Source: Sulfurospirillum diekertiae
Lineage (GTDB): Bacteria > Campylobacterota > Campylobacteria > Campylobacterales > Sulfurospirillaceae
DNA length: 64,000 nucleotides
Assembly (NCBI RefSeq): GCF_002162315.1
Contig: NZ_CP021416.1
Location: 2,740,207 to 2,804,206, forward strand
Direction: 5' to 3'
Position numbers and translations under genes: made by a program. Below are positions 1 through 64,000 of the stretch, in pieces. Positions within the stretch are counted from its first letter, which is position 1. Every line of letters starts with the position of its first letter. The notes beneath the pieces are model-generated. The model was given only the letters and a program-made list of their open reading frames with translations. It was not told the origin of the DNA and did no database searches.

Positions 1-25
1 GAAGAAATTAACATTATTTAGAGTT

Positions 26-159
26 ATGAAGAAGGCGCGTAGAAAAAATCCGAGTAAAACACTTTGAGCCGATGGGACGAATAAGCGGAGCGTTTCGGGG
101 CTCCCATCGTGCCTCAACCGTGTTGCAAGAGGATTTATTTCGGAAGCTGCCTTCTTCAT
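26..159. promoter_or_regulatory. structured leader element, copy 1 (nested inverted repeats)
   Basis: Nested perfect arms are visible: ATGAAGAAGGC (26-36) with GCCTTCTTCAT (149-159), AACAC (58-62) with GTGTT (120-124), TTGAG (64-68) with CTCAA (113-117), and CGATGGGA (70-77) with TCCCATCG (102-109). Positions about 36-124 recur in inverted orientation at about 3774-3866, upstream of the PLP sulfhydrylase gene. Here the element lies between the window edge and the sulfite reductase gene, in its probable 5' leader. It could be a riboswitch-like RNA, an attenuator, or a protein-binding dyad; no known riboswitch consensus was recognised. Confidence 0.6.
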
Positions 160-195
160 TAAAACGTTTACATGTAACGATAAGGAGTTACGATT

Positions 196-2478
196 ATGAG
201 CCACTATATTATTCCCCAAATGGTCTACGATGACTTGGAAATTTTCAAAAAAAATCATGCCGAATTTTTAGCAGGCACACTGGATGATCTCACCTTTAAA
301 ACGATGCGCGTTCCCTTTGGCGTGTACGAACAACGTGAAGCCAATACCTTTATGGTGCGCATCAAACTGGCTGGCGGTATCCTAACCCCCAAACAACTTT
401 TAACACTCTCAGACTTGGCAGAGAAGTACGCGCACGAGGCGATTCACATCACCACGCGTGGTGGCGCACAGCTCCACTATGTCAAGATTGAAGATATTAT
501 CAGTATTATCGAAACCTTGCACAGCATCGACCTCAGTGGTCGTGGTGGCGGAGGAAATACCGTCCGTAATGTCATGGCTGATCCACTTGCAGGCACAGCG
601 AAAGATGAGATTTTCGATGTTTCACCTTATGCCCTTGCGATTACCTCTAAAATGCTAGAGCAAAAAGACTCGTTTGCGCTTCCTCGAAAGTTCAAAATCA
701 CCTTTAGTGGCTCAGAAGCAGACCGTGGTTATGCTACGATTCACGATGTTGGTTTTATCGCCAAGATTCAAGATGGCGTGAAAGGCTTTAAACTCTTTAC
801 GGCTGGCGGTATGGGTGCAAAATCTCGCTTAGGAACAAAGCTTCGCGATTTCGTGCCAGATACCGAAGTCTTTTTATACTCTCAAGCGATCAAACAAGTA
901 TTCGACAAATATGGCAACCGCAAAAATAAACATGCTGCGCGTCTTCGCTTCTTGTTTGAAGATCTAGGTCTTGAAGAGTTTAACAAACTCCTTGACGTGG
1001 AGCTTAAAGCGGTAAAAGCCAAAGGTGACTGGGAGATGCCAATCACTGAAATTGAACGTACGGTTGGCGACACAACGCATGAGCCTTTCGTTGTTCCTCA
1101 AAACATTAAAAAATGGTGGAACCGTTACGTTTACGCCCAAAAACAAGAGGGGCTTTACGGATGTAAAGTGCCTGTTCATTTAGGCGACATTCATTTCGAA
1201 AATGCACGCAACCTTGCCAATGCACTGCTTCCATTTGGCGAAGATGTGCTTCGTTTTACAGGAGATCAAAACCTTTACATCCGAAACCTTACAGCGCCTC
1301 AAATGGCAAGTTTGCACGACATCTTGCAAAAATTTTCTGTTGAAGTCTCTAAACCAACGCTCTTTGGCGATATGGTCGCGTGTACAGGTGCGGCAACGTG
1401 TCAACTCGGCATCGCTCGCCCCAGAGGTGCGGTGGATGCGATTCAAAAACGTCTCAATAAACTGATCGATGAGCGTGACTATGACGCCCTTCAAGGATTT
1501 AAAATCCATTTATCGGGTTGTCCGAACAGTTGTGGAAAGCACCTTATCGGCGATCTTGGATTTTTCGGAAAAGTCCAACGCAATGAGGGCTACTCCTACC
1601 CAGCGTACAACGTGGTAGCAGGCTCTCGCACGTCAGGTGATGGCAGTGTGTACGCGCAAAAAGCGGGTGATGTTGCCGCTTTTCATGTTCCTGCCTTTGT
1701 CGAAGAAGTTTTGGATACGTGGCTTTTACATGTAAAGGCTTACAAGAGTTTTGCAGACTGGATTGACGATGGCGGGCTTGCTATCATCACTGAAATCAGC
1801 AAAAAATACGTGGATATCCCTTCATTCAAAGAGGATAAAAACCCTTACTTTGACTATGATGCGGTGGAACTCTTCTCACTAAAAGGAAGAGGAACAGGAG
1901 AATGTAGTGCAGGTATGTACGACCTTATCGAAGCCGATAAAAAGGCACTTAAAGAAGCACTTGAAAAAGAGGAAAAAGACTATGAGTTGATTCGTCTTTT
2001 GGCGGCTCGTATGCTTTTGGTCACACGTGGAGAGGATGCGCGCGATAAAGCAGGCGTATTGAAAGCCTTTAAAACACTTTTTATTGACACGACACTGCTC
2101 AACGCCTATTTTGGAACGATGTTAGAGGGCGATGCCGATGAAAAATCCATCGAGCTGGCAGAAGAAGTTATCAAGCTTTACGAGACAATGGATAATACCC
2201 TTAAATTTGCCAAAGAGAAAGAGTTAGCGGCGGCAAATGCGCCTAAAGAAGAAAAATCAGCCCATTTTAAAGACCTTAGTGGCGTTGCGTGCCCGATGAA
2301 CTTCGTGAAAACGAAGATGGAACTCTCTAAAATTGGAAGCGGTGAGGTCTTGGAGATTTTACTCGATGATGGCGCACCGATTGATAACGTGCCAAAATCG
2401 GTGGCAAGTGAAGGACACACCGTCGAAGCGACCACGAAAGAAGGCAATGGCTGGCGTGTCAGGATCGTGAAAAAATGA
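196..2478 (+). CDS. siroheme nitrite/sulfite reductase with C-terminal TusA-like domain
   Basis: The enzyme would reduce sulfite to sulfide (or nitrite to ammonia) in the cytoplasm. The siroheme-[4Fe-4S] ligands are visible as Cys-X5-Cys (CTGAATC, about residue 399) and Cys-X3-Cys (GCPNSCG, about residue 441). After the reductase core (about residues 1-550) comes a helical linker, then a region from about residue 691 with the TusA/SirA signature GVACPMNFVKTK, a Cys-Pro sulfur-carrier motif. At 760 residues it is longer than a plain hemoprotein subunit because of this tail. The start has a strong AAGGAG site. It overlaps the siroheme synthase gene by four bases (ATGA), so enzyme and cofactor synthesis are coupled. 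The neighbouring sulfhydrylase favours sulfite as substrate, but nitrite cannot be excluded. Confidence 0.9.
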   Translation: MSHYIIPQMVYDDLEIFKKNHAEFLAGTLDDLTFKTMRVPFGVYEQREANTFMVRIKLAGGILTPKQLLTLSDLAEKYAHEAIHITTRGGAQLHYVKIEDIISIIETLHSIDLSGRGGGGNTVRNVMADPLAGTAKDEIFDVSPYALAITSKMLEQKDSFALPRKFKITFSGSEADRGYATIHDVGFIAKIQDGVKGFKLFTAGGMGAKSRLGTKLRDFVPDTEVFLYSQAIKQVFDKYGNRKNKHAARLRFLFEDLGLEEFNKLLDVELKAVKAKGDWEMPITEIERTVGDTTHEPFVVPQNIKKWWNRYVYAQKQEGLYGCKVPVHLGDIHFENARNLANALLPFGEDVLRFTGDQNLYIRNLTAPQMASLHDILQKFSVEVSKPTLFGDMVACTGAATCQLGIARPRGAVDAIQKRLNKLIDERDYDALQGFKIHLSGCPNSCGKHLIGDLGFFGKVQRNEGYSYPAYNVVAGSRTSGDGSVYAQKAGDVAAFHVPAFVEEVLDTWLLHVKAYKSFADWIDDGGLAIITEISKKYVDIPSFKEDKNPYFDYDAVELFSLKGRGTGECSAGMYDLIEADKKALKEALEKEEKDYELIRLLAARMLLVTRGEDARDKAGVLKAFKTLFIDTTLLNAYFGTMLEGDADEKSIELAEEVIKLYETMDNTLKFAKEKELAAANAPKEEKSAHFKDLSGVACPMNFVKTKMELSKIGSGEVLEILLDDGAPIDNVPKSVASEGHTVEATTKEGNGWRVRIVKK
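1725..1736. repeat. TTTACATGTAAA highly iterated palindrome (representative copy)
   Basis: This is a representative copy, read in frame as Leu-His-Val-Lys. The core TTACATGTAA begins at or near 167, 1725, 2631, 3130, 3733, 5139, 5358, 6635, 7257, 9348, 10414, 10638, 14696, 17028, 21600, 23544, 24840, 25265, 27895, 28911, 30020, 30368, 30452, 33635, 33926, 35640, 35777, 43884, 48319, 48340, 53427, 55672, 59983, 61545 and 61903 (35 by eye). Nine copies are intergenic and the rest are inside unrelated genes. Confidence 0.93.
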
Positions 2479-3743
2479 GCACTCTAGGCATCGCACTCAC
2501 GCCAAAACGCACGCTTTTGATCGGGGCGGGCAAAGTCGCCGCACAAAAAGCGCGCGTACTGGACAGTCTTGATTTTGCGTACGAAATCGTCGCAGAATCA
2601 AGGCTCGATGCCTATTTTGATTCCAAAATCTTTACATGTAAAACGTTTGAGGACAGTGATGCTGAGGGTTTTGAGGTGATTATTGATGCGACGGGCAATG
2701 AGCAAGTGACCCAGCGTTTGGTCGCGCTCAAACCGATTCATCATTTTTGGCTCAACGTGGTTGATGTGCCAGAACTGTGCGATTTTTACTTTAGCGCACT
2801 CACGCGTCGTGGTGACATTCAAGTCGCTGTCAGCAGTGGCGGCAGTTCGCCCACCTTGGCACAAGTGATTCGTGATAAGATCGAGAAAATTTTACCGCGT
2901 GATTTGACTGCACTCATCGACAGACTGAAAACCGAGCGCAAAAAGCCAGACCGTGATTTGGATAAACTCAAAGAGATCGCCAAAGCAGGTGTGGGAAAAG
3001 TCTTTTTGATCGGCTGTGGAACGGGGTATGTGGGTAATCTCACATTAGATGCTTTAAATGCCTTTGAACTGCTCGATGTTGCGTTGGTGGATGCGTTGGT
3101 TTCAGAGGAAATTCGCGCCCTCATTCCGCTTACATGTAAAGTGGTCGATGTGAGCAAAAAGAAAGGATTTCACTCTAAAAGCCAAGATGAAATTAACGCG
3201 CTTTTGGTCGAATATGCCAAACAAGGACTTGTCGTTGGACGCCTTAAAGGTGGCGACCCGCTTCTGTTTGGTCGCTTGGGAGAAGAGAAACAAGTTTTGG
3301 CACAACATGGCATTGCATTTGAGGTGATCAATGGCATTACCTCAGCCCTAAGATCATGCACCGTTTCAGGTATTGTGCCCACGATTCGTGATATTTCCAA
3401 AGGGGTGACTATCGTCTCTGCGCACCTTCGTGAGACGCTTTTTAACGATGATTGGGTGAGCATTTTAAAACAGCCTTTGCATACGGTCATTGTTTTAATG
3501 GCGCACAGTTTTGCGAAAAAAATCGAAGATGCCATAGCCAAACAAAACATCGACCCCAACCTTCCTGCGGCATTTGTCTCGAAGATTGACCTGCCCGATC
3601 AAGTCACCATAGTGGGAACTGTGGGAAAATTAGATAAAATGAGCGCATTATGTGCCACACCAGCGGTCTTAATCATCGGTGAGTGCGTCGCACGTGAGAA
3701 CATAGTACCCGCTGAGAATAGCGGAAAAATTATTTACATGTAA
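2475..3743 (+). CDS. cysG: bifunctional siroheme synthase (precorrin-2 dehydrogenase / uroporphyrinogen-III C-methyltransferase)
   Basis: The protein makes siroheme for the upstream reductase. The N-terminal part (about 1-150) has a Rossmann motif IGAGKVAAQKA, as in the Met8/CysG dehydrogenase-ferrochelatase. The C-terminal part (about 175-422) is a SAM-dependent tetrapyrrole methylase with the SUMT signature VGRLKGGDPLLFGRLG. Domain order and the length of 422 residues fit the CysG family. It overlaps the reductase gene by four bases. The last codons lie inside a TTTACATGTAA palindrome and use its TAA as the stop (Tyr-Met-stop). Confidence 0.92.
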   Translation: MSTLGIALTPKRTLLIGAGKVAAQKARVLDSLDFAYEIVAESRLDAYFDSKIFTCKTFEDSDAEGFEVIIDATGNEQVTQRLVALKPIHHFWLNVVDVPELCDFYFSALTRRGDIQVAVSSGGSSPTLAQVIRDKIEKILPRDLTALIDRLKTERKKPDRDLDKLKEIAKAGVGKVFLIGCGTGYVGNLTLDALNAFELLDVALVDALVSEEIRALIPLTCKVVDVSKKKGFHSKSQDEINALLVEYAKQGLVVGRLKGGDPLLFGRLGEEKQVLAQHGIAFEVINGITSALRSCTVSGIVPTIRDISKGVTIVSAHLRETLFNDDWVSILKQPLHTVIVLMAHSFAKKIEDAIAKQNIDPNLPAAFVSKIDLPDQVTIVGTVGKLDKMSALCATPAVLIIGECVARENIVPAENSGKIIYM

Positions 3744-3759
3744 ACGTAAATCAGCTATC

Positions 3760-3873
3760 GAAAAAACCCTTTCTCGACACGGTTGAGGCATGATGTGTTT
3801 CCCGAAACGCTCACGCTTTTCGTCCCATCGGCTCAAAGTGTCTCGTGCGGAATTTTTTCTACGCGATTTACCT
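3760..3873 (+). promoter_or_regulatory. structured leader element, copy 2, upstream of the sulfhydrylase gene
   Basis: The reverse complement of about 3774-3866 matches copy 1 (about 36-124) at roughly 80 percent by eye. Arms: GACAC (3776-3780) with GTGTC (3838-3842), TTGAG (3783-3787) with CTCAA (3832-3836), an inner hairpin CGAAACGC/GCTTTTCG, and an outer pairing of GAAAAAA with TTTTTTC. The outer helix differs from copy 1 by a paired A-T to G-C change, which favours a conserved structure. It ends about 18 bases before the ATG of the next gene. Confidence 0.6.
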
Positions 3874-3890
3874 ACAAAGAAGGATATTTT

Positions 3891-5114
3891 ATGGGATTTA
3901 CCACCAAAGCATTGCACGCCAAACCTGCACACAAAGACCAACATGGCGCAATGCGCTTCCCCATCTACCAAAGTTCAGCCTTTGAGTTTGAAAAAGCGGA
4001 AGATTTAGAGGCTGTTTTTAAAGGTCAAAAGATGGGGCATGTCTACACACGCTCCTCAAACCCTTCCATCGAAGAGTTTGAACTCAAAATCAAAGCCATC
4101 AGTGGTGCTTTTGGGGTTATCGCTACGGCAACAGGTATGGCGGCGATCTCTAATGCGCTGTTTGCACTGGTGAAAAGTGGCGACAACATCCTCACCACTA
4201 AATTTTTGTTCGGCAACACGCTCTCGTTGTTTCAAACCCTTTTCAGCGATTTTGGAGTGGAAGTACGTTATGTCGATGTGAATGATCTTGAGGAAATCTC
4301 GAAAAATATCGATGCAAAAACACGTCTGCTTTTTTGTGAAAGCGTAAGCAATCCACAACTGATCGTGCCTGATTTTGCAGCAATTAAAAGTGTTTTAAAA
4401 GAACACAACGTTCCTTTAATACTCGATACAACGATGACACCATGGAATATTTTTGATGCGAAAAAACATGGCGCAGATATAGAGATTATCTCCGCAACCA
4501 AATACATCAGCGGTGGTGGGCATGTTTTGGGTGGTTTAATTGTCGACAATGGCACGTTTAACTGGAAAAACCATGTGAATTTGGAGCCTTTTTTCAAAAA
4601 ATTTGGTCCATTTGCCTTTATGGCACGTCTTCGCAAAGAGACCTTTAGAAACCTGGGTGCTTCACTGAGCGCTCAAAGTGCTTATTTGCTCTCTCTTGGC
4701 TTGGAAACCATGGATCTGAGAGTCCAACGCAGCTGTAGCAATGCTTTGGCGGTGGCAAAACACCTTCAAAGCAAAACGGACGTCGTGAGCGTGGATTATC
4801 CATTTTTGGAAAATTCCCGCGCTTATGCCAATGCGTCCAAACAGTTCAGCGGTGGTGGTGCAATTGTCACCTTTAGTTTAGAAAATAAAGAGAAAGCTTA
4901 TGCGTTTTTAAATGCTCTTGCCATCATTAAACGCGGAACTAACATTCAAGACAACAAATCGTTAGTGATTGCACCGTATCATACGATTTACGCGGAGTAT
5001 ACTGATGAACAAAAAGCTTCCTATGAACTAAATGAGGGCATGATTCGCCTCTCTGTGGGCATTGAAGACTTAGAAGATTTACTGGCCGACATTGACCAAG
5101 CCTTAGCACACTAA
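3891..5114 (+). CDS. O-acetylhomoserine sulfhydrylase / cystathionine gamma-synthase family PLP enzyme
   Basis: This Cys/Met-metabolism PLP enzyme probably joins sulfide (from the upstream reductase) to O-acetylhomoserine to make homocysteine. It shows the family motifs YTRSSNPS near the N terminus, a TATGMAAIS cofactor-phosphate region, and the PLP lysine in SATKYISGGGHVLGG. An earlier in-frame ATG at 3783 lies inside the structured leader and lacks a ribosome site, whereas the chosen ATG follows AAGGA; this gives 407 residues. The precise reaction (MetY, MetZ or MetB type) cannot be settled from sequence; context favours direct sulfhydrylation. Confidence 0.85.
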   Translation: MGFTTKALHAKPAHKDQHGAMRFPIYQSSAFEFEKAEDLEAVFKGQKMGHVYTRSSNPSIEEFELKIKAISGAFGVIATATGMAAISNALFALVKSGDNILTTKFLFGNTLSLFQTLFSDFGVEVRYVDVNDLEEISKNIDAKTRLLFCESVSNPQLIVPDFAAIKSVLKEHNVPLILDTTMTPWNIFDAKKHGADIEIISATKYISGGGHVLGGLIVDNGTFNWKNHVNLEPFFKKFGPFAFMARLRKETFRNLGASLSAQSAYLLSLGLETMDLRVQRSCSNALAVAKHLQSKTDVVSVDYPFLENSRAYANASKQFSGGGAIVTFSLENKEKAYAFLNALAIIKRGTNIQDNKSLVIAPYHTIYAEYTDEQKASYELNEGMIRLSVGIEDLEDLLADIDQALAH

Positions 5115-5118
5115 GGTT

Positions 5119-5171
5119 TTTGGGGAGTGAAAAAACGTTTTACATGTAAAATGGTTCATTCACTCCCCAAA
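5119..5171 (+). terminator. long hairpin after the sulfhydrylase gene, palindrome in loop
   Basis: A perfect 13-base stem pairs TTTGGGGAGTGAA (5119-5131) with TTCACTCCCCAAA (5159-5171). The 27-base loop contains TTTTACATGTAAAA. It starts four bases after the stop codon. There is no long T tract, so termination efficiency is uncertain. Confidence 0.65.
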
Positions 5172-5222
5172 TGAGGATACTTTTAAAGTAATACAAGTAA
5201 ACATGGGGTAAAATTTCATCGC

Positions 5223-5298
5223 GCTGGTGTAGCTCAGTTGGTAGAGCAGTTGATCCGTAATCAACAGGTCGGGGGTTCGAGTCCCTTCACCAGCTCCA
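5223..5298 (+). tRNA. tRNA-Thr (anticodon CGT)
   Basis: A full cloverleaf can be drawn: acceptor GCTGGTG/CACCAGC, D stem GCTC/GAGC with the AGTTGGTA loop, anticodon stem GTTGA/TCAAC, T stem GGGGG/CCCTT with loop TTCGAGT, discriminator T and an encoded CCA. The anticodon loop reads TCCGTAA, giving anticodon CGT (5256-5258) but C rather than the near-universal T at position 33. The gene sits between the perfect arms AAACATGGGG (5199-5208) and CCCCATGTTT (5313-5322). Confidence 0.93.
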
Positions 5299-5579
5299 GC
5301 CTCTTTTAAAATCCCCATGTTTTAACGCTAAACGTTTACCTTCCCTGCCTTTTTCGCTTTACATGTAAAGAAAAGTAAAAAGTTTAGCCCTGACTCCTTT
5401 TTTGATTTTTTGAGCGTAGCGTGGGCTCACTGCCGAAGTGAACTCAGCGTTAGCGTAGCTTTTAGAGCTTTGCTTTAAAAGCGTATCAAAGATTAATGGT
5501 GCCCTATTTTGGGTCAACACGAAACGTAAAGACTTTTACTCTTTAGACGTCGAAATTGTAAATAAAAGAGAACACATCT

Positions 5580-6599
5580 ATGAAAATTGCACTCCTTATG
5601 AGCGGCGGTATTGACTCCAGTTATTCCGCTTATCTGCTCAAAAACCAAGGGCATGAGGTCATTGGCATCTATCTCAAACTCCATGAGGATGAGAAAAAAC
5701 ATGCGATTAACATCGCTAACATCGAAAAAGTCAGCCATCATTTGGGCATTGAGACCCATGTATTAGACGCTAAAGCCCTTTTTAAAGAGCATGTCTATGA
5801 CTACTTTGTGAGATCGTATGAGCAAGGACTCACGCCCAATCCGTGTGCCTTTTGTAACCCTAAAATGAAATTTGGGTTTGCGTTTGAAAAAGCGATGGAG
5901 ATGGGATGCGACAAAATTGCCACAGGACATTACGCACGCATTGAAAACGGTCATATCAAAGAAGCATTTGATATGAGCAAAGATCAAAGCTATTTCCTCT
6001 TTGGGCTTAAAAAAGAGGTGATCGATAAGATCATTTTCCCACTAGGAAACATGCTTAAAAATGATATTAAACCTATTGCACTCAAAGAATTACCGTGGCT
6101 GGGAACATTAGAAACCTACAAAGAGTCTCAAGAAATTTGTTTTGTCACCGACACCTATATTGAAGTGTTGAAAAAACATATCAACGTCGATCAAAAGGGA
6201 TTGATCAAAGATGTGAATGGCAAGGTGATTGGTGAACATAAAGGGTACATGCACTACACGATTGGCAAGCGCAAAGGCTTAACCATCAACGGAGCACACG
6301 ACCCACATTTTGTCGTCAATATCGATGCGAAGACCAATACCGTGATTGCAGGAACCAAAGAAGACCTGCTTCAAACCCAAGTGGTTGCCGAAAATTTCTC
6401 GTTAAGTAACGATTTTCAAGAGGGTGAATATGCGGTTAAAGTACGCTACCGAAGTCCTAAAACCAAAGCGTATGTGAAAATTGACAATGGCAAGATCATC
6501 GCCAATCTTGAAGAGGGCGTTTTTGGACTCGCAAGCGGGCAAGCGCTCGTTGTCTACCAAGATGACCTCGTTATCGGCGGCGGTTGGATCGAAGCGTAA
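5580..6599 (+). CDS. mnmA: tRNA-specific 2-thiouridylase MnmA
   Basis: MnmA thiolates U34 of tRNAs for Lys, Glu and Gln, accepting sulfur from a persulfide relay. The N-terminal PP-loop is SGGIDSS (residues 8-14). The catalytic cysteines are in NPCAFCN (about residue 88) and SQEICFV (about residue 186), matching the family pair that forms a disulfide during catalysis. At 339 residues it is slightly short for the family but has the C-terminal beta-barrel region. About 280 bases without a gene separate it from the tRNA; they carry one palindrome copy at 5358 and the small hairpin TCACT-GCCGA-AGTGA, with no recognisable gene. Confidence 0.95.
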
Positions 6600-6606
6600 A
6601 AGAACT

Positions 6607-6630
6607 AAGAGCCGTTTTACAATGGCTCTT
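6607..6630. terminator. bidirectional terminator between convergent genes
   Basis: The stem AAGAGCC (6607-6613) pairs with GGCTCTT (6624-6630) around a 10-base loop. It lies just after mnmA and overlaps the stop codon of the opposing gene. A palindrome copy follows at 6635. Confidence 0.6.
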
Positions 6631-7081
6631 CTGCTTTACATGTAAGCATATGTTCTACCTCTTTAACCGCATAAACCACATAAAGATCGCACTTACAGGT
6701 TTTGCAGTTGCCCTCTTTAAATTTTTCTCCTGCATCAGGAGAACTGAGTGAAAAGCCCAAAAGTTTGGCACATTCACAGCTTCCAAAGGCTTTTTCAAAA
6801 CGCTCTTTAAAGAGTTGTACATTGTGATAAAGTGGATCTTTGGGTGCACTTGCATTTGTTCGTCCTTGAAGCAGGGAAAGTGCCATAACTCCACCACTAT
6901 ATGCTCCACAAAGTCCACCTTCGCTGCGTGACAAACCACTTCCAAATCCTGAGGCAATGGCAGGAATCAATGGCGAATCAATGTCATGTTTTTCTGCGAT
7001 GGTTTTTAAAACTGCTTCACTGCACACATACCCATTTGAAAAATACTCTAATGCTTTTTGCTCAACCGATTCATTCATCAT
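6617..7081 (-). CDS. C_GCAxxG_C_C family redox-type protein
   Basis: This 154-residue protein carries the spaced cysteines of the C_GCAxxG_C_C family: an early Cys in NGYVCSEA, GGLCGAYSGG in the centre, a CEC pair near residue 107 and CKTCKC near the C terminus. The family is a putative redox-active or metal-binding group; its biochemical role is not established. It is the last gene of a minus-strand run with a thioredoxin-like and a rhodanese-like gene, suggesting a shared role in thiol or metalloid handling. Two adjacent ATGs follow an AGGG site. Confidence 0.8.
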   Translation of the reverse strand: MMNESVEQKALEYFSNGYVCSEAVLKTIAEKHDIDSPLIPAIASGFGSGLSRSEGGLCGAYSGGVMALSLLQGRTNASAPKDPLYHNVQLFKERFEKAFGSCECAKLLGFSLSSPDAGEKFKEGNCKTCKCDLYVVYAVKEVEHMLTCKAEEPL

Positions 7082-7087
7082 TTTTCC

Positions 7088-7318
7088 CTACCCTAAGAGT
7101 GCCACAATTTCATCGACACTTAACAATTTACCACTACTAACAACTTTGCCATCAATAACCAAAGCAGGTGTAGAAGTCACTCCATAATGCATAATTTGCA
7201 TGAGATCTTCTACTTTTTCGATTTGTGCAAACAGCCCTTTTTTAGCCACAGCCTCTTTTACATGTAATGTCAACGCTTGACATTTAGCACAGCCTGTTCC
7301 TAAAATTTCAATCTTCAT
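7088..7318 (-). CDS. small thioredoxin/glutaredoxin-like protein (redox-active disulfide protein 2 type)
   Basis: This 76-residue thioredoxin-fold protein has the active-site motif GTGCAKCQ and a cis-proline region TSTPALVIDGKVV. It resembles the MTH895/TM0996-type small thioredoxins, which often lie beside metal or arsenic permeases; a permease of that kind lies about 2 kb upstream on the same strand. The start codon overlaps the stop of the upstream rhodanese gene (ATGA), implying translational coupling. Confidence 0.85.
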   Translation of the reverse strand: MKIEILGTGCAKCQALTLHVKEAVAKKGLFAQIEKVEDLMQIMHYGVTSTPALVIDGKVVSSGKLLSVDEIVALLG

Positions 7319-7776
7319 TTTTTCTCCTTGGAAGCTTGATATTCCTCTAAAAACTCTTTTGCATTATCCCCACGTAAAAACTCAGCCACTTTTAAAAGCC
7401 CATCGTTGAGATACTTTGCGTTATACCCATTTTGCACCAAAAAAAGACGTGCAAGGTTGGATCTGTCATTATGCGGACATGCGGTGATGATAAGCTTATC
7501 TTTGGGAAGCTCATTCAAACGTTTTGGCAGTTCATTGAGCGGAATATTTTTCGCAAAATTCATATGCCACACTTCAAACTCTTCACGAAAACGGACATCC
7601 ACCAAGATGGCTTTCCCCTCTTCAATCAGAACCAACATATCCGGTGTTTTGATCTTCATATTTTCACGCTCTTTATAGTCAAAATGGAGAAGATACTCCT
7701 CAAAACTTACCTTTTTGAGCTCATCTGCATGCAGCAAACCCACCATCAATAAAACAGCTATCACTACGTTTTGCAT
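7315..7776 (-). CDS. exported rhodanese-like protein
   Basis: The protein has an N-terminal signal peptide (MQNVVIAVLLMVGLLHA) and one rhodanese domain with DVRFREEFEVWHM and the active-site loop ACPHNDRS, which keeps the catalytic cysteine. It is probably a periplasmic sulfurtransferase or a sulfide/thiol-handling protein. A longer reading from 7863 would add 29 charged residues before the signal peptide. The chosen ATG follows AAGGA, lies just after the upstream cyclase stop, and places the signal peptide at the N terminus, giving 153 residues. Confidence 0.8.
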   Translation of the reverse strand: MQNVVIAVLLMVGLLHADELKKVSFEEYLLHFDYKERENMKIKTPDMLVLIEEGKAILVDVRFREEFEVWHMNFAKNIPLNELPKRLNELPKDKLIITACPHNDRSNLARLFLVQNGYNAKYLNDGLLKVAEFLRGDNAKEFLEEYQASKEKK

Positions 7777-7786
7777 ACTTTTTTCC

Positions 7787-9220
7787 TTACGCAACAATGA
7801 CTTGATCTTTGCCAGCTTTTTTAGCTTCATAGAGTGCATTGTCCACTTTATAGACCAACCCATCTTGACTCTCCAAACTGCTAAGATGTCCTACCCCAAT
7901 ACTCACCGTAAGAGGTCTTTGTAAAAGACTACTCAGCACTTTGTCCTCTCGAATAGCTTGGCAAATTTTCTGTGCAATTTCAACACTCTTTTCAGAACTC
8001 ACATCAACGAAAAGCAGTGCAAACTCTTCTCCACCCCAACGTGCTACCATATCGGAAGAGCGAAGCTCCACGCGTAAAATTTCAGCAACCCTCACTAAAG
8101 CCTCATCGCCCACAAGATGGCCAAAGGTGTCATTGACCTCTTTAAAATCATCAATATCAATCAACATAAGCGTGAGTGAATTGATCCCTTTTTTGTAAAG
8201 CTTGTAGAATTTTTCAAAATGTTCATTAAATTTTCTTCGATTGGCAAGTCCCGTCAGTGAATCTTCACTTGCCATTTTAACAAGCTGTTTTTGATAAATA
8301 TTGATCGTATAAATAATAATGAGCGTTACCAACAAGGTCACCAAAAGCGAAATCGCTAAATTGGCATAAAATGTTTTCTTAAGCTCTTTAAGATACTCTT
8401 TTTTGTCAATTTCGACAAAAAGTTGCAATTTGAGTTTTTCAATGTACTTGGTATTTAGAAGGTACTCTCCCTCTTTATTTTTATACTCAAACTGTGTCTG
8501 TTCACCCTTATAAATAGCTTCTTTGATACTTTTTAACCCATCAATGTTGGCAATATTGCCACGTTTATTGAGGGCTTGAGAGAAAAGCGTTATCTCTCCT
8601 TTTTGATCGACAAAGTAGACGTCATATTTATATTTGGTTTTAAAGGAGCTGAGCATCTTTTCAATGTTGAGAAGCCGCACACCCACACCCGTTACACCAA
8701 TCATCTCATTTTTATAGTTCATCACTTTATAATTGATAAACATGATTAAAGTATCACTTAAATTGGCATTATGATCCAGATTGATTTCATAAGGCTCTGA
8801 TTGATCTTTAAAGCGAAAATACCATGCATCGGCACTGTTATCCTTATTGACAACATCAATAAGCCCTCTAGGATGGTAATAGTTTTTTGTTTTATCGGAA
8901 ACTAAAAACGTTGTAAAAATATCATATTTCTGTTGGATCTCCGTAAGATAGCGAACAATGCCATCCATATCTTTTTCGCCGTCCATCAGCCAGTCTCGCA
9001 AAAAAGTATCATGAGACATCAATGAAGAGACAAGCAAAGGCTCAATCATACGCTGTTGAATCTCAGTGTAGATATTGTCAACCGAAAGCGGCAATGAAGT
9101 ATTTTGCAGTTGCGCTTGTGTATCCTGGACATTTTTCATGTAATTGATAATAGAACCTGTAATAGAAACACTCAAAAGCAATCCAGCTATGATCACAACC
9201 ACTTTAGTTTTTAATCGCAT
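7787..9220 (-). CDS. membrane diguanylate cyclase with extracytoplasmic sensor domain
   Basis: The order is an N-terminal membrane segment (about 7-25), a periplasmic region of about 250 residues resembling a Cache-type sensor, a second membrane segment (about 285-307) and a C-terminal GGDEF domain. The catalytic motif is GGEEF (RWGGEEFALLF). An RxxD inhibitory site (RSSD) lies five residues before it, so product feedback is expected. It should make c-di-GMP from GTP in response to an external signal. The ligand cannot be read from the sequence. Confidence 0.9.
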   Translation of the reverse strand: MRLKTKVVVIIAGLLLSVSITGSIINYMKNVQDTQAQLQNTSLPLSVDNIYTEIQQRMIEPLLVSSLMSHDTFLRDWLMDGEKDMDGIVRYLTEIQQKYDIFTTFLVSDKTKNYYHPRGLIDVVNKDNSADAWYFRFKDQSEPYEINLDHNANLSDTLIMFINYKVMNYKNEMIGVTGVGVRLLNIEKMLSSFKTKYKYDVYFVDQKGEITLFSQALNKRGNIANIDGLKSIKEAIYKGEQTQFEYKNKEGEYLLNTKYIEKLKLQLFVEIDKKEYLKELKKTFYANLAISLLVTLLVTLIIIYTINIYQKQLVKMASEDSLTGLANRRKFNEHFEKFYKLYKKGINSLTLMLIDIDDFKEVNDTFGHLVGDEALVRVAEILRVELRSSDMVARWGGEEFALLFVDVSSEKSVEIAQKICQAIREDKVLSSLLQRPLTVSIGVGHLSSLESQDGLVYKVDNALYEAKKAGKDQVIVA

Positions 9221-9271
9221 AGTCTCTCCTTGAATACGCGATTATAACACAAAATGTACGACAAAAAAGCA

Positions 9272-10231
9272 TCATAACAGTGCGTTAAACAGATACCCAA
9301 CGCCCATAATTCCAAGGGCAACAATGCCAAAAAAGAGGGCAATCAGCTTTACATGTAAAATGCGCTTTAAGATCATCGCTTCGGGTAAACTAAGGGCTGT
9401 AATTGCCATCATAAAACTCAGAGCCGTACCAAGCAACATCCCTTTGCTGGTTAAGACCTCGATCAAAGGCATCACGCCTGCCGCATTAGAATACATCGGA
9501 ACACCTAACAGTACAGCGAAAGGAACACTGTACCACGCATTGCTTCCTGCATATTTGACGATCAATTCTGTTGGAACATACCCATGAATAAATGCTCCTA
9601 TACCAACACCAATCATCACATAGAGATAGATTTTTTGTAAAATATCCAGCGTGTAATCCCACGACTCTTTGACTCTTTTTTTCACCGTAAGTTTAATCTC
9701 AACCTCTTCCAAATCACCACTCATTGGCACAACAGGAATGAGAACATATTTTTCCATCCCCAGCTTACCAACAGTAAAACCGCCTAGAATGGCAACCAAA
9801 AGCCCAAAGCCAATGTACAGTGCCGTGATTTTCCAGCCAAAAAGTCCGAATAAAAGGGCAATCGCAATTTCGTTGTTCATTGGACTTGAAATCAAAAAAC
9901 TAAAGGTAATACCAAGCGGAATGCGTGCTTGCATGAAACCTAAAAACAGAGGAATCGCAGAGCAACTGCAAAATGGCGTAATAATGCCAAAAAGTGCTGC
10001 TAAAACATTGCCTGTGAACTCACTTTTACCTTGCAAATAGACGCGTACTTTGTCGGTATTAAAATAGGTTCTCAAAAAACTCACTGCAAAAATAATCAGC
10101 ACTAAAAGAATGTAAATTTTCACCGTATCAAAGATGAAAAAATGAACTACCTCTGCTTTTTGTGTCGAAGCATCCAGGCCGAACAACCCATAGACCAGAT
10201 AATCTACCATCTTTTCCCATACATCAAACAT
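9272..10231 (-). CDS. permease of the DUF318/ArsP-like family
   Basis: This is a polytopic inner-membrane protein of 319 residues with about eight hydrophobic segments and the family motif TPFCSCSAIP, in which a Cys-x-Cys pair sits within a membrane region. Relatives include ArsP-type organoarsenical efflux permeases and other putative metal permeases. It overlaps the arsC-like gene by eight bases, so arsenic export is the likely role, but the substrate is an inference from context. Confidence 0.82.
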   Translation of the reverse strand: MFDVWEKMVDYLVYGLFGLDASTQKAEVVHFFIFDTVKIYILLVLIIFAVSFLRTYFNTDKVRVYLQGKSEFTGNVLAALFGIITPFCSCSAIPLFLGFMQARIPLGITFSFLISSPMNNEIAIALLFGLFGWKITALYIGFGLLVAILGGFTVGKLGMEKYVLIPVVPMSGDLEEVEIKLTVKKRVKESWDYTLDILQKIYLYVMIGVGIGAFIHGYVPTELIVKYAGSNAWYSVPFAVLLGVPMYSNAAGVMPLIEVLTSKGMLLGTALSFMMAITALSLPEAMILKRILHVKLIALFFGIVALGIMGVGYLFNALL

Positions 10232-10628
10232 CGCTTAGCTCTTTTTCAATGATAGGCAAAAGCTCTGCTTGAATTGCTTTATATGTAAGAATAAATGCCC
10301 CATAATCTTTACCATCAGGATCGGAAAACCCCACATGAATTTTAGGGATAGGACGAGGAAACATCGGACAGCTCTCTTTGGCATGATCGCATACCGTGAC
10401 TACCAAATCGAAGTTTACATGTAAAACCTCATCGAGTGTTTTAGAGTGATAGCTCTCTTTCCAAATACCCTCTTCTTCTAAGACTTTTTTCGCATACGCA
10501 TTGACATATCCGCTTGCACGAACTCCCGCACTATACGCTTCGATGCCTTTTAAATGTGCGTTTACCAAAGCTTCTGCAATAATACTTCGACAACTGTTGC
10601 CCGTACATAAAATCAGTACTTTTTTCAT
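10224..10628 (-). CDS. arsC: arsenate reductase (low-molecular-weight phosphatase type)
   Basis: The 134-residue protein has the P-loop CTGNSCRS (residues 8-15) and a downstream pair of cysteines in VCDHAKESCP, the arrangement of thioredoxin-coupled ArsC enzymes that reduce arsenate to arsenite by a three-cysteine relay. The thioredoxin-like gene in the next minus-strand cluster could be the electron donor (inference). Transcription probably starts near an ArsR-type operator just upstream. Confidence 0.9.
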   Translation of the reverse strand: MKKVLILCTGNSCRSIIAEALVNAHLKGIEAYSAGVRASGYVNAYAKKVLEEEGIWKESYHSKTLDEVLHVNFDLVVTVCDHAKESCPMFPRPIPKIHVGFSDPDGKDYGAFILTYKAIQAELLPIIEKELSDV

Positions 10629-10680
10629 GATTGAACCTTTACATGTAACAATAATGAAATGGTAGCATAAAATTATCTTT

Positions 10681-10700
10681 ATATCAAGATATATTGATAT
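10681..10700 (-). promoter_or_regulatory. ArsR-type operator upstream of arsC
   Basis: A perfect inverted repeat ATATCAA-N6-TTGATAT lies about 50 bases upstream of the arsC start. The ATCAA/TTGAT dyad is typical of ArsR/SmtB-family operators. No ArsR gene is present in the window, so the regulator would act in trans. Confidence 0.6.
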
Positions 10701-10745
10701 GTTTAATCCCTAAAGGGTAAGATAAGAGCACGAAATCTATTGCTC

Positions 10746-11753
10746 TTATGCGCCTAAAAGGGAGCTATAACGGACATCTTCCATGGCTCGCCCTGCTCCT
10801 AGAATAATATTTTGTAAAGGATTATCCACAACATTGACCGCTATTTCTAACTTAGCAGAAAGATAACAATCTAACCCTAGCAGCATTGAAGAGCCACCTG
10901 TCAGTAAAATACCCTGATCGTAAATATCTTGTGCAAAGGCAGGAGGAAGTTCTGAAAGCATGCGGTGAGTCAGTGAAACCATTTTATCTACTAAAGGCAT
11001 AATCGCTTGATGCACATCATGAGAACTTGCCACAAAGCGCTCGGGAAGACGTGAGACGAGATTTTTGACATTGATCTGCATTGTTACTTCTTCACGATTG
11101 ATAAGATTTCCAAGCTCTTTTTTTAAATGCTCTGCATCATTGTGTGAAATGAGAATACGCTTGTTCGCTTTAAAATACTCAATAATTGCCTCATCCAGGT
11201 CATTTCCAGCAACACGGAGAGACTTTGACATTACAATCCCATTACACGAAAGAAGTGAAATATCGCTTACCCCAGCTCCAATATCCAGCACCAAAACACC
11301 TTTCGGTAATTCTATCTCTTGCATGGAGCCAAGAGCGGCAGAAAAAGGGTCTTTAATGAGCATTACTTCACGAGCACCTCCATCTTTACACGCTTCCACC
11401 ACAGCACCCCGTTCCATCGAATTAAGATCGCTTGGAACACTCACAAGAATCGTTGGTTTGAAAAATCGGCTCTGAGCGATACGCGCAATGACCTCTTTAA
11501 TATAAGCTTTTGCAACGGTTAAATTGGCAATTGCTCCTTTGGAAAGAGGATGCATCACTTCGATATGTTGAGGATTTTTACCCCACATTCGCCTTGAAGA
11601 AGCGCCACTATCAAAAAAAGAACTTCGTTTTGTATCGAATGAAATAGAGGTAGGCTCATCTAAAATAATTCCACGACTGGGTTGATATACAAGTGTATTA
11701 TTCGTGCCAAGATCAATGGCAAAGGCATTGGAAGAACGAAGGAGAGAAAACAT
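10746..11753 (-). CDS. MreB-like actin-fold protein
   Basis: The 335-residue protein has the actin-fold signatures of MreB: phosphate-1 loop AIDLGTNNTLVY (about 12-23), phosphate-2 loop VLDIGAGVSDIS and the adenosine motif ILLTGGSSMLLG. The phosphate-2 loop deviates from the usual DIGGGTTD. It is not followed by mreC or other shape genes but by unrelated arsC, so it may be a second, divergent MreB paralogue. The genome's canonical mreB, if any, lies outside the window. Confidence 0.8.
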   Translation of the reverse strand: MFSLLRSSNAFAIDLGTNNTLVYQPSRGIILDEPTSISFDTKRSSFFDSGASSRRMWGKNPQHIEVMHPLSKGAIANLTVAKAYIKEVIARIAQSRFFKPTILVSVPSDLNSMERGAVVEACKDGGAREVMLIKDPFSAALGSMQEIELPKGVLVLDIGAGVSDISLLSCNGIVMSKSLRVAGNDLDEAIIEYFKANKRILISHNDAEHLKKELGNLINREEVTMQINVKNLVSRLPERFVASSHDVHQAIMPLVDKMVSLTHRMLSELPPAFAQDIYDQGILLTGGSSMLLGLDCYLSAKLEIAVNVVDNPLQNIILGAGRAMEDVRYSSLLGA

Positions 11754-11784
11754 ATTACGCCTCTTTTTTTAGCTACTGATTTTT

Positions 11785-12501
11785 TTAGCTTTTTTTCTTA
11801 CGACTGTAAATATTAATCGACTCAACGGCAAGAGAAAATGCCATCGCAAAATAAACATAGGCTTTTGAGATATGAAGCCCAAACCCTTCAGCAATAAGCG
11901 TCACACCAACTAAAATCAAAAAAGAGAGTGCTAAGATTTTAATGGTAGGATTAGCATCGATGAAATCAGAAATAGCCTTACTTGCGAACATCATCACTCC
12001 TACCGCAAGGACAACGGCCACAATCATAATAATAATATTGTTTGCCATGCCCACAGCCGTAATGACAGAATCAAGAGAGAAAACAATGTCCAAAACAGCA
12101 ATCTGAATGAGTGTATTAAAAAAGCCACGTGAACCTTTTTTAAGCTCTTTTTCCTCTTCACCTACCTCTTCAATATCTTGATGAATTTCGGTTGTTGACT
12201 TAGCAAGGAGAAAGAGACCCCCCAGAATCAAAATGAGATCGCGTCCTGAAATAGCATAGGAAAAAAGAGTAAAAAGGGGTGTTGTCAGCTTCATAATCCA
12301 AAAGAGTGAAAGAAGGAGCATGATCCGTGTGATCATCGCAAGGCCTAGTCCAAAAACTCGACCTTTATCTCTTTGATGGGCAGGCAAACGTCCTACGAGA
12401 ATAGCAATAAAAATAATATTATCAATTCCAAGAACAATTTCTAAAGCCGTTAATGTTAATAATGCCATAAGTGCTTCGGCGGTAAATAGTGATTCGAGCA
12501 T
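11785..12501 (-). CDS. TerC family integral membrane protein
   Basis: This 238-residue polytopic protein starts with ALEIVLGIDNIIFIAILVGRLP, the TerC family signature, with a second internal copy of the acidic membrane motif (VLDIVFSLDSVITAVG). Conserved aspartates in membrane segments suggest metal transport; relatives include manganese exporters and tellurite-resistance proteins. It is probably co-transcribed with the MreB-like gene 31 bases downstream. Substrate is not determinable. Confidence 0.85.
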   Translation of the reverse strand: MLESLFTAEALMALLTLTALEIVLGIDNIIFIAILVGRLPAHQRDKGRVFGLGLAMITRIMLLLSLFWIMKLTTPLFTLFSYAISGRDLILILGGLFLLAKSTTEIHQDIEEVGEEEKELKKGSRGFFNTLIQIAVLDIVFSLDSVITAVGMANNIIIMIVAVVLAVGVMMFASKAISDFIDANPTIKILALSFLILVGVTLIAEGFGLHISKAYVYFAMAFSLAVESINIYSRKKKS

Positions 12502-12619
12502 AATGTACTATCCTCTTTTTTTCCTTTTATTGTACCTACTTTTGGGTATAAGTCTTCTTAGTAACCATCTTGTTAAGCAAGACAAGTTATAATACAAAAC
12601 CTAGTAATAAGGAGTCTGT

Positions 12620-13293
12620 ATGGTTTTTGGAAAGATAGACTATATCAATCTTCTTCCATTTCATGTTTTTTTAAAACGAGCCTCGCTACCCAACGCTTTT
12701 AAACGTTCATGTGAGCATCAGAAATCTGTTCCCTCCAGTATCAACCGTAAATTTAGAAAACGTGTTGTGGATGCCGCATTTATTTCCAGTATTGAAAGTA
12801 AACGCAAATCAATCACCCCTTTGCCTATTGGCATAGTGGCGCAAAAAAATGTTAAAAGTGTTATTTTAAAGAAGGGTGTTGCTAAAAGAGACCCAGCCTC
12901 TGCTACCTCCAATATGTTAGCCCGTGTTCTTGGGCTTGAAGGTGAAGTTTTCATCGGTGATCGAGCACTTAAGCTCTATCTGCAAGAGCCCGATGCGTAT
13001 ATTGATCTTGCTCAGATATGGCATGATAAATATCATCTGCCGTTTGTTTTTGCACGATTGTGTGTAAATGTGCGTCAAAGCTTTTATAAAAAAACTCTCA
13101 GCAAAAATTTGTTCAACGCCCAATCAAAATTCCAAACTATATTTTACATACCTATGCCAAAGAGCGTGGTATTGCAGCCCTTGACATCAAAGAGTATCTT
13201 AAACTTATCAGTTATTCTATTCAGAAAAAAGAACAGAAAGCACTGTTTATTTTTCTCAAAAAAGCCAAACGCCTCAAAAAGCCTTCGTCGTAA
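12620..13293 (+). CDS. mqnA: chorismate dehydratase MqnA (futalosine pathway), one-base frameshift
   Basis: MqnA catalyses the first step of the futalosine route to menaquinone. The N terminus FGKIDYINLLPFHVF is characteristic of the epsilonproteobacterial enzyme. After residue about 157 the frame is broken at a run of seven A (13088-13094). Restoring one A gives a C-terminal reading through PIKIPNYILHTYAKERG and LDIKEYLKLISYS that ends at TAA 13291-13293. Without this the reading frame runs to 13324 with low-quality sequence and overlaps gdhA. An AAGGAG site precedes the ATG, and TATAAT lies at 12588-12593. mqnD lies at 51.8 kb. Confidence 0.85.
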
Positions 13294-13314
13294 AATCCTC
13301 AAAGGAGTTGCCCG

Positions 13315-14676
13315 ATGTCCGTGAAACGTTATATTGATAAAGTTCTTCAATCCACGATTGAGAGTACCCCTGGCCAAACTGAGTTTTACCAAGCGGTTGA
13401 GGAGGTTTTAACCTCGCTTGAACCGCTTTTACAGGCAGAATCCAAATACGATCAGTACAATATACTAGAGCGTATTGTCATTCCTGAACGTCAAATTCTC
13501 TTTCGTGTTGTCTGGATCGATGATCAAGGAAAAATCCAAACCAATATTGGTTACCGTGTACAGTTTAACTCTTCCATAGGACCCTATAAAGGCGGTCTTC
13601 GTTTTCATCCCAGTGTTAATCTTGGTATTATCAAGTTTTTAGGCTTTGAGCAGACCTTTAAAAACTCTCTGACAGGGCTTGCCATTGGTGGTGCAAAGGG
13701 TGGCAGTAATTTTGACCCTAAAGGTAAAAGTGAAGGTGAAATCATGCGCTTTTGCCAATCGTTTATGGTGGAACTCTCCAAACATATTGGAGAGACAAAA
13801 GACATCCCTGCGGGTGATATTGGTGTCGGTGGGCGTGAGATTGGCTATCTGTTTGGTGAGTATAAACGCTTAACGGGTCGTTTTGAAGGGGCATTAACGG
13901 GCAAAGGACTCAACTGGGGAGGTTCGCTCGCTCGAACAGAAGCGACAGGCTATGGTTCAGTCTATTTTGCAGAAAATATTCTCAACAAAGTGGGTGACTC
14001 CCTTAAAGGCAAAGTATGCACCGTATCAGGAGCAGGCAATGTGGCACTTTATACGATTCAAAAGCTCTATGATATGGGAGCGCTACCTGTGACATGCAGT
14101 GACTCTCGTGGGATGATCTACGATAAAAACGGCATTGATTTTAATGCACTTAAAGCCATTAAAGAGATTGCACGTAAAGATTTAAGTGAATACCTTAACG
14201 TTCATGCTGAAGCGACCTACATTCCTGTCAGTCAATATCCCGAGGGAACGAATGCTGTCTGGAGTATCCCTTGTTTTGCAGCATTTCCTAGTGCAACACA
14301 AAATGAACTCAACCTAAACGACATTCAAATTCTTTATAAAAACGGTTGTCGGCTGGTTAATGAAGGAGCGAATATGCCAAGCACCCCGCAAGCGATTGAC
14401 TTCATGTTGGCTCACAAAATGTTTTACGGCCCTGCAAAGGCTGCCAATGCCGGTGGTGTTGCCACCAGTCAATTAGAGATGAGCCAAAATGCAAGCATGC
14501 AAAAATGGAGTTTTGCCGAAGTCGATAGTAAACTCAGAGGCATTATGAAAAATATTTTTGAGCTTTCCTATAAAACATCTAAAGAGTTTGGCGATGAAGG
14601 GAACTTGATGTTGGGTGCGAATATTGCAGGATTTCGAAAAGTGGCTGACTCGATGATTGATCAAGGGGCAGTATAG
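13315..14676 (+). CDS. gdhA: NADP-type glutamate dehydrogenase
   Basis: The enzyme interconverts glutamate and 2-oxoglutarate plus ammonia. The catalytic-lysine motif YKGGLRFHPSVN is followed by GGAKGGSNFDPKGKS and a Rossmann motif VSGAGNVALYT (about 237-247). At 453 residues it matches the hexameric NADP-dependent class, which is usually ammonia-assimilating. It follows the end of mqnA by 21 bases with an AAAGGAG site. Confidence 0.96.
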   Translation: MSVKRYIDKVLQSTIESTPGQTEFYQAVEEVLTSLEPLLQAESKYDQYNILERIVIPERQILFRVVWIDDQGKIQTNIGYRVQFNSSIGPYKGGLRFHPSVNLGIIKFLGFEQTFKNSLTGLAIGGAKGGSNFDPKGKSEGEIMRFCQSFMVELSKHIGETKDIPAGDIGVGGREIGYLFGEYKRLTGRFEGALTGKGLNWGGSLARTEATGYGSVYFAENILNKVGDSLKGKVCTVSGAGNVALYTIQKLYDMGALPVTCSDSRGMIYDKNGIDFNALKAIKEIARKDLSEYLNVHAEATYIPVSQYPEGTNAVWSIPCFAAFPSATQNELNLNDIQILYKNGCRLVNEGANMPSTPQAIDFMLAHKMFYGPAKAANAGGVATSQLEMSQNASMQKWSFAEVDSKLRGIMKNIFELSYKTSKEFGDEGNLMLGANIAGFRKVADSMIDQGAV

Positions 14677-14700
14677 TAAAACGGGCTTCGCCCGTTTTAC
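14676..14700. terminator. terminator between gdhA and upp, fused to palindrome
   Basis: A perfect 11-base stem GTAAAACGGGC/GCCCGTTTTAC with loop TTC begins at the gdhA stop codon. Its 3' arm runs directly into a TTTACATGTAAA copy (14696-14707). It serves convergent genes. Confidence 0.8.
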
Positions 14701-14726
14701 ATGTAAACGTCAGAAAAGAGTTTTGA

Positions 14727-15360
14727 TTAGCTGTTTACCGTATTAAAAACTCTATCTCCTGCATCACCAAGACCTGGAATAATGTAGCCATTTTCATTCA
14801 AGCCATCATCAATACACGTTGTAAAAACAGGTACATCAGGATGTATCTCACAAAAACGTTTAAGTCCCTCAGGTGCCGAAACCAACGCTAAAAAGCGTAT
14901 ATCTTTCACCCCTTTAGACTTTAAAAAGTTCACGGCATCAATCGCCGTTCCACCTGTAGCAAACATCGGATCGATAATAATCGCAATACGCTCTTTATGA
15001 TCAGGTGGTAGCTTCGCATAGTAAAACTCTGCTTCAAGTGTTTTTTCATTGCGCTGAAATCCTAAAAATCCAACACTGGCATCAGGGATTAATTTAAAAA
15101 TACCATCCAACATGCCAAGAGCTGCCCGAAGAATCGGACAGATCATGATTTTTGCATCTAATTTTTTAGTATTAGCCAACGCAACAGGTGTTTGGACTTT
15201 AATGTCACGAAGAGGTAAATCACGGGTTGCTTCAAATAACATCAAATGAGATATTTCATCGACTAAAAGTCGAAACTGAAATGGCTCTGTTTTTTCATCT
15301 CTCAAAATCGAAAGCTTATGCTCGATCAGAGGATGTTTGATGACATGAACGTTTTTTCAC
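14727..15360 (-). CDS. upp: uracil phosphoribosyltransferase, frameshift at start
   Basis: The enzyme makes UMP from uracil and PRPP (pyrimidine salvage). Family motifs include CPILRAALGMLDG, the PRPP loop IDPMFATGGTAIDA and GYIIPGLGDAGDR at the C terminus. The intact frame begins only at an internal ATG (15305), 192 residues, and lacks the usual N terminus. Shortening the A run at 15352-15357 from six to five joins a GTG at 15360 to a normal start including VHVIKHPLIEHKLSILRDEK. That GTG abuts the malic enzyme stop and has a GGAG site. I therefore annotate from 15360 across an apparent one-base insertion. Confidence 0.85.
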
Positions 15361-16638
15361 TTATTTTTGCTCCGCATCAATAATGGCTTGAAGTTTTGCA
15401 CGATAGGCTTTCATATCAAAATCTTTTACACGCGCAACACCATCTTTGATTGCAGCTTCTGCAACCGCGGCAGAAATCCACACAAAGACCCTTCGATCAA
15501 ATGGTTTTGGGATGATGTAATTGATACCAAATTTAAGATCTTCCCCGTTATAAGCTGCTTTGACATAATCAGGCACGTCTTCTTTGGCTAATTTTGCCAT
15601 CGCAACGGCTGCAGCCATTTTCATGCCTTCTGTAATTTTGGTTGCTCTCACATCAAGCGCGCCTCTAAAGATGAAAGGAAAACCTAAAACATTATTGACT
15701 TGGTTCGGGTAGTCACTTCGACCTGTTCCCATCATAACGTCATCTCTTACTGCATGAACTTCTTCAGGTAAGATTTCAGGCGTTGGGTTTGCAAGGGCGA
15801 AAATAATTGGGTATGGATTCATGGATTTAACCATCTCTTGGCTGACAACACCCGGTTTTGAAAGACCTAAAAACATATCAGCCCCTCGCATTGCATCTTC
15901 TATGGTTCTATCACTTGTTTCCAATGCAAACTCTGCTTTGTATGTGTTAAGGTCTGTTCTACCAACATGGATAACACCCTTACTATCAAGCATCACAATT
16001 TTTTTAGCACCCAAGAGTTTGTACATTTTTGCACATGCAATTCCTGCAGCACCTGCACCAGAGACGACAATTTTCATCTCTTCAATTTTTTTGCCGCTGA
16101 TTTCAAGGGCATTGATAAGTCCAGCAGACGTAATCATTGCTGTTCCATGTTGATCATCGTGCATGACAGGAATATCAACACATTCTTGAAGCTTTCGCTC
16201 TATTTCAAAACAACCGGGTGCTTTAATATCTTCAAGATTGATACCACCAAATGTTGGAGAAAGCGCTTTACAAATCGCAACGATTTTATCAATGTCATGT
16301 TCATCTAATTCAATATCAAACGCATCAACATCCGCAAATTTTTTGAAAAGGACAGACTTGCCTTCCATAACGGGTTTACCTGCAACGGCACCAATATCAC
16401 CAAGACCTAGAACGGCTGTTCCATCACTAATGACGGCTACAAGATTACCTTTGTTGGTATATTTGTACGCTAATTCATTATCTTTTTCAATCTCTAAACA
16501 AGGATGTGCAACGCCTGGAGTGTACGCCATTGAAAGATCTCTAGCAGTATCACAACGCGTTTTAACACTAATTTCAATTTTCCCACCAATATGATATTCT
16601 AAAGACTCTTCTTTAGTAACTTTCCCCTTATTACTCAC
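15361..16638 (-). CDS. malic enzyme (NAD(P)-dependent malate dehydrogenase, decarboxylating)
   Basis: The enzyme converts malate to pyruvate and CO2. It shows the malic-enzyme motifs [10 protein letters not shown] (about 38), [24 protein letters not shown] and the Rossmann loop [11 protein letters not shown]. At 425 residues it is the short bacterial form without a phosphotransacetylase extension. The start is GTG after AGGAG. upp is translated from directly after its stop. Cofactor preference was not determined. Confidence 0.94.
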
Positions 16639-16639
16639 A

Positions 16640-18031
16640 CTAACTCCTTTTATAAGATATTAATTTTTGAATTCTCTGTATAACATTGGCATATCCAATA
16701 ATTTCCAACACTTCAAAGATAGAAGGACTCACAGAATTACCTACCATGGCAATACGAATGGCTTGCGCAAGATCTTTAAGTTTTAAACCCTTTTCTTCTA
16801 AAAATCCTTTGGTAACTGTTTCAAATTCACTCGCACTATTGAGCTCTTTTGCGTCTTTTAGCGCTTCAAGATACTGCTCTAAAACAGTTAGCCCTTCGGC
16901 AGTTAAGAACTTCTCAACCGCTTTTTCATCGTAACACATTGGTGCCTCTAAAATCTGTTTTACCATAGCAGCAAACTCCACTAAGGTCTTAGCACGATCA
17001 CGAAGTGCGTCAATCAGTAACTCTTTCTTTACATGTAACGTAATATCGACATCAAAAAAGCGCAATTCATCAATTAAGCGCGCATGGCTTGCTTGTTTTA
17101 TATAATGCGCATTAAGCCATACCAGTTTTTCTTGGTTATAAGCCGAAGCTGATTTATTGATATTTGAAGGATCAAACAGCTCTTGCATCTGCTCAAATGA
17201 GAAAATCTCTTGATCACCATGACTCCAACCTAAACGAATCAGAAAATTGAGCAGTGCTTCTGGCAGATACCCTTCCCTCTTATACTCCATCACATCAACG
17301 GCACCATCGCGTTTAGAGAGCTTTTTACCTTGAGGATTTAAAATCATAGGAACATGGTAAAATTTGGGAATATCGAAACCAAGCGCTTGATATAAAATGA
17401 TCTGTTTAGGTGTGTTGGAAAGATGGTCATCCCCACGGATAACTTCATTAACGCCCATCAGCGCGTCATCGATGACAACAACAAAGTTATAGGTTGGTGT
17501 GCCATCACTTCTAGCGATGATGAAATCATCCAACATATCGCTCGCATTAAAACTGACTTCACCTTTAACGCCATCGACAAAAGAGATCACGCCACTTGTG
17601 GGTGCTTTGATACGAATAACAGGCTCAACGCCCACTGGAGGCGTTCCCGTAAAGTCACGGTATCTCCCATCATATTTTGGGCGTTCTTTACGTGCCATTT
17701 GAGCTTCTCGAAGTGCATCAAGCTCCTCTTTGCTCATATAACATTTATACGCTTTTCCAGCATCCAAAAGCTTTTGAACATAACTTTTATAGAGATCGAA
17801 ACGCTCTGATTGATAAACAATCTCACCCTCATGCGCTAAACCAACCCATTTGAATGCCTCGACAATAGCATCTGCTGCTGCTTTGGAGTTTCGAGCAAGA
17901 TCTGTATCTTCAATACGAAATAAAAATTTTCCATTATTTCTTTTTGCCCACAAATAACTGTAAAGAGCCGTTCTAAGCCCTCCAATATGCAGATATCCCG
18001 TAGGACTAGGGGCAAAGCGTGTCACAACCAT
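16640..18031 (-). CDS. gltX: glutamyl-tRNA synthetase
   Basis: This is a class I synthetase with the HIGH-type motif PTGYLHIGG near the N terminus and KMSKS-type KKLSKRDG at about residue 240. The chosen ATG (18031) has a GAAGG site and gives 463 residues; a longer frame from 18082 adds an unlikely extension. Campylobacterota commonly carry two GltX paralogues, one of which charges tRNA-Gln with glutamate; which type this is cannot be decided here. In C. jejuni the same slot holds one of the two gltX genes. Confidence 0.93.
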
Positions 18032-18234
18032 AACTGTACCTTCATTCTTTATTTTATAAATTATGTATAAATTATGTATCATTTCGTTACGTAGTGATTA
18101 AAAAATCCACTGGAGCTGGAGAAAAAACATTTTTTTTTAATTTTTTTTGTCAAAAAAGATGTTATCATACGTAGCTTGTTTTGTATAATACAACACGATT
18201 ATATAGCTATTTTTCTTAAAATAAAGGATTATTG

Positions 18235-19090
18235 ATGAAGATTAAACTAAAGGTGTTAACTTTTGTAACGTTGTGTACAACCTTACTTTTTTTCACCTGT
18301 AAATGCAAGTACTGTTGATGGAGTTTCTATCATTATTAATAAAGAGCCTATTACATTATTTGATGTTTTCAAGTATTCACAGCGCTTTAACATCCCCAAA
18401 AAAGAAGCATTAGATATTTTAGTAAGACAAAAGCTTGAAGAATCTGAAATCAAAAAAACAAAAATATCGCTGTTGACAATTTTGAAGTCGATCAATATAT
18501 CGAAAACTTAGCAATTAGTAACAATATGAATCAATATGATTTCCTTAATATGATCCGTTCAAAAAATATTGAAATTTCTGAGTATAAAGAGGATCTTAAA
18601 AAGAAATTACAACGTGATAAACTCTATAAAAAAAATTGTTAGTACCAAAATGCAACAAATGGGGGATAGTGACCTACAAGCTTATTATAATGAAAACCTT
18701 AATGAATTTTCACAAGCAAGCGCATTTGATGTTACAATCTACACCAGCGCTAATCAACAAAGCCTAACTGCTATTCAAAATAATCCCATGAGCGCCGTGA
18801 GTGATGTCCAGCTTCAAGAAGGAAAAATTGAAGCAGGCAAAACGGATCCAAAACTTTTAGCACTCCTCAATAAAACCGCTAAAGGTAAATTTACTGCGAT
18901 CTCTAAAAACGATTCAAATTATGTGATGTTTTTTGTGAAAGAGAAATACAATGTTCAAACCGTCTCTTTTGCGGATGCTAAAAACTATATCTACTCAAAA
19001 CTTGGAGAAGGTAAAGAACAAAAAGCAATTGAAGAGTATTTTGAAAAGTTAAAATCATCTGCTAACATTCAAGTTATCAGAGCACCATAG
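18235..19090 (+). pseudogene. SurA-like periplasmic chaperone/peptidyl-prolyl isomerase, three homopolymer frameshifts
   Basis: Joining three frames gives a protein of about 280 residues: signal peptide (MKIKLKVLTFVTLCTTLLF), a SurA-type N-terminal region (VDGVSIIINKEPITLFDV) and a C-terminal part ending SSANIQVIRAP. Breaks lie at T7 (18287-18293, one too many), A7 (18452-18458, one too few) and A8 (18628-18635, one too many). It occupies the slot of the C. jejuni SurA-like gene Cj1289, between gltX and accC. The intact protein would help outer-membrane protein folding. Each break is a one-base change in an A/T run and the codons between are conserved in style, so sequencing error or slippage is at least as likely as true decay. 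Confidence 0.75.
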
Positions 19091-19109
19091 TCAAATAAGA
19101 AAGAAGTTA

Positions 19110-19129
19110 AAGGTCGCCATGTTGACCTT
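19110..19129. terminator. hairpin between convergent genes
   Basis: AAGGTC (19110-19115) pairs with GACCTT (19124-19129) around an eight-base loop, between the SurA-like gene and accC, which converge here. T tracts are short. Confidence 0.45.
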
Positions 19130-19137
19130 ACTGTTAT

Positions 19138-20469
19138 TTAGTAGCGTGAAAGATAGTTTGTATCAAATCTATTTTCGATAAAATCTTCATTATCCATCAT
19201 ATTCAAGTGAAAATCTCTTACCGTTTTAATACCCTCTATTTGTAACTCATTCAAAGCTTCTCTCATCTTTTTAATGGCACGGTCACGTGTTTCACCCCAC
19301 ACAACCAACTTGCCAATCATAGAGTCATAATTAGGAGGAACGATATAGCCTTGATACGCATGAGAATCCATACGAACATTGCGTCCACCAGGAATAATAT
19401 ACTTTGTAATTTTACCTGGACTTGGAATAAATTTGACAGGATCTTCTGCCGTAATACGACACTCAATCGAATGACCACGGAAAGTGAGTGCACTTTGATC
19501 AAAAAGTTTTTCACCTTCAGCCACACGAATCATCCACTCAATAATGTCGATACCGCTGACCATCTCACTGACACAATGCTCGACTTGAAGTCTGGTGTTC
19601 ATTTCCATAAAATAGAAATTTTTATCGGCATCCAAAAGAAACTCAAACGTACCTGCATTTTCATATCCGATATATTTCGTTGCTTTAACGGCTACTTCAT
19701 GAAGTCGTGCTCTTGTTTTGGCATCGAGTGCAATGGCTGGAGACTCTTCAATCAGTTTTTGGTGACGACGTTGCATCGAACAATCACGCTCACCAATATG
19801 GACAACATTGCCAAACGAATCACCAATCACTTGTACTTCGATATGACGTGGGTTTTTAATGTATTTTTCCATGTAAAGTGTACCATCGCCAAACGCACTG
19901 AGCGCTTCACTTTCTGCGGCAAGAAACGATTTTTCCAAATCTTCCATCTTTTCAACCACACGCATACCACGTCCACCACCGCCTGCACTAGCTTTCACAA
20001 TGACAGGAAGTCCGATTTGCTCAGCAAGCTTTTTGGCTTCTTCAACACTTTCAAGCACCCCTTCACTTCCAAGAATAACGGGTACTCCAGCTTTTTTCAT
20101 GACGTCTTTGGCTTTAGACTTATCGCTCATCAAAACCATAGAATCAACGGAAGGCCCAATAAATTTGATATTGTGGTGTTGGCAGACTTCAACAAAGGTT
20201 TGGTTCTCACTTAAAAAACCATACCCTGGGAAAATGGCATCACAGCCACTGATCTCAGCCGCACTGATGATCGCAGGAATACTTAAATAACTCTCAGATG
20301 ATTTTGCACCACCAATACAAATACTCGCATCGGCATATTGAAGATAGAGCGCATCTTTATCCGCAGTGGAATAAACCGCAATCGCTTGTTTTCCCATCTC
20401 TTTGATGGTGCGTATTGCGCGAAGGGCGATCTCACCACGATTGGCAACAAGAATTTTCTCAATCTTCAT
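19138..20469 (-). CDS. accC: acetyl-CoA carboxylase biotin carboxylase subunit
   Basis: AccC carboxylates the biotin on AccB using ATP and bicarbonate, the first step of fatty acid synthesis. The N terminus KILVANRGEIALRAIR and the ATP-grasp signatures ASAGGGGRGMRVV and EKYIKNPRHIEVQV are typical, as is FEFLLDADKNFYFMEMNTRLQ. At 443 residues it is full length. Its ATG overlaps the accB stop (TAATG). Confidence 0.96.
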   Translation of the reverse strand: MKIEKILVANRGEIALRAIRTIKEMGKQAIAVYSTADKDALYLQYADASICIGGAKSSESYLSIPAIISAAEISGCDAIFPGYGFLSENQTFVEVCQHHNIKFIGPSVDSMVLMSDKSKAKDVMKKAGVPVILGSEGVLESVEEAKKLAEQIGLPVIVKASAGGGGRGMRVVEKMEDLEKSFLAAESEALSAFGDGTLYMEKYIKNPRHIEVQVIGDSFGNVVHIGERDCSMQRRHQKLIEESPAIALDAKTRARLHEVAVKATKYIGYENAGTFEFLLDADKNFYFMEMNTRLQVEHCVSEMVSGIDIIEWMIRVAEGEKLFDQSALTFRGHSIECRITAEDPVKFIPSPGKITKYIIPGGRNVRMDSHAYQGYIVPPNYDSMIGKLVVWGETRDRAIKKMREALNELQIEGIKTVRDFHLNMMDNEDFIENRFDTNYLSRY

Positions 20470-20936
20470 TACACTTTCTCCACCGCGAAGATTGGCATAT
20501 CGTATTCTACAGGCTGACCATCTTCAACAAGGATATCTAAGACTTTACAGTCAAACTCTGCTTCAATTTCATTCATAATTTTCATCGCTTCGATAATACC
20601 GATAGGTTGACCTTTACGGATCACATCGCCTACTTTTGCAAATGGAGCCGAACCAGGAGCTGGAGATCGATAGAAAGTTCCTACCATAGGTGATTTCATA
20701 CATAAGCCTACCGCTACTGGCGCTGCATTAACACTCGCCTCGCCTCCAACTTGAGCAATAGGGGCTGCTACGGGAGCAACGTTTGGAGCTTGCATAACTG
20801 GAGCTGTTGCATACGTAACAGGACCATCAAAACCTTTTTGCAGTTCAATGCTAAAATCACCCTCTTTGATTTTGAGTTTTGTAATATCACTTTTATCAAA
20901 AATACGTATTAACTCTCTAATTTCATTTTTATCCAT
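20469..20936 (-). CDS. accB: biotin carboxyl carrier protein of acetyl-CoA carboxylase
   Basis: This 155-residue BCCP has an N-terminal domain (DKNEIRELIRIFDKSDI), a Pro/Ala-rich linker (about 45-75) and a C-terminal biotinyl domain with the lysine in IEAMKIMNEIEAE. It is translationally coupled to accC by a one-base overlap. The start follows TAGGAG. Confidence 0.96.
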   Translation of the reverse strand: MDKNEIRELIRIFDKSDITKLKIKEGDFSIELQKGFDGPVTYATAPVMQAPNVAPVAAPIAQVGGEASVNAAPVAVGLCMKSPMVGTFYRSPAPGSAPFAKVGDVIRKGQPIGIIEAMKIMNEIEAEFDCKVLDILVEDGQPVEYDMPIFAVEKV

Positions 20937-21027
20937 TCGGTTTCTCCTAAATATTTGCCATTTTTTGGCATAACATAAAATGTGTTATAATACCATACTA
21001 AATATATACGATCACTTAAGGGAAATT

Positions 21028-21588
21028 ATGGGTTTAAAAGCAGACAGTTGGATACGAGAAAAATCGCTCAAAGAGCGTATGATAGAGCCTTTTTGCGACG
21101 ATCAGGTCGGTAAAGATGTCGTCAGTTATGGTGTCAGTAGTTATGGGTATGACATTCGCGTAGGACGTGAATTTAAGATTTTTACCAATGTAAACTCCAC
21201 CGTAGTTGATCCCAAAGAATTTGACGATAAAAATGTGATTGATTTCGTAGGTGACATCTGCATTGTTCCACCTAACTCTTTTGCCTTGGCACGCACCGTG
21301 GAATACTTTAGAATTCCTAAAAACGTCCTTGCCATTTGTCTAGGGAAAAGTACGTATGCACGTTGTGGTATCATCGTCAATGTCACGCCCTTTGAGCCAG
21401 AATTTGAAGGACACATTACCATCGAAATTTCCAATACAACACCACTCCCCGCCAAAATTTATGCCAATGAAGGCATCGCGCAAGTGCTCTTTTTAGAGGG
21501 TGATACCGCATGTGAGACCACGTATAAAGATAAACACGGTAAGTACCAAGGGCAAACTGGCATTACCTTACCACGTATTTTAAAATAA
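21028..21588 (+). CDS. dcd: dCTP deaminase
   Basis: Dcd deaminates dCTP to dUTP for thymidylate synthesis. Family motifs visible include [14 protein letters not shown] near the N terminus, [18 protein letters not shown] around the catalytic glutamate, and the C-terminal [14 protein letters not shown]. The ATG at 21028 follows AAGGG and gives 186 residues; an in-frame ATG at 20980 lies upstream of any ribosome site and overlaps the promoter region. Confidence 0.95.
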
Positions 21589-21594
21589 GCAATT

Positions 21595-22233
21595 ATGGCT
21601 TTACATGTAAAAGCTTTAGAGCAACATAACACACACGAGTTTGATGGTTTTTATGCCATCTACTCGACCGCTTTCCCTCTTTCAGAACAAAAATCTCGCG
21701 ATGCACTTTTAGCGATGCAGCATGCCTCTTTTTACACGATCTATCTAGCGTATAATGACGAAAAAATTGTAGGATTTTGTATCATGTATCATCCGCACCA
21801 TGAAGATTTTTTTCTGCTGGAATACATGGCGATTGATGAAACGCAAAGAGGTATTGGGCTTGGCTCAACGCTTTTAAAAAGGAGCATTGATCAACTGTTT
21901 CAAACACATGGCATACGTGCGCTTCTGATTGAAATTGACTCACCCGAGAAGAGCTCATCGGAGCAAGCAATTCGCGAAAAACGAGAACTCTTTTACCGTC
22001 GTTTGGGTGCATTGAAAATTGACCCCTTTGATTATATTTTAGCACTGCAAAGTAATGAAGAACCTCCACCTATGGAGCTTTTAGTGTATCATCCTAGCAT
22101 GAGAGAAGTCTCAAAAGCCACCTTACAAGTATGGATTGAAAAACTCTATGTGGATGTTTATGGATGCACAAAAGATGACCCACGCATTGCTCAAATGCTT
22201 GAGCTTGTACCACCGATTTTAAACCTCATTTAA
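21595..22233 (+). CDS. GNAT family N-acetyltransferase
   Basis: This 212-residue protein has a GNAT core: LLEYMAIDETQRGIGLGSTLLKRSI contains the acetyl-CoA pyrophosphate loop (QRGIGLG). The N and C termini (about 1-50 and 160-212) are not recognisable. The second to sixth codons are a copy of the palindrome (Ala-Leu-His-Val-Lys). It follows dcd by six bases. Substrate unknown. Confidence 0.78.
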   Translation: MALHVKALEQHNTHEFDGFYAIYSTAFPLSEQKSRDALLAMQHASFYTIYLAYNDEKIVGFCIMYHPHHEDFFLLEYMAIDETQRGIGLGSTLLKRSIDQLFQTHGIRALLIEIDSPEKSSSEQAIREKRELFYRRLGALKIDPFDYILALQSNEEPPPMELLVYHPSMREVSKATLQVWIEKLYVDVYGCTKDDPRIAQMLELVPPILNLI

Positions 22234-22244
22234 AAGGATTGTTG

Positions 22245-22700
22245 ATGGAAATTTTTTTAAGCGATGAATATGAAACTCTCTGGACTGCCATTAGTGCTAT
22301 CATGAGTATTTTAGCTACGATGATGGCTATCTTTGCACTGATTTATTCGATACGGATGTACCGTAAAACGATGCAAATCGTCCATTACGGGGAGATTGAT
22401 AAAATGTATTTTGAAATTCTCAAAGAAGCCCTCAATAAGCCTTTTCTGCTGAGACAAGACCGTGAACGCACTTTAGATGAAGAGATTCAATACAACACCT
22501 ACGCTTTCATTGTCTGGAACTTTTTAGAGTCCATTTACGATCGTTGCATGTTAGATCACGCTTTGCAAAGAACATGGTTTCCCATCATCGAAGCCGAGCG
22601 TAAAATCCACCTACTTTGGATACAAGAAGATGAAAATAGAGCTAAATTTAAAGCAGAATTTTTGAGTTTTATTGAGAAAGGGACGTTTGAGGTAGTGTAG
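22245..22700 (+). CDS. small membrane protein of unknown function
   Basis: The 151-residue product has one N-terminal membrane segment (about 11-37, AISAIMSILATMMAIFALIYSI) and a soluble helical remainder with many charged and aromatic residues. The ATG at 22245 follows AAAGGA at good spacing; a TTG six bases earlier is possible but less likely. It is probably co-transcribed with the upstream acetyltransferase. No family was recognised with confidence. Confidence 0.6.
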   Translation: MEIFLSDEYETLWTAISAIMSILATMMAIFALIYSIRMYRKTMQIVHYGEIDKMYFEILKEALNKPFLLRQDRERTLDEEIQYNTYAFIVWNFLESIYDRCMLDHALQRTWFPIIEAERKIHLLWIQEDENRAKFKAEFLSFIEKGTFEVV

Positions 22701-22718
22701 ATTTTAGTGATAGCTTTT

Positions 22719-23493
22719 TCAATTTTCAATAAAATCTGGTTTTGGAACATCAGGCATATTTTCATATGCTTTTAAAATGGTCTCTAAAGGACTTAACGTA
22801 CGATTGTCATGCCAATAGACATTTTTAAGCCACATCGCCGCACGAATGTTTTGTCCTACGCCCAGCCAATTGTTATCCAGATGAGTTTGAAGCATCTTGC
22901 GCCCTGCTTGAAACAGTTTTTCAGGATCAAATTGTGGTTTGATATGATTAAGGCAGAAAGCATACGCCCATTTTCTTGGAGCCATAGAACCTCCAAACGA
23001 AACTTTAGAGACGCCGTAGTATTTTTCATACTCCATTACACCTGCTTCATACTGCTCTGCGTGAATACAACAACTCATGTAATCATCTAGTCCTAGCGTT
23101 TTAGCACTTTTTTTGATATGCACCGCCATTCACAATAGATAAGTTAAATTGTCTTGCTTTATTCCATATTTCTATCGCAGGATCAGCACTTTGAAGCCAC
23201 AGTGCCAATGCTTTTGCCTCATGCAATTCCCAACGATGAAAATCTGGACGCACGTGATCTCCCCATTCATCCTGTTCAATGGCAAGATTGAGCCATTCAA
23301 GGGAACGGGCAATAACGGGTTGTATCTCTTTAGAAAGTCCGCAAAGATAGCATTTAATAATGCTCCCAATATGGCTTGCAGCCATATTCCCCATAGGATC
23401 TCCAGGTTCATATTGTCTTGCTAGAAATGATTTTAGCATATACATATCCTCTTCCAGATATACCTCTCTTCCTCTTATTGGATTAAATCTCAT
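22719..23493 (-). CDS. unknown conserved-looking protein, one-base frameshift
   Basis: Two overlapping minus-strand frames (23101-23493 and 22719-23129) join into one protein of about 257 residues if the T7 run at 23108-23114 is shortened by one base; the junction then reads NGGAYQKSAKTLGLDD. The first part contains HIGSIIKCYLCGLSKEIQ, the second MAPRKWAYAFCLNHIKPQFDP and several Trp residues. It looks soluble and helical with no signal peptide. I do not recognise the family. The start follows GGAGAATAACC. Confidence 0.6.
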
Positions 23494-23585
23494 TGGTTAT
23501 TCTCCACATATTTTTCCGTTACAAATTTTCGTTGTAACACTGTTTTACATGTAAAAAGTAGTTCCCATTTTATGCTCTATATTTC

Positions 23586-24758
23586 TTACTTCTCCACCCT
23601 CAACAACAACCCATTCAGATAAAACGATGCGGAAGCGTTAATCAAACACGGGTGATCTGAGTCTTGTTGCATTTGCTCTAAGAGGATGTATTGCACTTTA
23701 AGGTCATGTGAGACTTCCATCGCGATCTCTAAAAGCTCTTTTTTGCCGACGTGAAAGGAACAGGAGAAGAGTGCAATTAAACCGCCGTCTTTCACCGCTT
23801 TCGTGGATTCCATCAAGAGATGTTTGAAACCTCGTTTGGCGCCACTGGCTTGCTCTTTGGTTTTGGCGAAGGATGGTGGGTCAAGCACGATGAGATCAAA
23901 ACTATTTTTATACTTTTTCTCTTTCATAAACGTAAATGCATCGGCCGTGTAGGTTTCATACGTTTCTATTGCATTGGCGGCTAAATTGGCTTTGGTTTGC
24001 TCTATGGCTGATTCGGAGATGTCTACAAAGACGGCATTTTTAGCACCCTTGGCAAGCGCATAGATACCAAATCCACCTGCGTTACAGCAGATGTCAAGTA
24101 CGGTATCGCCTTCTTTAATGTAACTCGCACAAATCGCTCTATTTTTACGTTGGTCAAGGTAAAAGCCTGTCTTTTGGGCATCTTCAATGTCCACTAAAAA
24201 AGTCAAACCATTTTCACTTAGCTCAAATTGCTTGGTTGGTGTGCCAAAAAGTGTGCCATTTTTACTCTCTAAGCCTTCGATTTCACGTGAGTGTTCATCA
24301 GATTTTTCAACGATCCACGAAGGATTTACGAGCTGTTTAAGCGTGCTCAAAATAAGCTCACGAAACGTTTCCATGCCAGCGGTGTTGATCTGAATGGAGA
24401 GTGTGTCGCCGTATTTATCCACAATAAGCCCTGGCAAGAAGTCTGCTTCGGAGTGGATGAGACGTACGGCATTCGTTTGAGATAGAAGTGCTTCACGTTT
24501 TGCAATGGCTCTTTTGATGCGGTTGTGGAAAAACTTTTTGCCGATCTCCTCTTTGCCAAAGCTAAGAACGCGTGCAAAAATAGCGCATTTTGGATTGACA
24601 TAGGCTGTTCCTAAAAAACCATCTTTTTTGGAAAAGAGTGCGACGACTTCACCGCTTTGAAACTCCTCTAGACTAGAGTCGATTTCGTTGGCATAAACCC
24701 ATGGGGTAAAGCGTCTTAGTTTGGGAACAACGGAGTGTTTAATATAGACTTTATTCAA
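23586..24758 (-). CDS. rlmI: RlmI-type 23S rRNA (cytosine-C5) methyltransferase
   Basis: The protein combines an N-terminal PUA-like domain (about 1-70, containing PWVYANEI and GFLGTAYVNP), a central domain, and a C-terminal SAM methyltransferase fold (VLDICCNAGGFGIYALAKGA, about 220-240) with the catalytic motif LDPPSFAKTK and a cysteine in ALFSCSFH. Length 390 fits the RlmI/PUA-methyltransferase family that modifies 23S rRNA. It overlaps the upstream hydrolase gene by eight bases, within a three-gene minus-strand operon. Confidence 0.87.
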   Translation of the reverse strand: MNKVYIKHSVVPKLRRFTPWVYANEIDSSLEEFQSGEVVALFSKKDGFLGTAYVNPKCAIFARVLSFGKEEIGKKFFHNRIKRAIAKREALLSQTNAVRLIHSEADFLPGLIVDKYGDTLSIQINTAGMETFRELILSTLKQLVNPSWIVEKSDEHSREIEGLESKNGTLFGTPTKQFELSENGLTFLVDIEDAQKTGFYLDQRKNRAICASYIKEGDTVLDICCNAGGFGIYALAKGAKNAVFVDISESAIEQTKANLAANAIETYETYTADAFTFMKEKKYKNSFDLIVLDPPSFAKTKEQASGAKRGFKHLLMESTKAVKDGGLIALFSCSFHVGKKELLEIAMEVSHDLKVQYILLEQMQQDSDHPCLINASASFYLNGLLLRVEK

Positions 24759-25533
24759 TGATTTTTCCTAATATAGTTTGTAGCTCTTTCGCAAAGGCAG
24801 GGTGTTCAAATACGTTATTATGTGTTGTATGGCTCAAGATTACATGTAAAGGACGACTCGGCATTACTTCTAAGAGTTTTTCGAGATGATAATGAGGAAT
24901 GACTGTGTCATTTTCGACTTCCATTACCGCTATTTTTGACTTGACTAAAGGAAGGTACTCAATGGTTTCAAATTTATTTTTTAGCATCAGATCAACCGGG
25001 AAGAAAGGATACTTTATTTTGGCGATAGAGAGAATCGAATCATAAGGACTAATCAGCACCAACCCATCTACAACCCTTTGCGAAGCAAGATAGGTTGCAA
25101 CGCCCGTTCCTAAACTTCGCCCAATCAACACCACTTTACGCCCTTTTGCGTACGTATCGTAAATCTTGAGCGCATCTTCAAACAAGGCTTGCTCACTTGG
25201 TGTTCCTGTACTTTCGCCATAGCCTCGATAATTAAAAGCGATGATGTCGTAACCTTGAATATCCTTTACATGTAAAAGAAATTGGGTAGCATCATCCGCA
25301 TTACCCCCAAAGTAAAGAATCACCCCTGCATCACTCTGTGCATCGTGTCGCAATACTCCTTCTAAGTCAACGCCCTCTTTGACATGTAAAGAAAGAGCCT
25401 CAATCGTTTCCCCACTCACTTTGGCTTGCTTTGCAATCGCCTTAATATTGAACACTTGCGCATCTTGGGTAAAATAGAGATACCCCATCGCCACCAAATA
25501 GAGCCCAACAATTCCAAGTAAGAGCTTTTTCAT
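24751..25533 (-). CDS. membrane-anchored alpha/beta hydrolase
   Basis: An N-terminal hydrophobic segment (about 3-22) anchors a 260-residue alpha/beta hydrolase. FNYRGYGESTG precedes the nucleophile elbow GRSLGTG, with a C-terminal His in HTTHNNVF. It resembles the ABHD12/BEM46-like serine hydrolases; the substrate is unknown. Three LHV tripeptides arise from palindrome copies or close variants (24840, 25265 and about 25380). Confidence 0.82.
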   Translation of the reverse strand: MKKLLLGIVGLYLVAMGYLYFTQDAQVFNIKAIAKQAKVSGETIEALSLHVKEGVDLEGVLRHDAQSDAGVILYFGGNADDATQFLLHVKDIQGYDIIAFNYRGYGESTGTPSEQALFEDALKIYDTYAKGRKVVLIGRSLGTGVATYLASQRVVDGLVLISPYDSILSIAKIKYPFFPVDLMLKNKFETIEYLPLVKSKIAVMEVENDTVIPHYHLEKLLEVMPSRPLHVILSHTTHNNVFEHPAFAKELQTILGKIIE

Positions 25534-26117
25534 ACATCTTCCTTCTTCAAAAATACGGTGAAATCACCTTCCATATAGTCCTCGTACATTTCAACATCGT
25601 AAGCAAACTCACTCGTATACGCTTCAATCTCATGAGGTAAAAAATAGTTAAAATGCCCTTGCTTCTCTTCACCCTTAAGCAGATTGAACACGAAACCTTT
25701 TTTAGAAGCTTCATAACAACGGCGAATAAATAAGAACGTCTCAAAACGGTTTAAAATATTCATCGACCCACTGGCGATATAAAAGTCCGCCAATTCAAGC
25801 TCGTCGTTTAAAATATCTTTATGAACAAAATGCTGTTTAGTCCGTTTATGCGCCACAAAAATGGCCTCTTGGAGCGTATCATACCCAATATATTTGCGAG
25901 GTAAAGAGCCTTTTTGCTGTAGAAAAAGATAAAGATCGCCAAAACCACATCCTGCATCGACAATCTTACTCGAAGGTAAGTGTGCTTCCAAAAGTGTATG
26001 AATCACTTCAAAACGCGTGTGTTGCGACTGTTTTGAATTCCAATTCAACCCTCTGGCCGTACAACCATACCGTTTGATAGCATTTTCATAAAAAGTTTGA
26101 TTATTGATACGTGGCAT
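25530..26117 (-). CDS. class I SAM-dependent methyltransferase
   Basis: This 195-residue protein has motif I IVDAGCGFGDLYLFL (about 53-67) and a following acidic residue region YIGYDTLQEAI. It is the first gene of the minus-strand trio with the hydrolase and rlmI (ATGA-type overlap). Substrate unknown. There is no palindrome copy inside. Confidence 0.75.
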   Translation of the reverse strand: MPRINNQTFYENAIKRYGCTARGLNWNSKQSQHTRFEVIHTLLEAHLPSSKIVDAGCGFGDLYLFLQQKGSLPRKYIGYDTLQEAIFVAHKRTKQHFVHKDILNDELELADFYIASGSMNILNRFETFLFIRRCYEASKKGFVFNLLKGEEKQGHFNYFLPHEIEAYTSEFAYDVEMYEDYMEGDFTVFLKKEDV

Positions 26118-26144
26118 GAAAGAAGGCTAAAAAAAGAGCGACAC

Positions 26145-26894
26145 TTAAACTAAAAGTGCCGAAATATTTTGTTGCATCATACTATTTTGATGAATTTGAG
26201 TTAAAACCGAACTGGTCAGCTTGATTTGATCGTTGTTGATTGCGGCAATCTTTTGATCGAGGGGCGTTTCAGACATTTGAGAATTGGCACTGCTTAAGTT
26301 CGTCATCGTCGTTAAAGAACTGCTGATGCTGCTACTAGCGCTGTTGATCTGAGAACTGATAGTAGACGAAAGAGCGCTCATATTGTCTCTAAAACTTGCG
26401 ATGCCTGCTTGATCACTAATTTTGAGATCACTTAAGCCTGAAACATCGAGTCCATAGTTGCTACTGAGAAGATTTTGACCATTATACGTTGTTTGGTTTG
26501 CAATATCTTGCATGGCAGTGCTAACGTCCGTAAACTCTTTTTGTAAACTTGTTTTTTGTTCACTTCCAAGCGTAGCATTATTGTAACGAACGGAGAGGTC
26601 ATTTAATTTATCGGTTCCTGCTTGAATTGCCTGCACAGAAGCATCGGCAATTTGGTACATACTGACCGTTTCATTCGAATTTTGCACCCCTTGGCTTAAG
26701 GCTGCCATCTGAGAAGCCAATGTATTAGAAACAACCAAAGTAGCGCCATCGGTGCCATTGATTTCTTTAGTCGCATTGATTTTTTCTAACATCATATCGG
26801 TTTGGGATTTATTTTGAGTGATTAAATTGAGTACTTGCGTATTGGAACTACTGGAAACGTTCATCAGATGCTCCTCGTTTAAAGATACATTCAT
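26145..26894 (-). CDS. FlaC-like short flagellin-related protein
   Basis: The 249-residue protein has flagellin-like N- and C-terminal helical regions but no variable middle. It resembles C. jejuni FlaC, also about 249 residues, by YQIADASVQAIQAGTDKLNDLSVRYNNA, a TTYNGQNL motif and a C-terminal heptad tail. FlaC is exported through the flagellar apparatus rather than polymerised. Two tandem ATGs (26894 and 26864) each have their own near-perfect ribosome site (AGGAG and GAGGAG); I choose the first. A sigma54-type promoter lies about 60 bases upstream. Confidence 0.75.
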   Translation of the reverse strand: MNVSLNEEHLMNVSSSSNTQVLNLITQNKSQTDMMLEKINATKEINGTDGATLVVSNTLASQMAALSQGVQNSNETVSMYQIADASVQAIQAGTDKLNDLSVRYNNATLGSEQKTSLQKEFTDVSTAMQDIANQTTYNGQNLLSSNYGLDVSGLSDLKISDQAGIASFRDNMSALSSTISSQINSASSSISSSLTTMTNLSSANSQMSETPLDQKIAAINNDQIKLTSSVLTQIHQNSMMQQNISALLV

Positions 26895-26954
26895 TATACT
26901 ACTCCTATTATACGAATGTCAAATTAAGAAACGGTACTAAAATTGCTTTTGAGA

Positions 26955-26970
26955 AGCAAAGCATGCCCCA
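26955..26970 (-). promoter_or_regulatory. sigma54 (RpoN) promoter for the FlaC-like gene
   Basis: On the minus strand the sequence reads TGGGGC-ATGCT-TTGCT, matching the -24/-12 consensus TGGCAC-N5-TTGCW at the invariant GG and GC. The predicted start is near 26943, giving a leader of about 50 bases. RpoN control is usual for middle flagellar genes in Campylobacterota. Confidence 0.7.
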
Positions 26971-27000
26971 GTGGCAAGCATCGTCAATTTGACGTATTAA

Positions 27001-29128
<2,128 letters not shown>

Positions 29129-29132
<4 letters not shown>

Positions 29133-29842
29133 GACTGGCTATTATTCCTGCGCGAGGAGGAAGCAAACGCATTCCTCGTAAAAATATTAAAGAATTTTGT
29201 GGCAAACCCATGATCGCTTACAGCATTGAAGCCGCCAAAAAAAGTGGCTGTTTTGACAAAATTATTGTGAGCACTGACGATGAAGAGATTGCCGCATTGG
29301 CACGAACATTAGGTGCTGAAGTTCCCTTTATGCGTCCCAAGGAACTCAGTGATGACCACACGGCAACCATTCCTGTCATCGCCCATGCGATAAGAGAAAC
29401 ATGCCATAAAGAGTTATCACAACTAGATGCTATCTGTTGTATTTATGCGACGGCTCCTTTTGTGCAAGCGATGTTTATCAAAGAGGCATACGAAAAACTC
29501 AAACTTACCAAAGCATCGTATGCGTTTAGCGCCACGAGTTTTCCGTTTCCTATTCAACGTGCGATTCGCCTGACCAAAGAGGATCGTGTCGAGATGTTTT
29601 CACCTGAAAATTTTAATACACGAAGTCAAGATTTGGAAGATGCTTACCACGATGCGGGACAATTTTACTGGGGAACGCCCGAGGCATGGTTGGAAGGCAA
29701 AATCATTTTTGCACCCCACTCTACCGCTGTTCTTTTACCTCGCCATTTGGTGCAAGACATTGATACGCCCGAAGATTGGATGAGGGCTGAGTTTATGTTT
29801 AAAGCACTTGGACTTCATGAAAACACTCATAAGAGCGGATAG
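29129..29842 (+). CDS. pseF: pseudaminic acid cytidylyltransferase
   Basis: PseF activates pseudaminic acid with CTP. The nucleotide-binding motif IPARGGSKRIPRKNIK is at the N terminus, with KIIVSTDDEEIA and the late VQDIDTPEDW typical of CMP-nonulosonate synthetases. Length is 237 residues. Its end overlaps the pseG start by 26 bases. Confidence 0.94.
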
Positions 29843-30686
29843 TTCAAGCACCATCGGGCTTGGGCATATCATGCGAGATTTAGTGCTTGCCAAAAGTTTT
29901 GAGGGTGAAGTCTTTTTTGCGTGTCAAAATTTGGAGGGCAATATCATCGCCTCCATTCCCTACGAAGTCAAAATATTAAAATCAAACGACGCAGAAGAGC
30001 TAATAGCCCTCATTAAAGCTTTACATGTAAAACTTTTAGTGATTGATCATTACGGCATTGATGCACATTTTGAGCGAAGCGTCAAAGAGGCTACAGGAGT
30101 GAAAATCCTAAGCTTTGATGACACCTACCAAGCGCATCACTGTGATATTTTACTCAACCACAATCTCTCCGCAAATGCAGCGCGGTACACAAATCTTGTA
30201 CCCAAAACATGTGAATTACGTTGCGGAAGTGTCTACACACTTATCCGCGAAGAGTTTAAACTCGAAAAAGAAAAATCCTGTGAAAAAATCTACGATGTGC
30301 TGGTCGCCATGGGTGGTACAGACGCATCGAACATCACCCTTTCCATCTTAAAAACCCTCCCAAAATCTTTACATGTAAGCGTTCTGACAACGAGCGCCAA
30401 TGCACATCTTCATGAGCTTCAAAACTACACCCAAGATAAGCCCAATATCGCTTTACATGTAAACTCGAACGAAGTAGCCAAACTGCTACACCAAAGCCGT
30501 CTTGCCATCGTGACACCGAGCGTTATGGTGCATGAAGTACTCTTTATGGAAATACCCTTCATCGCGATTAAAGTGGCAAGCAATCAAGACGATATATTTG
30601 CATACCTTCAAGCACAAGAATATACGGTGTTAGAAGCATTTAATGACGCTTTATTAAAAAATGAAATTCAAAGGCTTTTCCAATGA
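29817..30686 (+). CDS. pseG: UDP-2,4-diacetamido-trideoxy-altropyranose hydrolase
   Basis: PseG removes UDP from the PseH product. It has a GT-B-like fold with N-terminal RADSSSTIGLGHIMRD carrying the conserved GxGHxxR motif, and LVAMGGTDASN in the C-terminal half. The ATG at 29817 is chosen over a TTG at 29808 because the family begins just before the Arg-Ala motif; this gives 289 residues. Three palindrome copies occur within 440 bases (30020, 30368, 30452), each read as Leu-His-Val. Confidence 0.92.
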   Translation: MKTLIRADSSSTIGLGHIMRDLVLAKSFEGEVFFACQNLEGNIIASIPYEVKILKSNDAEELIALIKALHVKLLVIDHYGIDAHFERSVKEATGVKILSFDDTYQAHHCDILLNHNLSANAARYTNLVPKTCELRCGSVYTLIREEFKLEKEKSCEKIYDVLVAMGGTDASNITLSILKTLPKSLHVSVLTTSANAHLHELQNYTQDKPNIALHVNSNEVAKLLHQSRLAIVTPSVMVHEVLFMEIPFIAIKVASNQDDIFAYLQAQEYTVLEAFNDALLKNEIQRLFQ

Positions 30687-31327
30687 AAATTGCCATTCTT
30701 ACCTCACCAAATCAATGGTTTATCGCTTATGCACAAAAGCTTGAAACAACAATCCAAAATTCTAAACTTTTTTTTGATCATCAAGCAATAGACGAAACCT
30801 ATACGCTTGTTTTTATTCTAAGTTACCACCGTATTATCGAAAAAAAATACTTACAACAACACCAACACAACATCGTTATTCACGCTTCTGCCTTACCTCA
30901 AGGCAAAGGATGGGCACCCATGTTTTGGCAAATACTTGAAGGTAAAAATGAGATTCCTTTTTCGATGTTCGAAGCTTCCGAAGGTATAGATGATGGGGAT
31001 ATTTATATGCAAAAAATCCTTCACCTAAATGGTTATGAGCTCAATGCTGAATTACGAAATAAGCAAGCTGAATTTATTATGCAAATGTGTTTAGAATTTT
31101 TAGAACATTATGAGCTCTACAAAACCCCACACCAGCAAAAAGGGGAATCAACAGTGTACGCGAAACGAAGTGCCAAAGATAGTAAGTTGGATATTCACAA
31201 AACTATTCACGACCAATTCAATCTCCTGCGCATCGTAGATAATGAATCATACCCCGCCTTTTTTGAGATTGAAGGGAATCGTTATACATTAAAAATAGAG
31301 AGAGCCGATGAAAATAGGAAACTTTGA
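30683..31327 (+). CDS. formyltransferase-family protein of the glycosylation locus
   Basis: This 214-residue protein resembles the N10-formyl-tetrahydrofolate formyltransferase fold: IVIHASALPQGKGWAPMFW aligns with the HxSxLPxxRG region and GIDDGDIY carries the catalytic Asp. The usual Asn two residues before the His is replaced by Val, so catalysis may differ. It sits between pseG and pseI and probably adds a formyl group to a nonulosonic acid or its precursor (inference). A C-terminal region of about 60 residues is unassigned. Confidence 0.72.
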   Translation: MKIAILTSPNQWFIAYAQKLETTIQNSKLFFDHQAIDETYTLVFILSYHRIIEKKYLQQHQHNIVIHASALPQGKGWAPMFWQILEGKNEIPFSMFEASEGIDDGDIYMQKILHLNGYELNAELRNKQAEFIMQMCLEFLEHYELYKTPHQQKGESTVYAKRSAKDSKLDIHKTIHDQFNLLRIVDNESYPAFFEIEGNRYTLKIERADENRKL

Positions 31328-32345
31328 TTTAACAGGAATGAAAACACTCATTATTGCCGAACTCTCTGCCAATCATGGGCACAGCCTAGACATTGCAAAA
31401 CAAACTATAAAAGCGGCTAAAAAAGCAGGCGCTGATGCTATTAAACTTCAAACCTACACCGCTGACACCTTAACGCTTAACTGCGATAAAGAAGATTTTG
31501 TTGTCAAAGGTGGCACTCTGTGGGATAACAAAACATATTATGAACTCTACAAGGAAGCGTATACCCCATGGGAGTGGCATAAAGAGCTTTTTGAGGTTGC
31601 CAAAGAAGAAGGACTCCTCTGTTTTTCAACACCGTTTGACAAAAGTGCTGTGGATTTTTTAGAGACGCTGAACCCTCCTGCGTATAAAGTGGCAAGCTTT
31701 GAGGTGACTGATTATGAGCTCGTGCGCTACATCGCTTCCAAACAAAAACCCATCATCATCTCCACAGGAATTGCAACACTTCAAGAGATCGAAGATGTAG
31801 TTGCTCTCTGCAAAAAAGAGGGAAACAACGACATTGTTTTACTGCAATGCACCTCCTCTTACCCTGCCCCACTTGAGAGTGCAAACCTTCTCACCATACC
31901 AGACCTCAGCAAACGTTTTGGTGTCATTGCAGGCTTTTCAGACCACACTCTTGGCATCACTGCACCGATTGCCGCAGTCGCACTGGGTGCTAAAGTCATC
32001 GAAAAGCATTTTATTTTAGACAGAGCCATTGGTGGAGCAGATGCAAGTTTCTCTTTGGATGAGGAAGCCTTTACGCAAATGGTTCAAGCCGTACGTGAGG
32101 CTGAAAAATTACTGGGTAAGCCTACTTATAACACCAATGAAAAAACCATCAAAGGCAGACAGTTTTCAAGGAGCCTTTATGTGGCAAAAGATATTACAAA
32201 AGGTGACATTTTTAGCGAAGAAAATATCCGCTCCGTCCGCCCAGGGTATGGTCTTCACCCCAAGTATTTGAATGAGATTTTGGGTAAATGTGCCAAAAGA
32301 GATTTAAGCTTTGGAGACAGACTCAACATTGAGGATGCTGAGTGA
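31308..32345 (+). CDS. pseI: pseudaminic acid synthase
   Basis: PseI condenses the 6-deoxy-diacetamido-altrose with phosphoenolpyruvate. It is a NeuB-family protein: TIM-barrel motifs IIAELSANHGHS, IKLQTYTADT, KVIEKHFILDRAIGGADASFSLD, then a C-terminal SAF/antifreeze-like domain (RSLYVAKDITKGD to FGDRL). Length is 345 residues. It overlaps the formyltransferase by 20 bases and the next gene by four (GTGA). Confidence 0.94.
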   Translation: MKIGNFDLTGMKTLIIAELSANHGHSLDIAKQTIKAAKKAGADAIKLQTYTADTLTLNCDKEDFVVKGGTLWDNKTYYELYKEAYTPWEWHKELFEVAKEEGLLCFSTPFDKSAVDFLETLNPPAYKVASFEVTDYELVRYIASKQKPIIISTGIATLQEIEDVVALCKKEGNNDIVLLQCTSSYPAPLESANLLTIPDLSKRFGVIAGFSDHTLGITAPIAAVALGAKVIEKHFILDRAIGGADASFSLDEEAFTQMVQAVREAEKLLGKPTYNTNEKTIKGRQFSRSLYVAKDITKGDIFSEENIRSVRPGYGLHPKYLNEILGKCAKRDLSFGDRLNIEDAE

Positions 32346-33331
32346 GAAAAATTGCTCTCTTTGCCCACGATGCCGGAGGAGCTGAAATTCTTTTAGAACT
32401 CCTCAAAGCCTCTTTGCAAGTAGGAGAATTTCGTATCTTCTCTTTAGTAGATTCACCATGCTACACTCTCATCAAAACTAAAAAACTAAAACATTTTTGG
32501 CATAAAATAACCCCAGAAAAAAACGATATAGAAGCAAAACTTGCTTTATTTAAACCTTCTATTGTCCTTTATGGTACAGGCTGGCAAAACCACTTTGAGT
32601 ACTACTTTTTAGACTATACTAAAGCACATAATATTCCTAGCGTCGCCTTTTTAGACCACTGGACAAATTACCGCGAACGCTTCGGATACCCTGAAAAAAA
32701 CTGGGAGAACAACCTCCCCCCCTTCATCGCGGCACACGATCAAACAAGCTTCGATAAAGCCAAAACCTTGGGGCTTCCTAACATCATCGCCATAAAAAAC
32801 TATGCCTTGGCGGCTCAACACAAAGAAGCTCAAAGTGTTTTAGCAAACATACCCGAAAATGACACTCTGCTCTTTTTAAGCGAACCTACCGCCAAAGTGG
32901 CGACGCGATCTTTTGGAGATGCCTACGGCTGGGGTTTTACCGAAAAAGAGGTTTTTACAGATATTCTTACATTTAAAAAAAAATTTGGGTGCAAAAACAT
33001 CCTAATTCGCCTTCACCCCTCCGATACGCATGAAGTGTATCAAGCGATTGACCCAAGTGCTACGTTTAGCCACTCCACGCTTTTAGAGGACATCGCACAT
33101 GCCAAAGTGGTCATCGGTATCGATACTGTAGCACTTTATACCGCTTATTTGCTCGGCAAATATGTCCTCTCTTACATCCCGTCCAACACAAGAGAATGTT
33201 GCGTACCCCTTCCTAAAGAAAACCAACTCAAAAGATTGGAACATTTCAAAATCTTGCAACTCAAAACTATCAAAGAGAACCCTGAAAATTTCGGTATGGA
33301 TTTTGCTTTATTCTTAGAAAAACAGTTGTAA
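32342..33331 (+). CDS. putative glycosyltransferase-like protein of unknown function
   Basis: The 329-residue product starts IALFAHDAGGAEILLELL and has features seen in GT-B or polyglycerol-phosphate transferase-like proteins: an early loop, RLHPSDTHEVYQ, and VVIGIDTVALYTAYLLGKYV near the C terminus. No membrane segment or signal peptide. The GTG start overlaps the pseI stop. The position inside the locus suggests transfer or modification of the sugar, but I cannot assign a reaction. Confidence 0.6.
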   Translation: MRKIALFAHDAGGAEILLELLKASLQVGEFRIFSLVDSPCYTLIKTKKLKHFWHKITPEKNDIEAKLALFKPSIVLYGTGWQNHFEYYFLDYTKAHNIPSVAFLDHWTNYRERFGYPEKNWENNLPPFIAAHDQTSFDKAKTLGLPNIIAIKNYALAAQHKEAQSVLANIPENDTLLFLSEPTAKVATRSFGDAYGWGFTEKEVFTDILTFKKKFGCKNILIRLHPSDTHEVYQAIDPSATFSHSTLLEDIAHAKVVIGIDTVALYTAYLLGKYVLSYIPSNTRECCVPLPKENQLKRLEHFKILQLKTIKENPENFGMDFALFLEKQL

Positions 33332-33344
33332 AAAGGCACTTTTT

Positions 33345-34301
33345 ATGCAAAGAACTCTCTCATGTGCCATTGTTGGAGCAGGCAGTATTGGCGGTCTTAT
33401 CGACTCGCCTAATAGTGCGAACATTGCATCACATGCCCATGCATTTTTAAAACATCCCAGCTGTAAACTTGTCGCTATTTGCGAACCCAACAGTGCAAAC
33501 CAAAATGCGTTTATTGGGCGTTGGGGACAAATGGGCGTTTACCATTCGCTGGATGCTCTTTTGCAGTATGAAACTATCGATCTACTTGCTATTGCTTCGC
33601 CGACGCAATTTCATGCAAAAGCGTTGGAAGAGGCTTTACATGTAAAAAGTGTGCAAGCCATTTTGTGTGAAAAACCTTTGGTTGCAACGGCTAAAGAGTT
33701 GGCGCATATCGCACCAATGCTTCTTTCTAGCGAGAAAAAAATTCTGATTCATCTTATGAGACGGTATGACCCCTCTTTTATCAAACTTGCCAATGACATT
33801 GCCGCACAAAAATGGGGCAAAGCCGTGCGCTTTCAAGGCGTTTTCACCAAAGGCTTGCTTCACAATGGTGTACATATGCTAGCCGTTTTGAGTCACTTTT
33901 TTGGTGAGATAGAGAATATAAAATCTTTACATGTAAAACGTTTACACGAAGACATCAGTGGCGATTTTGAGGTTACCTGTAAAGAGGATAGAGGTGTGCT
34001 GAGTTGCATGGAAGAACTTCCTTATTCGGCATTTGAGCTTACCCTCTGGTTTGACAATGGTAAGGTAGAAATCAAAGAGGGAGGCTCTCGCATTGAGTCG
34101 TTCATCAAAATACCCTCACCTTTGTATGAAGGCTATTTTAGTTTGGAACATGAAGAGACTTTGCCCAACACATTAAAAGACTATGCTCTGCATTCCCTTG
34201 AATTTTTACTCCAAAATGACGATATAACCTGCAAACAGATCTTGCAAGAACACATCAATGTTCATACAAAAATTTTTGAAACCATTGCAAAAGAGAAATA
34301 A
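33345..34301 (+). CDS. Gfo/Idh/MocA-family oxidoreductase
   Basis: The N-terminal Rossmann motif IVGAGSIGGLID and the family motif ILCEKPLVAT (with the conserved EKP) identify an NAD(P)-dependent sugar oxidoreductase. In sugar-nucleotide pathways such enzymes oxidise a ring hydroxyl so that a DegT-type aminotransferase can aminate it, and such an aminotransferase follows directly. Length is 318 residues. Substrate unknown. Confidence 0.85.
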   Translation: MQRTLSCAIVGAGSIGGLIDSPNSANIASHAHAFLKHPSCKLVAICEPNSANQNAFIGRWGQMGVYHSLDALLQYETIDLLAIASPTQFHAKALEEALHVKSVQAILCEKPLVATAKELAHIAPMLLSSEKKILIHLMRRYDPSFIKLANDIAAQKWGKAVRFQGVFTKGLLHNGVHMLAVLSHFFGEIENIKSLHVKRLHEDISGDFEVTCKEDRGVLSCMEELPYSAFELTLWFDNGKVEIKEGGSRIESFIKIPSPLYEGYFSLEHEETLPNTLKDYALHSLEFLLQNDDITCKQILQEHINVHTKIFETIAKEK

Positions 34302-34303
34302 AA

Positions 34304-35608
34304 ATGAAAAAATTAGCCATCAACGGCGGAGAGAAACTCAGAACTAACCCTTTTCCAGCTTATAACACCATAGGGACAGAAGAAGAGGAAGCGGTTCTCC
34401 GTGTGCTTCGTAGTGGAAAACTCTCTACCTATCTTGGTGCTTGGCATGAAGATTTTTACGGTGGAAGTGAAGTGCGCGCTTTTGAGAAAGCGTGGGCAAC
34501 GTTTTTTGGTGTCAAACATGCCATCAGTGTCAACTCCGCAACCTCAGGGCTTATTTGCGCTGTAGGAGCAGCTGGGATCGAAGCGGGCGATGAAGTCATC
34601 GTGAGCCCCTACACTATGTCAGCCTCAGCCGTTGCACCGCTTTTTTACGGTGGTATTCCCGTGTTTGCCGATATCGAAAAAGATACTTACTGCCTAGACC
34701 CCAAAAGCGTTGAGCGAAAAATTACTCACAAAACGAAAGCCATCATCGTGGTGGACATCTTTGGTCAACCTTATGATGTAGAAGCCATCAATGCGATTGC
34801 TAAAAAGCACAACCTCATCGTCATCGAAGATGCGGCGCAAGCTCCAGGTGCTATGTACAAAGAAAGCTATGCTGGCACACTGGGCGATATGGGTGTTTTC
34901 TCGCTCAATTACCACAAACATATCCATTCAGGTGAAGGTGGTGTCATCGTCACCAATGATGACGCACTCGCCAATAAACTGCAACTTATCCGTAACCACG
35001 CCGAATCCGTCATCGCTAATAAAGGCTTTAGCTCTTCAGCTGAGCTTGTCAACATGGTTGGCTTTAACTTTCGTATGACAGAGATGGAGTGTGCCGTAGC
35101 ACGTGAACAGCTTAAGAAACTTCCCTCTTTACTTCAAACACGCCAAGGAAATGTCGCCTACATCAACGAGGCACTGAAAAGCATTCCCTGCCTTAAAACA
35201 ACAAAGACCAGAGAACATGCAAAACACGCTTTTTACGTGCATCCTTTAGAGTTTGACGCAAGCCTTGCAGGTGGTGTTCACCGTGATATTTTCATCAAAG
35301 CAGTCAAAGCAGAGCTTCCTCGCACCATCATGCGTGATGATTCTGATGTTTTAATCGGATGTGGTTATGTGAAACCCATCTATCTGCAACCTATGTTTGC
35401 ACATAAAATTGCCTTTGGAAGTAAAGGCTATCCGTTTAATTTCTCTTCCATAACCTATCAAAAAGGCGACTGTCCCGTATGCGAAAACCTGCACTTTGAG
35501 CGTCTTTTTACCCATGAGCTGATGCGCCCCGGTATGAGTAGAAATGATATGGACGATGTGGTAAAAGCGTTTGTTAAAGTCTGGGAAAATAGAGAGGAAT
35601 TGGTGTGA
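34304..35608 (+). CDS. DegT/DnrJ/EryC1-family sugar aminotransferase
   Basis: This 434-residue PLP enzyme has IEDAAQAPGAM for the cofactor ring aspartate and the lysine in LNYHKHIHSGEGG, aligning with the family's SxK-x5-GEGG. It is about 60 residues longer than PseC, mainly at the C terminus. It lies two bases after the oxidoreductase, forming an oxidation/amination pair distinct from PseB/PseC. Its product is unknown. Confidence 0.85.
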   Translation: MKKLAINGGEKLRTNPFPAYNTIGTEEEEAVLRVLRSGKLSTYLGAWHEDFYGGSEVRAFEKAWATFFGVKHAISVNSATSGLICAVGAAGIEAGDEVIVSPYTMSASAVAPLFYGGIPVFADIEKDTYCLDPKSVERKITHKTKAIIVVDIFGQPYDVEAINAIAKKHNLIVIEDAAQAPGAMYKESYAGTLGDMGVFSLNYHKHIHSGEGGVIVTNDDALANKLQLIRNHAESVIANKGFSSSAELVNMVGFNFRMTEMECAVAREQLKKLPSLLQTRQGNVAYINEALKSIPCLKTTKTREHAKHAFYVHPLEFDASLAGGVHRDIFIKAVKAELPRTIMRDDSDVLIGCGYVKPIYLQPMFAHKIAFGSKGYPFNFSSITYQKGDCPVCENLHFERLFTHELMRPGMSRNDMDDVVKAFVKVWENREELV

Positions 35609-36162
35609 AATTAATTGGTGAACATCTCTATCTTCGCCCTTTACATGTAAACGATGCTTTGGGTGATTATCCCTCATGGCTAAACGATCGCGTGGTCTGC
35701 CAGTATAACTCTCATGGAGATACGCTCTATACCCAAGAGATGGCACTTTCCTACATTCAAAGCATGCAAAACAATCTTACATGTAAAGTTTTTGCCATGT
35801 GCGATAAAACAAGCGATAAACATATTGGAAACATTGCATTGCAAGCGATTTCTCCTAAAAATAAGAGTGCAGAATTTGCCATTTTATTGGGCGATAAAGC
35901 CTATTGGGGGAAAGGTCTCTCTAAAGAAGCAGGGAAACTTTTGCTAGACTATGGTTTTGACTTTTTAAAGCTACACCGTATTTATTGTGGAACCAGTGAA
36001 GCCAATGTTCCAATGCAACATTTAGCACGTTCCTTAGGCATGGAACTTGAAGGCAGGCGCAAAGAAGCGCTGTTGAAACATGAAAACTTTTACGACGTTT
36101 TAGAATACGGCATCGTTCAGAAGCCTATACAAAACCGCTCAACATCCGATATAGAGTCATAG
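35605..36162 (+). CDS. GNAT acetyltransferase, probable PseH
   Basis: This RimJ/RimL-type GNAT of 185 residues has DKAYWGKGLSKEAGKLLLDYGF, including the acetyl-CoA loop, and the late SEANVPMQHLARSLGMELEG. It is the only acetyltransferase in the locus and every other core Pse step (B, C, G, I, F) is present, so it is the best candidate for the C4 amine N-acetyltransferase PseH (inference). The start is GTG, overlapping the previous stop. Confidence 0.75.
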   Translation: MKLIGEHLYLRPLHVNDALGDYPSWLNDRVVCQYNSHGDTLYTQEMALSYIQSMQNNLTCKVFAMCDKTSDKHIGNIALQAISPKNKSAEFAILLGDKAYWGKGLSKEAGKLLLDYGFDFLKLHRIYCGTSEANVPMQHLARSLGMELEGRRKEALLKHENFYDVLEYGIVQKPIQNRSTSDIES

Positions 36163-36179
36163 TGTCACAAGGAGTATAC

Positions 36180-37301
36180 ATGTCACAATCAAATGAATCT
36201 AAATATAATTACGGACAACCTTTATACCCTGAACATTTAATTTATTGTGTACGCTGTTGTATGCCAAGTTCTAATGAAGGAATGCAGTTTGATGAAATGG
36301 GCGTTTGTCTTGCGTGTCAAGCGCAAGAGCAGAAAATGCACATTAACTGGAAAGAACGTGAGAGTACACTTCGTTCCATTTTAGAAGAGTACAAAGTAAA
36401 AGCTGGCAATAACTATGACTGTATTATCCCTATTAGTGGCGGTAAAGATAGCGTTTTTCAACTACATGTTCTAACAAAAGTCTATGGCATGAAACCACTC
36501 GCGGTAACGTTTAATCACAACTGGTATAGCGAAGTTGGAAAATTTAATCTTGAAAATTGTCTTGAAAAACTGGGGGTTGATCATATCATGTTTACACCCA
36601 ACAAACCTCTTATTAAAAAACTTTTTGTTAAGTCGTTTTATAAAATCGGAGACTCTTGTTGGCACTGCCACGCAGGTGTTGGTGCATTTCCATTACAAAT
36701 TGCCGTTAAATTCAATATTCCCTTACTTATTTGGGGTGAATCAGTCTGTGAGGTAAGCGGTAGAGCAAACTTTACCGATAAAGCGGTTAAATTTGACAGA
36801 GACTATTTTACAAAGGTTTCGGCAAAACTCTATCCTGAGCAAATGATTGATGATGAAATTACCGCAAAAGATCTCAAACCTTTTGAACTCCCAAGTTACG
36901 AAGATATTGAACGTGTTGGTGTCGTAGGCATTCATCTAGGCGATTATCTTTTCTGGGATGATGAGCGTCAAATGGAATTCATTAAAAAAGAGTATGAATG
37001 GAAAGAAGAGTTTAGAGCTGGGCATTACAAAGGATTCAAAGGCAATGAATGCAAATTTGAAACATTACATGACCATATGAAATTTGTCAAACGTGGCTTT
37101 GGTAGAGGAACCGATCAGGCAAGTTCCGATGTTCGCTATGGACTTTTAACCAGAGAAGAGGGATTTGAAGTCGCTAAAAAATACGACCAACAACGCCCTG
37201 CTTATTTAGACGATTTTCTCGATATGGCACATATCAGTGAAGAAGAATACACCACTGTCCTCAAAGCCATGCGCGAGGGTAAGTTCAAAGAAGCAAAATG
37301 A
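36180..37301 (+). CDS. pseA: PseA-type N-acetyl sugar amidotransferase
   Basis: The family converts an acetamido group on a nonulosonic acid to an acetamidino group. Visible features are the metal-binding cysteines CVRCCMPSS and CLACQ near the N terminus, the ATP-pyrophosphatase loop IPISGGKDSVF (about 88-98) and the later CWHCH. The ATG at 36180 follows AAGGAG; an upstream in-frame GTG (36162) is less likely. Length is 373 residues. It is coupled to the following amidase by a four-base overlap. Confidence 0.85.
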   Translation: MSQSNESKYNYGQPLYPEHLIYCVRCCMPSSNEGMQFDEMGVCLACQAQEQKMHINWKERESTLRSILEEYKVKAGNNYDCIIPISGGKDSVFQLHVLTKVYGMKPLAVTFNHNWYSEVGKFNLENCLEKLGVDHIMFTPNKPLIKKLFVKSFYKIGDSCWHCHAGVGAFPLQIAVKFNIPLLIWGESVCEVSGRANFTDKAVKFDRDYFTKVSAKLYPEQMIDDEITAKDLKPFELPSYEDIERVGVVGIHLGDYLFWDDERQMEFIKKEYEWKEEFRAGHYKGFKGNECKFETLHDHMKFVKRGFGRGTDQASSDVRYGLLTREEGFEVAKKYDQQRPAYLDDFLDMAHISEEEYTTVLKAMREGKFKEAK

Positions 37302-38617
37302 AAACACATTTAACACACTGTGATGCCACAGAACTCATCGGTTTATTAAAGGCTAAAAAAGTTAGCCCCAGAGAAGTTTCCGAAGCGTTTTTAAATGCTA
37401 TCGCCCAAAAAGACCCTGTACTTCATGCCTGGGAATACATCAATCAAGAGGCTATTGATAGACAATTACGTAAAATTGAAACGCTTGATCCTAAAAGCCA
37501 TCCTCTTTGGGGTCTACCTATTGGAATTAAAGACAACTATAACACATTTGATATGCCAACACAGATGGGTTCACCGCTTTGGAAAGACTTTACGCCTGGA
37601 AATGATGCAAGAGTTGTACACTACCTAAGACGTAGCGGTGCATTAATTCTTGGCAAAACAACAACCGCGGAGTTTGCTGTACACTACCAAGATAAAACGC
37701 GTAACCCTCACGACCTTGAACGCTCTCCAGGGACAAGTTCCAGCGGTTCAGCCGTTGCAGTCGCTGCTGATATGATTCCCGTGGCATTTGGAAGCCAAAC
37801 AGCAGGTTCAATTGGCAGACCTGCAAGTTACTGCGGTGTATATGGATACAAACCCACCTTTGGCATCCTTCCTCGTGTTGGTGTGCTTAAAACAACCGAT
37901 ACACTCGATACACTTGGATTTTTAACCAAAAGTGCCAGAGATTTAAAGCTGATTTTGGATGCTTCTAGAGTACATGGGAAAAACTACGAATATGTCTATG
38001 AACATCTGGACAATTATAGCTCTACCCCAAAGAAAAGCTTTAAAATAGGTATTATCAAACATCCAAAATGGCATCTTGCTGACCACGTTGCCAAAGAAGC
38101 ATTTCAACACTTTGTAGACAAGCTTAATCCTACTTTTTTTGAGGTTGAAGAACTAAAATATCCTGCTGAAATGGAAAAAATTTATGAGATTCATGGTCTC
38201 ATTTACGATAAAACACTCTCCTACTATTTTAGAGAAGAGTTTAAACAAGGCACACTCATTAGTCCTATTTTTCATGAGATTATCACTCAAGGGCAAAAAA
38301 CAACCCTAGATGCTTACAAACAATCGCTACAAAAACAAGCGTGCTTGACACTTGATTTTCATAACTATTTTGCATCGTATGATGTCTTACTAACTCTTAC
38401 AACAGCCGATGAAGCACCTATTGGATTAACCACACCTGATATACCAGATTCAAATCTTATTTGGACATTTTTGGGGATGCCTACGGTTTCCATACCGGCA
38501 CTAAAAGGCAAGCATGGCCTTCCTATAGGAGTACTTGCTATTGCTAAAAAATATGACGACTACTTGCTTTTAGAATGTGTAGAAAAAATTCAAAAGGAAA
38601 ACAATGAAACATTATAA
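37298..38617 (+). CDS. amidase signature family protein
   Basis: The 439-residue protein has the Ser-cisSer-Lys triad of amidases: GIKDNYNT (lysine), SPGTSSSGSAVAVAA and TAGSIGRPASYCGVYGYKP (nucleophile Ser). Amidase-signature enzymes hydrolyse or transfer amides; a member inside a glycosylation operon, directly after PseA, could supply ammonia or trim an amide on the sugar (inference). It is not GatA-like in context, since no gatB or gatC is nearby. Confidence 0.85.
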   Translation: MKTHLTHCDATELIGLLKAKKVSPREVSEAFLNAIAQKDPVLHAWEYINQEAIDRQLRKIETLDPKSHPLWGLPIGIKDNYNTFDMPTQMGSPLWKDFTPGNDARVVHYLRRSGALILGKTTTAEFAVHYQDKTRNPHDLERSPGTSSSGSAVAVAADMIPVAFGSQTAGSIGRPASYCGVYGYKPTFGILPRVGVLKTTDTLDTLGFLTKSARDLKLILDASRVHGKNYEYVYEHLDNYSSTPKKSFKIGIIKHPKWHLADHVAKEAFQHFVDKLNPTFFEVEELKYPAEMEKIYEIHGLIYDKTLSYYFREEFKQGTLISPIFHEIITQGQKTTLDAYKQSLQKQACLTLDFHNYFASYDVLLTLTTADEAPIGLTTPDIPDSNLIWTFLGMPTVSIPALKGKHGLPIGVLAIAKKYDDYLLLECVEKIQKENNETL

Positions 38618-39236
38618 AACCGAACAAGAACATTTTTGGGCAGGTGAGTTTGGAAATGACTATGTACAACGTAACAAAGACCAAGAAATTATCGCTACGA
38701 ATATCGCTCTTTTTTCAAAAATCATTGCCAAAGCGCCACATGTCAATTCTATCATAGAATTTGGCTCCAATATAGGGCTCAACCTTAAAGCGATCAAGCA
38801 GCTCCTTCCATCAGTTAGCCTTTCAGCGATTGAAATCAACCAGCTTGCCGTTGAACAATTAAAAGCTATGGGAGATATCCATGTGTATCATCAATCTATT
38901 TTAGACTTTATGCCCGATACACAAAGAGATTTAACCTTTATCAAAGGGGTTTTCATTCATCTTAACCCAGAATGGTTACCAATGGTTTATGAAAAATTGT
39001 ATGAAAGCTCAAAACGCTATATTTGTGTTGTTGAATATTATAATCCAACACCAATTGAACTCTCATATCGAGGATTTGAAGGGAAATTATTTAAACGAGA
39101 TTTCGCAGGAGAATTGATGGACAAATACCCTGATTTAACGCTGATCGATTATGGTTTTTGCTACCACCGCGACCCTGTGTTTCTTCAAGATGATTTGACA
39201 TGGTTTTTGATGGAAAAAAAGGCTCTTTATGCATAG
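38604..39236 (+). CDS. pseudaminic acid biosynthesis-associated methyltransferase
   Basis: A SAM-methyltransferase fold is indicated by IIEFGSNIGLNLKAIKQLLP (about 50-69). The N terminus HYKTEQEHFWAGEFGNDY matches the small methylase family found in pseudaminic acid clusters. Length is 210 residues. It overlaps both neighbours by a few bases. It may O- or N-methylate the nonulosonic acid. Confidence 0.82.
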   Translation: MKHYKTEQEHFWAGEFGNDYVQRNKDQEIIATNIALFSKIIAKAPHVNSIIEFGSNIGLNLKAIKQLLPSVSLSAIEINQLAVEQLKAMGDIHVYHQSILDFMPDTQRDLTFIKGVFIHLNPEWLPMVYEKLYESSKRYICVVEYYNPTPIELSYRGFEGKLFKRDFAGELMDKYPDLTLIDYGFCYHRDPVFLQDDLTWFLMEKKALYA

Positions 39237-41229
39237 TATAGAAGCAGTAGCATTAAAAACATTTCAAGAAAACCTCACATACTTTGAAAAAAACCATAAG
39301 CCCCTTTATGAAAAACTTCTCATTTTAAACCAACTCATCGATGGGGGGCTTTATAAAGAACATTATGCTCTTGAATATAAAGAAGAGGGATATTTTGATA
39401 TCTTAGAGATAAACAGTAATGAATGGCTCTATGGAGAAAACAGCATAGAATATTCAAAAAGAATAGTTGACAATCTCAATCTAAAACGTACAGGTGGAGT
39501 TTTCAAAGCACATAAATATATTTATGCAACCGAAGAGCAAGCTGACTACATCGATAAAAGTGAACTTTCATTTCATAACTCACTGTGGGCGACAATTAAA
39601 ATCATTAATTACGCACAAGCCTATAATGGTTCAGAAACGTACATGTCTAGAGTTCATAAAGTTATTTTTTTAGATCTTGGATTAGGGCTTCATCTAGATG
39701 GTGTTCTTACAAAATTGAATCCTCAAGTGGCTTTTATTCAAGAGAAAAATCTTGAACTCTTTAGACTTTCATTGTTTGTGACCAATTATAAAAATTTAGC
39801 ACAAAATCGTTTTGTTTATTTTTCGATTGCAGATGATGAACTCTCAGAAAAAACAACCTTTCTTCAGTTTTTGGATAAAGGGAATAATTATAATCTTACG
39901 ATGAAACATATTCCTTTTAATCTCAATTATGAACCATCCCTCAGACGACTTCAAGGGTATGTTCTTTCCCAAAGCTATATTAGCTATGGATATAGCGCTA
40001 TGCTTCTTCGATTTATTGATTCACCTCATTATTTATCGCAAAACTACTCTTTTTTAAATGTCAATAAAATGCATTCAAACAATCTCTTATCAGAAAAACC
40101 TATTTTACTTCTTTTTTCTGGACCTTCCACCTTGAAAAATATTGAGTGGGTTAAAGCAAATCGCCATCATTTTATCGTAGTTTCAGCACTTTCTACATGT
40201 AGACTTCTGCAACACAATAACATCTCCCCTGATGTTGTTGTGCATATTGATCCAGGAGCAGACGCTACAGCATCTCTTTTCGAGGGCATTGATGTAAAAG
40301 AGTACTTTAAAAACTCTATCGTGCTTTTAGCCTCCAATGTAGATGAGACGACTGTTCAAGAATTTGAACGCTCAAAAATACATTTTATAGAGCAAGGGAC
40401 ACTCTATAAAAAAGGTTTTGGAAGACTTTCAGCACCCAGTGTTGGTGAGTACAGTTATGGACTTTTTCTAGTCTTTGGAGCAAAAAAAATATTTTTATTA
40501 GGTATAGATTTAGCCCTAGATAGTGAAACACTTCAAACCCATGGAGGCTTTCACGTTGACCAAACACAAGGTAAAATCGATGAAAAAAATGCTTCTCTTG
40601 ATCCTTCAGCTTCAGTTGAGTATGTGCGTGGAAATTTTTTAGATCAAGTACCTGTTCTCTCTCCTTATAAAATATCTCATATGCAATTTGAAGCTTTTAC
40701 TGATATATTAAAAGATGCGACTACATCTGTTTATAACCTTAGTAATGGAGCATACCTTAAAGGTGCGGAACCACTTCATGTTGAAAACTATAACTGGGAA
40801 CAATTTGCAATACTTGATCAAAGTGAGATACATCATAATTTGGGTCAGTTTTTTAATAGTATTGGCGAAGCAGAGTTTAATGAAGCAGATAAAAGACAAA
40901 TTAAATACCAAGTTTCAGAAGCCAAGAAGCTCGAAAAAATCATCAAACAGTTCCAAAAAAAGAAATTTGCACATGTTGAAGCATTCTTAAATACACTAAG
41001 CCAGCTCTCTTGGGATCTTAGTGATATGGATTATAAGCGTAACTCTGATTTAGCCCAAGTATATTACGAATATTTTCCTATTATACTAAGCTATATCTTT
41101 GACCTTTTCAACACAAAAGACCTTGCCAATCCTCATAAGCACATGGTGCAAATTAATGCTATATTGGTCAAACAACTGCTTAAAATATCAACACTGTATA
41201 TTTCTAAACTTGAGGGTTATGTAAAATAA
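39229..41229 (+). CDS. Maf-type flagellin glycosyltransferase (DUF115)
   Basis: This 666-residue motility accessory factor has the central DUF115 domain: LLFSGPSTLKN, VVSALSTCRLLQ, DVVVHIDPGAD and KKIFLLGIDLALDSETLQTH. Maf proteins transfer CMP-activated nonulosonic acids to Ser/Thr of flagellin in the cytoplasm before export. It is the last gene of the plus-strand run and converges with the large flagellin gene. The region is visibly AT-rich and carries no TTACATGTAA copy. Confidence 0.88.
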   Translation: MHSIEAVALKTFQENLTYFEKNHKPLYEKLLILNQLIDGGLYKEHYALEYKEEGYFDILEINSNEWLYGENSIEYSKRIVDNLNLKRTGGVFKAHKYIYATEEQADYIDKSELSFHNSLWATIKIINYAQAYNGSETYMSRVHKVIFLDLGLGLHLDGVLTKLNPQVAFIQEKNLELFRLSLFVTNYKNLAQNRFVYFSIADDELSEKTTFLQFLDKGNNYNLTMKHIPFNLNYEPSLRRLQGYVLSQSYISYGYSAMLLRFIDSPHYLSQNYSFLNVNKMHSNNLLSEKPILLLFSGPSTLKNIEWVKANRHHFIVVSALSTCRLLQHNNISPDVVVHIDPGADATASLFEGIDVKEYFKNSIVLLASNVDETTVQEFERSKIHFIEQGTLYKKGFGRLSAPSVGEYSYGLFLVFGAKKIFLLGIDLALDSETLQTHGGFHVDQTQGKIDEKNASLDPSASVEYVRGNFLDQVPVLSPYKISHMQFEAFTDILKDATTSVYNLSNGAYLKGAEPLHVENYNWEQFAILDQSEIHHNLGQFFNSIGEAEFNEADKRQIKYQVSEAKKLEKIIKQFQKKKFAHVEAFLNTLSQLSWDLSDMDYKRNSDLAQVYYEYFPIILSYIFDLFNTKDLANPHKHMVQINAILVKQLLKISTLYISKLEGYVK

Positions 41230-41251
41230 TGCTAAGAGAATAAAGAAGGAA

Positions 41252-41271
41252 ACCGAGCCAAAAGGCTCGGT
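41252..41271. terminator. bidirectional terminator between maf and flagellin genes
   Basis: A perfect eight-base stem ACCGAGCC/GGCTCGGT with AAAA loop lies between the two convergent genes. Confidence 0.8.
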
Positions 41272-41320
41272 CATTTAAGGAAACGTATCTAAGACTGCTA
41301 TGCGACCTTAGGCATTGTCA

Positions 41321-43744
41321 CTATTGTAACAATTTTAATACGTTTTGTTGTACAGAATTCGCTTGACTCATTGCATAACTTCCTGATTGAGCAAGAATGT
41401 TATATTTTGAGAAGTTAGCTGATTCTGAAGCAAAGTCAACATCACGAATATTAGACTCAGCACTCTTAACATTTACTTGTGTTACAGAAATATTATTGAT
41501 AGTTGAAGTGATTTGATTTTGAACAGAACCTAAATCTGAACGAATAGTATCAAGGTTTGTCATCGCTGCACTAACTGTATCAATAGCTTTCATCGCACCT
41601 TCAAGTGTTGTAACATCAATTTTTGAAAGGTTGCTAAACGTTGTATCTGTTAAAGAAGCACTATTTTGGTTTCCACCATTGGCTGCAAGTTTTGAACCTG
41701 CTTGAATACTACCAGCAGTGCCAGTGCCTTTAAGCAACGTCATGTCATTCTGTGTATAAATATCAGCTGTTGTTGTAAGATCGGTTCCTAGAACTGTACC
41801 CGCTTTGATACCAACACCAGCATTACCCGCTTGTGCAGCAGTAAGATCTTGTGTTATAACTGTACCCGCTTTTAACACTGTACCTGAAATCAACAATGAA
41901 CCTGCTTTAACAAGCATATCACTATTTAGTGATGTAGCACTCACCATAGTAACCTCTCCACCTAAAGAAGAGCCTTCTTTAATGATAGAAGCCGATGTAA
42001 GGATTGAACCTACTTTAAGATCCGTTGCTTGTGTTGTAACATGAGCAGCAGATGTAATAACAATACTTTGACCAAGAACACTTCCAGCCGCCATTGTAGA
42101 ACCAGCACTAAGAACACTACCTGTTTTAAGAGTCATATCTGTTGCAAGTGTTGAAGTAGAAGATAGCGTTATATCAGCTCCCGTAATAGTTCCTGCCAAT
42201 AAAGTACTACCATCACCTATTTGCGCAACATTACTCGTTGAAGCTACATTGATTGTCATATCTTTTGAAAGAATGACGCTAGAGCTTAATGTTAAGGCTG
42301 CGGTTAAGGTCATCCCTGATTTGTAAGAAACACCCGCAACTGTCATGTCTTGTTGAAGCACAGTGCCAGCATCGAGCTTTGTATTAGCCGCTAATGTTGA
42401 ACCGGCTTTAACAAACATATCACTGCTTAATACTGTATCAGCACTAACACCAATTTTTGATGCAAGAACAGTATCTTTGTTAACTACACTACCAGAAGCA
42501 AGAGTAGAGCCAACCGCTAGAGTCATATCAGCTGTTGAGGAGTCTGTAACTAAACTCATACCTGCCGTTGCTGTAATAATTACACCTGTTTTTGTTCCTG
42601 CAGCAAGAGTACTACCGATACCAAGTGTACTACCAATTGCCAACTGAGAATCTTGAACCATATTCGTTGAACCAGTCGTTGTGATATCTGCACCAGCAGC
42701 TTTACCAAGATCAGAACCTGTAATTTGGAATGTAGCAGAACCTGCTTGAACGACTTCAAGATGACCAATTGTACTCATTTTGTCAGATGTAGTTCCCAAA
42801 ACAGCAGAAGCATCACCCGTAACACTAATGGCACGACCATCACTTGCTGTCAATGTGAGTTTACCTGCAGATGTGGTTGCAGAAACACCTGTTTGAGTTG
42901 TTTTGCTGTTGATCGCTGTTAATAATGCACCATCACTGTCGTTAGCAGATACATTGATAGCACCAATATTGATGCCATTGATTGAAAAATCATTGCCTGT
43001 AGTACCTGCAGCAACTGCTGTATCTGTTGTTGTACTAACAACTGCTTTTGCTGTAATACCTGTTTCAGCACTGTGTTTATTAATAATGCCGGCAAGATTA
43101 CCAAGACCATTTTCAGGATCATTGTTTGACAATACATTTACTGACTCAAGCGTAATTGATTTACCACTAATCGCACTTTTCAACGTTAATTGATTTTCAC
43201 CAGCAGCAACGGTAAGTGTTGCACGACTCGTTTGACCAATTTGACTTGTCTCTGCAGAAGAGATTGAAGCTTTAATCGTCTCATTCGCATTTGCACCAAC
43301 TTGGAACTCTTTATTGGTAAAGGTACCAGAAAGAAGTTTTTGACCGTTGAACGATGTTGTTTTAGCAATAGTGTTCAAGTTCTCAAGTAGACGGCTGATG
43401 TCTTTTTGAATGGCTAGACGAGAAGTAGAGTTTTGACCATCAGATGCTGCTTGTACAGATTTAGTCTTGATAGTATCAAGAACGTTTGAGTACTCGCTAA
43501 GCGCACCATCGGCAGTCTGAATCAAACCGATTGCATCGTTACCATTAGAGACAGCTTGACCAAGTGAACTTGCTTGTGCACGAAGTGAGTTTGCAATTGC
43601 AAGACCAGAAGCATCATCTGCTGCTTTATTGATACGAAGACCTGAAGACAATTTGGCAAGTGAACTGTCCAAATTTCTGTTGTTGACTGCAGCACTTGTT
43701 TGTGCAGTAAGTGATGCAACGTTTGTGTTAATACGGAAACCCAT
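41321..43744 (-). CDS. large flagellin with repetitive central domain
   Basis: Canonical D0/D1 ends flank an insert. The N terminus MGFRINTNVASLTAQ to about residue 170 and the C terminus from about 700 (IRDVDFASESANFSKYNILAQSG, SVQQNVLKLLQ) are typical flagellin. At 807 residues it is much longer than the roughly 500-570 usual in this phylum. Residues about 360-690 are a Ala/Gly/Ser/Thr-rich array of repeats built on units like AGSTLAAGT, LxxDM and AGTVLxxD, suggesting a beta-solenoid. The Ser/Thr content fits O-linked nonulosonic acid added by the neighbouring Maf. A sigma28-type promoter and an AAGGA site precede it. Confidence 0.92.
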   Translation of the reverse strand: MGFRINTNVASLTAQTSAAVNNRNLDSSLAKLSSGLRINKAADDASGLAIANSLRAQASSLGQAVSNGNDAIGLIQTADGALSEYSNVLDTIKTKSVQAASDGQNSTSRLAIQKDISRLLENLNTIAKTTSFNGQKLLSGTFTNKEFQVGANANETIKASISSAETSQIGQTSRATLTVAAGENQLTLKSAISGKSITLESVNVLSNNDPENGLGNLAGIINKHSAETGITAKAVVSTTTDTAVAAGTTGNDFSINGINIGAINVSANDSDGALLTAINSKTTQTGVSATTSAGKLTLTASDGRAISVTGDASAVLGTTSDKMSTIGHLEVVQAGSATFQITGSDLGKAAGADITTTGSTNMVQDSQLAIGSTLGIGSTLAAGTKTGVIITATAGMSLVTDSSTADMTLAVGSTLASGSVVNKDTVLASKIGVSADTVLSSDMFVKAGSTLAANTKLDAGTVLQQDMTVAGVSYKSGMTLTAALTLSSSVILSKDMTINVASTSNVAQIGDGSTLLAGTITGADITLSSTSTLATDMTLKTGSVLSAGSTMAAGSVLGQSIVITSAAHVTTQATDLKVGSILTSASIIKEGSSLGGEVTMVSATSLNSDMLVKAGSLLISGTVLKAGTVITQDLTAAQAGNAGVGIKAGTVLGTDLTTTADIYTQNDMTLLKGTGTAGSIQAGSKLAANGGNQNSASLTDTTFSNLSKIDVTTLEGAMKAIDTVSAAMTNLDTIRSDLGSVQNQITSTINNISVTQVNVKSAESNIRDVDFASESANFSKYNILAQSGSYAMSQANSVQQNVLKLLQ

Positions 43745-43799
43745 GATAAATCCTTTTATCTTTTGTATTTCGCAGGCATCCTTGCCTTTGATAGAAACA

Positions 43800-43827
43800 A
43801 GATCGTCTCCTCAAAAAAAAAACTTTA
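43800..43827 (-). promoter_or_regulatory. sigma28 (FliA) promoter of the flagellin gene
   Basis: Read on the minus strand: TAAA, 16 bases including a T10 run, then GACGATCT, close to the flagellar consensus TAAA-N15-GCCGATAA. A one-base shorter T run would give the canonical spacing. The leader then carries a small AGGCA/TGCCT hairpin. Confidence 0.68.
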
Positions 43828-43907
43828 ATCCAAGAGACTATTTTTTAAAAAGATTCTTTTTTAGATAGAATACACAAAAAATGTTTACATGTAAAGATGG
43901 AAAATAA

Positions 43908-45982
43908 GTGAAAAAATCTCATTATTGTCGAATCCCCGACTAAAGCAAAAAACGATTAAGAATTTTTTAGGTAAAGACTATACAGTTGTCGCTTCTAAAG
44001 GACATATCCGCGATCTTCCCAAAAGCAGTTTTGGTATTAAGATCGACAACCAAACTTTTGTTCCAGAGTACCGTATCCCCAAAGATCATGCTGCGGTGGT
44101 TAAAGAGATCAAAGATCTTGCCAAAGTTGCGGATCAAGTCTATATCGCGACCGATGAGGACCGTGAGGGGGAAGCCATTGGTTTTCATATTGCCACAGCT
44201 ATTGGAAAAGACCCACAATCGCTCCCACGTATTGTGTTTCATGAAATTACGAAAAATGCCATTACGCATGCTTTAGAAAATCCAAGAGTTTTAGATGCGA
44301 GTAGTATTAATGCACAACAAGCCAGACGCTTGCTTGACCGCATTGTGGGCTATAAGCTCTCTCCTCTGCTCTCTTCCAAGATCCAAAAAGGGCTCAGTGC
44401 GGGACGCGTTCAATCCTCCACACTTAAAATCGTTGTAGATCGTGAAAAAGAGATAAGAGCATTTAAAGAAGAAGAGTTCTGGAGCATCGACGCACTGTTT
44501 AATAAAACGATTGAATCCTCTTTGGTAGAGTTTGAAGGGGGCAAAATCGAAAAAATGACAATTTCTAATAGTGAACGTGCCCATACTATTAAAGATAAGC
44601 TTTTGAAGGAAACGTTTAAAGTGGCTCTTTTGGAGAAGAAAGAACGTGAAAGCTCTCCAAGCCCCGCTTTTATGACGTCAACGCTTCAGCAAAGTGCTTC
44701 AAGTGCTTTGGGTTATTCGCCTAAAAAAACAATGATGGTTGCACAAACCCTCTATGAAGGTGTTAAAACGCATCAAGGGGTTATGGGTGTTATTACGTAC
44801 ATGAGAACGGACTCCTTAAATATTTCCAAAGAAGCCATCGAAGCAGCTCGCGATCAAATCAAAAAACATTATGGCAACGCTTATTTACCTGAAAAACCAC
44901 GTTTTTATGCGAATAAATCTAAAAGTGCCCAAGAAGCACACGAAGCGATTCGCCCTACAATATTAGAATTTACACCCCATATTGCTAAAGAGTTCCTCAA
45001 ACCGGATGAACTTAAACTCTATACATTGATTTATAACCGCTTTTTAGCGTCTCAAATGAACAATGCGCGTTTTGAATCGCAAACGCTTATGTTTGAAAGC
45101 AATAGCGGTAAGTTTAAAGCAAGCGGTCGCAAACTCCTTTTTGATGGTTTTTATAAAGTCTATGGCGACAATGACAAAGATAAACTCTTACCAGATCTAA
45201 CATTAGGTCAAGAGGTAAAACTAACCAAAATTGATGCAAACCAACACTTTACAGAACCGCCATCACGCTATTCAGAAGCTAGCCTCATTAAAAAACTGGA
45301 AAGTTTAGGTATTGGTCGTCCATCAACGTATGCACCAACGATTTCGGTATTAACAGCGCGTGATTACATCACGATTGAGAAAAAGCAACTTATTCCAAGT
45401 GAAATAGCGTTTAGCGTCACTGAACTTTTAGAAAAACACTTTCCTCAAATTGTCGATTCATCTTTTACCTCCACTATGGAAGAAACTTTAGACTTAATTG
45501 CTGAAGATAAAGAAGATTGGCAAACAACCTTATGGAATTTTTACGAACCATTTGAACAACAAGTAGTTGCAGGTAAGACGAATATTGAAAGTCAAAAAGT
45601 CGTCGTTTTCACAGGTGAAATGTGTCCAGACTGCGGGAAAGAACTTGTTAGACGCAAAGGTCGCTTTGGTGAATTTATTGCATGTAGTACCTATCCTACC
45701 TGTAAATACACTCAAAATATCAAAAAAACGAGCGATGTAGCGCCAAAAGAGCAGATTACCTTAACGGTTCCATGTCCTGAATGTGGTGGTTCTATTATTG
45801 AGCGAAGTTCACGCAGAGGAAAATTCTTTGGTTGCGGGAACTACCCAAAATGTAAATTTATTTCTAATCATGAACCAACCGATAAAAAATGCCCAGAGTG
45901 TGGTTACATTATGTCAAAAAGAGAACTTCGTAAAAAAGAGATTTTTGAATGCATCAAATGTAAACACAAAGAGGAAGCTTAA
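43908..45982 (+). CDS. topA: DNA topoisomerase I, two frameshifts near the start
   Basis: TopA relaxes negative supercoils. The TOPRIM motif IIVESPTKAK is restored only by shortening two A runs by one base each (43911-43916 and 43947-43952), starting at GTG 43908; otherwise the frame opens only at 43925. The TOPRIM acidic motif ATDEDREGEA and active-site Tyr in VITYMRTDS are intact. Three C-terminal zinc fingers follow (CPDCG...CKY, CPECG...CKF, CPECG...CKHK). Full length is about 690 residues. Two breaks in an essential gene argue for sequencing error or slippage rather than loss. Confidence 0.9.
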
Positions 45983-46039
45983 GAAGCTCCTCTTGATTTC
46001 TCTCTTCTAAATTATACCGATCATAAGGAATACTCACTC

Positions 46040-46885
46040 ATGAAAAAATCAATTTTTTTATGTGCTATATCAAATATCTCTAGTGGAAGCTGTGCGGAAG
46101 ATTGTGGATTTTGCACACAAAGTGCTCGTCACCATGTCGATATAGCGCGTTACAAATATAAACCAGTCGAACAAATTGTTTTTGAGGCAAAAAATGCTGC
46201 AAACAATGGTGCTATTGGATTTTGTCTTGTTACATCTGGGCTTGGACTTGATGATAAAAAACTCGCTTTCGTTTGCGAAGCAGCACGTGCTGTTAAAGCA
46301 GAACTTCCTGATTTGAATTTGATCGCTTGCAATGGAATTGCGACTGTTGAGCAACTCAAGATGCTCAAAGATGCGGGTATCAACTCATACAATCACAACC
46401 TAGAAAGTTCTGAAACCTTTTATACTAAGATTTGTACCACTCATTCTTGGGAGAGTCGTTACCAAACCTGCATGAATGTTAAAGAAGTAGGCCTCTCTTT
46501 ATGTAGTGGTGGTATTTTTGGACTTGGTGAGAGCCAAGAAGAGCGAACTGCATTTATACAAAATGTTAAGTCATTGAGTCCAGATACAATGCCTCTTAAT
46601 TTTTACATTCAAAACCCTGCACTGCCACTGAAAGCTGCACCTTTAAGTGAAAAGGAAGCATTAAAAATTATTACTGAAGTAAGAACGGCTCTCCCAAATA
46701 CACGACTGATGGTAGCTGGGGGACGTGAAACAACATTTAAAAGCAAAGAATGCGATATATTTGCAGCAGGTGCTGATGCTATCGTCATCGGGGACTATCT
46801 AACCACCAAGGGGGAGCTCCCAGCAAGTGATCGTGAGATGATCGAACGCTTGGGCTATGAGATTGCCACAACCTGTCATGCGTAG
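46040..46885 (+). CDS. bioB: biotin synthase
   Basis: BioB inserts sulfur into dethiobiotin. The radical-SAM cluster motif CAEDCGFC is at residues 18-25, and NHNLESSE and GGIFGLGES match the family. At 281 residues it is the short epsilonproteobacterial form. Confidence 0.93.
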   Translation: MKKSIFLCAISNISSGSCAEDCGFCTQSARHHVDIARYKYKPVEQIVFEAKNAANNGAIGFCLVTSGLGLDDKKLAFVCEAARAVKAELPDLNLIACNGIATVEQLKMLKDAGINSYNHNLESSETFYTKICTTHSWESRYQTCMNVKEVGLSLCSGGIFGLGESQEERTAFIQNVKSLSPDTMPLNFYIQNPALPLKAAPLSEKEALKIITEVRTALPNTRLMVAGGRETTFKSKECDIFAAGADAIVIGDYLTTKGELPASDREMIERLGYEIATTCHA

Positions 46886-46994
46886 CAGATTTACTGCTAC
46901 GCTCTACCTAAAACTTTCAAACTAACTTTTATACTATTCTTCTCTCTAATATAATAATGCTTACAATTTATTAAGCAGGCAAAACAAAATTTGA

Positions 46995-47000
46995 TATAAT
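46995..47000 (+). promoter_or_regulatory. -10 element upstream of gltA
   Basis: A perfect TATAAT lies 26 bases before the gltA start in an AT-rich region. No clear -35 box is visible, as is common in this phylum. Confidence 0.5.
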
Positions 47001-47026
47001 ATTTTATTATTTAATAAAGGATGCGT

Positions 47027-48313
47027 ATGAGTAAAGAGTCAGTTACCCTTATCGACAATCGTACGGGCACAGAGTATGAATTTCCGATCCTTAAGTCAAC
47101 ACTAGGACCTGATGTTGTTGATATTTCAACATTCTATGGTAGCACAGGTATGTTTACCTTAGATCGTGGTTTTACCTCCACAGCAAGCTGTAGGTCACGT
47201 ATTACATATATTGATGGTGATCTTGGAAAGTTGATGTATCGTGGTTATGATATTGCGTATCTTGCAACCAAAAAATCATTCTTAGATACTGCTTTTTTAC
47301 TCTTACACAAAGAGCTTCCTACAAAAGATGAATATAAAAACTTTTTAATGGAGCTCAAAAAGCGTTCCTTTATTCATGAAAGTATGCGTAAACTTTTTGA
47401 TGCCTTTCCTGATAATGCACACCCAATGGCAATTCTATCAGCAGCTGTTTCAGCACTCTCAACCTTTTACTTTGATCACCTAGATATGGATTCACCGGAA
47501 GAAGCAAAAGAGATGGCGCACCGCATTGTTGCTAAAATTCCAACAATTGCTGCCTTTTCATATCGTTATTCTCAAGGCCTACCCATCATCTACCCTGATT
47601 TAGATAAAGGGTTCACAGAAAACTTTCTCTATATGATTAGAGGGTATCCTCATCATCACATTGACCTTAAACCAATCGAAGTCAAGGCGCTTGACACCAT
47701 CTTTACCCTCCATGCAGACCACGAACAAAATGCCTCTACCACTGCCGTTCGCGTTGTTGCATCTACACATGCACACCCTTATGCGGCTATTTCAGCAGGT
47801 ATTGGTGCTTTATGGGGACGAGCACATGGTGGAGCCAATGAGTCGGTTATTCGTCAACTTGAACTTATTGGAAATGTGGATAATGTGGATAAATATATTG
47901 CAAAAGCAAAAGATCCTAATGATCCATTTAGATTGATGGGCTTTGGTCACAGAGTGTATAAAAACTTCGATCCACGTGCAACTATTTTGAAAAATCTCCA
48001 AAAACAGTTGGTCAATGAGCTTTCGATTGATAGTGAATTGATGGAAGTTGCCCATCGTATTGAAGAGATTGCTTTGAATGATGAATACTTTATTAAACGT
48101 AAACTCTACCCAAATATTGACTTTTACTCAGGACTTATCTTGCAAGCACTTAAAATTCCAAAAGAGATGTTTGCGGTTATCTTTGTTATTGGTAGAACAC
48201 CTGGTTGGATTTCACAATGGCTTGAGCTTAAAGAGCAGCCTGATATGAAAATTGCACGTCCTCGTCAACATTACCTTGGACCACTTGAGCGTACACCTAA
48301 ATACGAGATATAA
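47027..48313 (+). CDS. gltA: citrate synthase
   Basis: The enzyme condenses acetyl-CoA with oxaloacetate. Catalytic-region motifs include LHADHEQNASTTAVR, the PYAAISAGIGALWGRAHGGANE stretch and MGFGHRVYKNFDPRA. The ATG at 47027 is chosen because AAAGG lies directly against an earlier ATG at 47021; this gives 428 residues, the size of type II citrate synthases. Confidence 0.95.
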   Translation: MSKESVTLIDNRTGTEYEFPILKSTLGPDVVDISTFYGSTGMFTLDRGFTSTASCRSRITYIDGDLGKLMYRGYDIAYLATKKSFLDTAFLLLHKELPTKDEYKNFLMELKKRSFIHESMRKLFDAFPDNAHPMAILSAAVSALSTFYFDHLDMDSPEEAKEMAHRIVAKIPTIAAFSYRYSQGLPIIYPDLDKGFTENFLYMIRGYPHHHIDLKPIEVKALDTIFTLHADHEQNASTTAVRVVASTHAHPYAAISAGIGALWGRAHGGANESVIRQLELIGNVDNVDKYIAKAKDPNDPFRLMGFGHRVYKNFDPRATILKNLQKQLVNELSIDSELMEVAHRIEEIALNDEYFIKRKLYPNIDFYSGLILQALKIPKEMFAVIFVIGRTPGWISQWLELKEQPDMKIARPRQHYLGPLERTPKYEI

Positions 48314-48317
48314 CACT

Positions 48318-48351
48318 CTTTACATGTAAGGATTTTTCCTTACATGTAAAG
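48318..48351. terminator. terminator made of two inverted palindrome copies
   Basis: CTTTACATGTAAGGA (48318-48332) pairs perfectly over 15 bases with TCCTTACATGTAAAG (48337-48351), leaving a TTTT loop. Each arm contains one TTACATGTAA copy. It lies between convergent gltA and the AMIN-domain gene. Confidence 0.85.
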
Positions 48352-48358
48352 CCTCTTT

Positions 48359-49079
48359 TTACTTTAACTTAATAATATATCCACCCTTAAAAGCTTCTAT
48401 ATCATAACGATAATGACCATCCAACAAAATAGCAATCCGATAAAAATCATCATGATCGCCAAGGGTTGCTGAAACAAAAGGAGCTTTTTTAAAATCCAAT
48501 GTTCTCGTGGCATAAGAATTGACCTTTTTGAAATCAACAACCACTTTATAGGGATCTGCTATCAAAAAATCGCGCACTTTAGTATCTTTAGTAAAAATAG
48601 TAATCTCATTCTGATTGATATAAAAAGAGAGGTCATCTATCAATTTAAATGTATTCCCCTCCACATTTGTATTCGGGGTAATGAGACTTGCAATTTTTTT
48701 CCTCTTTAAGGGCAGGTACTTTTTTTTCAGCACTTTTTTTAGAGTCAGAAACATTCACAGGAAGCACAATGGGTGAGGAGGCATTGGCATCAGCTTTTGC
48801 ATTGCTTAAGATAAGGGGGAGATGCCAATCAATATTTTTTTCAATCCCAACAACTTCTTCACTAATAGAGCCATCTAAATTTTGGAAAGTAACAGAAGCA
48901 CTTTTTAAAATCCGCGCACTGCTTGGAAGGGTTAAACTAGCATTGACAAAATCTGTTCGCTCCTCTTTAATCTGTGTTGTTTGTCCAACGTCTTGAGGAG
49001 ACATATTTGTCTCAAAAGGATTTTCTCTCGCCTCTAGTATCACTGCAAGAGATAGAAAAAGCCAAAGAATCTTCTGCAT
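48359..49079 (-). CDS. secreted AMIN-domain protein, one-base frameshift
   Basis: Two frames (48645-49079 and 48359-48754) join if the T7 run at 48694-48700 is shortened by one base; the junction then reads KEEKIASLITPNTNVEG. The product of about 240 residues has a signal peptide (MQKILWLFLSLAVILEA) and a C-terminal AMIN-like domain (ISFYINQNEITIFT-like strands, then DPYKVVVDFKKV and YDIEAFKGGYIIKLK), which usually binds peptidoglycan. It is likely in one operon with the FtsB-like gene, eno and recA. Confidence 0.7.
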
Positions 49080-49093
49080 ATGTTCTCCTTAAT

Positions 49094-49366
49094 TTATCTA
49101 TCAGGGTCCAACTGTCGTAACTCAAAATACTCTTTTTGTAATACAGCATTCTCTTCTTTGAGATTTTTTATTTTTACAGTTAAGGTGTCTTTATCAGCTT
49201 GAAGATTTAAAAGCACGTCGAGTGAACTTTTACCAAAGAGAACATCACCAATATACAGACCAAATCCTACAACAAGAACAACTAAAGATAAAACCTTAAG
49301 ATAAAAGAGAGCAGAGCTTCCACTCTCTTCGGTTTCTTCTTCAAATTCGTCTAAAACTTCACTCAT
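49094..49366 (-). CDS. FtsB/DivIC-like septum formation protein
   Basis: This 90-residue protein has an acidic N-terminal tail, one membrane segment (about 20-43) and a coiled coil (about 52-82) ending [11 protein letters not shown]. That bitopic layout and the position directly after eno match FtsB-type divisome proteins, which link FtsQ and FtsL. It overlaps eno by four bases. Confidence 0.72.
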
Positions 49367-50637
49367 TTAATAAAGAGCTGTTTTCCTATGTAATCGCCAA
49401 ATTCTAACTCTTTATCAATTTCTAATAAACGGTTGTACTTGGCGGTTCGCTCACCTCTGGCAGTTGCACCTGTTTTGATTTCACCTGTATTCAGAGCTAC
49501 CGCAAAATCAGCAATAAAGGCATCTTCACTTTCACCACTTCGATGGCTCATAACACATTTATAATTATTGCGTTGAGCTAAGCGTACTGTCTGCATTGTC
49601 TCTGTCACAGTACCAATTTGATTTGGTTTAATCAAAATAGCATTACCAATACCTTTTGCAATACCTTCACTTAAGATTTTTTTATTGGTTACAAAGAGAT
49701 CATCGCCAACCAATTGAACTTTTGAGCCCAATTTTTCAGTCAAAAGTTTCCACCCATCCCAGTCATCTTCGCTTAACCCATCTTCAATAGAAACAATTGG
49801 GTATTTTGCGCAAAGATTTTCATAATAAGAAACAAGCTCTGCACTACTCAATGTTCTTTTTTCAGACTCAAGTCTATAGCCACCACCATCAGCTACAAGC
49901 TCGCTACTGGCAACATCTAATGCAATGCCAATATCAACACCCGGTTTATAACCCGCTTTTTCGATTGCTTGCATAATCACTTTGATAGGTTCTTCATTAT
50001 CTTTCAAATTCGGCGCAAAACCGCCCTCATCGCCAAGTGCGGTGCTTTCACCCATAGCTGCAATGATTTTTTTCAACTGATGATACACTTCCACACAAGA
50101 TCTTAATGCTTCTCCAAAATTCTCAAAGTTGAGAGGCATAATCATATATTCTTGAAAATCAACGCTATTATTGGCATGGCTACCACCGTTGATAATATTA
50201 AACATCGGTGTTGGAAGCGTCATTGCATTTGCACCGCCAAGATAGCGATAAAGAGGAATGCCAAGACTTAGTGCAGCCGCACGTGCAACAGCCATAGAAA
50301 CACCAAGCACCGCATTTGCTCCTAGTCGACCATAGTTCTCGGTACCATCCAATTTTAACATCGTTTCATCAATAAATGCTTGATTGAAAGGACTCAGCCC
50401 AATCAACTCATCCGAAATTTCAGTATTGACGTTTTCACATGCTTTGAGTACGCCTTTGCCCATATAACGACTATCGCTATCTCTGAGTTCTAATGCCTCA
50501 CGCTTACCTGTGCTTGCCCCACTTGGTACAATTGCACTTGCAACAGTGCCATCACTTAAGGTTACTTTTGCCCGAACGGTTGGATTTCCTCTACTATCTA
50601 AAACTTCGTCTGCCGCAATATCTTCAATATAGATCAT
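49363..50637 (-). CDS. eno: enolase
   Basis: Enolase interconverts 2-phosphoglycerate and phosphoenolpyruvate. Motifs include [26 protein letters not shown], the metal ligands in [22 protein letters not shown] and VGDDLFVTN, and the signature [14 protein letters not shown]. Length is 424 residues. It overlaps recA by four bases. Confidence 0.97.
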
Positions 50638-51677
50638 TCATCTTCCTTTATATCATCAACGCCACATGCCATTACCATTGCATTGCCACTGATGGCTTGT
50701 TTTATTTTTTCCTCAATTTCCAACGATGTTTCTTTGTTCTCTTTTAAAAATGCTTTCACATTCTCGCGACCTTGCCCTAATTTTGTCTCATTATAGCTAA
50801 ACCAAGCGCCGCTCTTATCGATGATATCTAGTTTTACACCATAATCAACGATCTCGCCCTCTTTCGAAATACCTTCGCCGAACATAATATCAAACTCTGC
50901 TTGACGAAACGGAGGTGCCACTTTATTTTTAATGACTTTTGCTTTAACTCTGTTACCAATCTGCTCTTCGCCTTGTTTCAGTGTCGCGATTTTTCGCACA
51001 TCAATACGCACTGAAGCATAAAACTTCAAAGCATTACCACCGGTAGTCGTTTCAGGAGAGCCATACCCCATCGTACCAATTTTCATACGGATTTGGTTAA
51101 TAAAAATAACCGTCGTGTTCATTTTATGTACGACTGCCGTTAACTTACGAAGTGCTTGACTCATGAGTCTTGCTTGAACGCCCATGTGCGAATCGCCCAT
51201 ATCACCTTCAATCTCGCTTTTTGGTGTCAATGCCGCTACGGAGTCAATAACGATGACATCTACCGCACCACTACGCGCCAATGTCTCCACAATATCAAGA
51301 GCCTGCTCACCAAAATCAGGTTGAGAAACCAAAAGATTTTCAATGTCAACGCCTAGATTACCAGCATATTTCACATCAAGCGCATGTTCTGCATCAACAA
51401 AGGCACAGACGCCACCATTAGCTTGCGATTCTGCAATGATTTGAAGTGATAATGTCGTTTTTCCTGAACTCTCAGGTCCATAAATTTCAATAATACGCCC
51501 TTGTGGAATACCACCGATTCCCAGTGCAAGATCAAGTCCAATAGAGCCTGTGCTAATTGAAGCCATGGGCTCAACTACTTTATCCCCTAGTCTTACCAGT
51601 GCCCCTTTACCAAAGGCTTTGTCAATCTGTTTGATCGCAAGATCAAGTGCTTTTTTCTTATTTTCATCGATTTGCAT
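50634..51677 (-). CDS. recA: recombinase RecA
   Basis: RecA drives homologous recombination and the DNA-damage response. Walker [13 protein letters not shown] (about 67-78), Walker [20 protein letters not shown] and the DNA-binding loop region [16 protein letters not shown] are present. At 347 residues it is full length and ends in the usual acidic tail (DDIKEDE). It heads a minus-strand operon of recA, eno, the FtsB-like gene and the AMIN gene. Confidence 0.98.
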
Positions 51678-51825
51678 TGTACTACCTCTTTTATAGTGTT
51701 AATATTTTATCATTTCGAGCTTGAAAAAGCCCTTTGAAGCAATTCTATACGATTTCTTTGAAAGCAGTTCAAAATATTTCAATATGGAATATGTTAAAAT
51801 GATTTAAAATTTTCCAAGGATACTT

Positions 51826-52689
51826 TTGAAAACGATTACTGTAGCACATTCACCGGATGCTGATGATATTTTTATGTATTTTGCCATCAAATTTGGCTGG
51901 GTTAGCACACAAGGTTTGAGTTTTGAAAACATCGCCCTCGACATTGAAACTCTCAATCTTGAAGCCCTCAAAAATAGCTATGATATCACCGCTATTAGCT
52001 TTGCTCTCTACCCTAAAATCCGCAATGAATATGCCCTTTTACGTACAGCAGTAAGTTTTGGTGAAGGATATGGTCCCAAACTTGTAAAACGTAAAGAGAC
52101 CAAACTCAAACGTAATTTTAAAGTAGCTCTCAGTGGCACACATACAACGAATGCTCTTTTATTTAAAATCGCCTACCCTGAAGCGCGCATTATCTATAAA
52201 AATTTTTTAGAGATTGAACAAGCCGTTATTGATGGAGAAGTGGACGCGGGTGTTTTGATTCACGAAAGCATTTTAAATTTTAGTGATACCCTTGTGGTTG
52301 AACGAGAATTGTGGGATATCTGGAGAGAGCTTTGCAAAGAAGAACTTCCTTTACCACTAGGAGGCATGGCTTTGCGTCGTTCTATGCCAATTTTACGTGC
52401 GATTGCATGCGAAGATGCCCTCATTCAGGCCGTGGATGTTGCGCATACCCATCAAGGAATTCTTTCCAAAATGCTATTGGAACGAAACCTCGTACGAGTC
52501 GATCAAGCCACACTTAAAAAATACTTGGGACTCTATGCCAATGAAAATTCGATCGATATGAGCGACATTCAATACCAAGCAATCGACAAACTTTTTGAAC
52601 TTGGATACAATCACGGTTTTTATGACCAACAAATCAAAGCGCGTGACTATCTTATTCCCAAAGAATACGAAGCATTGCGAAATAGCTAG
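51826..52689 (+). CDS. mqnD: MqnD-type 1,4-dihydroxy-6-naphthoate synthase
   Basis: MqnD acts on cyclic dehypoxanthinyl futalosine in menaquinone synthesis. The N terminus VAHSPDADDIFMYFAI is characteristic of the family, with the solute-binding-protein-like fold motifs DITAISFALYPKI and DAGVLIHES. Length is 287 residues. The start is TTG after AAGGA. It pairs functionally with mqnA at 12.6 kb. Confidence 0.88.
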   Translation: MKTITVAHSPDADDIFMYFAIKFGWVSTQGLSFENIALDIETLNLEALKNSYDITAISFALYPKIRNEYALLRTAVSFGEGYGPKLVKRKETKLKRNFKVALSGTHTTNALLFKIAYPEARIIYKNFLEIEQAVIDGEVDAGVLIHESILNFSDTLVVERELWDIWRELCKEELPLPLGGMALRRSMPILRAIACEDALIQAVDVAHTHQGILSKMLLERNLVRVDQATLKKYLGLYANENSIDMSDIQYQAIDKLFELGYNHGFYDQQIKARDYLIPKEYEALRNS

Positions 52690-52700
52690 AGAGGTATTTT

Positions 52701-52967
52701 ATGGAAGCTAAACTCATCGGACTCGGCGTTGAAACGTTTAAAATAGCGCTTTATCTCTCCATGCCGATGCTCCTCTCAGGACTCATAGCAGGTCTTGCAA
52801 TTAGTATTTTTCAAGCGGTTACCCAAATCAACGAATCCACACTGAGCTTTGTTCCAAAGATCCTTGTCACCATCGTTGTCGCTATCTTTACGATGCCATG
52901 GATGATGAACATGATGATTGAGTTTACAACGCGAATGATTGATATGATCCCTTCCTTTGTTTTTTAA
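52701..52967 (+). CDS. fliQ: flagellar export protein FliQ
   Basis: An 88-residue protein with two membrane segments (about 14-38 and 50-73) forming part of the flagellar type III export gate with FliP and FliR. The pattern MLLSGLIAGLAISIFQAVTQINESTLSFVPKI is the FliQ signature. murB starts on the base after its stop. Confidence 0.95.
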   Translation: MEAKLIGLGVETFKIALYLSMPMLLSGLIAGLAISIFQAVTQINESTLSFVPKILVTIVVAIFTMPWMMNMMIEFTTRMIDMIPSFVF

Positions 52968-53741
52968 ATGACAAAATCGATTAACTTTTCGACTTATTCA
53001 AGTATTAAGATTGGTCCAACATTGGATGTTTTGTTACTTGATTCCATCATTCCGTTGCCTTCAGACTATCGCCTGATTGGTGGCGCAAATAACCTTCTTG
53101 TCAGCTCCACCCCTCAACCACTTGCCATGCTCGATAAGTGTTTTGACTTTATACGCTTAGAAGAAAATGTTTTGCATATAGGAGGTGCCACACCCAGTGG
53201 CAAAATCCTCTCGTTTGCCAAGAAGCATGATCTTGCGGGTTTTGAGCTGATGCAAAAACTCCCCGGAACGCTAGGTGGCATGGTGGCTATGAACGCGGGG
53301 CTAAAAGAGTGGGAAATTTTCAATGACCTCATCGCCATTCGAACCGAAAACGGCTGGAGCGAAAAAGCACAGATAGAACATGGCTACCGCTTCGCAAAAA
53401 TAGAGGGTATTGTCTATGAAGCGACCTTTACATGTAAAAAAGGTTTTGATGAAAATCTGCTGGCGATGTTCAAAAAAATGCGTGACAATCAACCCAAAGA
53501 ACCGAGTGCAGGAAGCTGTTTTAAAAATCCTGTTGGGCACTTTGCGGGAAAGCTTATTGAAGAGGTGGGATTTAAAGGAAAACGTGTTGGCAATATGATG
53601 TTTAGCAATGTCCATGCCAACTTCTTAGTCAATCTTGGAGGTGGCACGTATGAAGAAGCCATCACACTTATAACGGCCGTCAAAGAAGAAGTATTAAAAC
53701 GCTTTGGCGTAAAACTTGAAGAAGAGATCATTATTTTGTAA
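52968..53741 (+). CDS. murB: UDP-N-acetylenolpyruvoylglucosamine reductase
   Basis: MurB makes UDP-MurNAc with FAD and NADPH. Visible motifs are NFSTYSSIKIGP, LIGGANNLLVS, KLPGTLGGMVAMNAG and the active-site serine in PSAGSCFKNP, followed by the C-terminal glutamate region. At 257 residues it is the short form seen in Campylobacterota. It is coupled to fliQ with no gap. Confidence 0.93.
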   Translation: MTKSINFSTYSSIKIGPTLDVLLLDSIIPLPSDYRLIGGANNLLVSSTPQPLAMLDKCFDFIRLEENVLHIGGATPSGKILSFAKKHDLAGFELMQKLPGTLGGMVAMNAGLKEWEIFNDLIAIRTENGWSEKAQIEHGYRFAKIEGIVYEATFTCKKGFDENLLAMFKKMRDNQPKEPSAGSCFKNPVGHFAGKLIEEVGFKGKRVGNMMFSNVHANFLVNLGGGTYEEAITLITAVKEEVLKRFGVKLEEEIIIL

Positions 53742-53760
53742 CGACCAAAAAGGAAAATAG

Positions 53761-54456
53761 ATGCAAAAAACAGCTTTAGTCACGGGGGGAAACAAAGGTA
53801 TAGGTCTTGAAGTCACAAAAGCTTTTTTAGCCTTAAACTATGATGTCATTATCCTTGCACGCGACTTTAAAAATTTTGAGCTATCAACACACCCTAACGT
53901 CAAAACTATCGTGTTCGATTTAATACAAGTCGATGCGATTCCTGCACTCATTGCCTCACTTCCAGCGATTGATATTCTCATCAACAATGCCGGCATTATG
54001 TACGCGATTCCTTACCAAAACTACAAAAATGATCACATTAATACCATGCTTAAAATCAATCTTGAAGCACCCGTGAAGCTCATTGAAGAGGTGGCAAAAA
54101 CCATGCTTGAAAAAGGTGGTCGCATTGTCAACAATACCTCTATTGCTGGGCAAATTGGGCATCCTGATATTTGGTATGGTATCACTAAAGCAGGACTTAT
54201 TAATGCCACGAAGAGCTTTTCAAAAATATTTGAAGGTAAAATCATCATCAACGCCGTAGCACCGAGTCCCGTTGCAACGGATATGCTTAACACCATCCCC
54301 CAAGCACGCCAGGAAGCTTTTTTAAAATCCGTCATTTCAAAACGATTCGCACAGCCTGAAGAGATTGCTAAAACCATTGTTTGGCTTTCTACGGAGTCAC
54401 CTGAGTACATCAATGGCACCGTTATTGACATCAACAACGGATCGTTTCCACGTTAA
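53761..54456 (+). CDS. short-chain dehydrogenase/reductase
   Basis: This 231-residue SDR has the cofactor motif TGGNKGIGLEV, the NNAG motif (ILINNAGIMY) and the catalytic Tyr-x3-Lys in YGITKAGL. It ends with a typical INGTVIDINNGSF. It may be a FabG-like reductase, but the substrate is not known. It is probably co-transcribed with murB. Confidence 0.85.
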   Translation: MQKTALVTGGNKGIGLEVTKAFLALNYDVIILARDFKNFELSTHPNVKTIVFDLIQVDAIPALIASLPAIDILINNAGIMYAIPYQNYKNDHINTMLKINLEAPVKLIEEVAKTMLEKGGRIVNNTSIAGQIGHPDIWYGITKAGLINATKSFSKIFEGKIIINAVAPSPVATDMLNTIPQARQEAFLKSVISKRFAQPEEIAKTIVWLSTESPEYINGTVIDINNGSFPR

Positions 54457-54580
54457 TGCTCAATATAATGAAGTGTTAAAATAATCCCATACATCCACGA
54501 TGAATAAAGGAATGTATAAAATAAGCTGTATTGCAAACTCAATGCCAAGTTTCCTTTACATCGCATAGCATACTTGAGAA

Positions 54581-55039
54581 CTAAGCGTGTGGCACGAAAA
54601 AAAAAATCCAATAAAGCATCGCCGCTAGAAAAATAATCAAATACCATGATACTAAAACAATAGCCCAACCAAACAATATTAAAATAAGAGCAGCAAGAAT
54701 TGCAAAAATAAAACCTCCCAACCCCTCAAAAATACTACCTACGCCTTCTATTAATGCAGATATATCAGGCGTTCCTCCTGAAAAATCTGGTAGTTTTTTT
54801 ATATCAATGTGATCAGTTAGTTTGCCAATATTATCTTTAACCTTTAGCCCAAAATAAAGCCCATAGCTCATCAATACAAATAACATAATAGATACAAAAG
54901 AGAGAACCAACAGAGCATTCTCATAAAGAGCTCGAGGAGTTTTTATATTAAGAAAATAATCGAGTCCACAAGAGAGGATAATCACAAAAGAGATTAAAAG
55001 AACAACGCTTTTAGAAAAAATATGCTGACGGGCTACCAT
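54581..55039 (-). CDS. small membrane protein of unknown function
   Basis: This 152-residue protein has about four hydrophobic segments (12-32, 39-63, 108-123 and 128-150). It overlaps the tsaD 3' end by 29 bases. Its C terminus crosses a T10 run (54597-54606); a one-base change there would give a different, longer tail, so the end is uncertain. No family was recognised. Positions 54457-54580 hold no supported gene. Confidence 0.55.
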   Translation of the reverse strand: MVARQHIFSKSVVLLISFVIILSCGLDYFLNIKTPRALYENALLVLSFVSIMLFVLMSYGLYFGLKVKDNIGKLTDHIDIKKLPDFSGGTPDISALIEGVGSIFEGLGGFIFAILAALILILFGWAIVLVSWYLIIFLAAMLYWIFFFVPHA

Positions 55040-56093
55040 CTATTTTCCTTATACCCTTGCTAACCAATTTACACTTAAAACGTAATAAATTAAAAGAAAA
55101 TAATCTTTCGTATGTGCTGCGTACTTTTAAATCAACTATGCTTACAAAAGTGCCTTTAGCATAGGCTTCCACGGCACAGCGACCTATCATTGCGGCATTA
55201 TCAGAGCAAAATTCCATTTTTGCAGTATGCAGTGTCGCTTTTTTGGAAGCACAAAACGCTTCGAGTTCGCCTCGTAAATAGAGATTTGCACTCGCTCCTC
55301 CCACTACTCCAAAATGCTCCACAGAACGCTCTTTATACGCTTTTTTGATCTTTTGCATCAGATGCGCAACGGCCACACGCTGAAACGATGCACAGATATC
55401 GCAGATGGTCTGTTCATCCAACTTTTCTTGCGCTTCAACGCAAAGTCTCACTTGGTTTTTAAGACCCGAATAACTAAAGGCCAGTAGCGAAGTAGAAGTG
55501 CCTTGTAAAGGAATCGTAAAATCAAATCGTTTGGCATTGCCTTTTAAAGCATACGCCTCGATAAGAGGTCCAGCAGGATATGGAAGTCCTAACATTTTTC
55601 CTACCTTGTCAAAACTCTCGCCAAAGCTGTCATCCATCGTTGTTGCAAGCAATGTTATTTCTTCTAAGCTCTTTACATGTAAAAGCTGTGTGTGTCCTCC
55701 TGAGACCAATAAAACATCCATCGGAAAACGTATTTCATCTTCGATAAAGAGGGAGCAGATATGCCCTTTGAGATGATTAATCCCCAGTAGTGGAAGATGA
55801 AGAGCAACGCTGAGTGCCTTTGCCATGCTGACACCTTCGACCAAGCTAACGGAAAGTCCTGGCTCATTGGTTACGGCAATGGCTTTTAGTTCACTAAAAT
55901 AAGGCTGTGCTTCTTCAAGTATTTTGGGAAGCGTTACCGCGTGAAGACGTGCCGCAAGTTCGGGTACAACACCACCGTATTTAGCATGTTCCGCGTCTTG
56001 TGAAATTTTTTTGTGAAAAAGAAGTTTTTTATCGCTTAAACGTGTGATCGCAATCGAGCTATCATCACAGCTACTTTCAATGCTTAAGATCAT
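55011..56093 (-). CDS. tsaD: tRNA threonylcarbamoyladenosine biosynthesis protein TsaD
   Basis: TsaD transfers threonylcarbamoyl to A37 of ANN-decoding tRNAs. The ATPase-fold start ILSIESSCDDSSIAI, the metal-binding HLKGH (about 105-109) and VSGGHTQLL are visible, followed by the late GGASANLYLR and MEFCSDNAAM. Its 360 residues include about 25 extra C-terminal residues beyond the typical end, overlapping the next gene. Confidence 0.94.
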   Translation of the reverse strand: MILSIESSCDDSSIAITRLSDKKLLFHKKISQDAEHAKYGGVVPELAARLHAVTLPKILEEAQPYFSELKAIAVTNEPGLSVSLVEGVSMAKALSVALHLPLLGINHLKGHICSLFIEDEIRFPMDVLLVSGGHTQLLHVKSLEEITLLATTMDDSFGESFDKVGKMLGLPYPAGPLIEAYALKGNAKRFDFTIPLQGTSTSLLAFSYSGLKNQVRLCVEAQEKLDEQTICDICASFQRVAVAHLMQKIKKAYKERSVEHFGVVGGASANLYLRGELEAFCASKKATLHTAKMEFCSDNAAMIGRCAVEAYAKGTFVSIVDLKVRSTYERLFSFNLLRFKCKLVSKGIRKIDGSPSAYFF

Positions 56094-56840
56094 CTATACA
56101 ATCTTCACATGCCATGGCTCATACCGAACACCATCTCCATTACCAATGGTATAGCGTGTCGAAACGTAAGAGAGCTTTTGCAAATTCCAAAACTCTTCCG
56201 TACGTGCAAAATTAGCTGTAAAATTTTGACGTCCCCAGCCACGTTTTCCCACATCAAAATCACCTACTGAATGGTAAGAAAATCCGGGAGGGACTAAAGA
56301 ACGTGTCGCAATGGTAATATTGCCATTTTCATTTTTAATTTTTTCCATATGAAGGCTGAGTTGCTTCATGACACTGCGAACACCCGATGTTAAAATCAGT
56401 GTTGGCCCAATATCTTTCATTAAGCGCGTTAAAAGCTCTTGTGAAGTCTCTCGGTAGACATAATGCCCTGTACCATCAATTTTAGTGACATCTTTTTCAG
56501 GAATACTATGACTCAAATCTTCAACCGTTCGTTTCCCATAAAAACCATAAATTACAGGATCGGTATAAAAAATTTCTTCAATGTAAGCAATTTCAGCAGG
56601 TGTAAAGGCGCCTATTTTAGGATAATTTTTAGCAATCTTAAGTGTTTCATCAAAAGAGATGAGATTAAAGTTAGCGTAACCAACTGTTCGCTCAACCATA
56701 TCAAGCTTTTTCATCACAGCGTCAAAAATAACCTTTTGCTCATCTTTAAGCCAAATATCGGGATGTTTTAACTCATCAGCCTGTGCCAAACTTCCTACTA
56801 ACGTTGCACCCATTAATCCTAAAAAATATCTTCGTTTCAT
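56094..56840 (-). CDS. exported M15-type D,D-carboxypeptidase-like protein
   Basis: A leader with a twin-arginine-like motif (KRRYFLGLMGA) precedes a 225-residue domain that carries the M15/VanY zinc motifs: SYHSVGDFDVG (His and Asp ligands) and EPWHVKIV (catalytic Glu and His). It probably trims D-Ala from peptidoglycan stems in the periplasm. Tat export is an inference from the leader. It directly precedes tsaD with no gap. Confidence 0.8.
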   Translation of the reverse strand: MKRRYFLGLMGATLVGSLAQADELKHPDIWLKDEQKVIFDAVMKKLDMVERTVGYANFNLISFDETLKIAKNYPKIGAFTPAEIAYIEEIFYTDPVIYGFYGKRTVEDLSHSIPEKDVTKIDGTGHYVYRETSQELLTRLMKDIGPTLILTSGVRSVMKQLSLHMEKIKNENGNITIATRSLVPPGFSYHSVGDFDVGKRGWGRQNFTANFARTEEFWNLQKLSYVSTRYTIGNGDGVRYEPWHVKIV

Positions 56841-56872
56841 ACTCTGCCCTGTTTCATTGTTTCCTGCTATGA

Positions 56873-59758
56873 TTATAACATGTGCATTTGATTTTTTAAT
56901 AAAAGCTCTGCATCTGCGGCGGCGATAGGCTTACTAAAGAGATAACCTTGCATTAACTCACACCCACTGCTATAGATAAACTCTTTTTGACCTTGTGTCT
57001 CAACACCCTCTGCTAAGACTTTGAGCCCCAAACCACGCCCAAGCTCAATGATCGTTCGAGCGATTGCACGATCTTCCCCGCTCTCTTCTAAATTCTGAAC
57101 AAAACTTTGATCGATTTTTAGCTTTGTAATCGGGAGTTGTTTAAGATACGCTAGCGAAGAGTGTCCCGTTCCAAAATCATCAATCGAAATATCAACCCCT
57201 AATTCTCGAAACCGTTTTAACAGTGCTATGGATTTAGTAGTATCTTTCATAATAAATCGTTCAACAATTTCCATTTCTATCCATTCAGGCTTACACCCAC
57301 TCTCGCGTAAACTTTGAATCATAAAAGCGACTAATCCAGCCTCTTCCAGCTGTTTTCCCGCAATATTAATCGCAGTTTTTCCAGGATCAAGCCCCATGTC
57401 ATACCAAACTTTGATCTGACGCATCACCTCTTTAATCACCCAATTTCCAATCTCAATGATGAGCTCGCTCTCTTCTGCAATATTGATAAAATATCCCGGT
57501 GCCGTCAAACCTCGTGTTGGATGATTCCAACGAATAAGTGCTTCAAAACCCACAATTTTTTCACTTTGAAGATTAATTTGTGGCTGATAGAAAATCACAA
57601 ACTCATTTTTATCCAGTGCTTTACGCAAGCTCTTTTCAATTTCCAGATGTTCATTTGTCTCTTGGTTCATCTCTTGATCAAAAAAGACATAACGATTGCG
57701 CCCTTTTGATTTAGCTTTATACATCGCAATATCAGCATTTTTGAGGAGTTTACTCGCGACTTCACCATCATTTGGATAAACGCTCACACCAATACTCATG
57801 GTGATTTTAAAACTCTCATTTCCCAAAAGGAAAGGTTCTTGAAAGGCAGAAACCAATTTCTTAATCGCAATAAAGATATCACTCACATCTTTACACCCAT
57901 CAAGCAATACAATAAACTCATCACCACTTAATCGTGCTACCGTATCTGTCTCGCGTACACTACTTTTCATACGTGTGGCAATCGTTGTTAAAAGGATATC
58001 ACCTGCATCGTGGCCTAAAGAGTCATTAACACTTTTAAATTTATCAATATCCACAAACATAACACCTAAAACTTTACCATCGCGACTCGCTTTTTTGATC
58101 GCTTGAGTGAGCCTATCTTGTAAAAGATTACGATTGGGAAGTCCTGTGAGAGTATCGTGTTCCACTTGATGAATTAAAAGTTTTTTCTGGTTTTTATTCT
58201 CGTCTTCAAGTGCTTTACGAATGGTAATATCGCGCACAGAGCAGTGTTGAATGATGCCTTTATCCATATGAATGGTTGTCATCATGACACTAATCCAAAA
58301 AAGCTTCCCATCACATGCTCGCGCTTGCCACTCAAATTTATGGACACTTTGTTGTGATGCCAATGCATTCATCCAAAGAGCTTTTTCATAAGAACTCTGT
58401 TCATCTGGCTGAAATTCTGGTGAGAGATCTGCTAAAGTCACATTGATAAGTTCTTTTTTGTCTTTGGCTTTGAACATCTTCATAATTGCTTCGTTACAGT
58501 CTACAAAAACACCCTCTTTCAACAACCAAATTCCATCGGCAGATTTTTGATACAGCGTTTCAAAAACCATTTTTTGTTCTCTAATTTGCTTGTTACTTAA
58601 AAGTAAGTGGTTTTCATAACGTGCGAGAACTGAACGAAGTTTTGTTGAGATAAAAAACATAATTCCCATGACCAAAAGCATAATAATCAACGAGACTGCC
58701 AACATGTTAATAATTGTTGATTGCATTTTGTCTTTAAGGATCTGTTCTTGTTCTAACATCGCATTATTTTCTTCATACAAGTATGCACCTGTGCCAATCA
58801 CCCACCTAAACTGTGGAATTGCGCGAATAAAAGAGACCTTGCTACGATCTTGCGCCGTAGGATGATAAGAGGCAATATAGCTCATAAAGAAGCCCTCAGG
58901 ATTGCGCTTACCCCCTTCGACAATATCTTTGATAATAAATTGATGGTTGGTGACAACGTCCAGTCTATTTTTGCCAACCAGCGAATGGTCGCCATGTGAA
59001 ATGGTATTGCCATCATAATCGTAAGCGAAAATATAGCCATACTCGCCATACTTCGTATTGAGAAGCAGTTTTTGAGTCTCTTTTTTAATCCGCTCTCTCA
59101 GCTCATCTTCATAACGCCCACTGGCAACATAGATATTTAAAGGAGCAAATTGTTTAGTATAGCCTATTTTATTACGAACTTTTTCATCTTGAGGATTTTT
59201 CCAAGGATAAATCAGCGAAAAAGCTTCCTCTTTTTTAAGCCGTTCAATTCCCTCTTTAATATAATATTGGCCTGCCGCATCTTGTGCATCAAGAAAATTT
59301 TTTCCTTCTAACTCTTTATTGGCACCATGCATGATACACGTTCCATCCAAACCAAAAATGACATAATACCCGCTAAGATCGTTAAAAAGCGCGTATCTCT
59401 TAACTTTTTTTTTAATTTTTTCTAAAATTTGATCTCGTGGAAGGTTGGGGTTTTCAATATAAATATCATTAATGCTTTTATAGGCAAAATTGACAATGTT
59501 TTTAACTTCGTCTTTCGCTTCATTCATCAAAAATTTTTCATTTTCATTGATATAATCGATCAATTTATCAATGCGCTCTTGTGCTTGAGCTTTAGAGCGT
59601 TTCACATAAGCAACACGTGTATTTTCAAGTGATTTGTAATACTCAGCACGCTCAGCGGAGATAATAATCGCCAAGGTAATCGAAAAAGTAAGTAGAATTG
59701 CGAAGGCAGGTAAAAAAACAATCCATTTGGTAATATTTTGTTTTTTTAAGCTTAACAA
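56873..59758 (-). CDS. membrane Cache-PAS-GGDEF-EAL signalling protein
   Basis: The order in 961 residues is: membrane segment (about 13-31), periplasmic double Cache region (to about 345, with GYIFAYDYDGNTISHG), membrane segment (about 350-370), PAS domain (about 395-520), degenerate GGDEF (ARLSGDEFIVLL) and EAL domain (FEALIRWNHP, then DDFGTGHSSLAYLK). The EAL metal and catalytic motifs look complete, so c-di-GMP hydrolysis is the likely output; SGDEF cyclases can also be active. The start is TTG after GGAG. Confidence 0.9.
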   Translation of the reverse strand: MLSLKKQNITKWIVFLPAFAILLTFSITLAIIISAERAEYYKSLENTRVAYVKRSKAQAQERIDKLIDYINENEKFLMNEAKDEVKNIVNFAYKSINDIYIENPNLPRDQILEKIKKKVKRYALFNDLSGYYVIFGLDGTCIMHGANKELEGKNFLDAQDAAGQYYIKEGIERLKKEEAFSLIYPWKNPQDEKVRNKIGYTKQFAPLNIYVASGRYEDELRERIKKETQKLLLNTKYGEYGYIFAYDYDGNTISHGDHSLVGKNRLDVVTNHQFIIKDIVEGGKRNPEGFFMSYIASYHPTAQDRSKVSFIRAIPQFRWVIGTGAYLYEENNAMLEQEQILKDKMQSTIINMLAVSLIIMLLVMGIMFFISTKLRSVLARYENHLLLSNKQIREQKMVFETLYQKSADGIWLLKEGVFVDCNEAIMKMFKAKDKKELINVTLADLSPEFQPDEQSSYEKALWMNALASQQSVHKFEWQARACDGKLFWISVMMTTIHMDKGIIQHCSVRDITIRKALEDENKNQKKLLIHQVEHDTLTGLPNRNLLQDRLTQAIKKASRDGKVLGVMFVDIDKFKSVNDSLGHDAGDILLTTIATRMKSSVRETDTVARLSGDEFIVLLDGCKDVSDIFIAIKKLVSAFQEPFLLGNESFKITMSIGVSVYPNDGEVASKLLKNADIAMYKAKSKGRNRYVFFDQEMNQETNEHLEIEKSLRKALDKNEFVIFYQPQINLQSEKIVGFEALIRWNHPTRGLTAPGYFINIAEESELIIEIGNWVIKEVMRQIKVWYDMGLDPGKTAINIAGKQLEEAGLVAFMIQSLRESGCKPEWIEMEIVERFIMKDTTKSIALLKRFRELGVDISIDDFGTGHSSLAYLKQLPITKLKIDQSFVQNLEESGEDRAIARTIIELGRGLGLKVLAEGVETQGQKEFIYSSGCELMQGYLFSKPIAAADAELLLKNQMHML

Positions 59759-59797
59759 TTCATACTCCAGTTGGGTTATTTTATAGTTATTACTTTA

Positions 59798-60370
59798 TCA
59801 AAATATTCTAAAATTTTGCCTACCCTCGCCTGCCACAAACGTGAAAAAAGCATTTTTTTCTTCCGCATTGAGTGTTTCAGTAAGTAACTTTTGCATTAAG
59901 GGTTGCATCAGAGGGTCAACCTCAATACCACTAGGATTATAAGCGACATCCACAAATTTACCCGTATCCATGCGCTGCATTCTTACATGTAAAGGTATTT
60001 GAGCATTAAAAAACATCAAATCTGTGCGTTTGTAATGAGCCCCTAAACCTTTAAATCCCCAAGAATCAGTTGCTCCTGTTATCAGTGAAAAGACATTAGC
60101 AACGACACTTGTTGTTCCTTCCTTTTGCGCCTCTTTAAAGAAAACTTTGATACCGCCTCGCTCGGGTATCGCGTTAGGATAAAGCACTTTAAGCCCTTCT
60201 CTTACCATCAAGTAAGCGCCTGCAATCGTTGGACAACTATGCCCTGCACTTTTGACAACATCCAAATAACTAAAAATAATTTCTCCCTTTTCAAAAGCAC
60301 CTAACACTTCCGAGAGAGGGTCATACAGTGTGATGGTTTCTATCGTATCAAAAAAAGTAGGGTATTTCAT
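59798..60370 (-). CDS. FmdE-family protein
   Basis: The 190-residue protein has the FmdE-like motif SAGHSCPTIAGAYLM near residue 47, with a His and a Cys likely to bind metal. FmdE-type proteins accompany formylmethanofuran dehydrogenases in archaea but also occur alone in bacteria, where function is unknown. The ATG at 60370 follows AAGGAG; a longer frame from 60577 overlaps the divergent gene and is rejected. Confidence 0.75.
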   Translation of the reverse strand: MKYPTFFDTIETITLYDPLSEVLGAFEKGEIIFSYLDVVKSAGHSCPTIAGAYLMVREGLKVLYPNAIPERGGIKVFFKEAQKEGTTSVVANVFSLITGATDSWGFKGLGAHYKRTDLMFFNAQIPLHVRMQRMDTGKFVDVAYNPSGIEVDPLMQPLMQKLLTETLNAEEKNAFFTFVAGEGRQNFRIF

Positions 60371-60478
60371 TGTGACTCCTTCGTATGATGAAAAGATTTT
60401 AACGAAAATAAAAAAGAATGTCATTGATTTAAATTGTGTTACAATAAACTGATAATAACGATAAAAACAAGGGTGCAG

Positions 60479-61084
60479 ATGCAAGCATTTTGGAATGAAA
60501 AATTTCAAACAAACCATTTTATCTACGGTGAAGCACCCAATAATTTTATTAAAGAGAACAGTGACCTTTTGCTTCAAGCAAAAAAAGTGCTTTGCTTGGG
60601 TGAAGGAGAAGGGCGTAATGCCATTTTCTTAGCCGATAAAGGCCTTGAAGTCGAAGCTTTGGATGCTTCAGATGTAGCACTTTTCAAACTACGCAAACGT
60701 GCAAAAGAGCATTATGTCTTTATCAAAATTCGTCATACACTTTTGGAGTATTGGCAACCTGACACGCTCTATGATTCCGTTATCTGCACCTATCTACATC
60801 TCGCCAAGCCCTATCAAAAAATGCTTTTTGAAAAATCGGTCGAAGCGCTTGCCCCTCAAGGTTATTTTATTGCCGAATTTTTTAGTGAAAGCCAAATCCA
60901 TTTCGAGAGTGGAGGACCAAAAGATCTTACTTTTCTCTACGATGTCAATGATATTCTAGATACGGTAACAAACCTCTCTTGCAAAATTTTGAAACTGGCG
61001 CAAGAAGTTGTTACCCTGAATGAAGGGGATAAACATATCGGAAGGGCGAGTGTTATTCGCATCATCTTACAAAAGACAGCTTAG
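60479..61084 (+). CDS. class I SAM-dependent methyltransferase (TehB-like)
   Basis: This 201-residue enzyme begins MQAFWNEKFQ and has motif I VLCLGEGEGRNAIFLADKG (about 38-56) followed by VEALDASDVAL. The layout resembles small thiopurine/tellurite-type methyltransferases. The ATG at 60479 has an AAGGG site; the longer frame from 60434 is unlikely. Substrate unknown. Confidence 0.78.
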   Translation: MQAFWNEKFQTNHFIYGEAPNNFIKENSDLLLQAKKVLCLGEGEGRNAIFLADKGLEVEALDASDVALFKLRKRAKEHYVFIKIRHTLLEYWQPDTLYDSVICTYLHLAKPYQKMLFEKSVEALAPQGYFIAEFFSESQIHFESGGPKDLTFLYDVNDILDTVTNLSCKILKLAQEVVTLNEGDKHIGRASVIRIILQKTA

Positions 61085-61623
61085 CGTTCAACCGTCCCAT
61101 AATAACGACTTCGCTCTAAATTTTCAACCCATTTATAATCTGGATCGTCCCCTATTTTTGCCCAATAAAGCACACCAGAGTTGCGCCACGGGTCGATCAA
61201 AATACCCGTACGGAACGGTGCACCTTTCGCAACAACGACGACGGAATTGTGCTCATTAAATTCACCCTTATTCGCCACACCCCAGCGCAAGTCAAAGCTT
61301 TGGTACTTCAAACTTTTAAGATGCGTGATCATATCTTCACTCCACTGATAACAAAGCCCTCGATCTTTAAGCCCTGTATTAATCAAAAAATTATGAAACG
61401 TTGGTGGATAGACAAGCCCATAACGTTCCGCTAAAATTTGAGGGTACAGCAACGATTCATAGGCAAACATACGTGCTTCTTGGTAGTCAACATCGGGGCT
61501 TAACTGTGTCAGTTCGGAGGTGAGAGCAGAGACTTGGTCAGGCATTACATGTAAAGCGTCTTGTTTGGCACTACAGCCACCTAAAATAATAGAAACCAAG
61601 AGAAGAAAAAGAAACTGTTTCAT
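61081..61623 (-). CDS. lipoprotein with possible Cys-His-Asp catalytic triad
   Basis: The signal peptide ends in a lipobox LGGC (about 14-17). The mature part contains GLCYQWSEDM, then EHNSVVVVAKG, then ILIDPWRNSG, a Cys-His-Asp order and spacing like papain/transglutaminase-fold enzymes. I do not recognise the family; the triad is my reading. It overlaps the metallophosphoesterase gene by four bases. Confidence 0.7.
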   Translation of the reverse strand: MKQFLFLLLVSIILGGCSAKQDALHVMPDQVSALTSELTQLSPDVDYQEARMFAYESLLYPQILAERYGLVYPPTFHNFLINTGLKDRGLCYQWSEDMITHLKSLKYQSFDLRWGVANKGEFNEHNSVVVVAKGAPFRTGILIDPWRNSGVLYWAKIGDDPDYKWVENLERSRYYGTVER

Positions 61624-62744
61624 GCTTTTTTGACTTTAAGATTAATTTTGACGATTTCACTAGGCGCCATAATACGCACTGCTGGCCCCCAAAAACCAGC
61701 ACCATTACTGACAAAGACTTGTGTGTGCTTTGAATGTTGATACAGACCGCTTAAATAAGGTTGATCAAGGAGAACCAAAAGACCAAAAGGAAAAATCTGC
61801 CCTCCATGTGTGTGACCGCTGAGAATCAGATCAATCTTTTCACCGCTCATTTCTTTGACAATTTTAGGTTGATGAGAGAGTAAAATTGTTGGTAATTCTG
61901 GCTTTACATGTAAAAGTGCACGCTTTAGATCAGGTGGCTCAAAATCGAAACGTTTGCCTGACATATCCATCACACCCGCAAGATTAATCGTATGATTAAT
62001 GACCATAGAACGATTGGAGAGAACATGAACGCCCAAAGTGTGCACATGCTCCATAATTTTGTGAACCCCATAAAAATACTCATGATTTCCTGGCACATAG
62101 TAAACCCCCAAACGACTCTGAATGGCACGCAAAGAGTCAAGTTTGTCACCAATTTGATTGACCGGCATATCGATCAAGTCGCCAGTAATGACAACCATGT
62201 CCGCATCTAAAGCATTCACTTGCTTCACAACATCATCCATAAAGGACTTTCCAAGGGTTTTACCGATGTGCACATCCGTAATCTGAACAATGCTAAGCTC
62301 CGATTCCAAACCATCGATGAAAATATCCACCTCTTTAATACGTGGTGCTTTCATACCATTGAGAAAGCCTTTGGTGATGTACGAGAGTGCGAGAATAAGC
62401 ATCGTGACATCAAATACCATTTTGATAAACAATCGTCTGGAGTAATCATGAGGGATTTTGGCATAAGGAATATGAAAGAGATCGTAAAGGAGTGCCACAC
62501 AAAATAACATAAAGGAGACACCAATCATCGCCGAAAAGAGTGTGTATAAAATGGGATCAAGGTTGTCCAAACGAAGGACTAAGAAGTAACATATTTCACA
62601 TAGGGTAATGACGATCATCGCCCATTTGATTACATCTTGAATCTTAAAAAACAGATCCAAGCGTTTGAGAAAACGCTTGTAACTGTAGAAATTAATAAGC
62701 GATAAAACCGCAATAGCAGCAAATGCGAACGAAAGGCGAAACAT
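61620..62744 (-). CDS. membrane-anchored metallophosphoesterase
   Basis: Three or four N-terminal hydrophobic segments (to about residue 135) precede a calcineurin-like domain with the metal motifs TDVHIGK, VVITGDLID, PGNHEYF and LSGHTHGGQ. It resembles YkuE/YaeI-type phosphodiesterases. The ATG at 62744 follows AAGGAA/AGGG and lies just after the upstream stop, giving 374 residues; an upstream start at 62804 would overlap the symporter. Confidence 0.85.
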   Translation of the reverse strand: MFRLSFAFAAIAVLSLINFYSYKRFLKRLDLFFKIQDVIKWAMIVITLCEICYFLVLRLDNLDPILYTLFSAMIGVSFMLFCVALLYDLFHIPYAKIPHDYSRRLFIKMVFDVTMLILALSYITKGFLNGMKAPRIKEVDIFIDGLESELSIVQITDVHIGKTLGKSFMDDVVKQVNALDADMVVITGDLIDMPVNQIGDKLDSLRAIQSRLGVYYVPGNHEYFYGVHKIMEHVHTLGVHVLSNRSMVINHTINLAGVMDMSGKRFDFEPPDLKRALLHVKPELPTILLSHQPKIVKEMSGEKIDLILSGHTHGGQIFPFGLLVLLDQPYLSGLYQHSKHTQVFVSNGAGFWGPAVRIMAPSEIVKINLKVKKA

Positions 62745-62757
62745 ACCCTGTTTTTCC

Positions 62758-63999
62758 TTACTTGAGACTCTCAAAATAACGCTTACTCTCAGCCGAAATG
62801 ACACGAGAGAGTAGCAGCAGTGCTATAAGGTTCGGAATTGCCATCATACCATTCATAAGATCTGAAAAATTCCAGACAAACTCAAGTTTCAGCATCGAGC
62901 CAACCATCACACCTCCAATAAACAAAACACGGTATAAACGAATAAATCGCTCACCGAAGATGTACTCAAATGCCTTTTCACCGTAGTAACTCCACCCCAA
63001 AATCGTCGAATAGGCAAATAAAACAGTTGAAATCACAACTACAATTCCGCCAAATGTTCCTAAATGAAGCTGAAAGCTCTGCATTGTCAGTGCACTTGGA
63101 CTGACCCCTTGTTGCCAAAATGGCGAGATCAAGATAATGAGTGCTGTCATCGTACAAACCACTAAAGTATCAATAAATGTTTGAGTCATGCTGACTAAGG
63201 CTTGACGCACGGGATCGTTTGTTTTGGCTGCCGCTGCCGCAATAGGCGCTGAGCCAAGACCTGATTCGTTGGAAAAAACACCACGTGCGACACCGTAGCG
63301 AATAGCTGCTGCCATTGTAGCCCCTACAAATCCACCACCCGCAGCAATAGGGCTAAAGGCATAATGGAAAATAAGACCAAAGGCATCGCCTAATTTATCA
63401 AGGTTCATTGCTAAAATAACCAAAGAAACAGAGACATACGCCAAAATCATGAATGGGACAAGAAATGAGGTAAAGTTACCAATCGATTTAATCCCCCCCA
63501 AAATAACCACGGCTGTTAGGGTCAAAAGAACCACGCCTGTTACCCATGTTGGAATGGCCATTTCACTGCTTAAAATCTGAGCGACGGCATTGGCTTGTGT
63601 CATATTACCAATACCAAATGCTGCAATGGCAGTAAAAATAGCAAAAGCCATACCCAGTTTCGGCATATTAAGACCATACGTAAGGTAGTACATCGGACCA
63701 CCTTTAAAGCCATGATGATGTCCTTTTTGGCGGTATTTCACTGCGAGAACTGCCTCAGAGTATTTCGTTGCCATTCCTACAAGTCCCGTCATCCACATCC
63801 AAAAAACAGCTCCAGGGCCACCCAGAGTAATTGCTGTAGCAACACCTACAATGTTACCAATACCTACCGTTGCGGCAAGGGCTGTCATAAGGGCGGCAAA
63901 GTGACTGATTTCACCTTCACCATCACTCTCTTTGTGAAAAATAAGTTTTAACGCATGGGGCAACGCCCAAAACTGCATACCCCGTAAAATAACTGTCAA
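62758..63999 (-). CDS. sodium/alanine-glycine symporter family protein (partial)
   Basis: The window edge cuts the 5' end; 413 residues are visible with about nine membrane segments. Motifs of the AgcS family include TALAATVGIGNIVGVATAI, GGPGAVFWMWMTGLVGMATKYSEA and VFSNESGLGSAPIAAAAA. It would import alanine or glycine with sodium. Only the N-terminal membrane segment(s) and start are missing. Confidence 0.93.
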   Translation of the reverse strand: MTVILRGMQFWALPHALKLIFHKESDGEGEISHFAALMTALAATVGIGNIVGVATAITLGGPGAVFWMWMTGLVGMATKYSEAVLAVKYRQKGHHHGFKGGPMYYLTYGLNMPKLGMAFAIFTAIAAFGIGNMTQANAVAQILSSEMAIPTWVTGVVLLTLTAVVILGGIKSIGNFTSFLVPFMILAYVSVSLVILAMNLDKLGDAFGLIFHYAFSPIAAGGGFVGATMAAAIRYGVARGVFSNESGLGSAPIAAAAAKTNDPVRQALVSMTQTFIDTLVVCTMTALIILISPFWQQGVSPSALTMQSFQLHLGTFGGIVVVISTVLFAYSTILGWSYYGEKAFEYIFGERFIRLYRVLFIGGVMVGSMLKLEFVWNFSDLMNGMMAIPNLIALLLLSRVISAESKRYFESLK

Positions 64000-64000
64000 A

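Follow-up and report, generated by a model that had tools for sequence, protein, structure and literature searches.

A CATG-centred palindrome iterated across Sulfurospirillum genomes is a candidate methylation-dependent self tag

The 12-mer TTTACATGTAAA is a highly iterated palindrome of the genus Sulfurospirillum. We predict from its sequence features that it acts throughout the genus as a self tag of the same kind as DNA uptake sequences, most likely recognised when methylated, a reading to which we give an even chance. Near letter-perfect conservation, together with wear in several lineages without a particular methyltransferase, suggests a self-recognition tag that depends on methylation. 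The original prediction had placed the element with HIP1 and the uptake sequences and listed uptake, methylation and nucleoid binding among its possible roles. This placement agrees with its even spread, intergenic enrichment, few near-misses and conservation at orthologous sites, and is further backed by a partial dialect in two genomes, by pairs of sites that can form hairpins and by an association with an orphan methyltransferase of the CATG type. New here are the enzyme, the decay of the motif where its gene is missing, and the helically phased AT flanks. As had been supposed, the open-access literature searched contains no described element of this sequence in Campylobacterota.

The window, a stretch of 64,000 nucleotides, contains 35 copies of the ten-mer core TTACATGTAA between positions 168 and 61913 (Table 1), exactly the number first reported; in 100 dinucleotide-shuffled versions the mean count was 0.07 and the highest 1, in line with the claim of less than one by chance. 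The ten-mer is present at all 35 sites and the complete 12-mer at only 20 of them, so that the longer form had been slightly overstated. Over the whole genome (2.88 Mb) the 12-mer is found 792 times, and its letters in reversed order not once. In a 464-kb sample, made up of the window and twenty 20-kb stretches taken at even intervals along the genome, a third-order Markov model predicts 0.82 ten-mers and 0.18 twelve-mers; 194 and 119 were found, hundreds of times the expectation. The preferred form is CTTTACATGTAAAG, with C at the outermost arm positions in 50%. The near-invariant part is TACATGTA, which is enriched even in genomes where the twelve-mer is rare, and 27 of 51 one-mismatch copies deviate solely at the outermost T/A. 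What is repeated is the 10-14 bp core and a base-composition wave, and no more. Perfect copies exceed near-misses by 220 to 56 in genome G000 (double-counted bases removed) and by 395 to 57 in nine congeners; this excess over single mismatches is absent in G010, G017, G021, G022 and the pair G011/G014.

Table 1. Copies of the ten-mer core TTACATGTAA in the 64-kb window, with their setting and their state in congeneric genomes
Position	Setting	State in congeners or remark
168..177	intergenic	
1726..1735	coding frame	unchanged in G004 and G005
2632..2641	coding frame	unchanged in G004 and G005
3130..3139	coding frame	unchanged in G004 and G005
3734..3743	extreme ORF end	TAA of the core is the stop codon
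5140..5149	intergenic, upstream of tRNA-Thr (5223-5298)	
5359..5368	intergenic, downstream of tRNA-Thr	inside the window's only full CTTTACATGTAAAG (5357-5370)
6636..6645	coding frame	
7258..7267	coding frame	
9349..9358	coding frame	
10415..10424	coding frame	one mismatch in G004
10639..10648	intergenic	
14697..14706	gap of convergent gene pair	unchanged in G004, G006, G002, G003
17029..17038	coding frame	
21601..21610	coding frame	unchanged in six congeners
23545..23554	intergenic	
24840..24849	coding frame	unchanged in six congeners
25266..25275	coding frame	altered in G007
27896..27905	coding frame	unchanged in six congeners
28911..28920	coding frame	unchanged in six congeners
30021..30030	coding frame	unchanged in six congeners
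30369..30378	coding frame	altered in G005 and G002
30453..30462	coding frame	unchanged in six congeners
33636..33645	coding frame	
33927..33936	coding frame	
35641..35650	coding frame	
35777..35786	coding frame	
43885..43894	gap of divergent gene pair	unchanged in G004, G006, G007, G002
48320..48329	gap of convergent gene pair	left arm of paired-site hairpin
48340..48349		right arm of the hairpin begun at 48320..48329
53428..53437	coding frame	
55673..55682	coding frame	
59983..59992	coding frame	
61545..61554	coding frame	
61904..61913	coding frame	

The sites are spread evenly. Copies per 20-kb stretch (n = 20) have a mean of 7.95 and a variance of 7.73, a Poisson-like distribution that shows the motif is not confined to the window, and across these stretches there is no bias toward origin or terminus. 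Of the two outcomes named beforehand as refuting the observation, counts near the Markov expectation and clustering in the window alone, neither was seen. Density is 5.5-fold higher between genes (1.59 per kb) than within them (0.29 per kb) and is highest in convergent intergenic regions, with 18 sites in 3.9 kb. Coding frames nevertheless hold 122 of the 194 ten-mer sites, and these use two frames (67 and 51 of the 122). Spacings of 19-23 bp account for 5 of 173; the one such pair that we folded (48320-48349) is predicted to form a terminator-like RNA hairpin (-21 kcal/mol, z -9.3). The single plasmid contig considered, from G005, has 4 ten-mers where 16.5 would be expected at the density of G000, and is rich in the 8-mer TACATGTA (14 copies); chromosomal stretches of G005 contain 40 ten-mers in 71 kb. 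For the scarcity in newly acquired DNA expected of an uptake sequence, this contig gives a mixed picture.

All 24 genus genomes contain the 12-mer, with counts from 14 to 792. The genus consists of free-living bacteria, most of which carry the palindrome hundreds of times. Of 165 sites aligned with seven congeners (77-90% DNA identity), 154 (93%) keep the core unaltered; among control ten-mers the figure is 257 of 930. Flanks 6-55 bp from the sites are less conserved: in 28 of 35 ten-base bins, identity falls short of the mean for the genome pair. A variant, TGACATGTCA, appears to be a partial dialect: there are 30 copies in G011, where it also stands at orthologous places, and 15 in G014, while each of the remaining 22 genomes has 0-3. 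Compared with other 4-mer palindromes, CATG outside the motif is 1.1-2.1-fold better conserved in six congeners and 1.3-fold in G010, an excess so modest that CATG methylation alone is not the conserved function.

CATG lies at the centre of the palindrome and is the predicted target of an orphan adenine methyltransferase of the D12 class (PF02086, E 2.5e-47), in which the catalytic DPPY segment is invariant across 8 aligned rows. The specificity of the genus enzyme is predicted from its relatives. Neighboring ORFs of these relatives matched ICEA in five of the eight tested, drawn from 29 loci with listed neighbors; the matches are strong at L189, L237 and L248 and weak at L187 and L226, and an ICEA-type neighbor also occurs in G071, G118 and G289. 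M.HpyI, the partner of IceA, methylates CATG (PMC4450513). Other relatives have other neighbors, for example six Bacteroidota loci with a common upstream ORF, two copies of which had no Pfam match. Within the genus the methyltransferase gene has no partner: it adjoins the same transglutaminase-like gene in 13 genomes, and an ICEA gene is absent from 23 of 24.

Of 19 near-complete genus genomes, 14 carry the enzyme gene; these hold 144-792 copies of the 12-mer, and all 11 genomes with more than 500 are among them. The five without a recognised gene have 14, 62, 112, 124 and 271 copies (Mann-Whitney p 0.0006, or 0.0023 without the unsure G022, uncorrected for phylogeny). The sister species G010 (14 copies) and G017 (112) cluster together inside the motif-rich clade and have more near-misses than exact copies. 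In both, the gene is missing from the interval between two flanking genes that it occupies in G000, G001 and G008. The excess of near-misses per exact copy is 0.09-0.17 in genomes with the gene and 1.40-1.92 in G010, G017, G021 and G022; the motif is decaying in these four, where there is no recognised copy of the enzyme, and we infer that loss of the gene caused the decay. G011 and G014 have the enzyme and yet a ratio of 1.33, which the dialect explains only in part. The enzyme is neither sufficient for the motif nor strictly tied to it. It occurs with 0-3 twelve-mers in G059, G278 and G295 and with few in G289 (7), G145 (27) and G123 (37), while the motif occurs without it in G013 (271 copies), G110 (a g3 genome, 283) and G143 (86). 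In other families many genomes have the enzyme and 0-3 copies.

A symmetric AT wave with a period of 11.25 bp surrounds the sites, reaching roughly 100 bp in either direction, whether they lie in genes or between them. Its strength is three times the largest of 500 control resamples, and it is also found in the six motif-rich congeners tested. AAA/TTT has a period of 11.4 bp genome-wide, so the period is a general property. In G010 the wave persists at half strength though nearly all palindromes are gone, and may thus partly precede them. It is far longer than the flanks of USS, a hint that the DNA is wrapped or supercoiled within the cell.

In the mechanism that we propose, the orphan D12 enzyme would methylate the adenine in the central CATG of each palindrome. 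A putative dimeric reader, for which part of the type IV pilus / ComEC uptake machinery is the simplest candidate, would prefer the methylated palindrome in its bendable, phased-AT setting. Fragments with perfect copies would enter and recombine more often, so that perfect copies would spread to permissive places (intergenic regions and weakly constrained parts of genes) and near-misses would be swept out. Once the methyltransferase was lost, the tag would stop working and copies would decay by point mutation. Over-representation, an excess of perfect copies and enrichment in permissive places, all marks of uptake sequences, are observed here. Of 44 genomes searched for ComEC, 43 have it, and all 25 searched for T2SSE-type (pilus-type) ATPases have these. 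This machinery is also present in motif-poor genomes and is not discriminating; G010 and G017 keep both, so loss of the whole machinery is not what sets them apart. A precedent within the phylum for methylation-dependent uptake is C. jejuni, which takes up only DNA methylated by CtsM (PMC10046745). We tentatively suggest, with well under even confidence, that this is a self tag of a new class, namely an uptake sequence in palindrome form that would work only with its CATG methylated by the orphan enzyme and within about 200 bp of helically phased, bent DNA, such that enzyme loss would isolate a species genetically and leave its tags to decay in a clock-like manner.

An unlikely alternative is a HIP-like element, in which a palindrome around the target of an orphan methyltransferase is kept by a methylation-dependent process within the cell (repair, recombination or replication) and not by uptake. 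The predicted methylation target at the centre, comparable to GATC/CGATCG in HIP1, speaks for it, as does the bias of one-mismatch copies to the outermost letters, also a feature of HIP1, and genus genomes in which no enzyme gene is recognised, apart from G013, have few or decaying copies of the element. Elhai describes a similar relation of enzyme and element for HIP1 and alternate HIPs (PMC4390886). The exceptions in both directions weigh against it, namely the enzyme without the motif (G059 and others) and the motif without the enzyme (G013, G110). To our knowledge HIP1 is only eight letters long, and AT flanks are not reported for it. The published repair model requires mismatch repair of a kind that, as far as we know, is missing from Campylobacterota, which lack classical MutSL repair; drift driven by mismatch repair is disfavoured on the same general grounds. 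About as unlikely is a site of chromosome architecture, at which a dimeric DNA-binding or wrapping protein (a nucleoid protein, or a topoisomerase with this preference) would hold the apex of a DNA loop that is bent or supercoiled, perhaps in dependence on methylation. The long symmetric wave, shared by the six motif-rich congeners, favours such a site, and around the gyrase sites of E. coli a comparable symmetric pattern spans 130 bp with a 10.75-bp period (PMC6379681). The even placement relative to origin and terminus argues against it, and no extra ParB paralogue tracks the motif: a single ParB_N match is found in the motif-poor G010, as in most relatives rich in the motif. The palindrome also has T, not G or A, at the central positions for which PMC12324340 gives gyrase preferences (G at -4 and A at -2; -4G/+8C and -2A/+6T). 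The genome-wide period and the half-strength wave left in G010 count against this reading too.

Two explanations remain. The operator of a global transcription factor would be palindromic and enriched between genes, as this element is; it had been judged unlikely from the outset, and the many sites in coding frames, the strongest enrichment in convergent regions and about 800 evenly spread copies leave it very improbable. We give equally little credence to a neutral relic or mutational product with no reader, such as a dead mobile repeat or context-dependent mutation. The decay in four genomes would suit a relic; it is contradicted by conservation across species well above the background identity, and the shortness of the repeated part and the use of two coding frames also oppose it.

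If the preferred reading, a self tag read in methylated form, is true, three puzzles that are usually separate (uptake sequences, highly iterated palindromes and orphan methyltransferases) would be joined, and the long-open purpose of HIP-type palindromes would become directly testable. It would also offer a handle for the genetics of organohalide-respiring and other environmental Campylobacterota. The genus is a natural experiment, with close relatives whose tags are intact, changed in dialect or decaying, with or without the gene.

Among known systems, the gyrase cleavage motif and BIMEs of E. coli likewise show AT and GC alternating symmetrically about a centre, with roughly one helix turn per wave; a rigid 10-bp core is missing from the gyrase motif, whose period and central letters also differ. 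The IceA-HpyI restriction-modification system, which we take to be of the NlaIII type, has a methyltransferase of the same family, and some relatives of the genus enzyme stand beside ICEA endonuclease genes, whereas the genus enzyme stands alone. Cyanobacterial HIP1 and the alternate HIPs are likewise iterated palindromes that hold the target of an orphan methyltransferase, with enzyme loss accompanying element loss and near-misses biased to outer letters. They differ in sequence and phylum; the element here is longer, with AT-rich, helically phased flanks, and its association with the enzyme is imperfect. CtsM and RAATTY of C. jejuni belong to the same phylum and combine a partnerless adenine methyltransferase, ComEC and pilus-type machinery with a self tag made by methylation, as we infer here. 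RAATTY is a short degenerate 6-mer and not an iterated 10-14-mer, and the genus enzyme, unlike CtsM, groups with the CATG-type M.HpyI by the gene neighborhood of its relatives. Unlike the DUS of Neisseriaceae and the USS of Pasteurellaceae, the palindrome is symmetric and centred on a predicted methylation target, with a symmetric flank pattern roughly 100 bp long. It is like them, in a comparison of sequence only, in being a short word in hundreds of copies with an excess of perfect copies, intergenic enrichment, paired hairpins, stability at orthologous places, dialects and, as in USS, AT-rich flanks.

The original prediction of a highly iterated palindrome is borne out. TTACATGTAA has 35 copies in the window, and 20 of these 35 sites carry the full 12-mer TTTACATGTAAA, which occurs 792 times in the 2,876,536-bp genome containing the window; the outer letters show a preference for CTTTACATGTAAAG. 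In a 464-kb sample (the window plus 20 evenly spaced stretches), 194 ten-mers were counted where a third-order Markov model predicts 0.82, and every one of the top 15 over-represented 10-mers and 12-mers is a word of the palindrome or overlaps it. The counts in the 20 stretches fit a Poisson distribution without clustering. An origin or terminus bias was rejected, as there is no trend with the GC-skew halves, and so was regular spacing, as the spacing distribution is nearly exponential; there is a slight deficit of short gaps once sites within 150 bp are merged. Allowing one mismatch raises the count by 25% in the sampled genome (G000) and by 14% in congeners; the corresponding rise for the K. 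oralis uptake sequence is 21% in the excerpted text of PMC3630211. We found no description of the palindrome in the open-access literature, searched by titles and abstract openings (subscription papers and preprints fall mostly outside it) for the sequence, Sulfurospirillum palindromes, uptake and competence, methylomes, and HIPs with methyltransferases.

By our own simple, uncurated ORF caller (437 ORFs), 122 of the 194 sites lie within coding frames and 72 between them, densities of 0.29 and 1.59 per kb, respectively. Density peaks in the gaps that separate convergent genes, where 3.9 kb hold 18 sites. Sites inside genes use two reading frames (67 and 51), with 4 in the third, which contains a stop. 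Among 173 neighboring spacings, 13 are below 120 bp and 5 are 19-23 bp; one such pair forms a terminator-like hairpin (Table), and a lone site folds weakly (z -0.9).

The ten-mer is strongly conserved at orthologous positions. In fetched stretches of seven congeners aligned to the sampled genome at 77-90% DNA identity, it is identical at 154 of 165 sites (15/16, 24/25, 36/37, 21/24, 18/19, 20/23, and 20/21 per congener), versus 257 of 930 composition-matched control ten-mers. The flanks (6-55 bp from the center, five ten-base bins per genome) fall under the genome pair's average identity in 28 of 35 bins. CATG alone was rejected as the conserved unit, being only modestly conserved. A weaker pull on ACATGT outside the motif is possible, since it is conserved at 25/57 places in six congeners versus 222/853 control 6-mers, and at 7/20 versus 70/262 in G010, a genus genome in which the motif is decaying.

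AT content around the sites oscillates symmetrically with a period of 11.25 bp, the center being in phase. The amplitude is 0.084 at 8-42 bp, declines to 0.045 (56-90 bp) and then 0.024 (80-114 bp), and reaches noise level farther out; summed, it is 2.27, while 500 resamples of controls matched in composition average 0.38 and never exceed 0.73. This wave is carried chiefly by AA and TT, is present both inside genes and between them, and does not occur around ACATGT or CATG outside the motif. It is equally strong in pooled congeners and present in each of six motif-rich ones (0.050-0.084); at the corresponding places in G010 it is halved (0.037 versus 0.069). At single sites the left-right correlation is not significant (r 0.10, p 0.17). 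The 464-kb sample also has a weak AAA/TTT autocorrelation peak at about 11.4 bp; thus, the period is general and the locking to sites is not. In their own genomes, G010, the other motif-poor genomes, and four more of the compared genomes (G143, G110, G258, and G121) show no significant wave at ten-mer sites (small samples). At sites of the 8-mer core TACATGTA, the test gives p 0.02-0.03 in G010, in G143, and in the remaining motif-poor genomes, and falls short of significance in G110, G258, and G121 (small samples). The wave may have been selected together with the sites or may merely favor their establishment.

All 24 genus genomes contain the 12-mer, from 14 copies (G010) to 792 (G000). In a draw of 298 genomes from the order, 88 contain it at least once. 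High counts are confined to the family, with maxima outside the genus of 346 (genus g4) and 310 (genus g3); genus g2 has 0-3 copies and another family, f17, has weak numbers (86, 21, 14, and 8). TACATGTA is enriched also outside the genus, f17 included (small samples), and some named loci of Sulfurimonas contain it too, in part at a single recurring position. A partial dialect, TGACATGTCA, has 30 copies in G011, where it occurs also at orthologous positions, 15 in G014, and 0-3 in the other 22 genus genomes. In a viral collection, a scan with the 14-mer gave mostly single matches among the matches listed; also among these, contigs L287, L276, L281, and L341 carry CTTTACATGTAAAG 2-4 times in 5-15 kb and may represent phages or prophages whose hosts bear the motif.

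The sampled genome encodes an orphan D12 adenine methyltransferase (Table), and each of the 11 near-complete genus genomes that exceed 500 12-mer copies has this gene. In 13 genus genomes, G023 among them, it sits beside a transglutaminase-like gene that is the same in all (the G015 contig ends at the locus); in G011 and G014 it lies 19-26 kb away. Its G000 neighbors match transglutaminase, MerT, HMA, response-regulator, allophanate-hydrolase, and amidase models, with no endonuclease among them; ICEA, the endonuclease family of IceA-HpyI, was not found in 23 of 24 genus genomes. For relatives elsewhere (the best 80 of those listed plus four loci of the family), we catalogued neighbors at 29 loci, two being the same place. 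A scan of 8 neighbor ORFs gave strong ICEA matches for 3 (down to 1e-125), weak ones for 2, and none for the other 3, and an ICEA gene also adjoins the relative in G118, G071, and G289. Because IceA/M.HpyI is a CATG system (as excerpted from PMC4450513), we predict that the methyltransferase targets CATG, the center of the palindrome. Solved structures include no close match to the enzyme. N6/N4 methyltransferases (PF01555) were rejected, as none of the eight motif-rich genomes G000-G007 has a match. A plasmid-like 39.9-kb contig of G005 (C2; L108-L109) carries a second relative of the D12 methyltransferase; on it TACATGTA occurs 14 times and the ten-mer only 4 times, and the flanking letters differ.

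Coordinates of individual features
Feature	Location	Detail
Paired palindrome sites	window 48320 and 48340	terminator-like hairpin, -21 kcal/mol, z -9.3
D12 adenine methyltransferase gene	G000:C1:2607453-2608424	325 aa; PF02086, E 2.5e-47; outside the window
ICEA-type endonuclease gene	G022:C17:1430-1981	sole such genus genome; palindromes few
pilT-like (PF00437) ATPase gene, G010	L255:6465-7667	one in-frame stop
pilT-like (PF00437) ATPase gene, G007	L258:5661-7767	split by ~0.9 kb

In G010, G017, G021, and G022, the genes flanking the usual methyltransferase locus stand side by side with no trace of it between them, and no relative occurs anywhere in the first three at E <= 1e-20. Absence in G022 is unsure because other contigs there hold a 247-aa D12 match and the ICEA gene, with no recognised full-length partner methyltransferase. 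In a parB-region tree, G010 and G017 group together (90/98; tool's mark 95/80) and are nested in a clade with G000, G001, G004, G005, and G008 (100/99); because of this position, their lack of the gene is best read as loss, judged from one locus. They have 14 and 112 12-mers. Of the ten-mer sites of the sampled genome that could be aligned, G010 kept 1 of 41, under the controls (56/245), and with further stretches added 1 of 62, 11 of these with gaps. Excess one-mismatch copies per exact copy number 0.17 in G000 (220 exact ten-mers) and 0.09 in congeners with the methyltransferase, and 1.92, 1.40, 1.52, and 1.51 in G010, G017, G021, and G022, based on 8, 4, 12, and 2 exact copies. The ratio of 1.33 in G011 and G014 is due at least in part to the dialect. 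No comparable replacement word was found in G010 among 8-, 10-, and 12-mers and spaced palindromes (160-223 kb).

Across the 19 genus genomes whose completeness reaches 90% or more, 12-mer counts are higher with the methyltransferase (p 0.0006; 0.0023 minus G022; kinship ignored). This test excludes G012, G015, G018, G019, and G020 (788, 558, 412, 293, and 616 copies), of which G015 and G020 carry the gene. Some genomes have copies without the enzyme: 271 in G013, whose density over 20 kb is normal (8 exact, near-miss ratio 0.43), and 283 and 86 in G110 and G143. Others have the enzyme and few copies: 0-3 in G059, G278, and G295; 7, 27, and 37 in G289, G145, and G123; and almost none in many genomes of other families. 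The methyltransferase is therefore insufficient for the motif, and a strong association between the two is confined to the genus. GATC is strongly avoided in G059 (L046, observed/expected 0.28 in 20 kb) and G143 (L040-L043, 0.35 in 80 kb), which suggests present or past restriction at GATC.

Competence in the genus is plausible from gene content, as 43 of 44 genomes have ComEC and 25 of 25 have T2SSE-type ATPases. Loss of either was rejected as the cause of motif loss, and ParB paralogues were rejected as the motif's partner. A broken pilT-like gene was likewise rejected for the G010 decay: the gene is split also in motif-rich G007, and the G017 copy is unbroken. No stop occurs at the other ten loci compared.

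The main rival readings are a HIP-like element of unassigned use and a chromosome-structuring site. Based on marks shared with uptake sequences, the methylation link, and plausible competence, we favor, at about even confidence, a methylation-linked DNA uptake sequence. As described in excerpts of PMC7811141, PMC3630211, and PMC1626085, such sequences are marked by more perfect than mismatched copies, permissive placement, and orthologous stability, and further by dialects, paired hairpins, and AT flanks; the palindrome shares all of these. Its methylation link also resembles that of HIPs (excerpt of PMC4390886) and that of C. jejuni, where, in the excerpted text of PMC10046745, DNA uptake requires methylation by CtsM.
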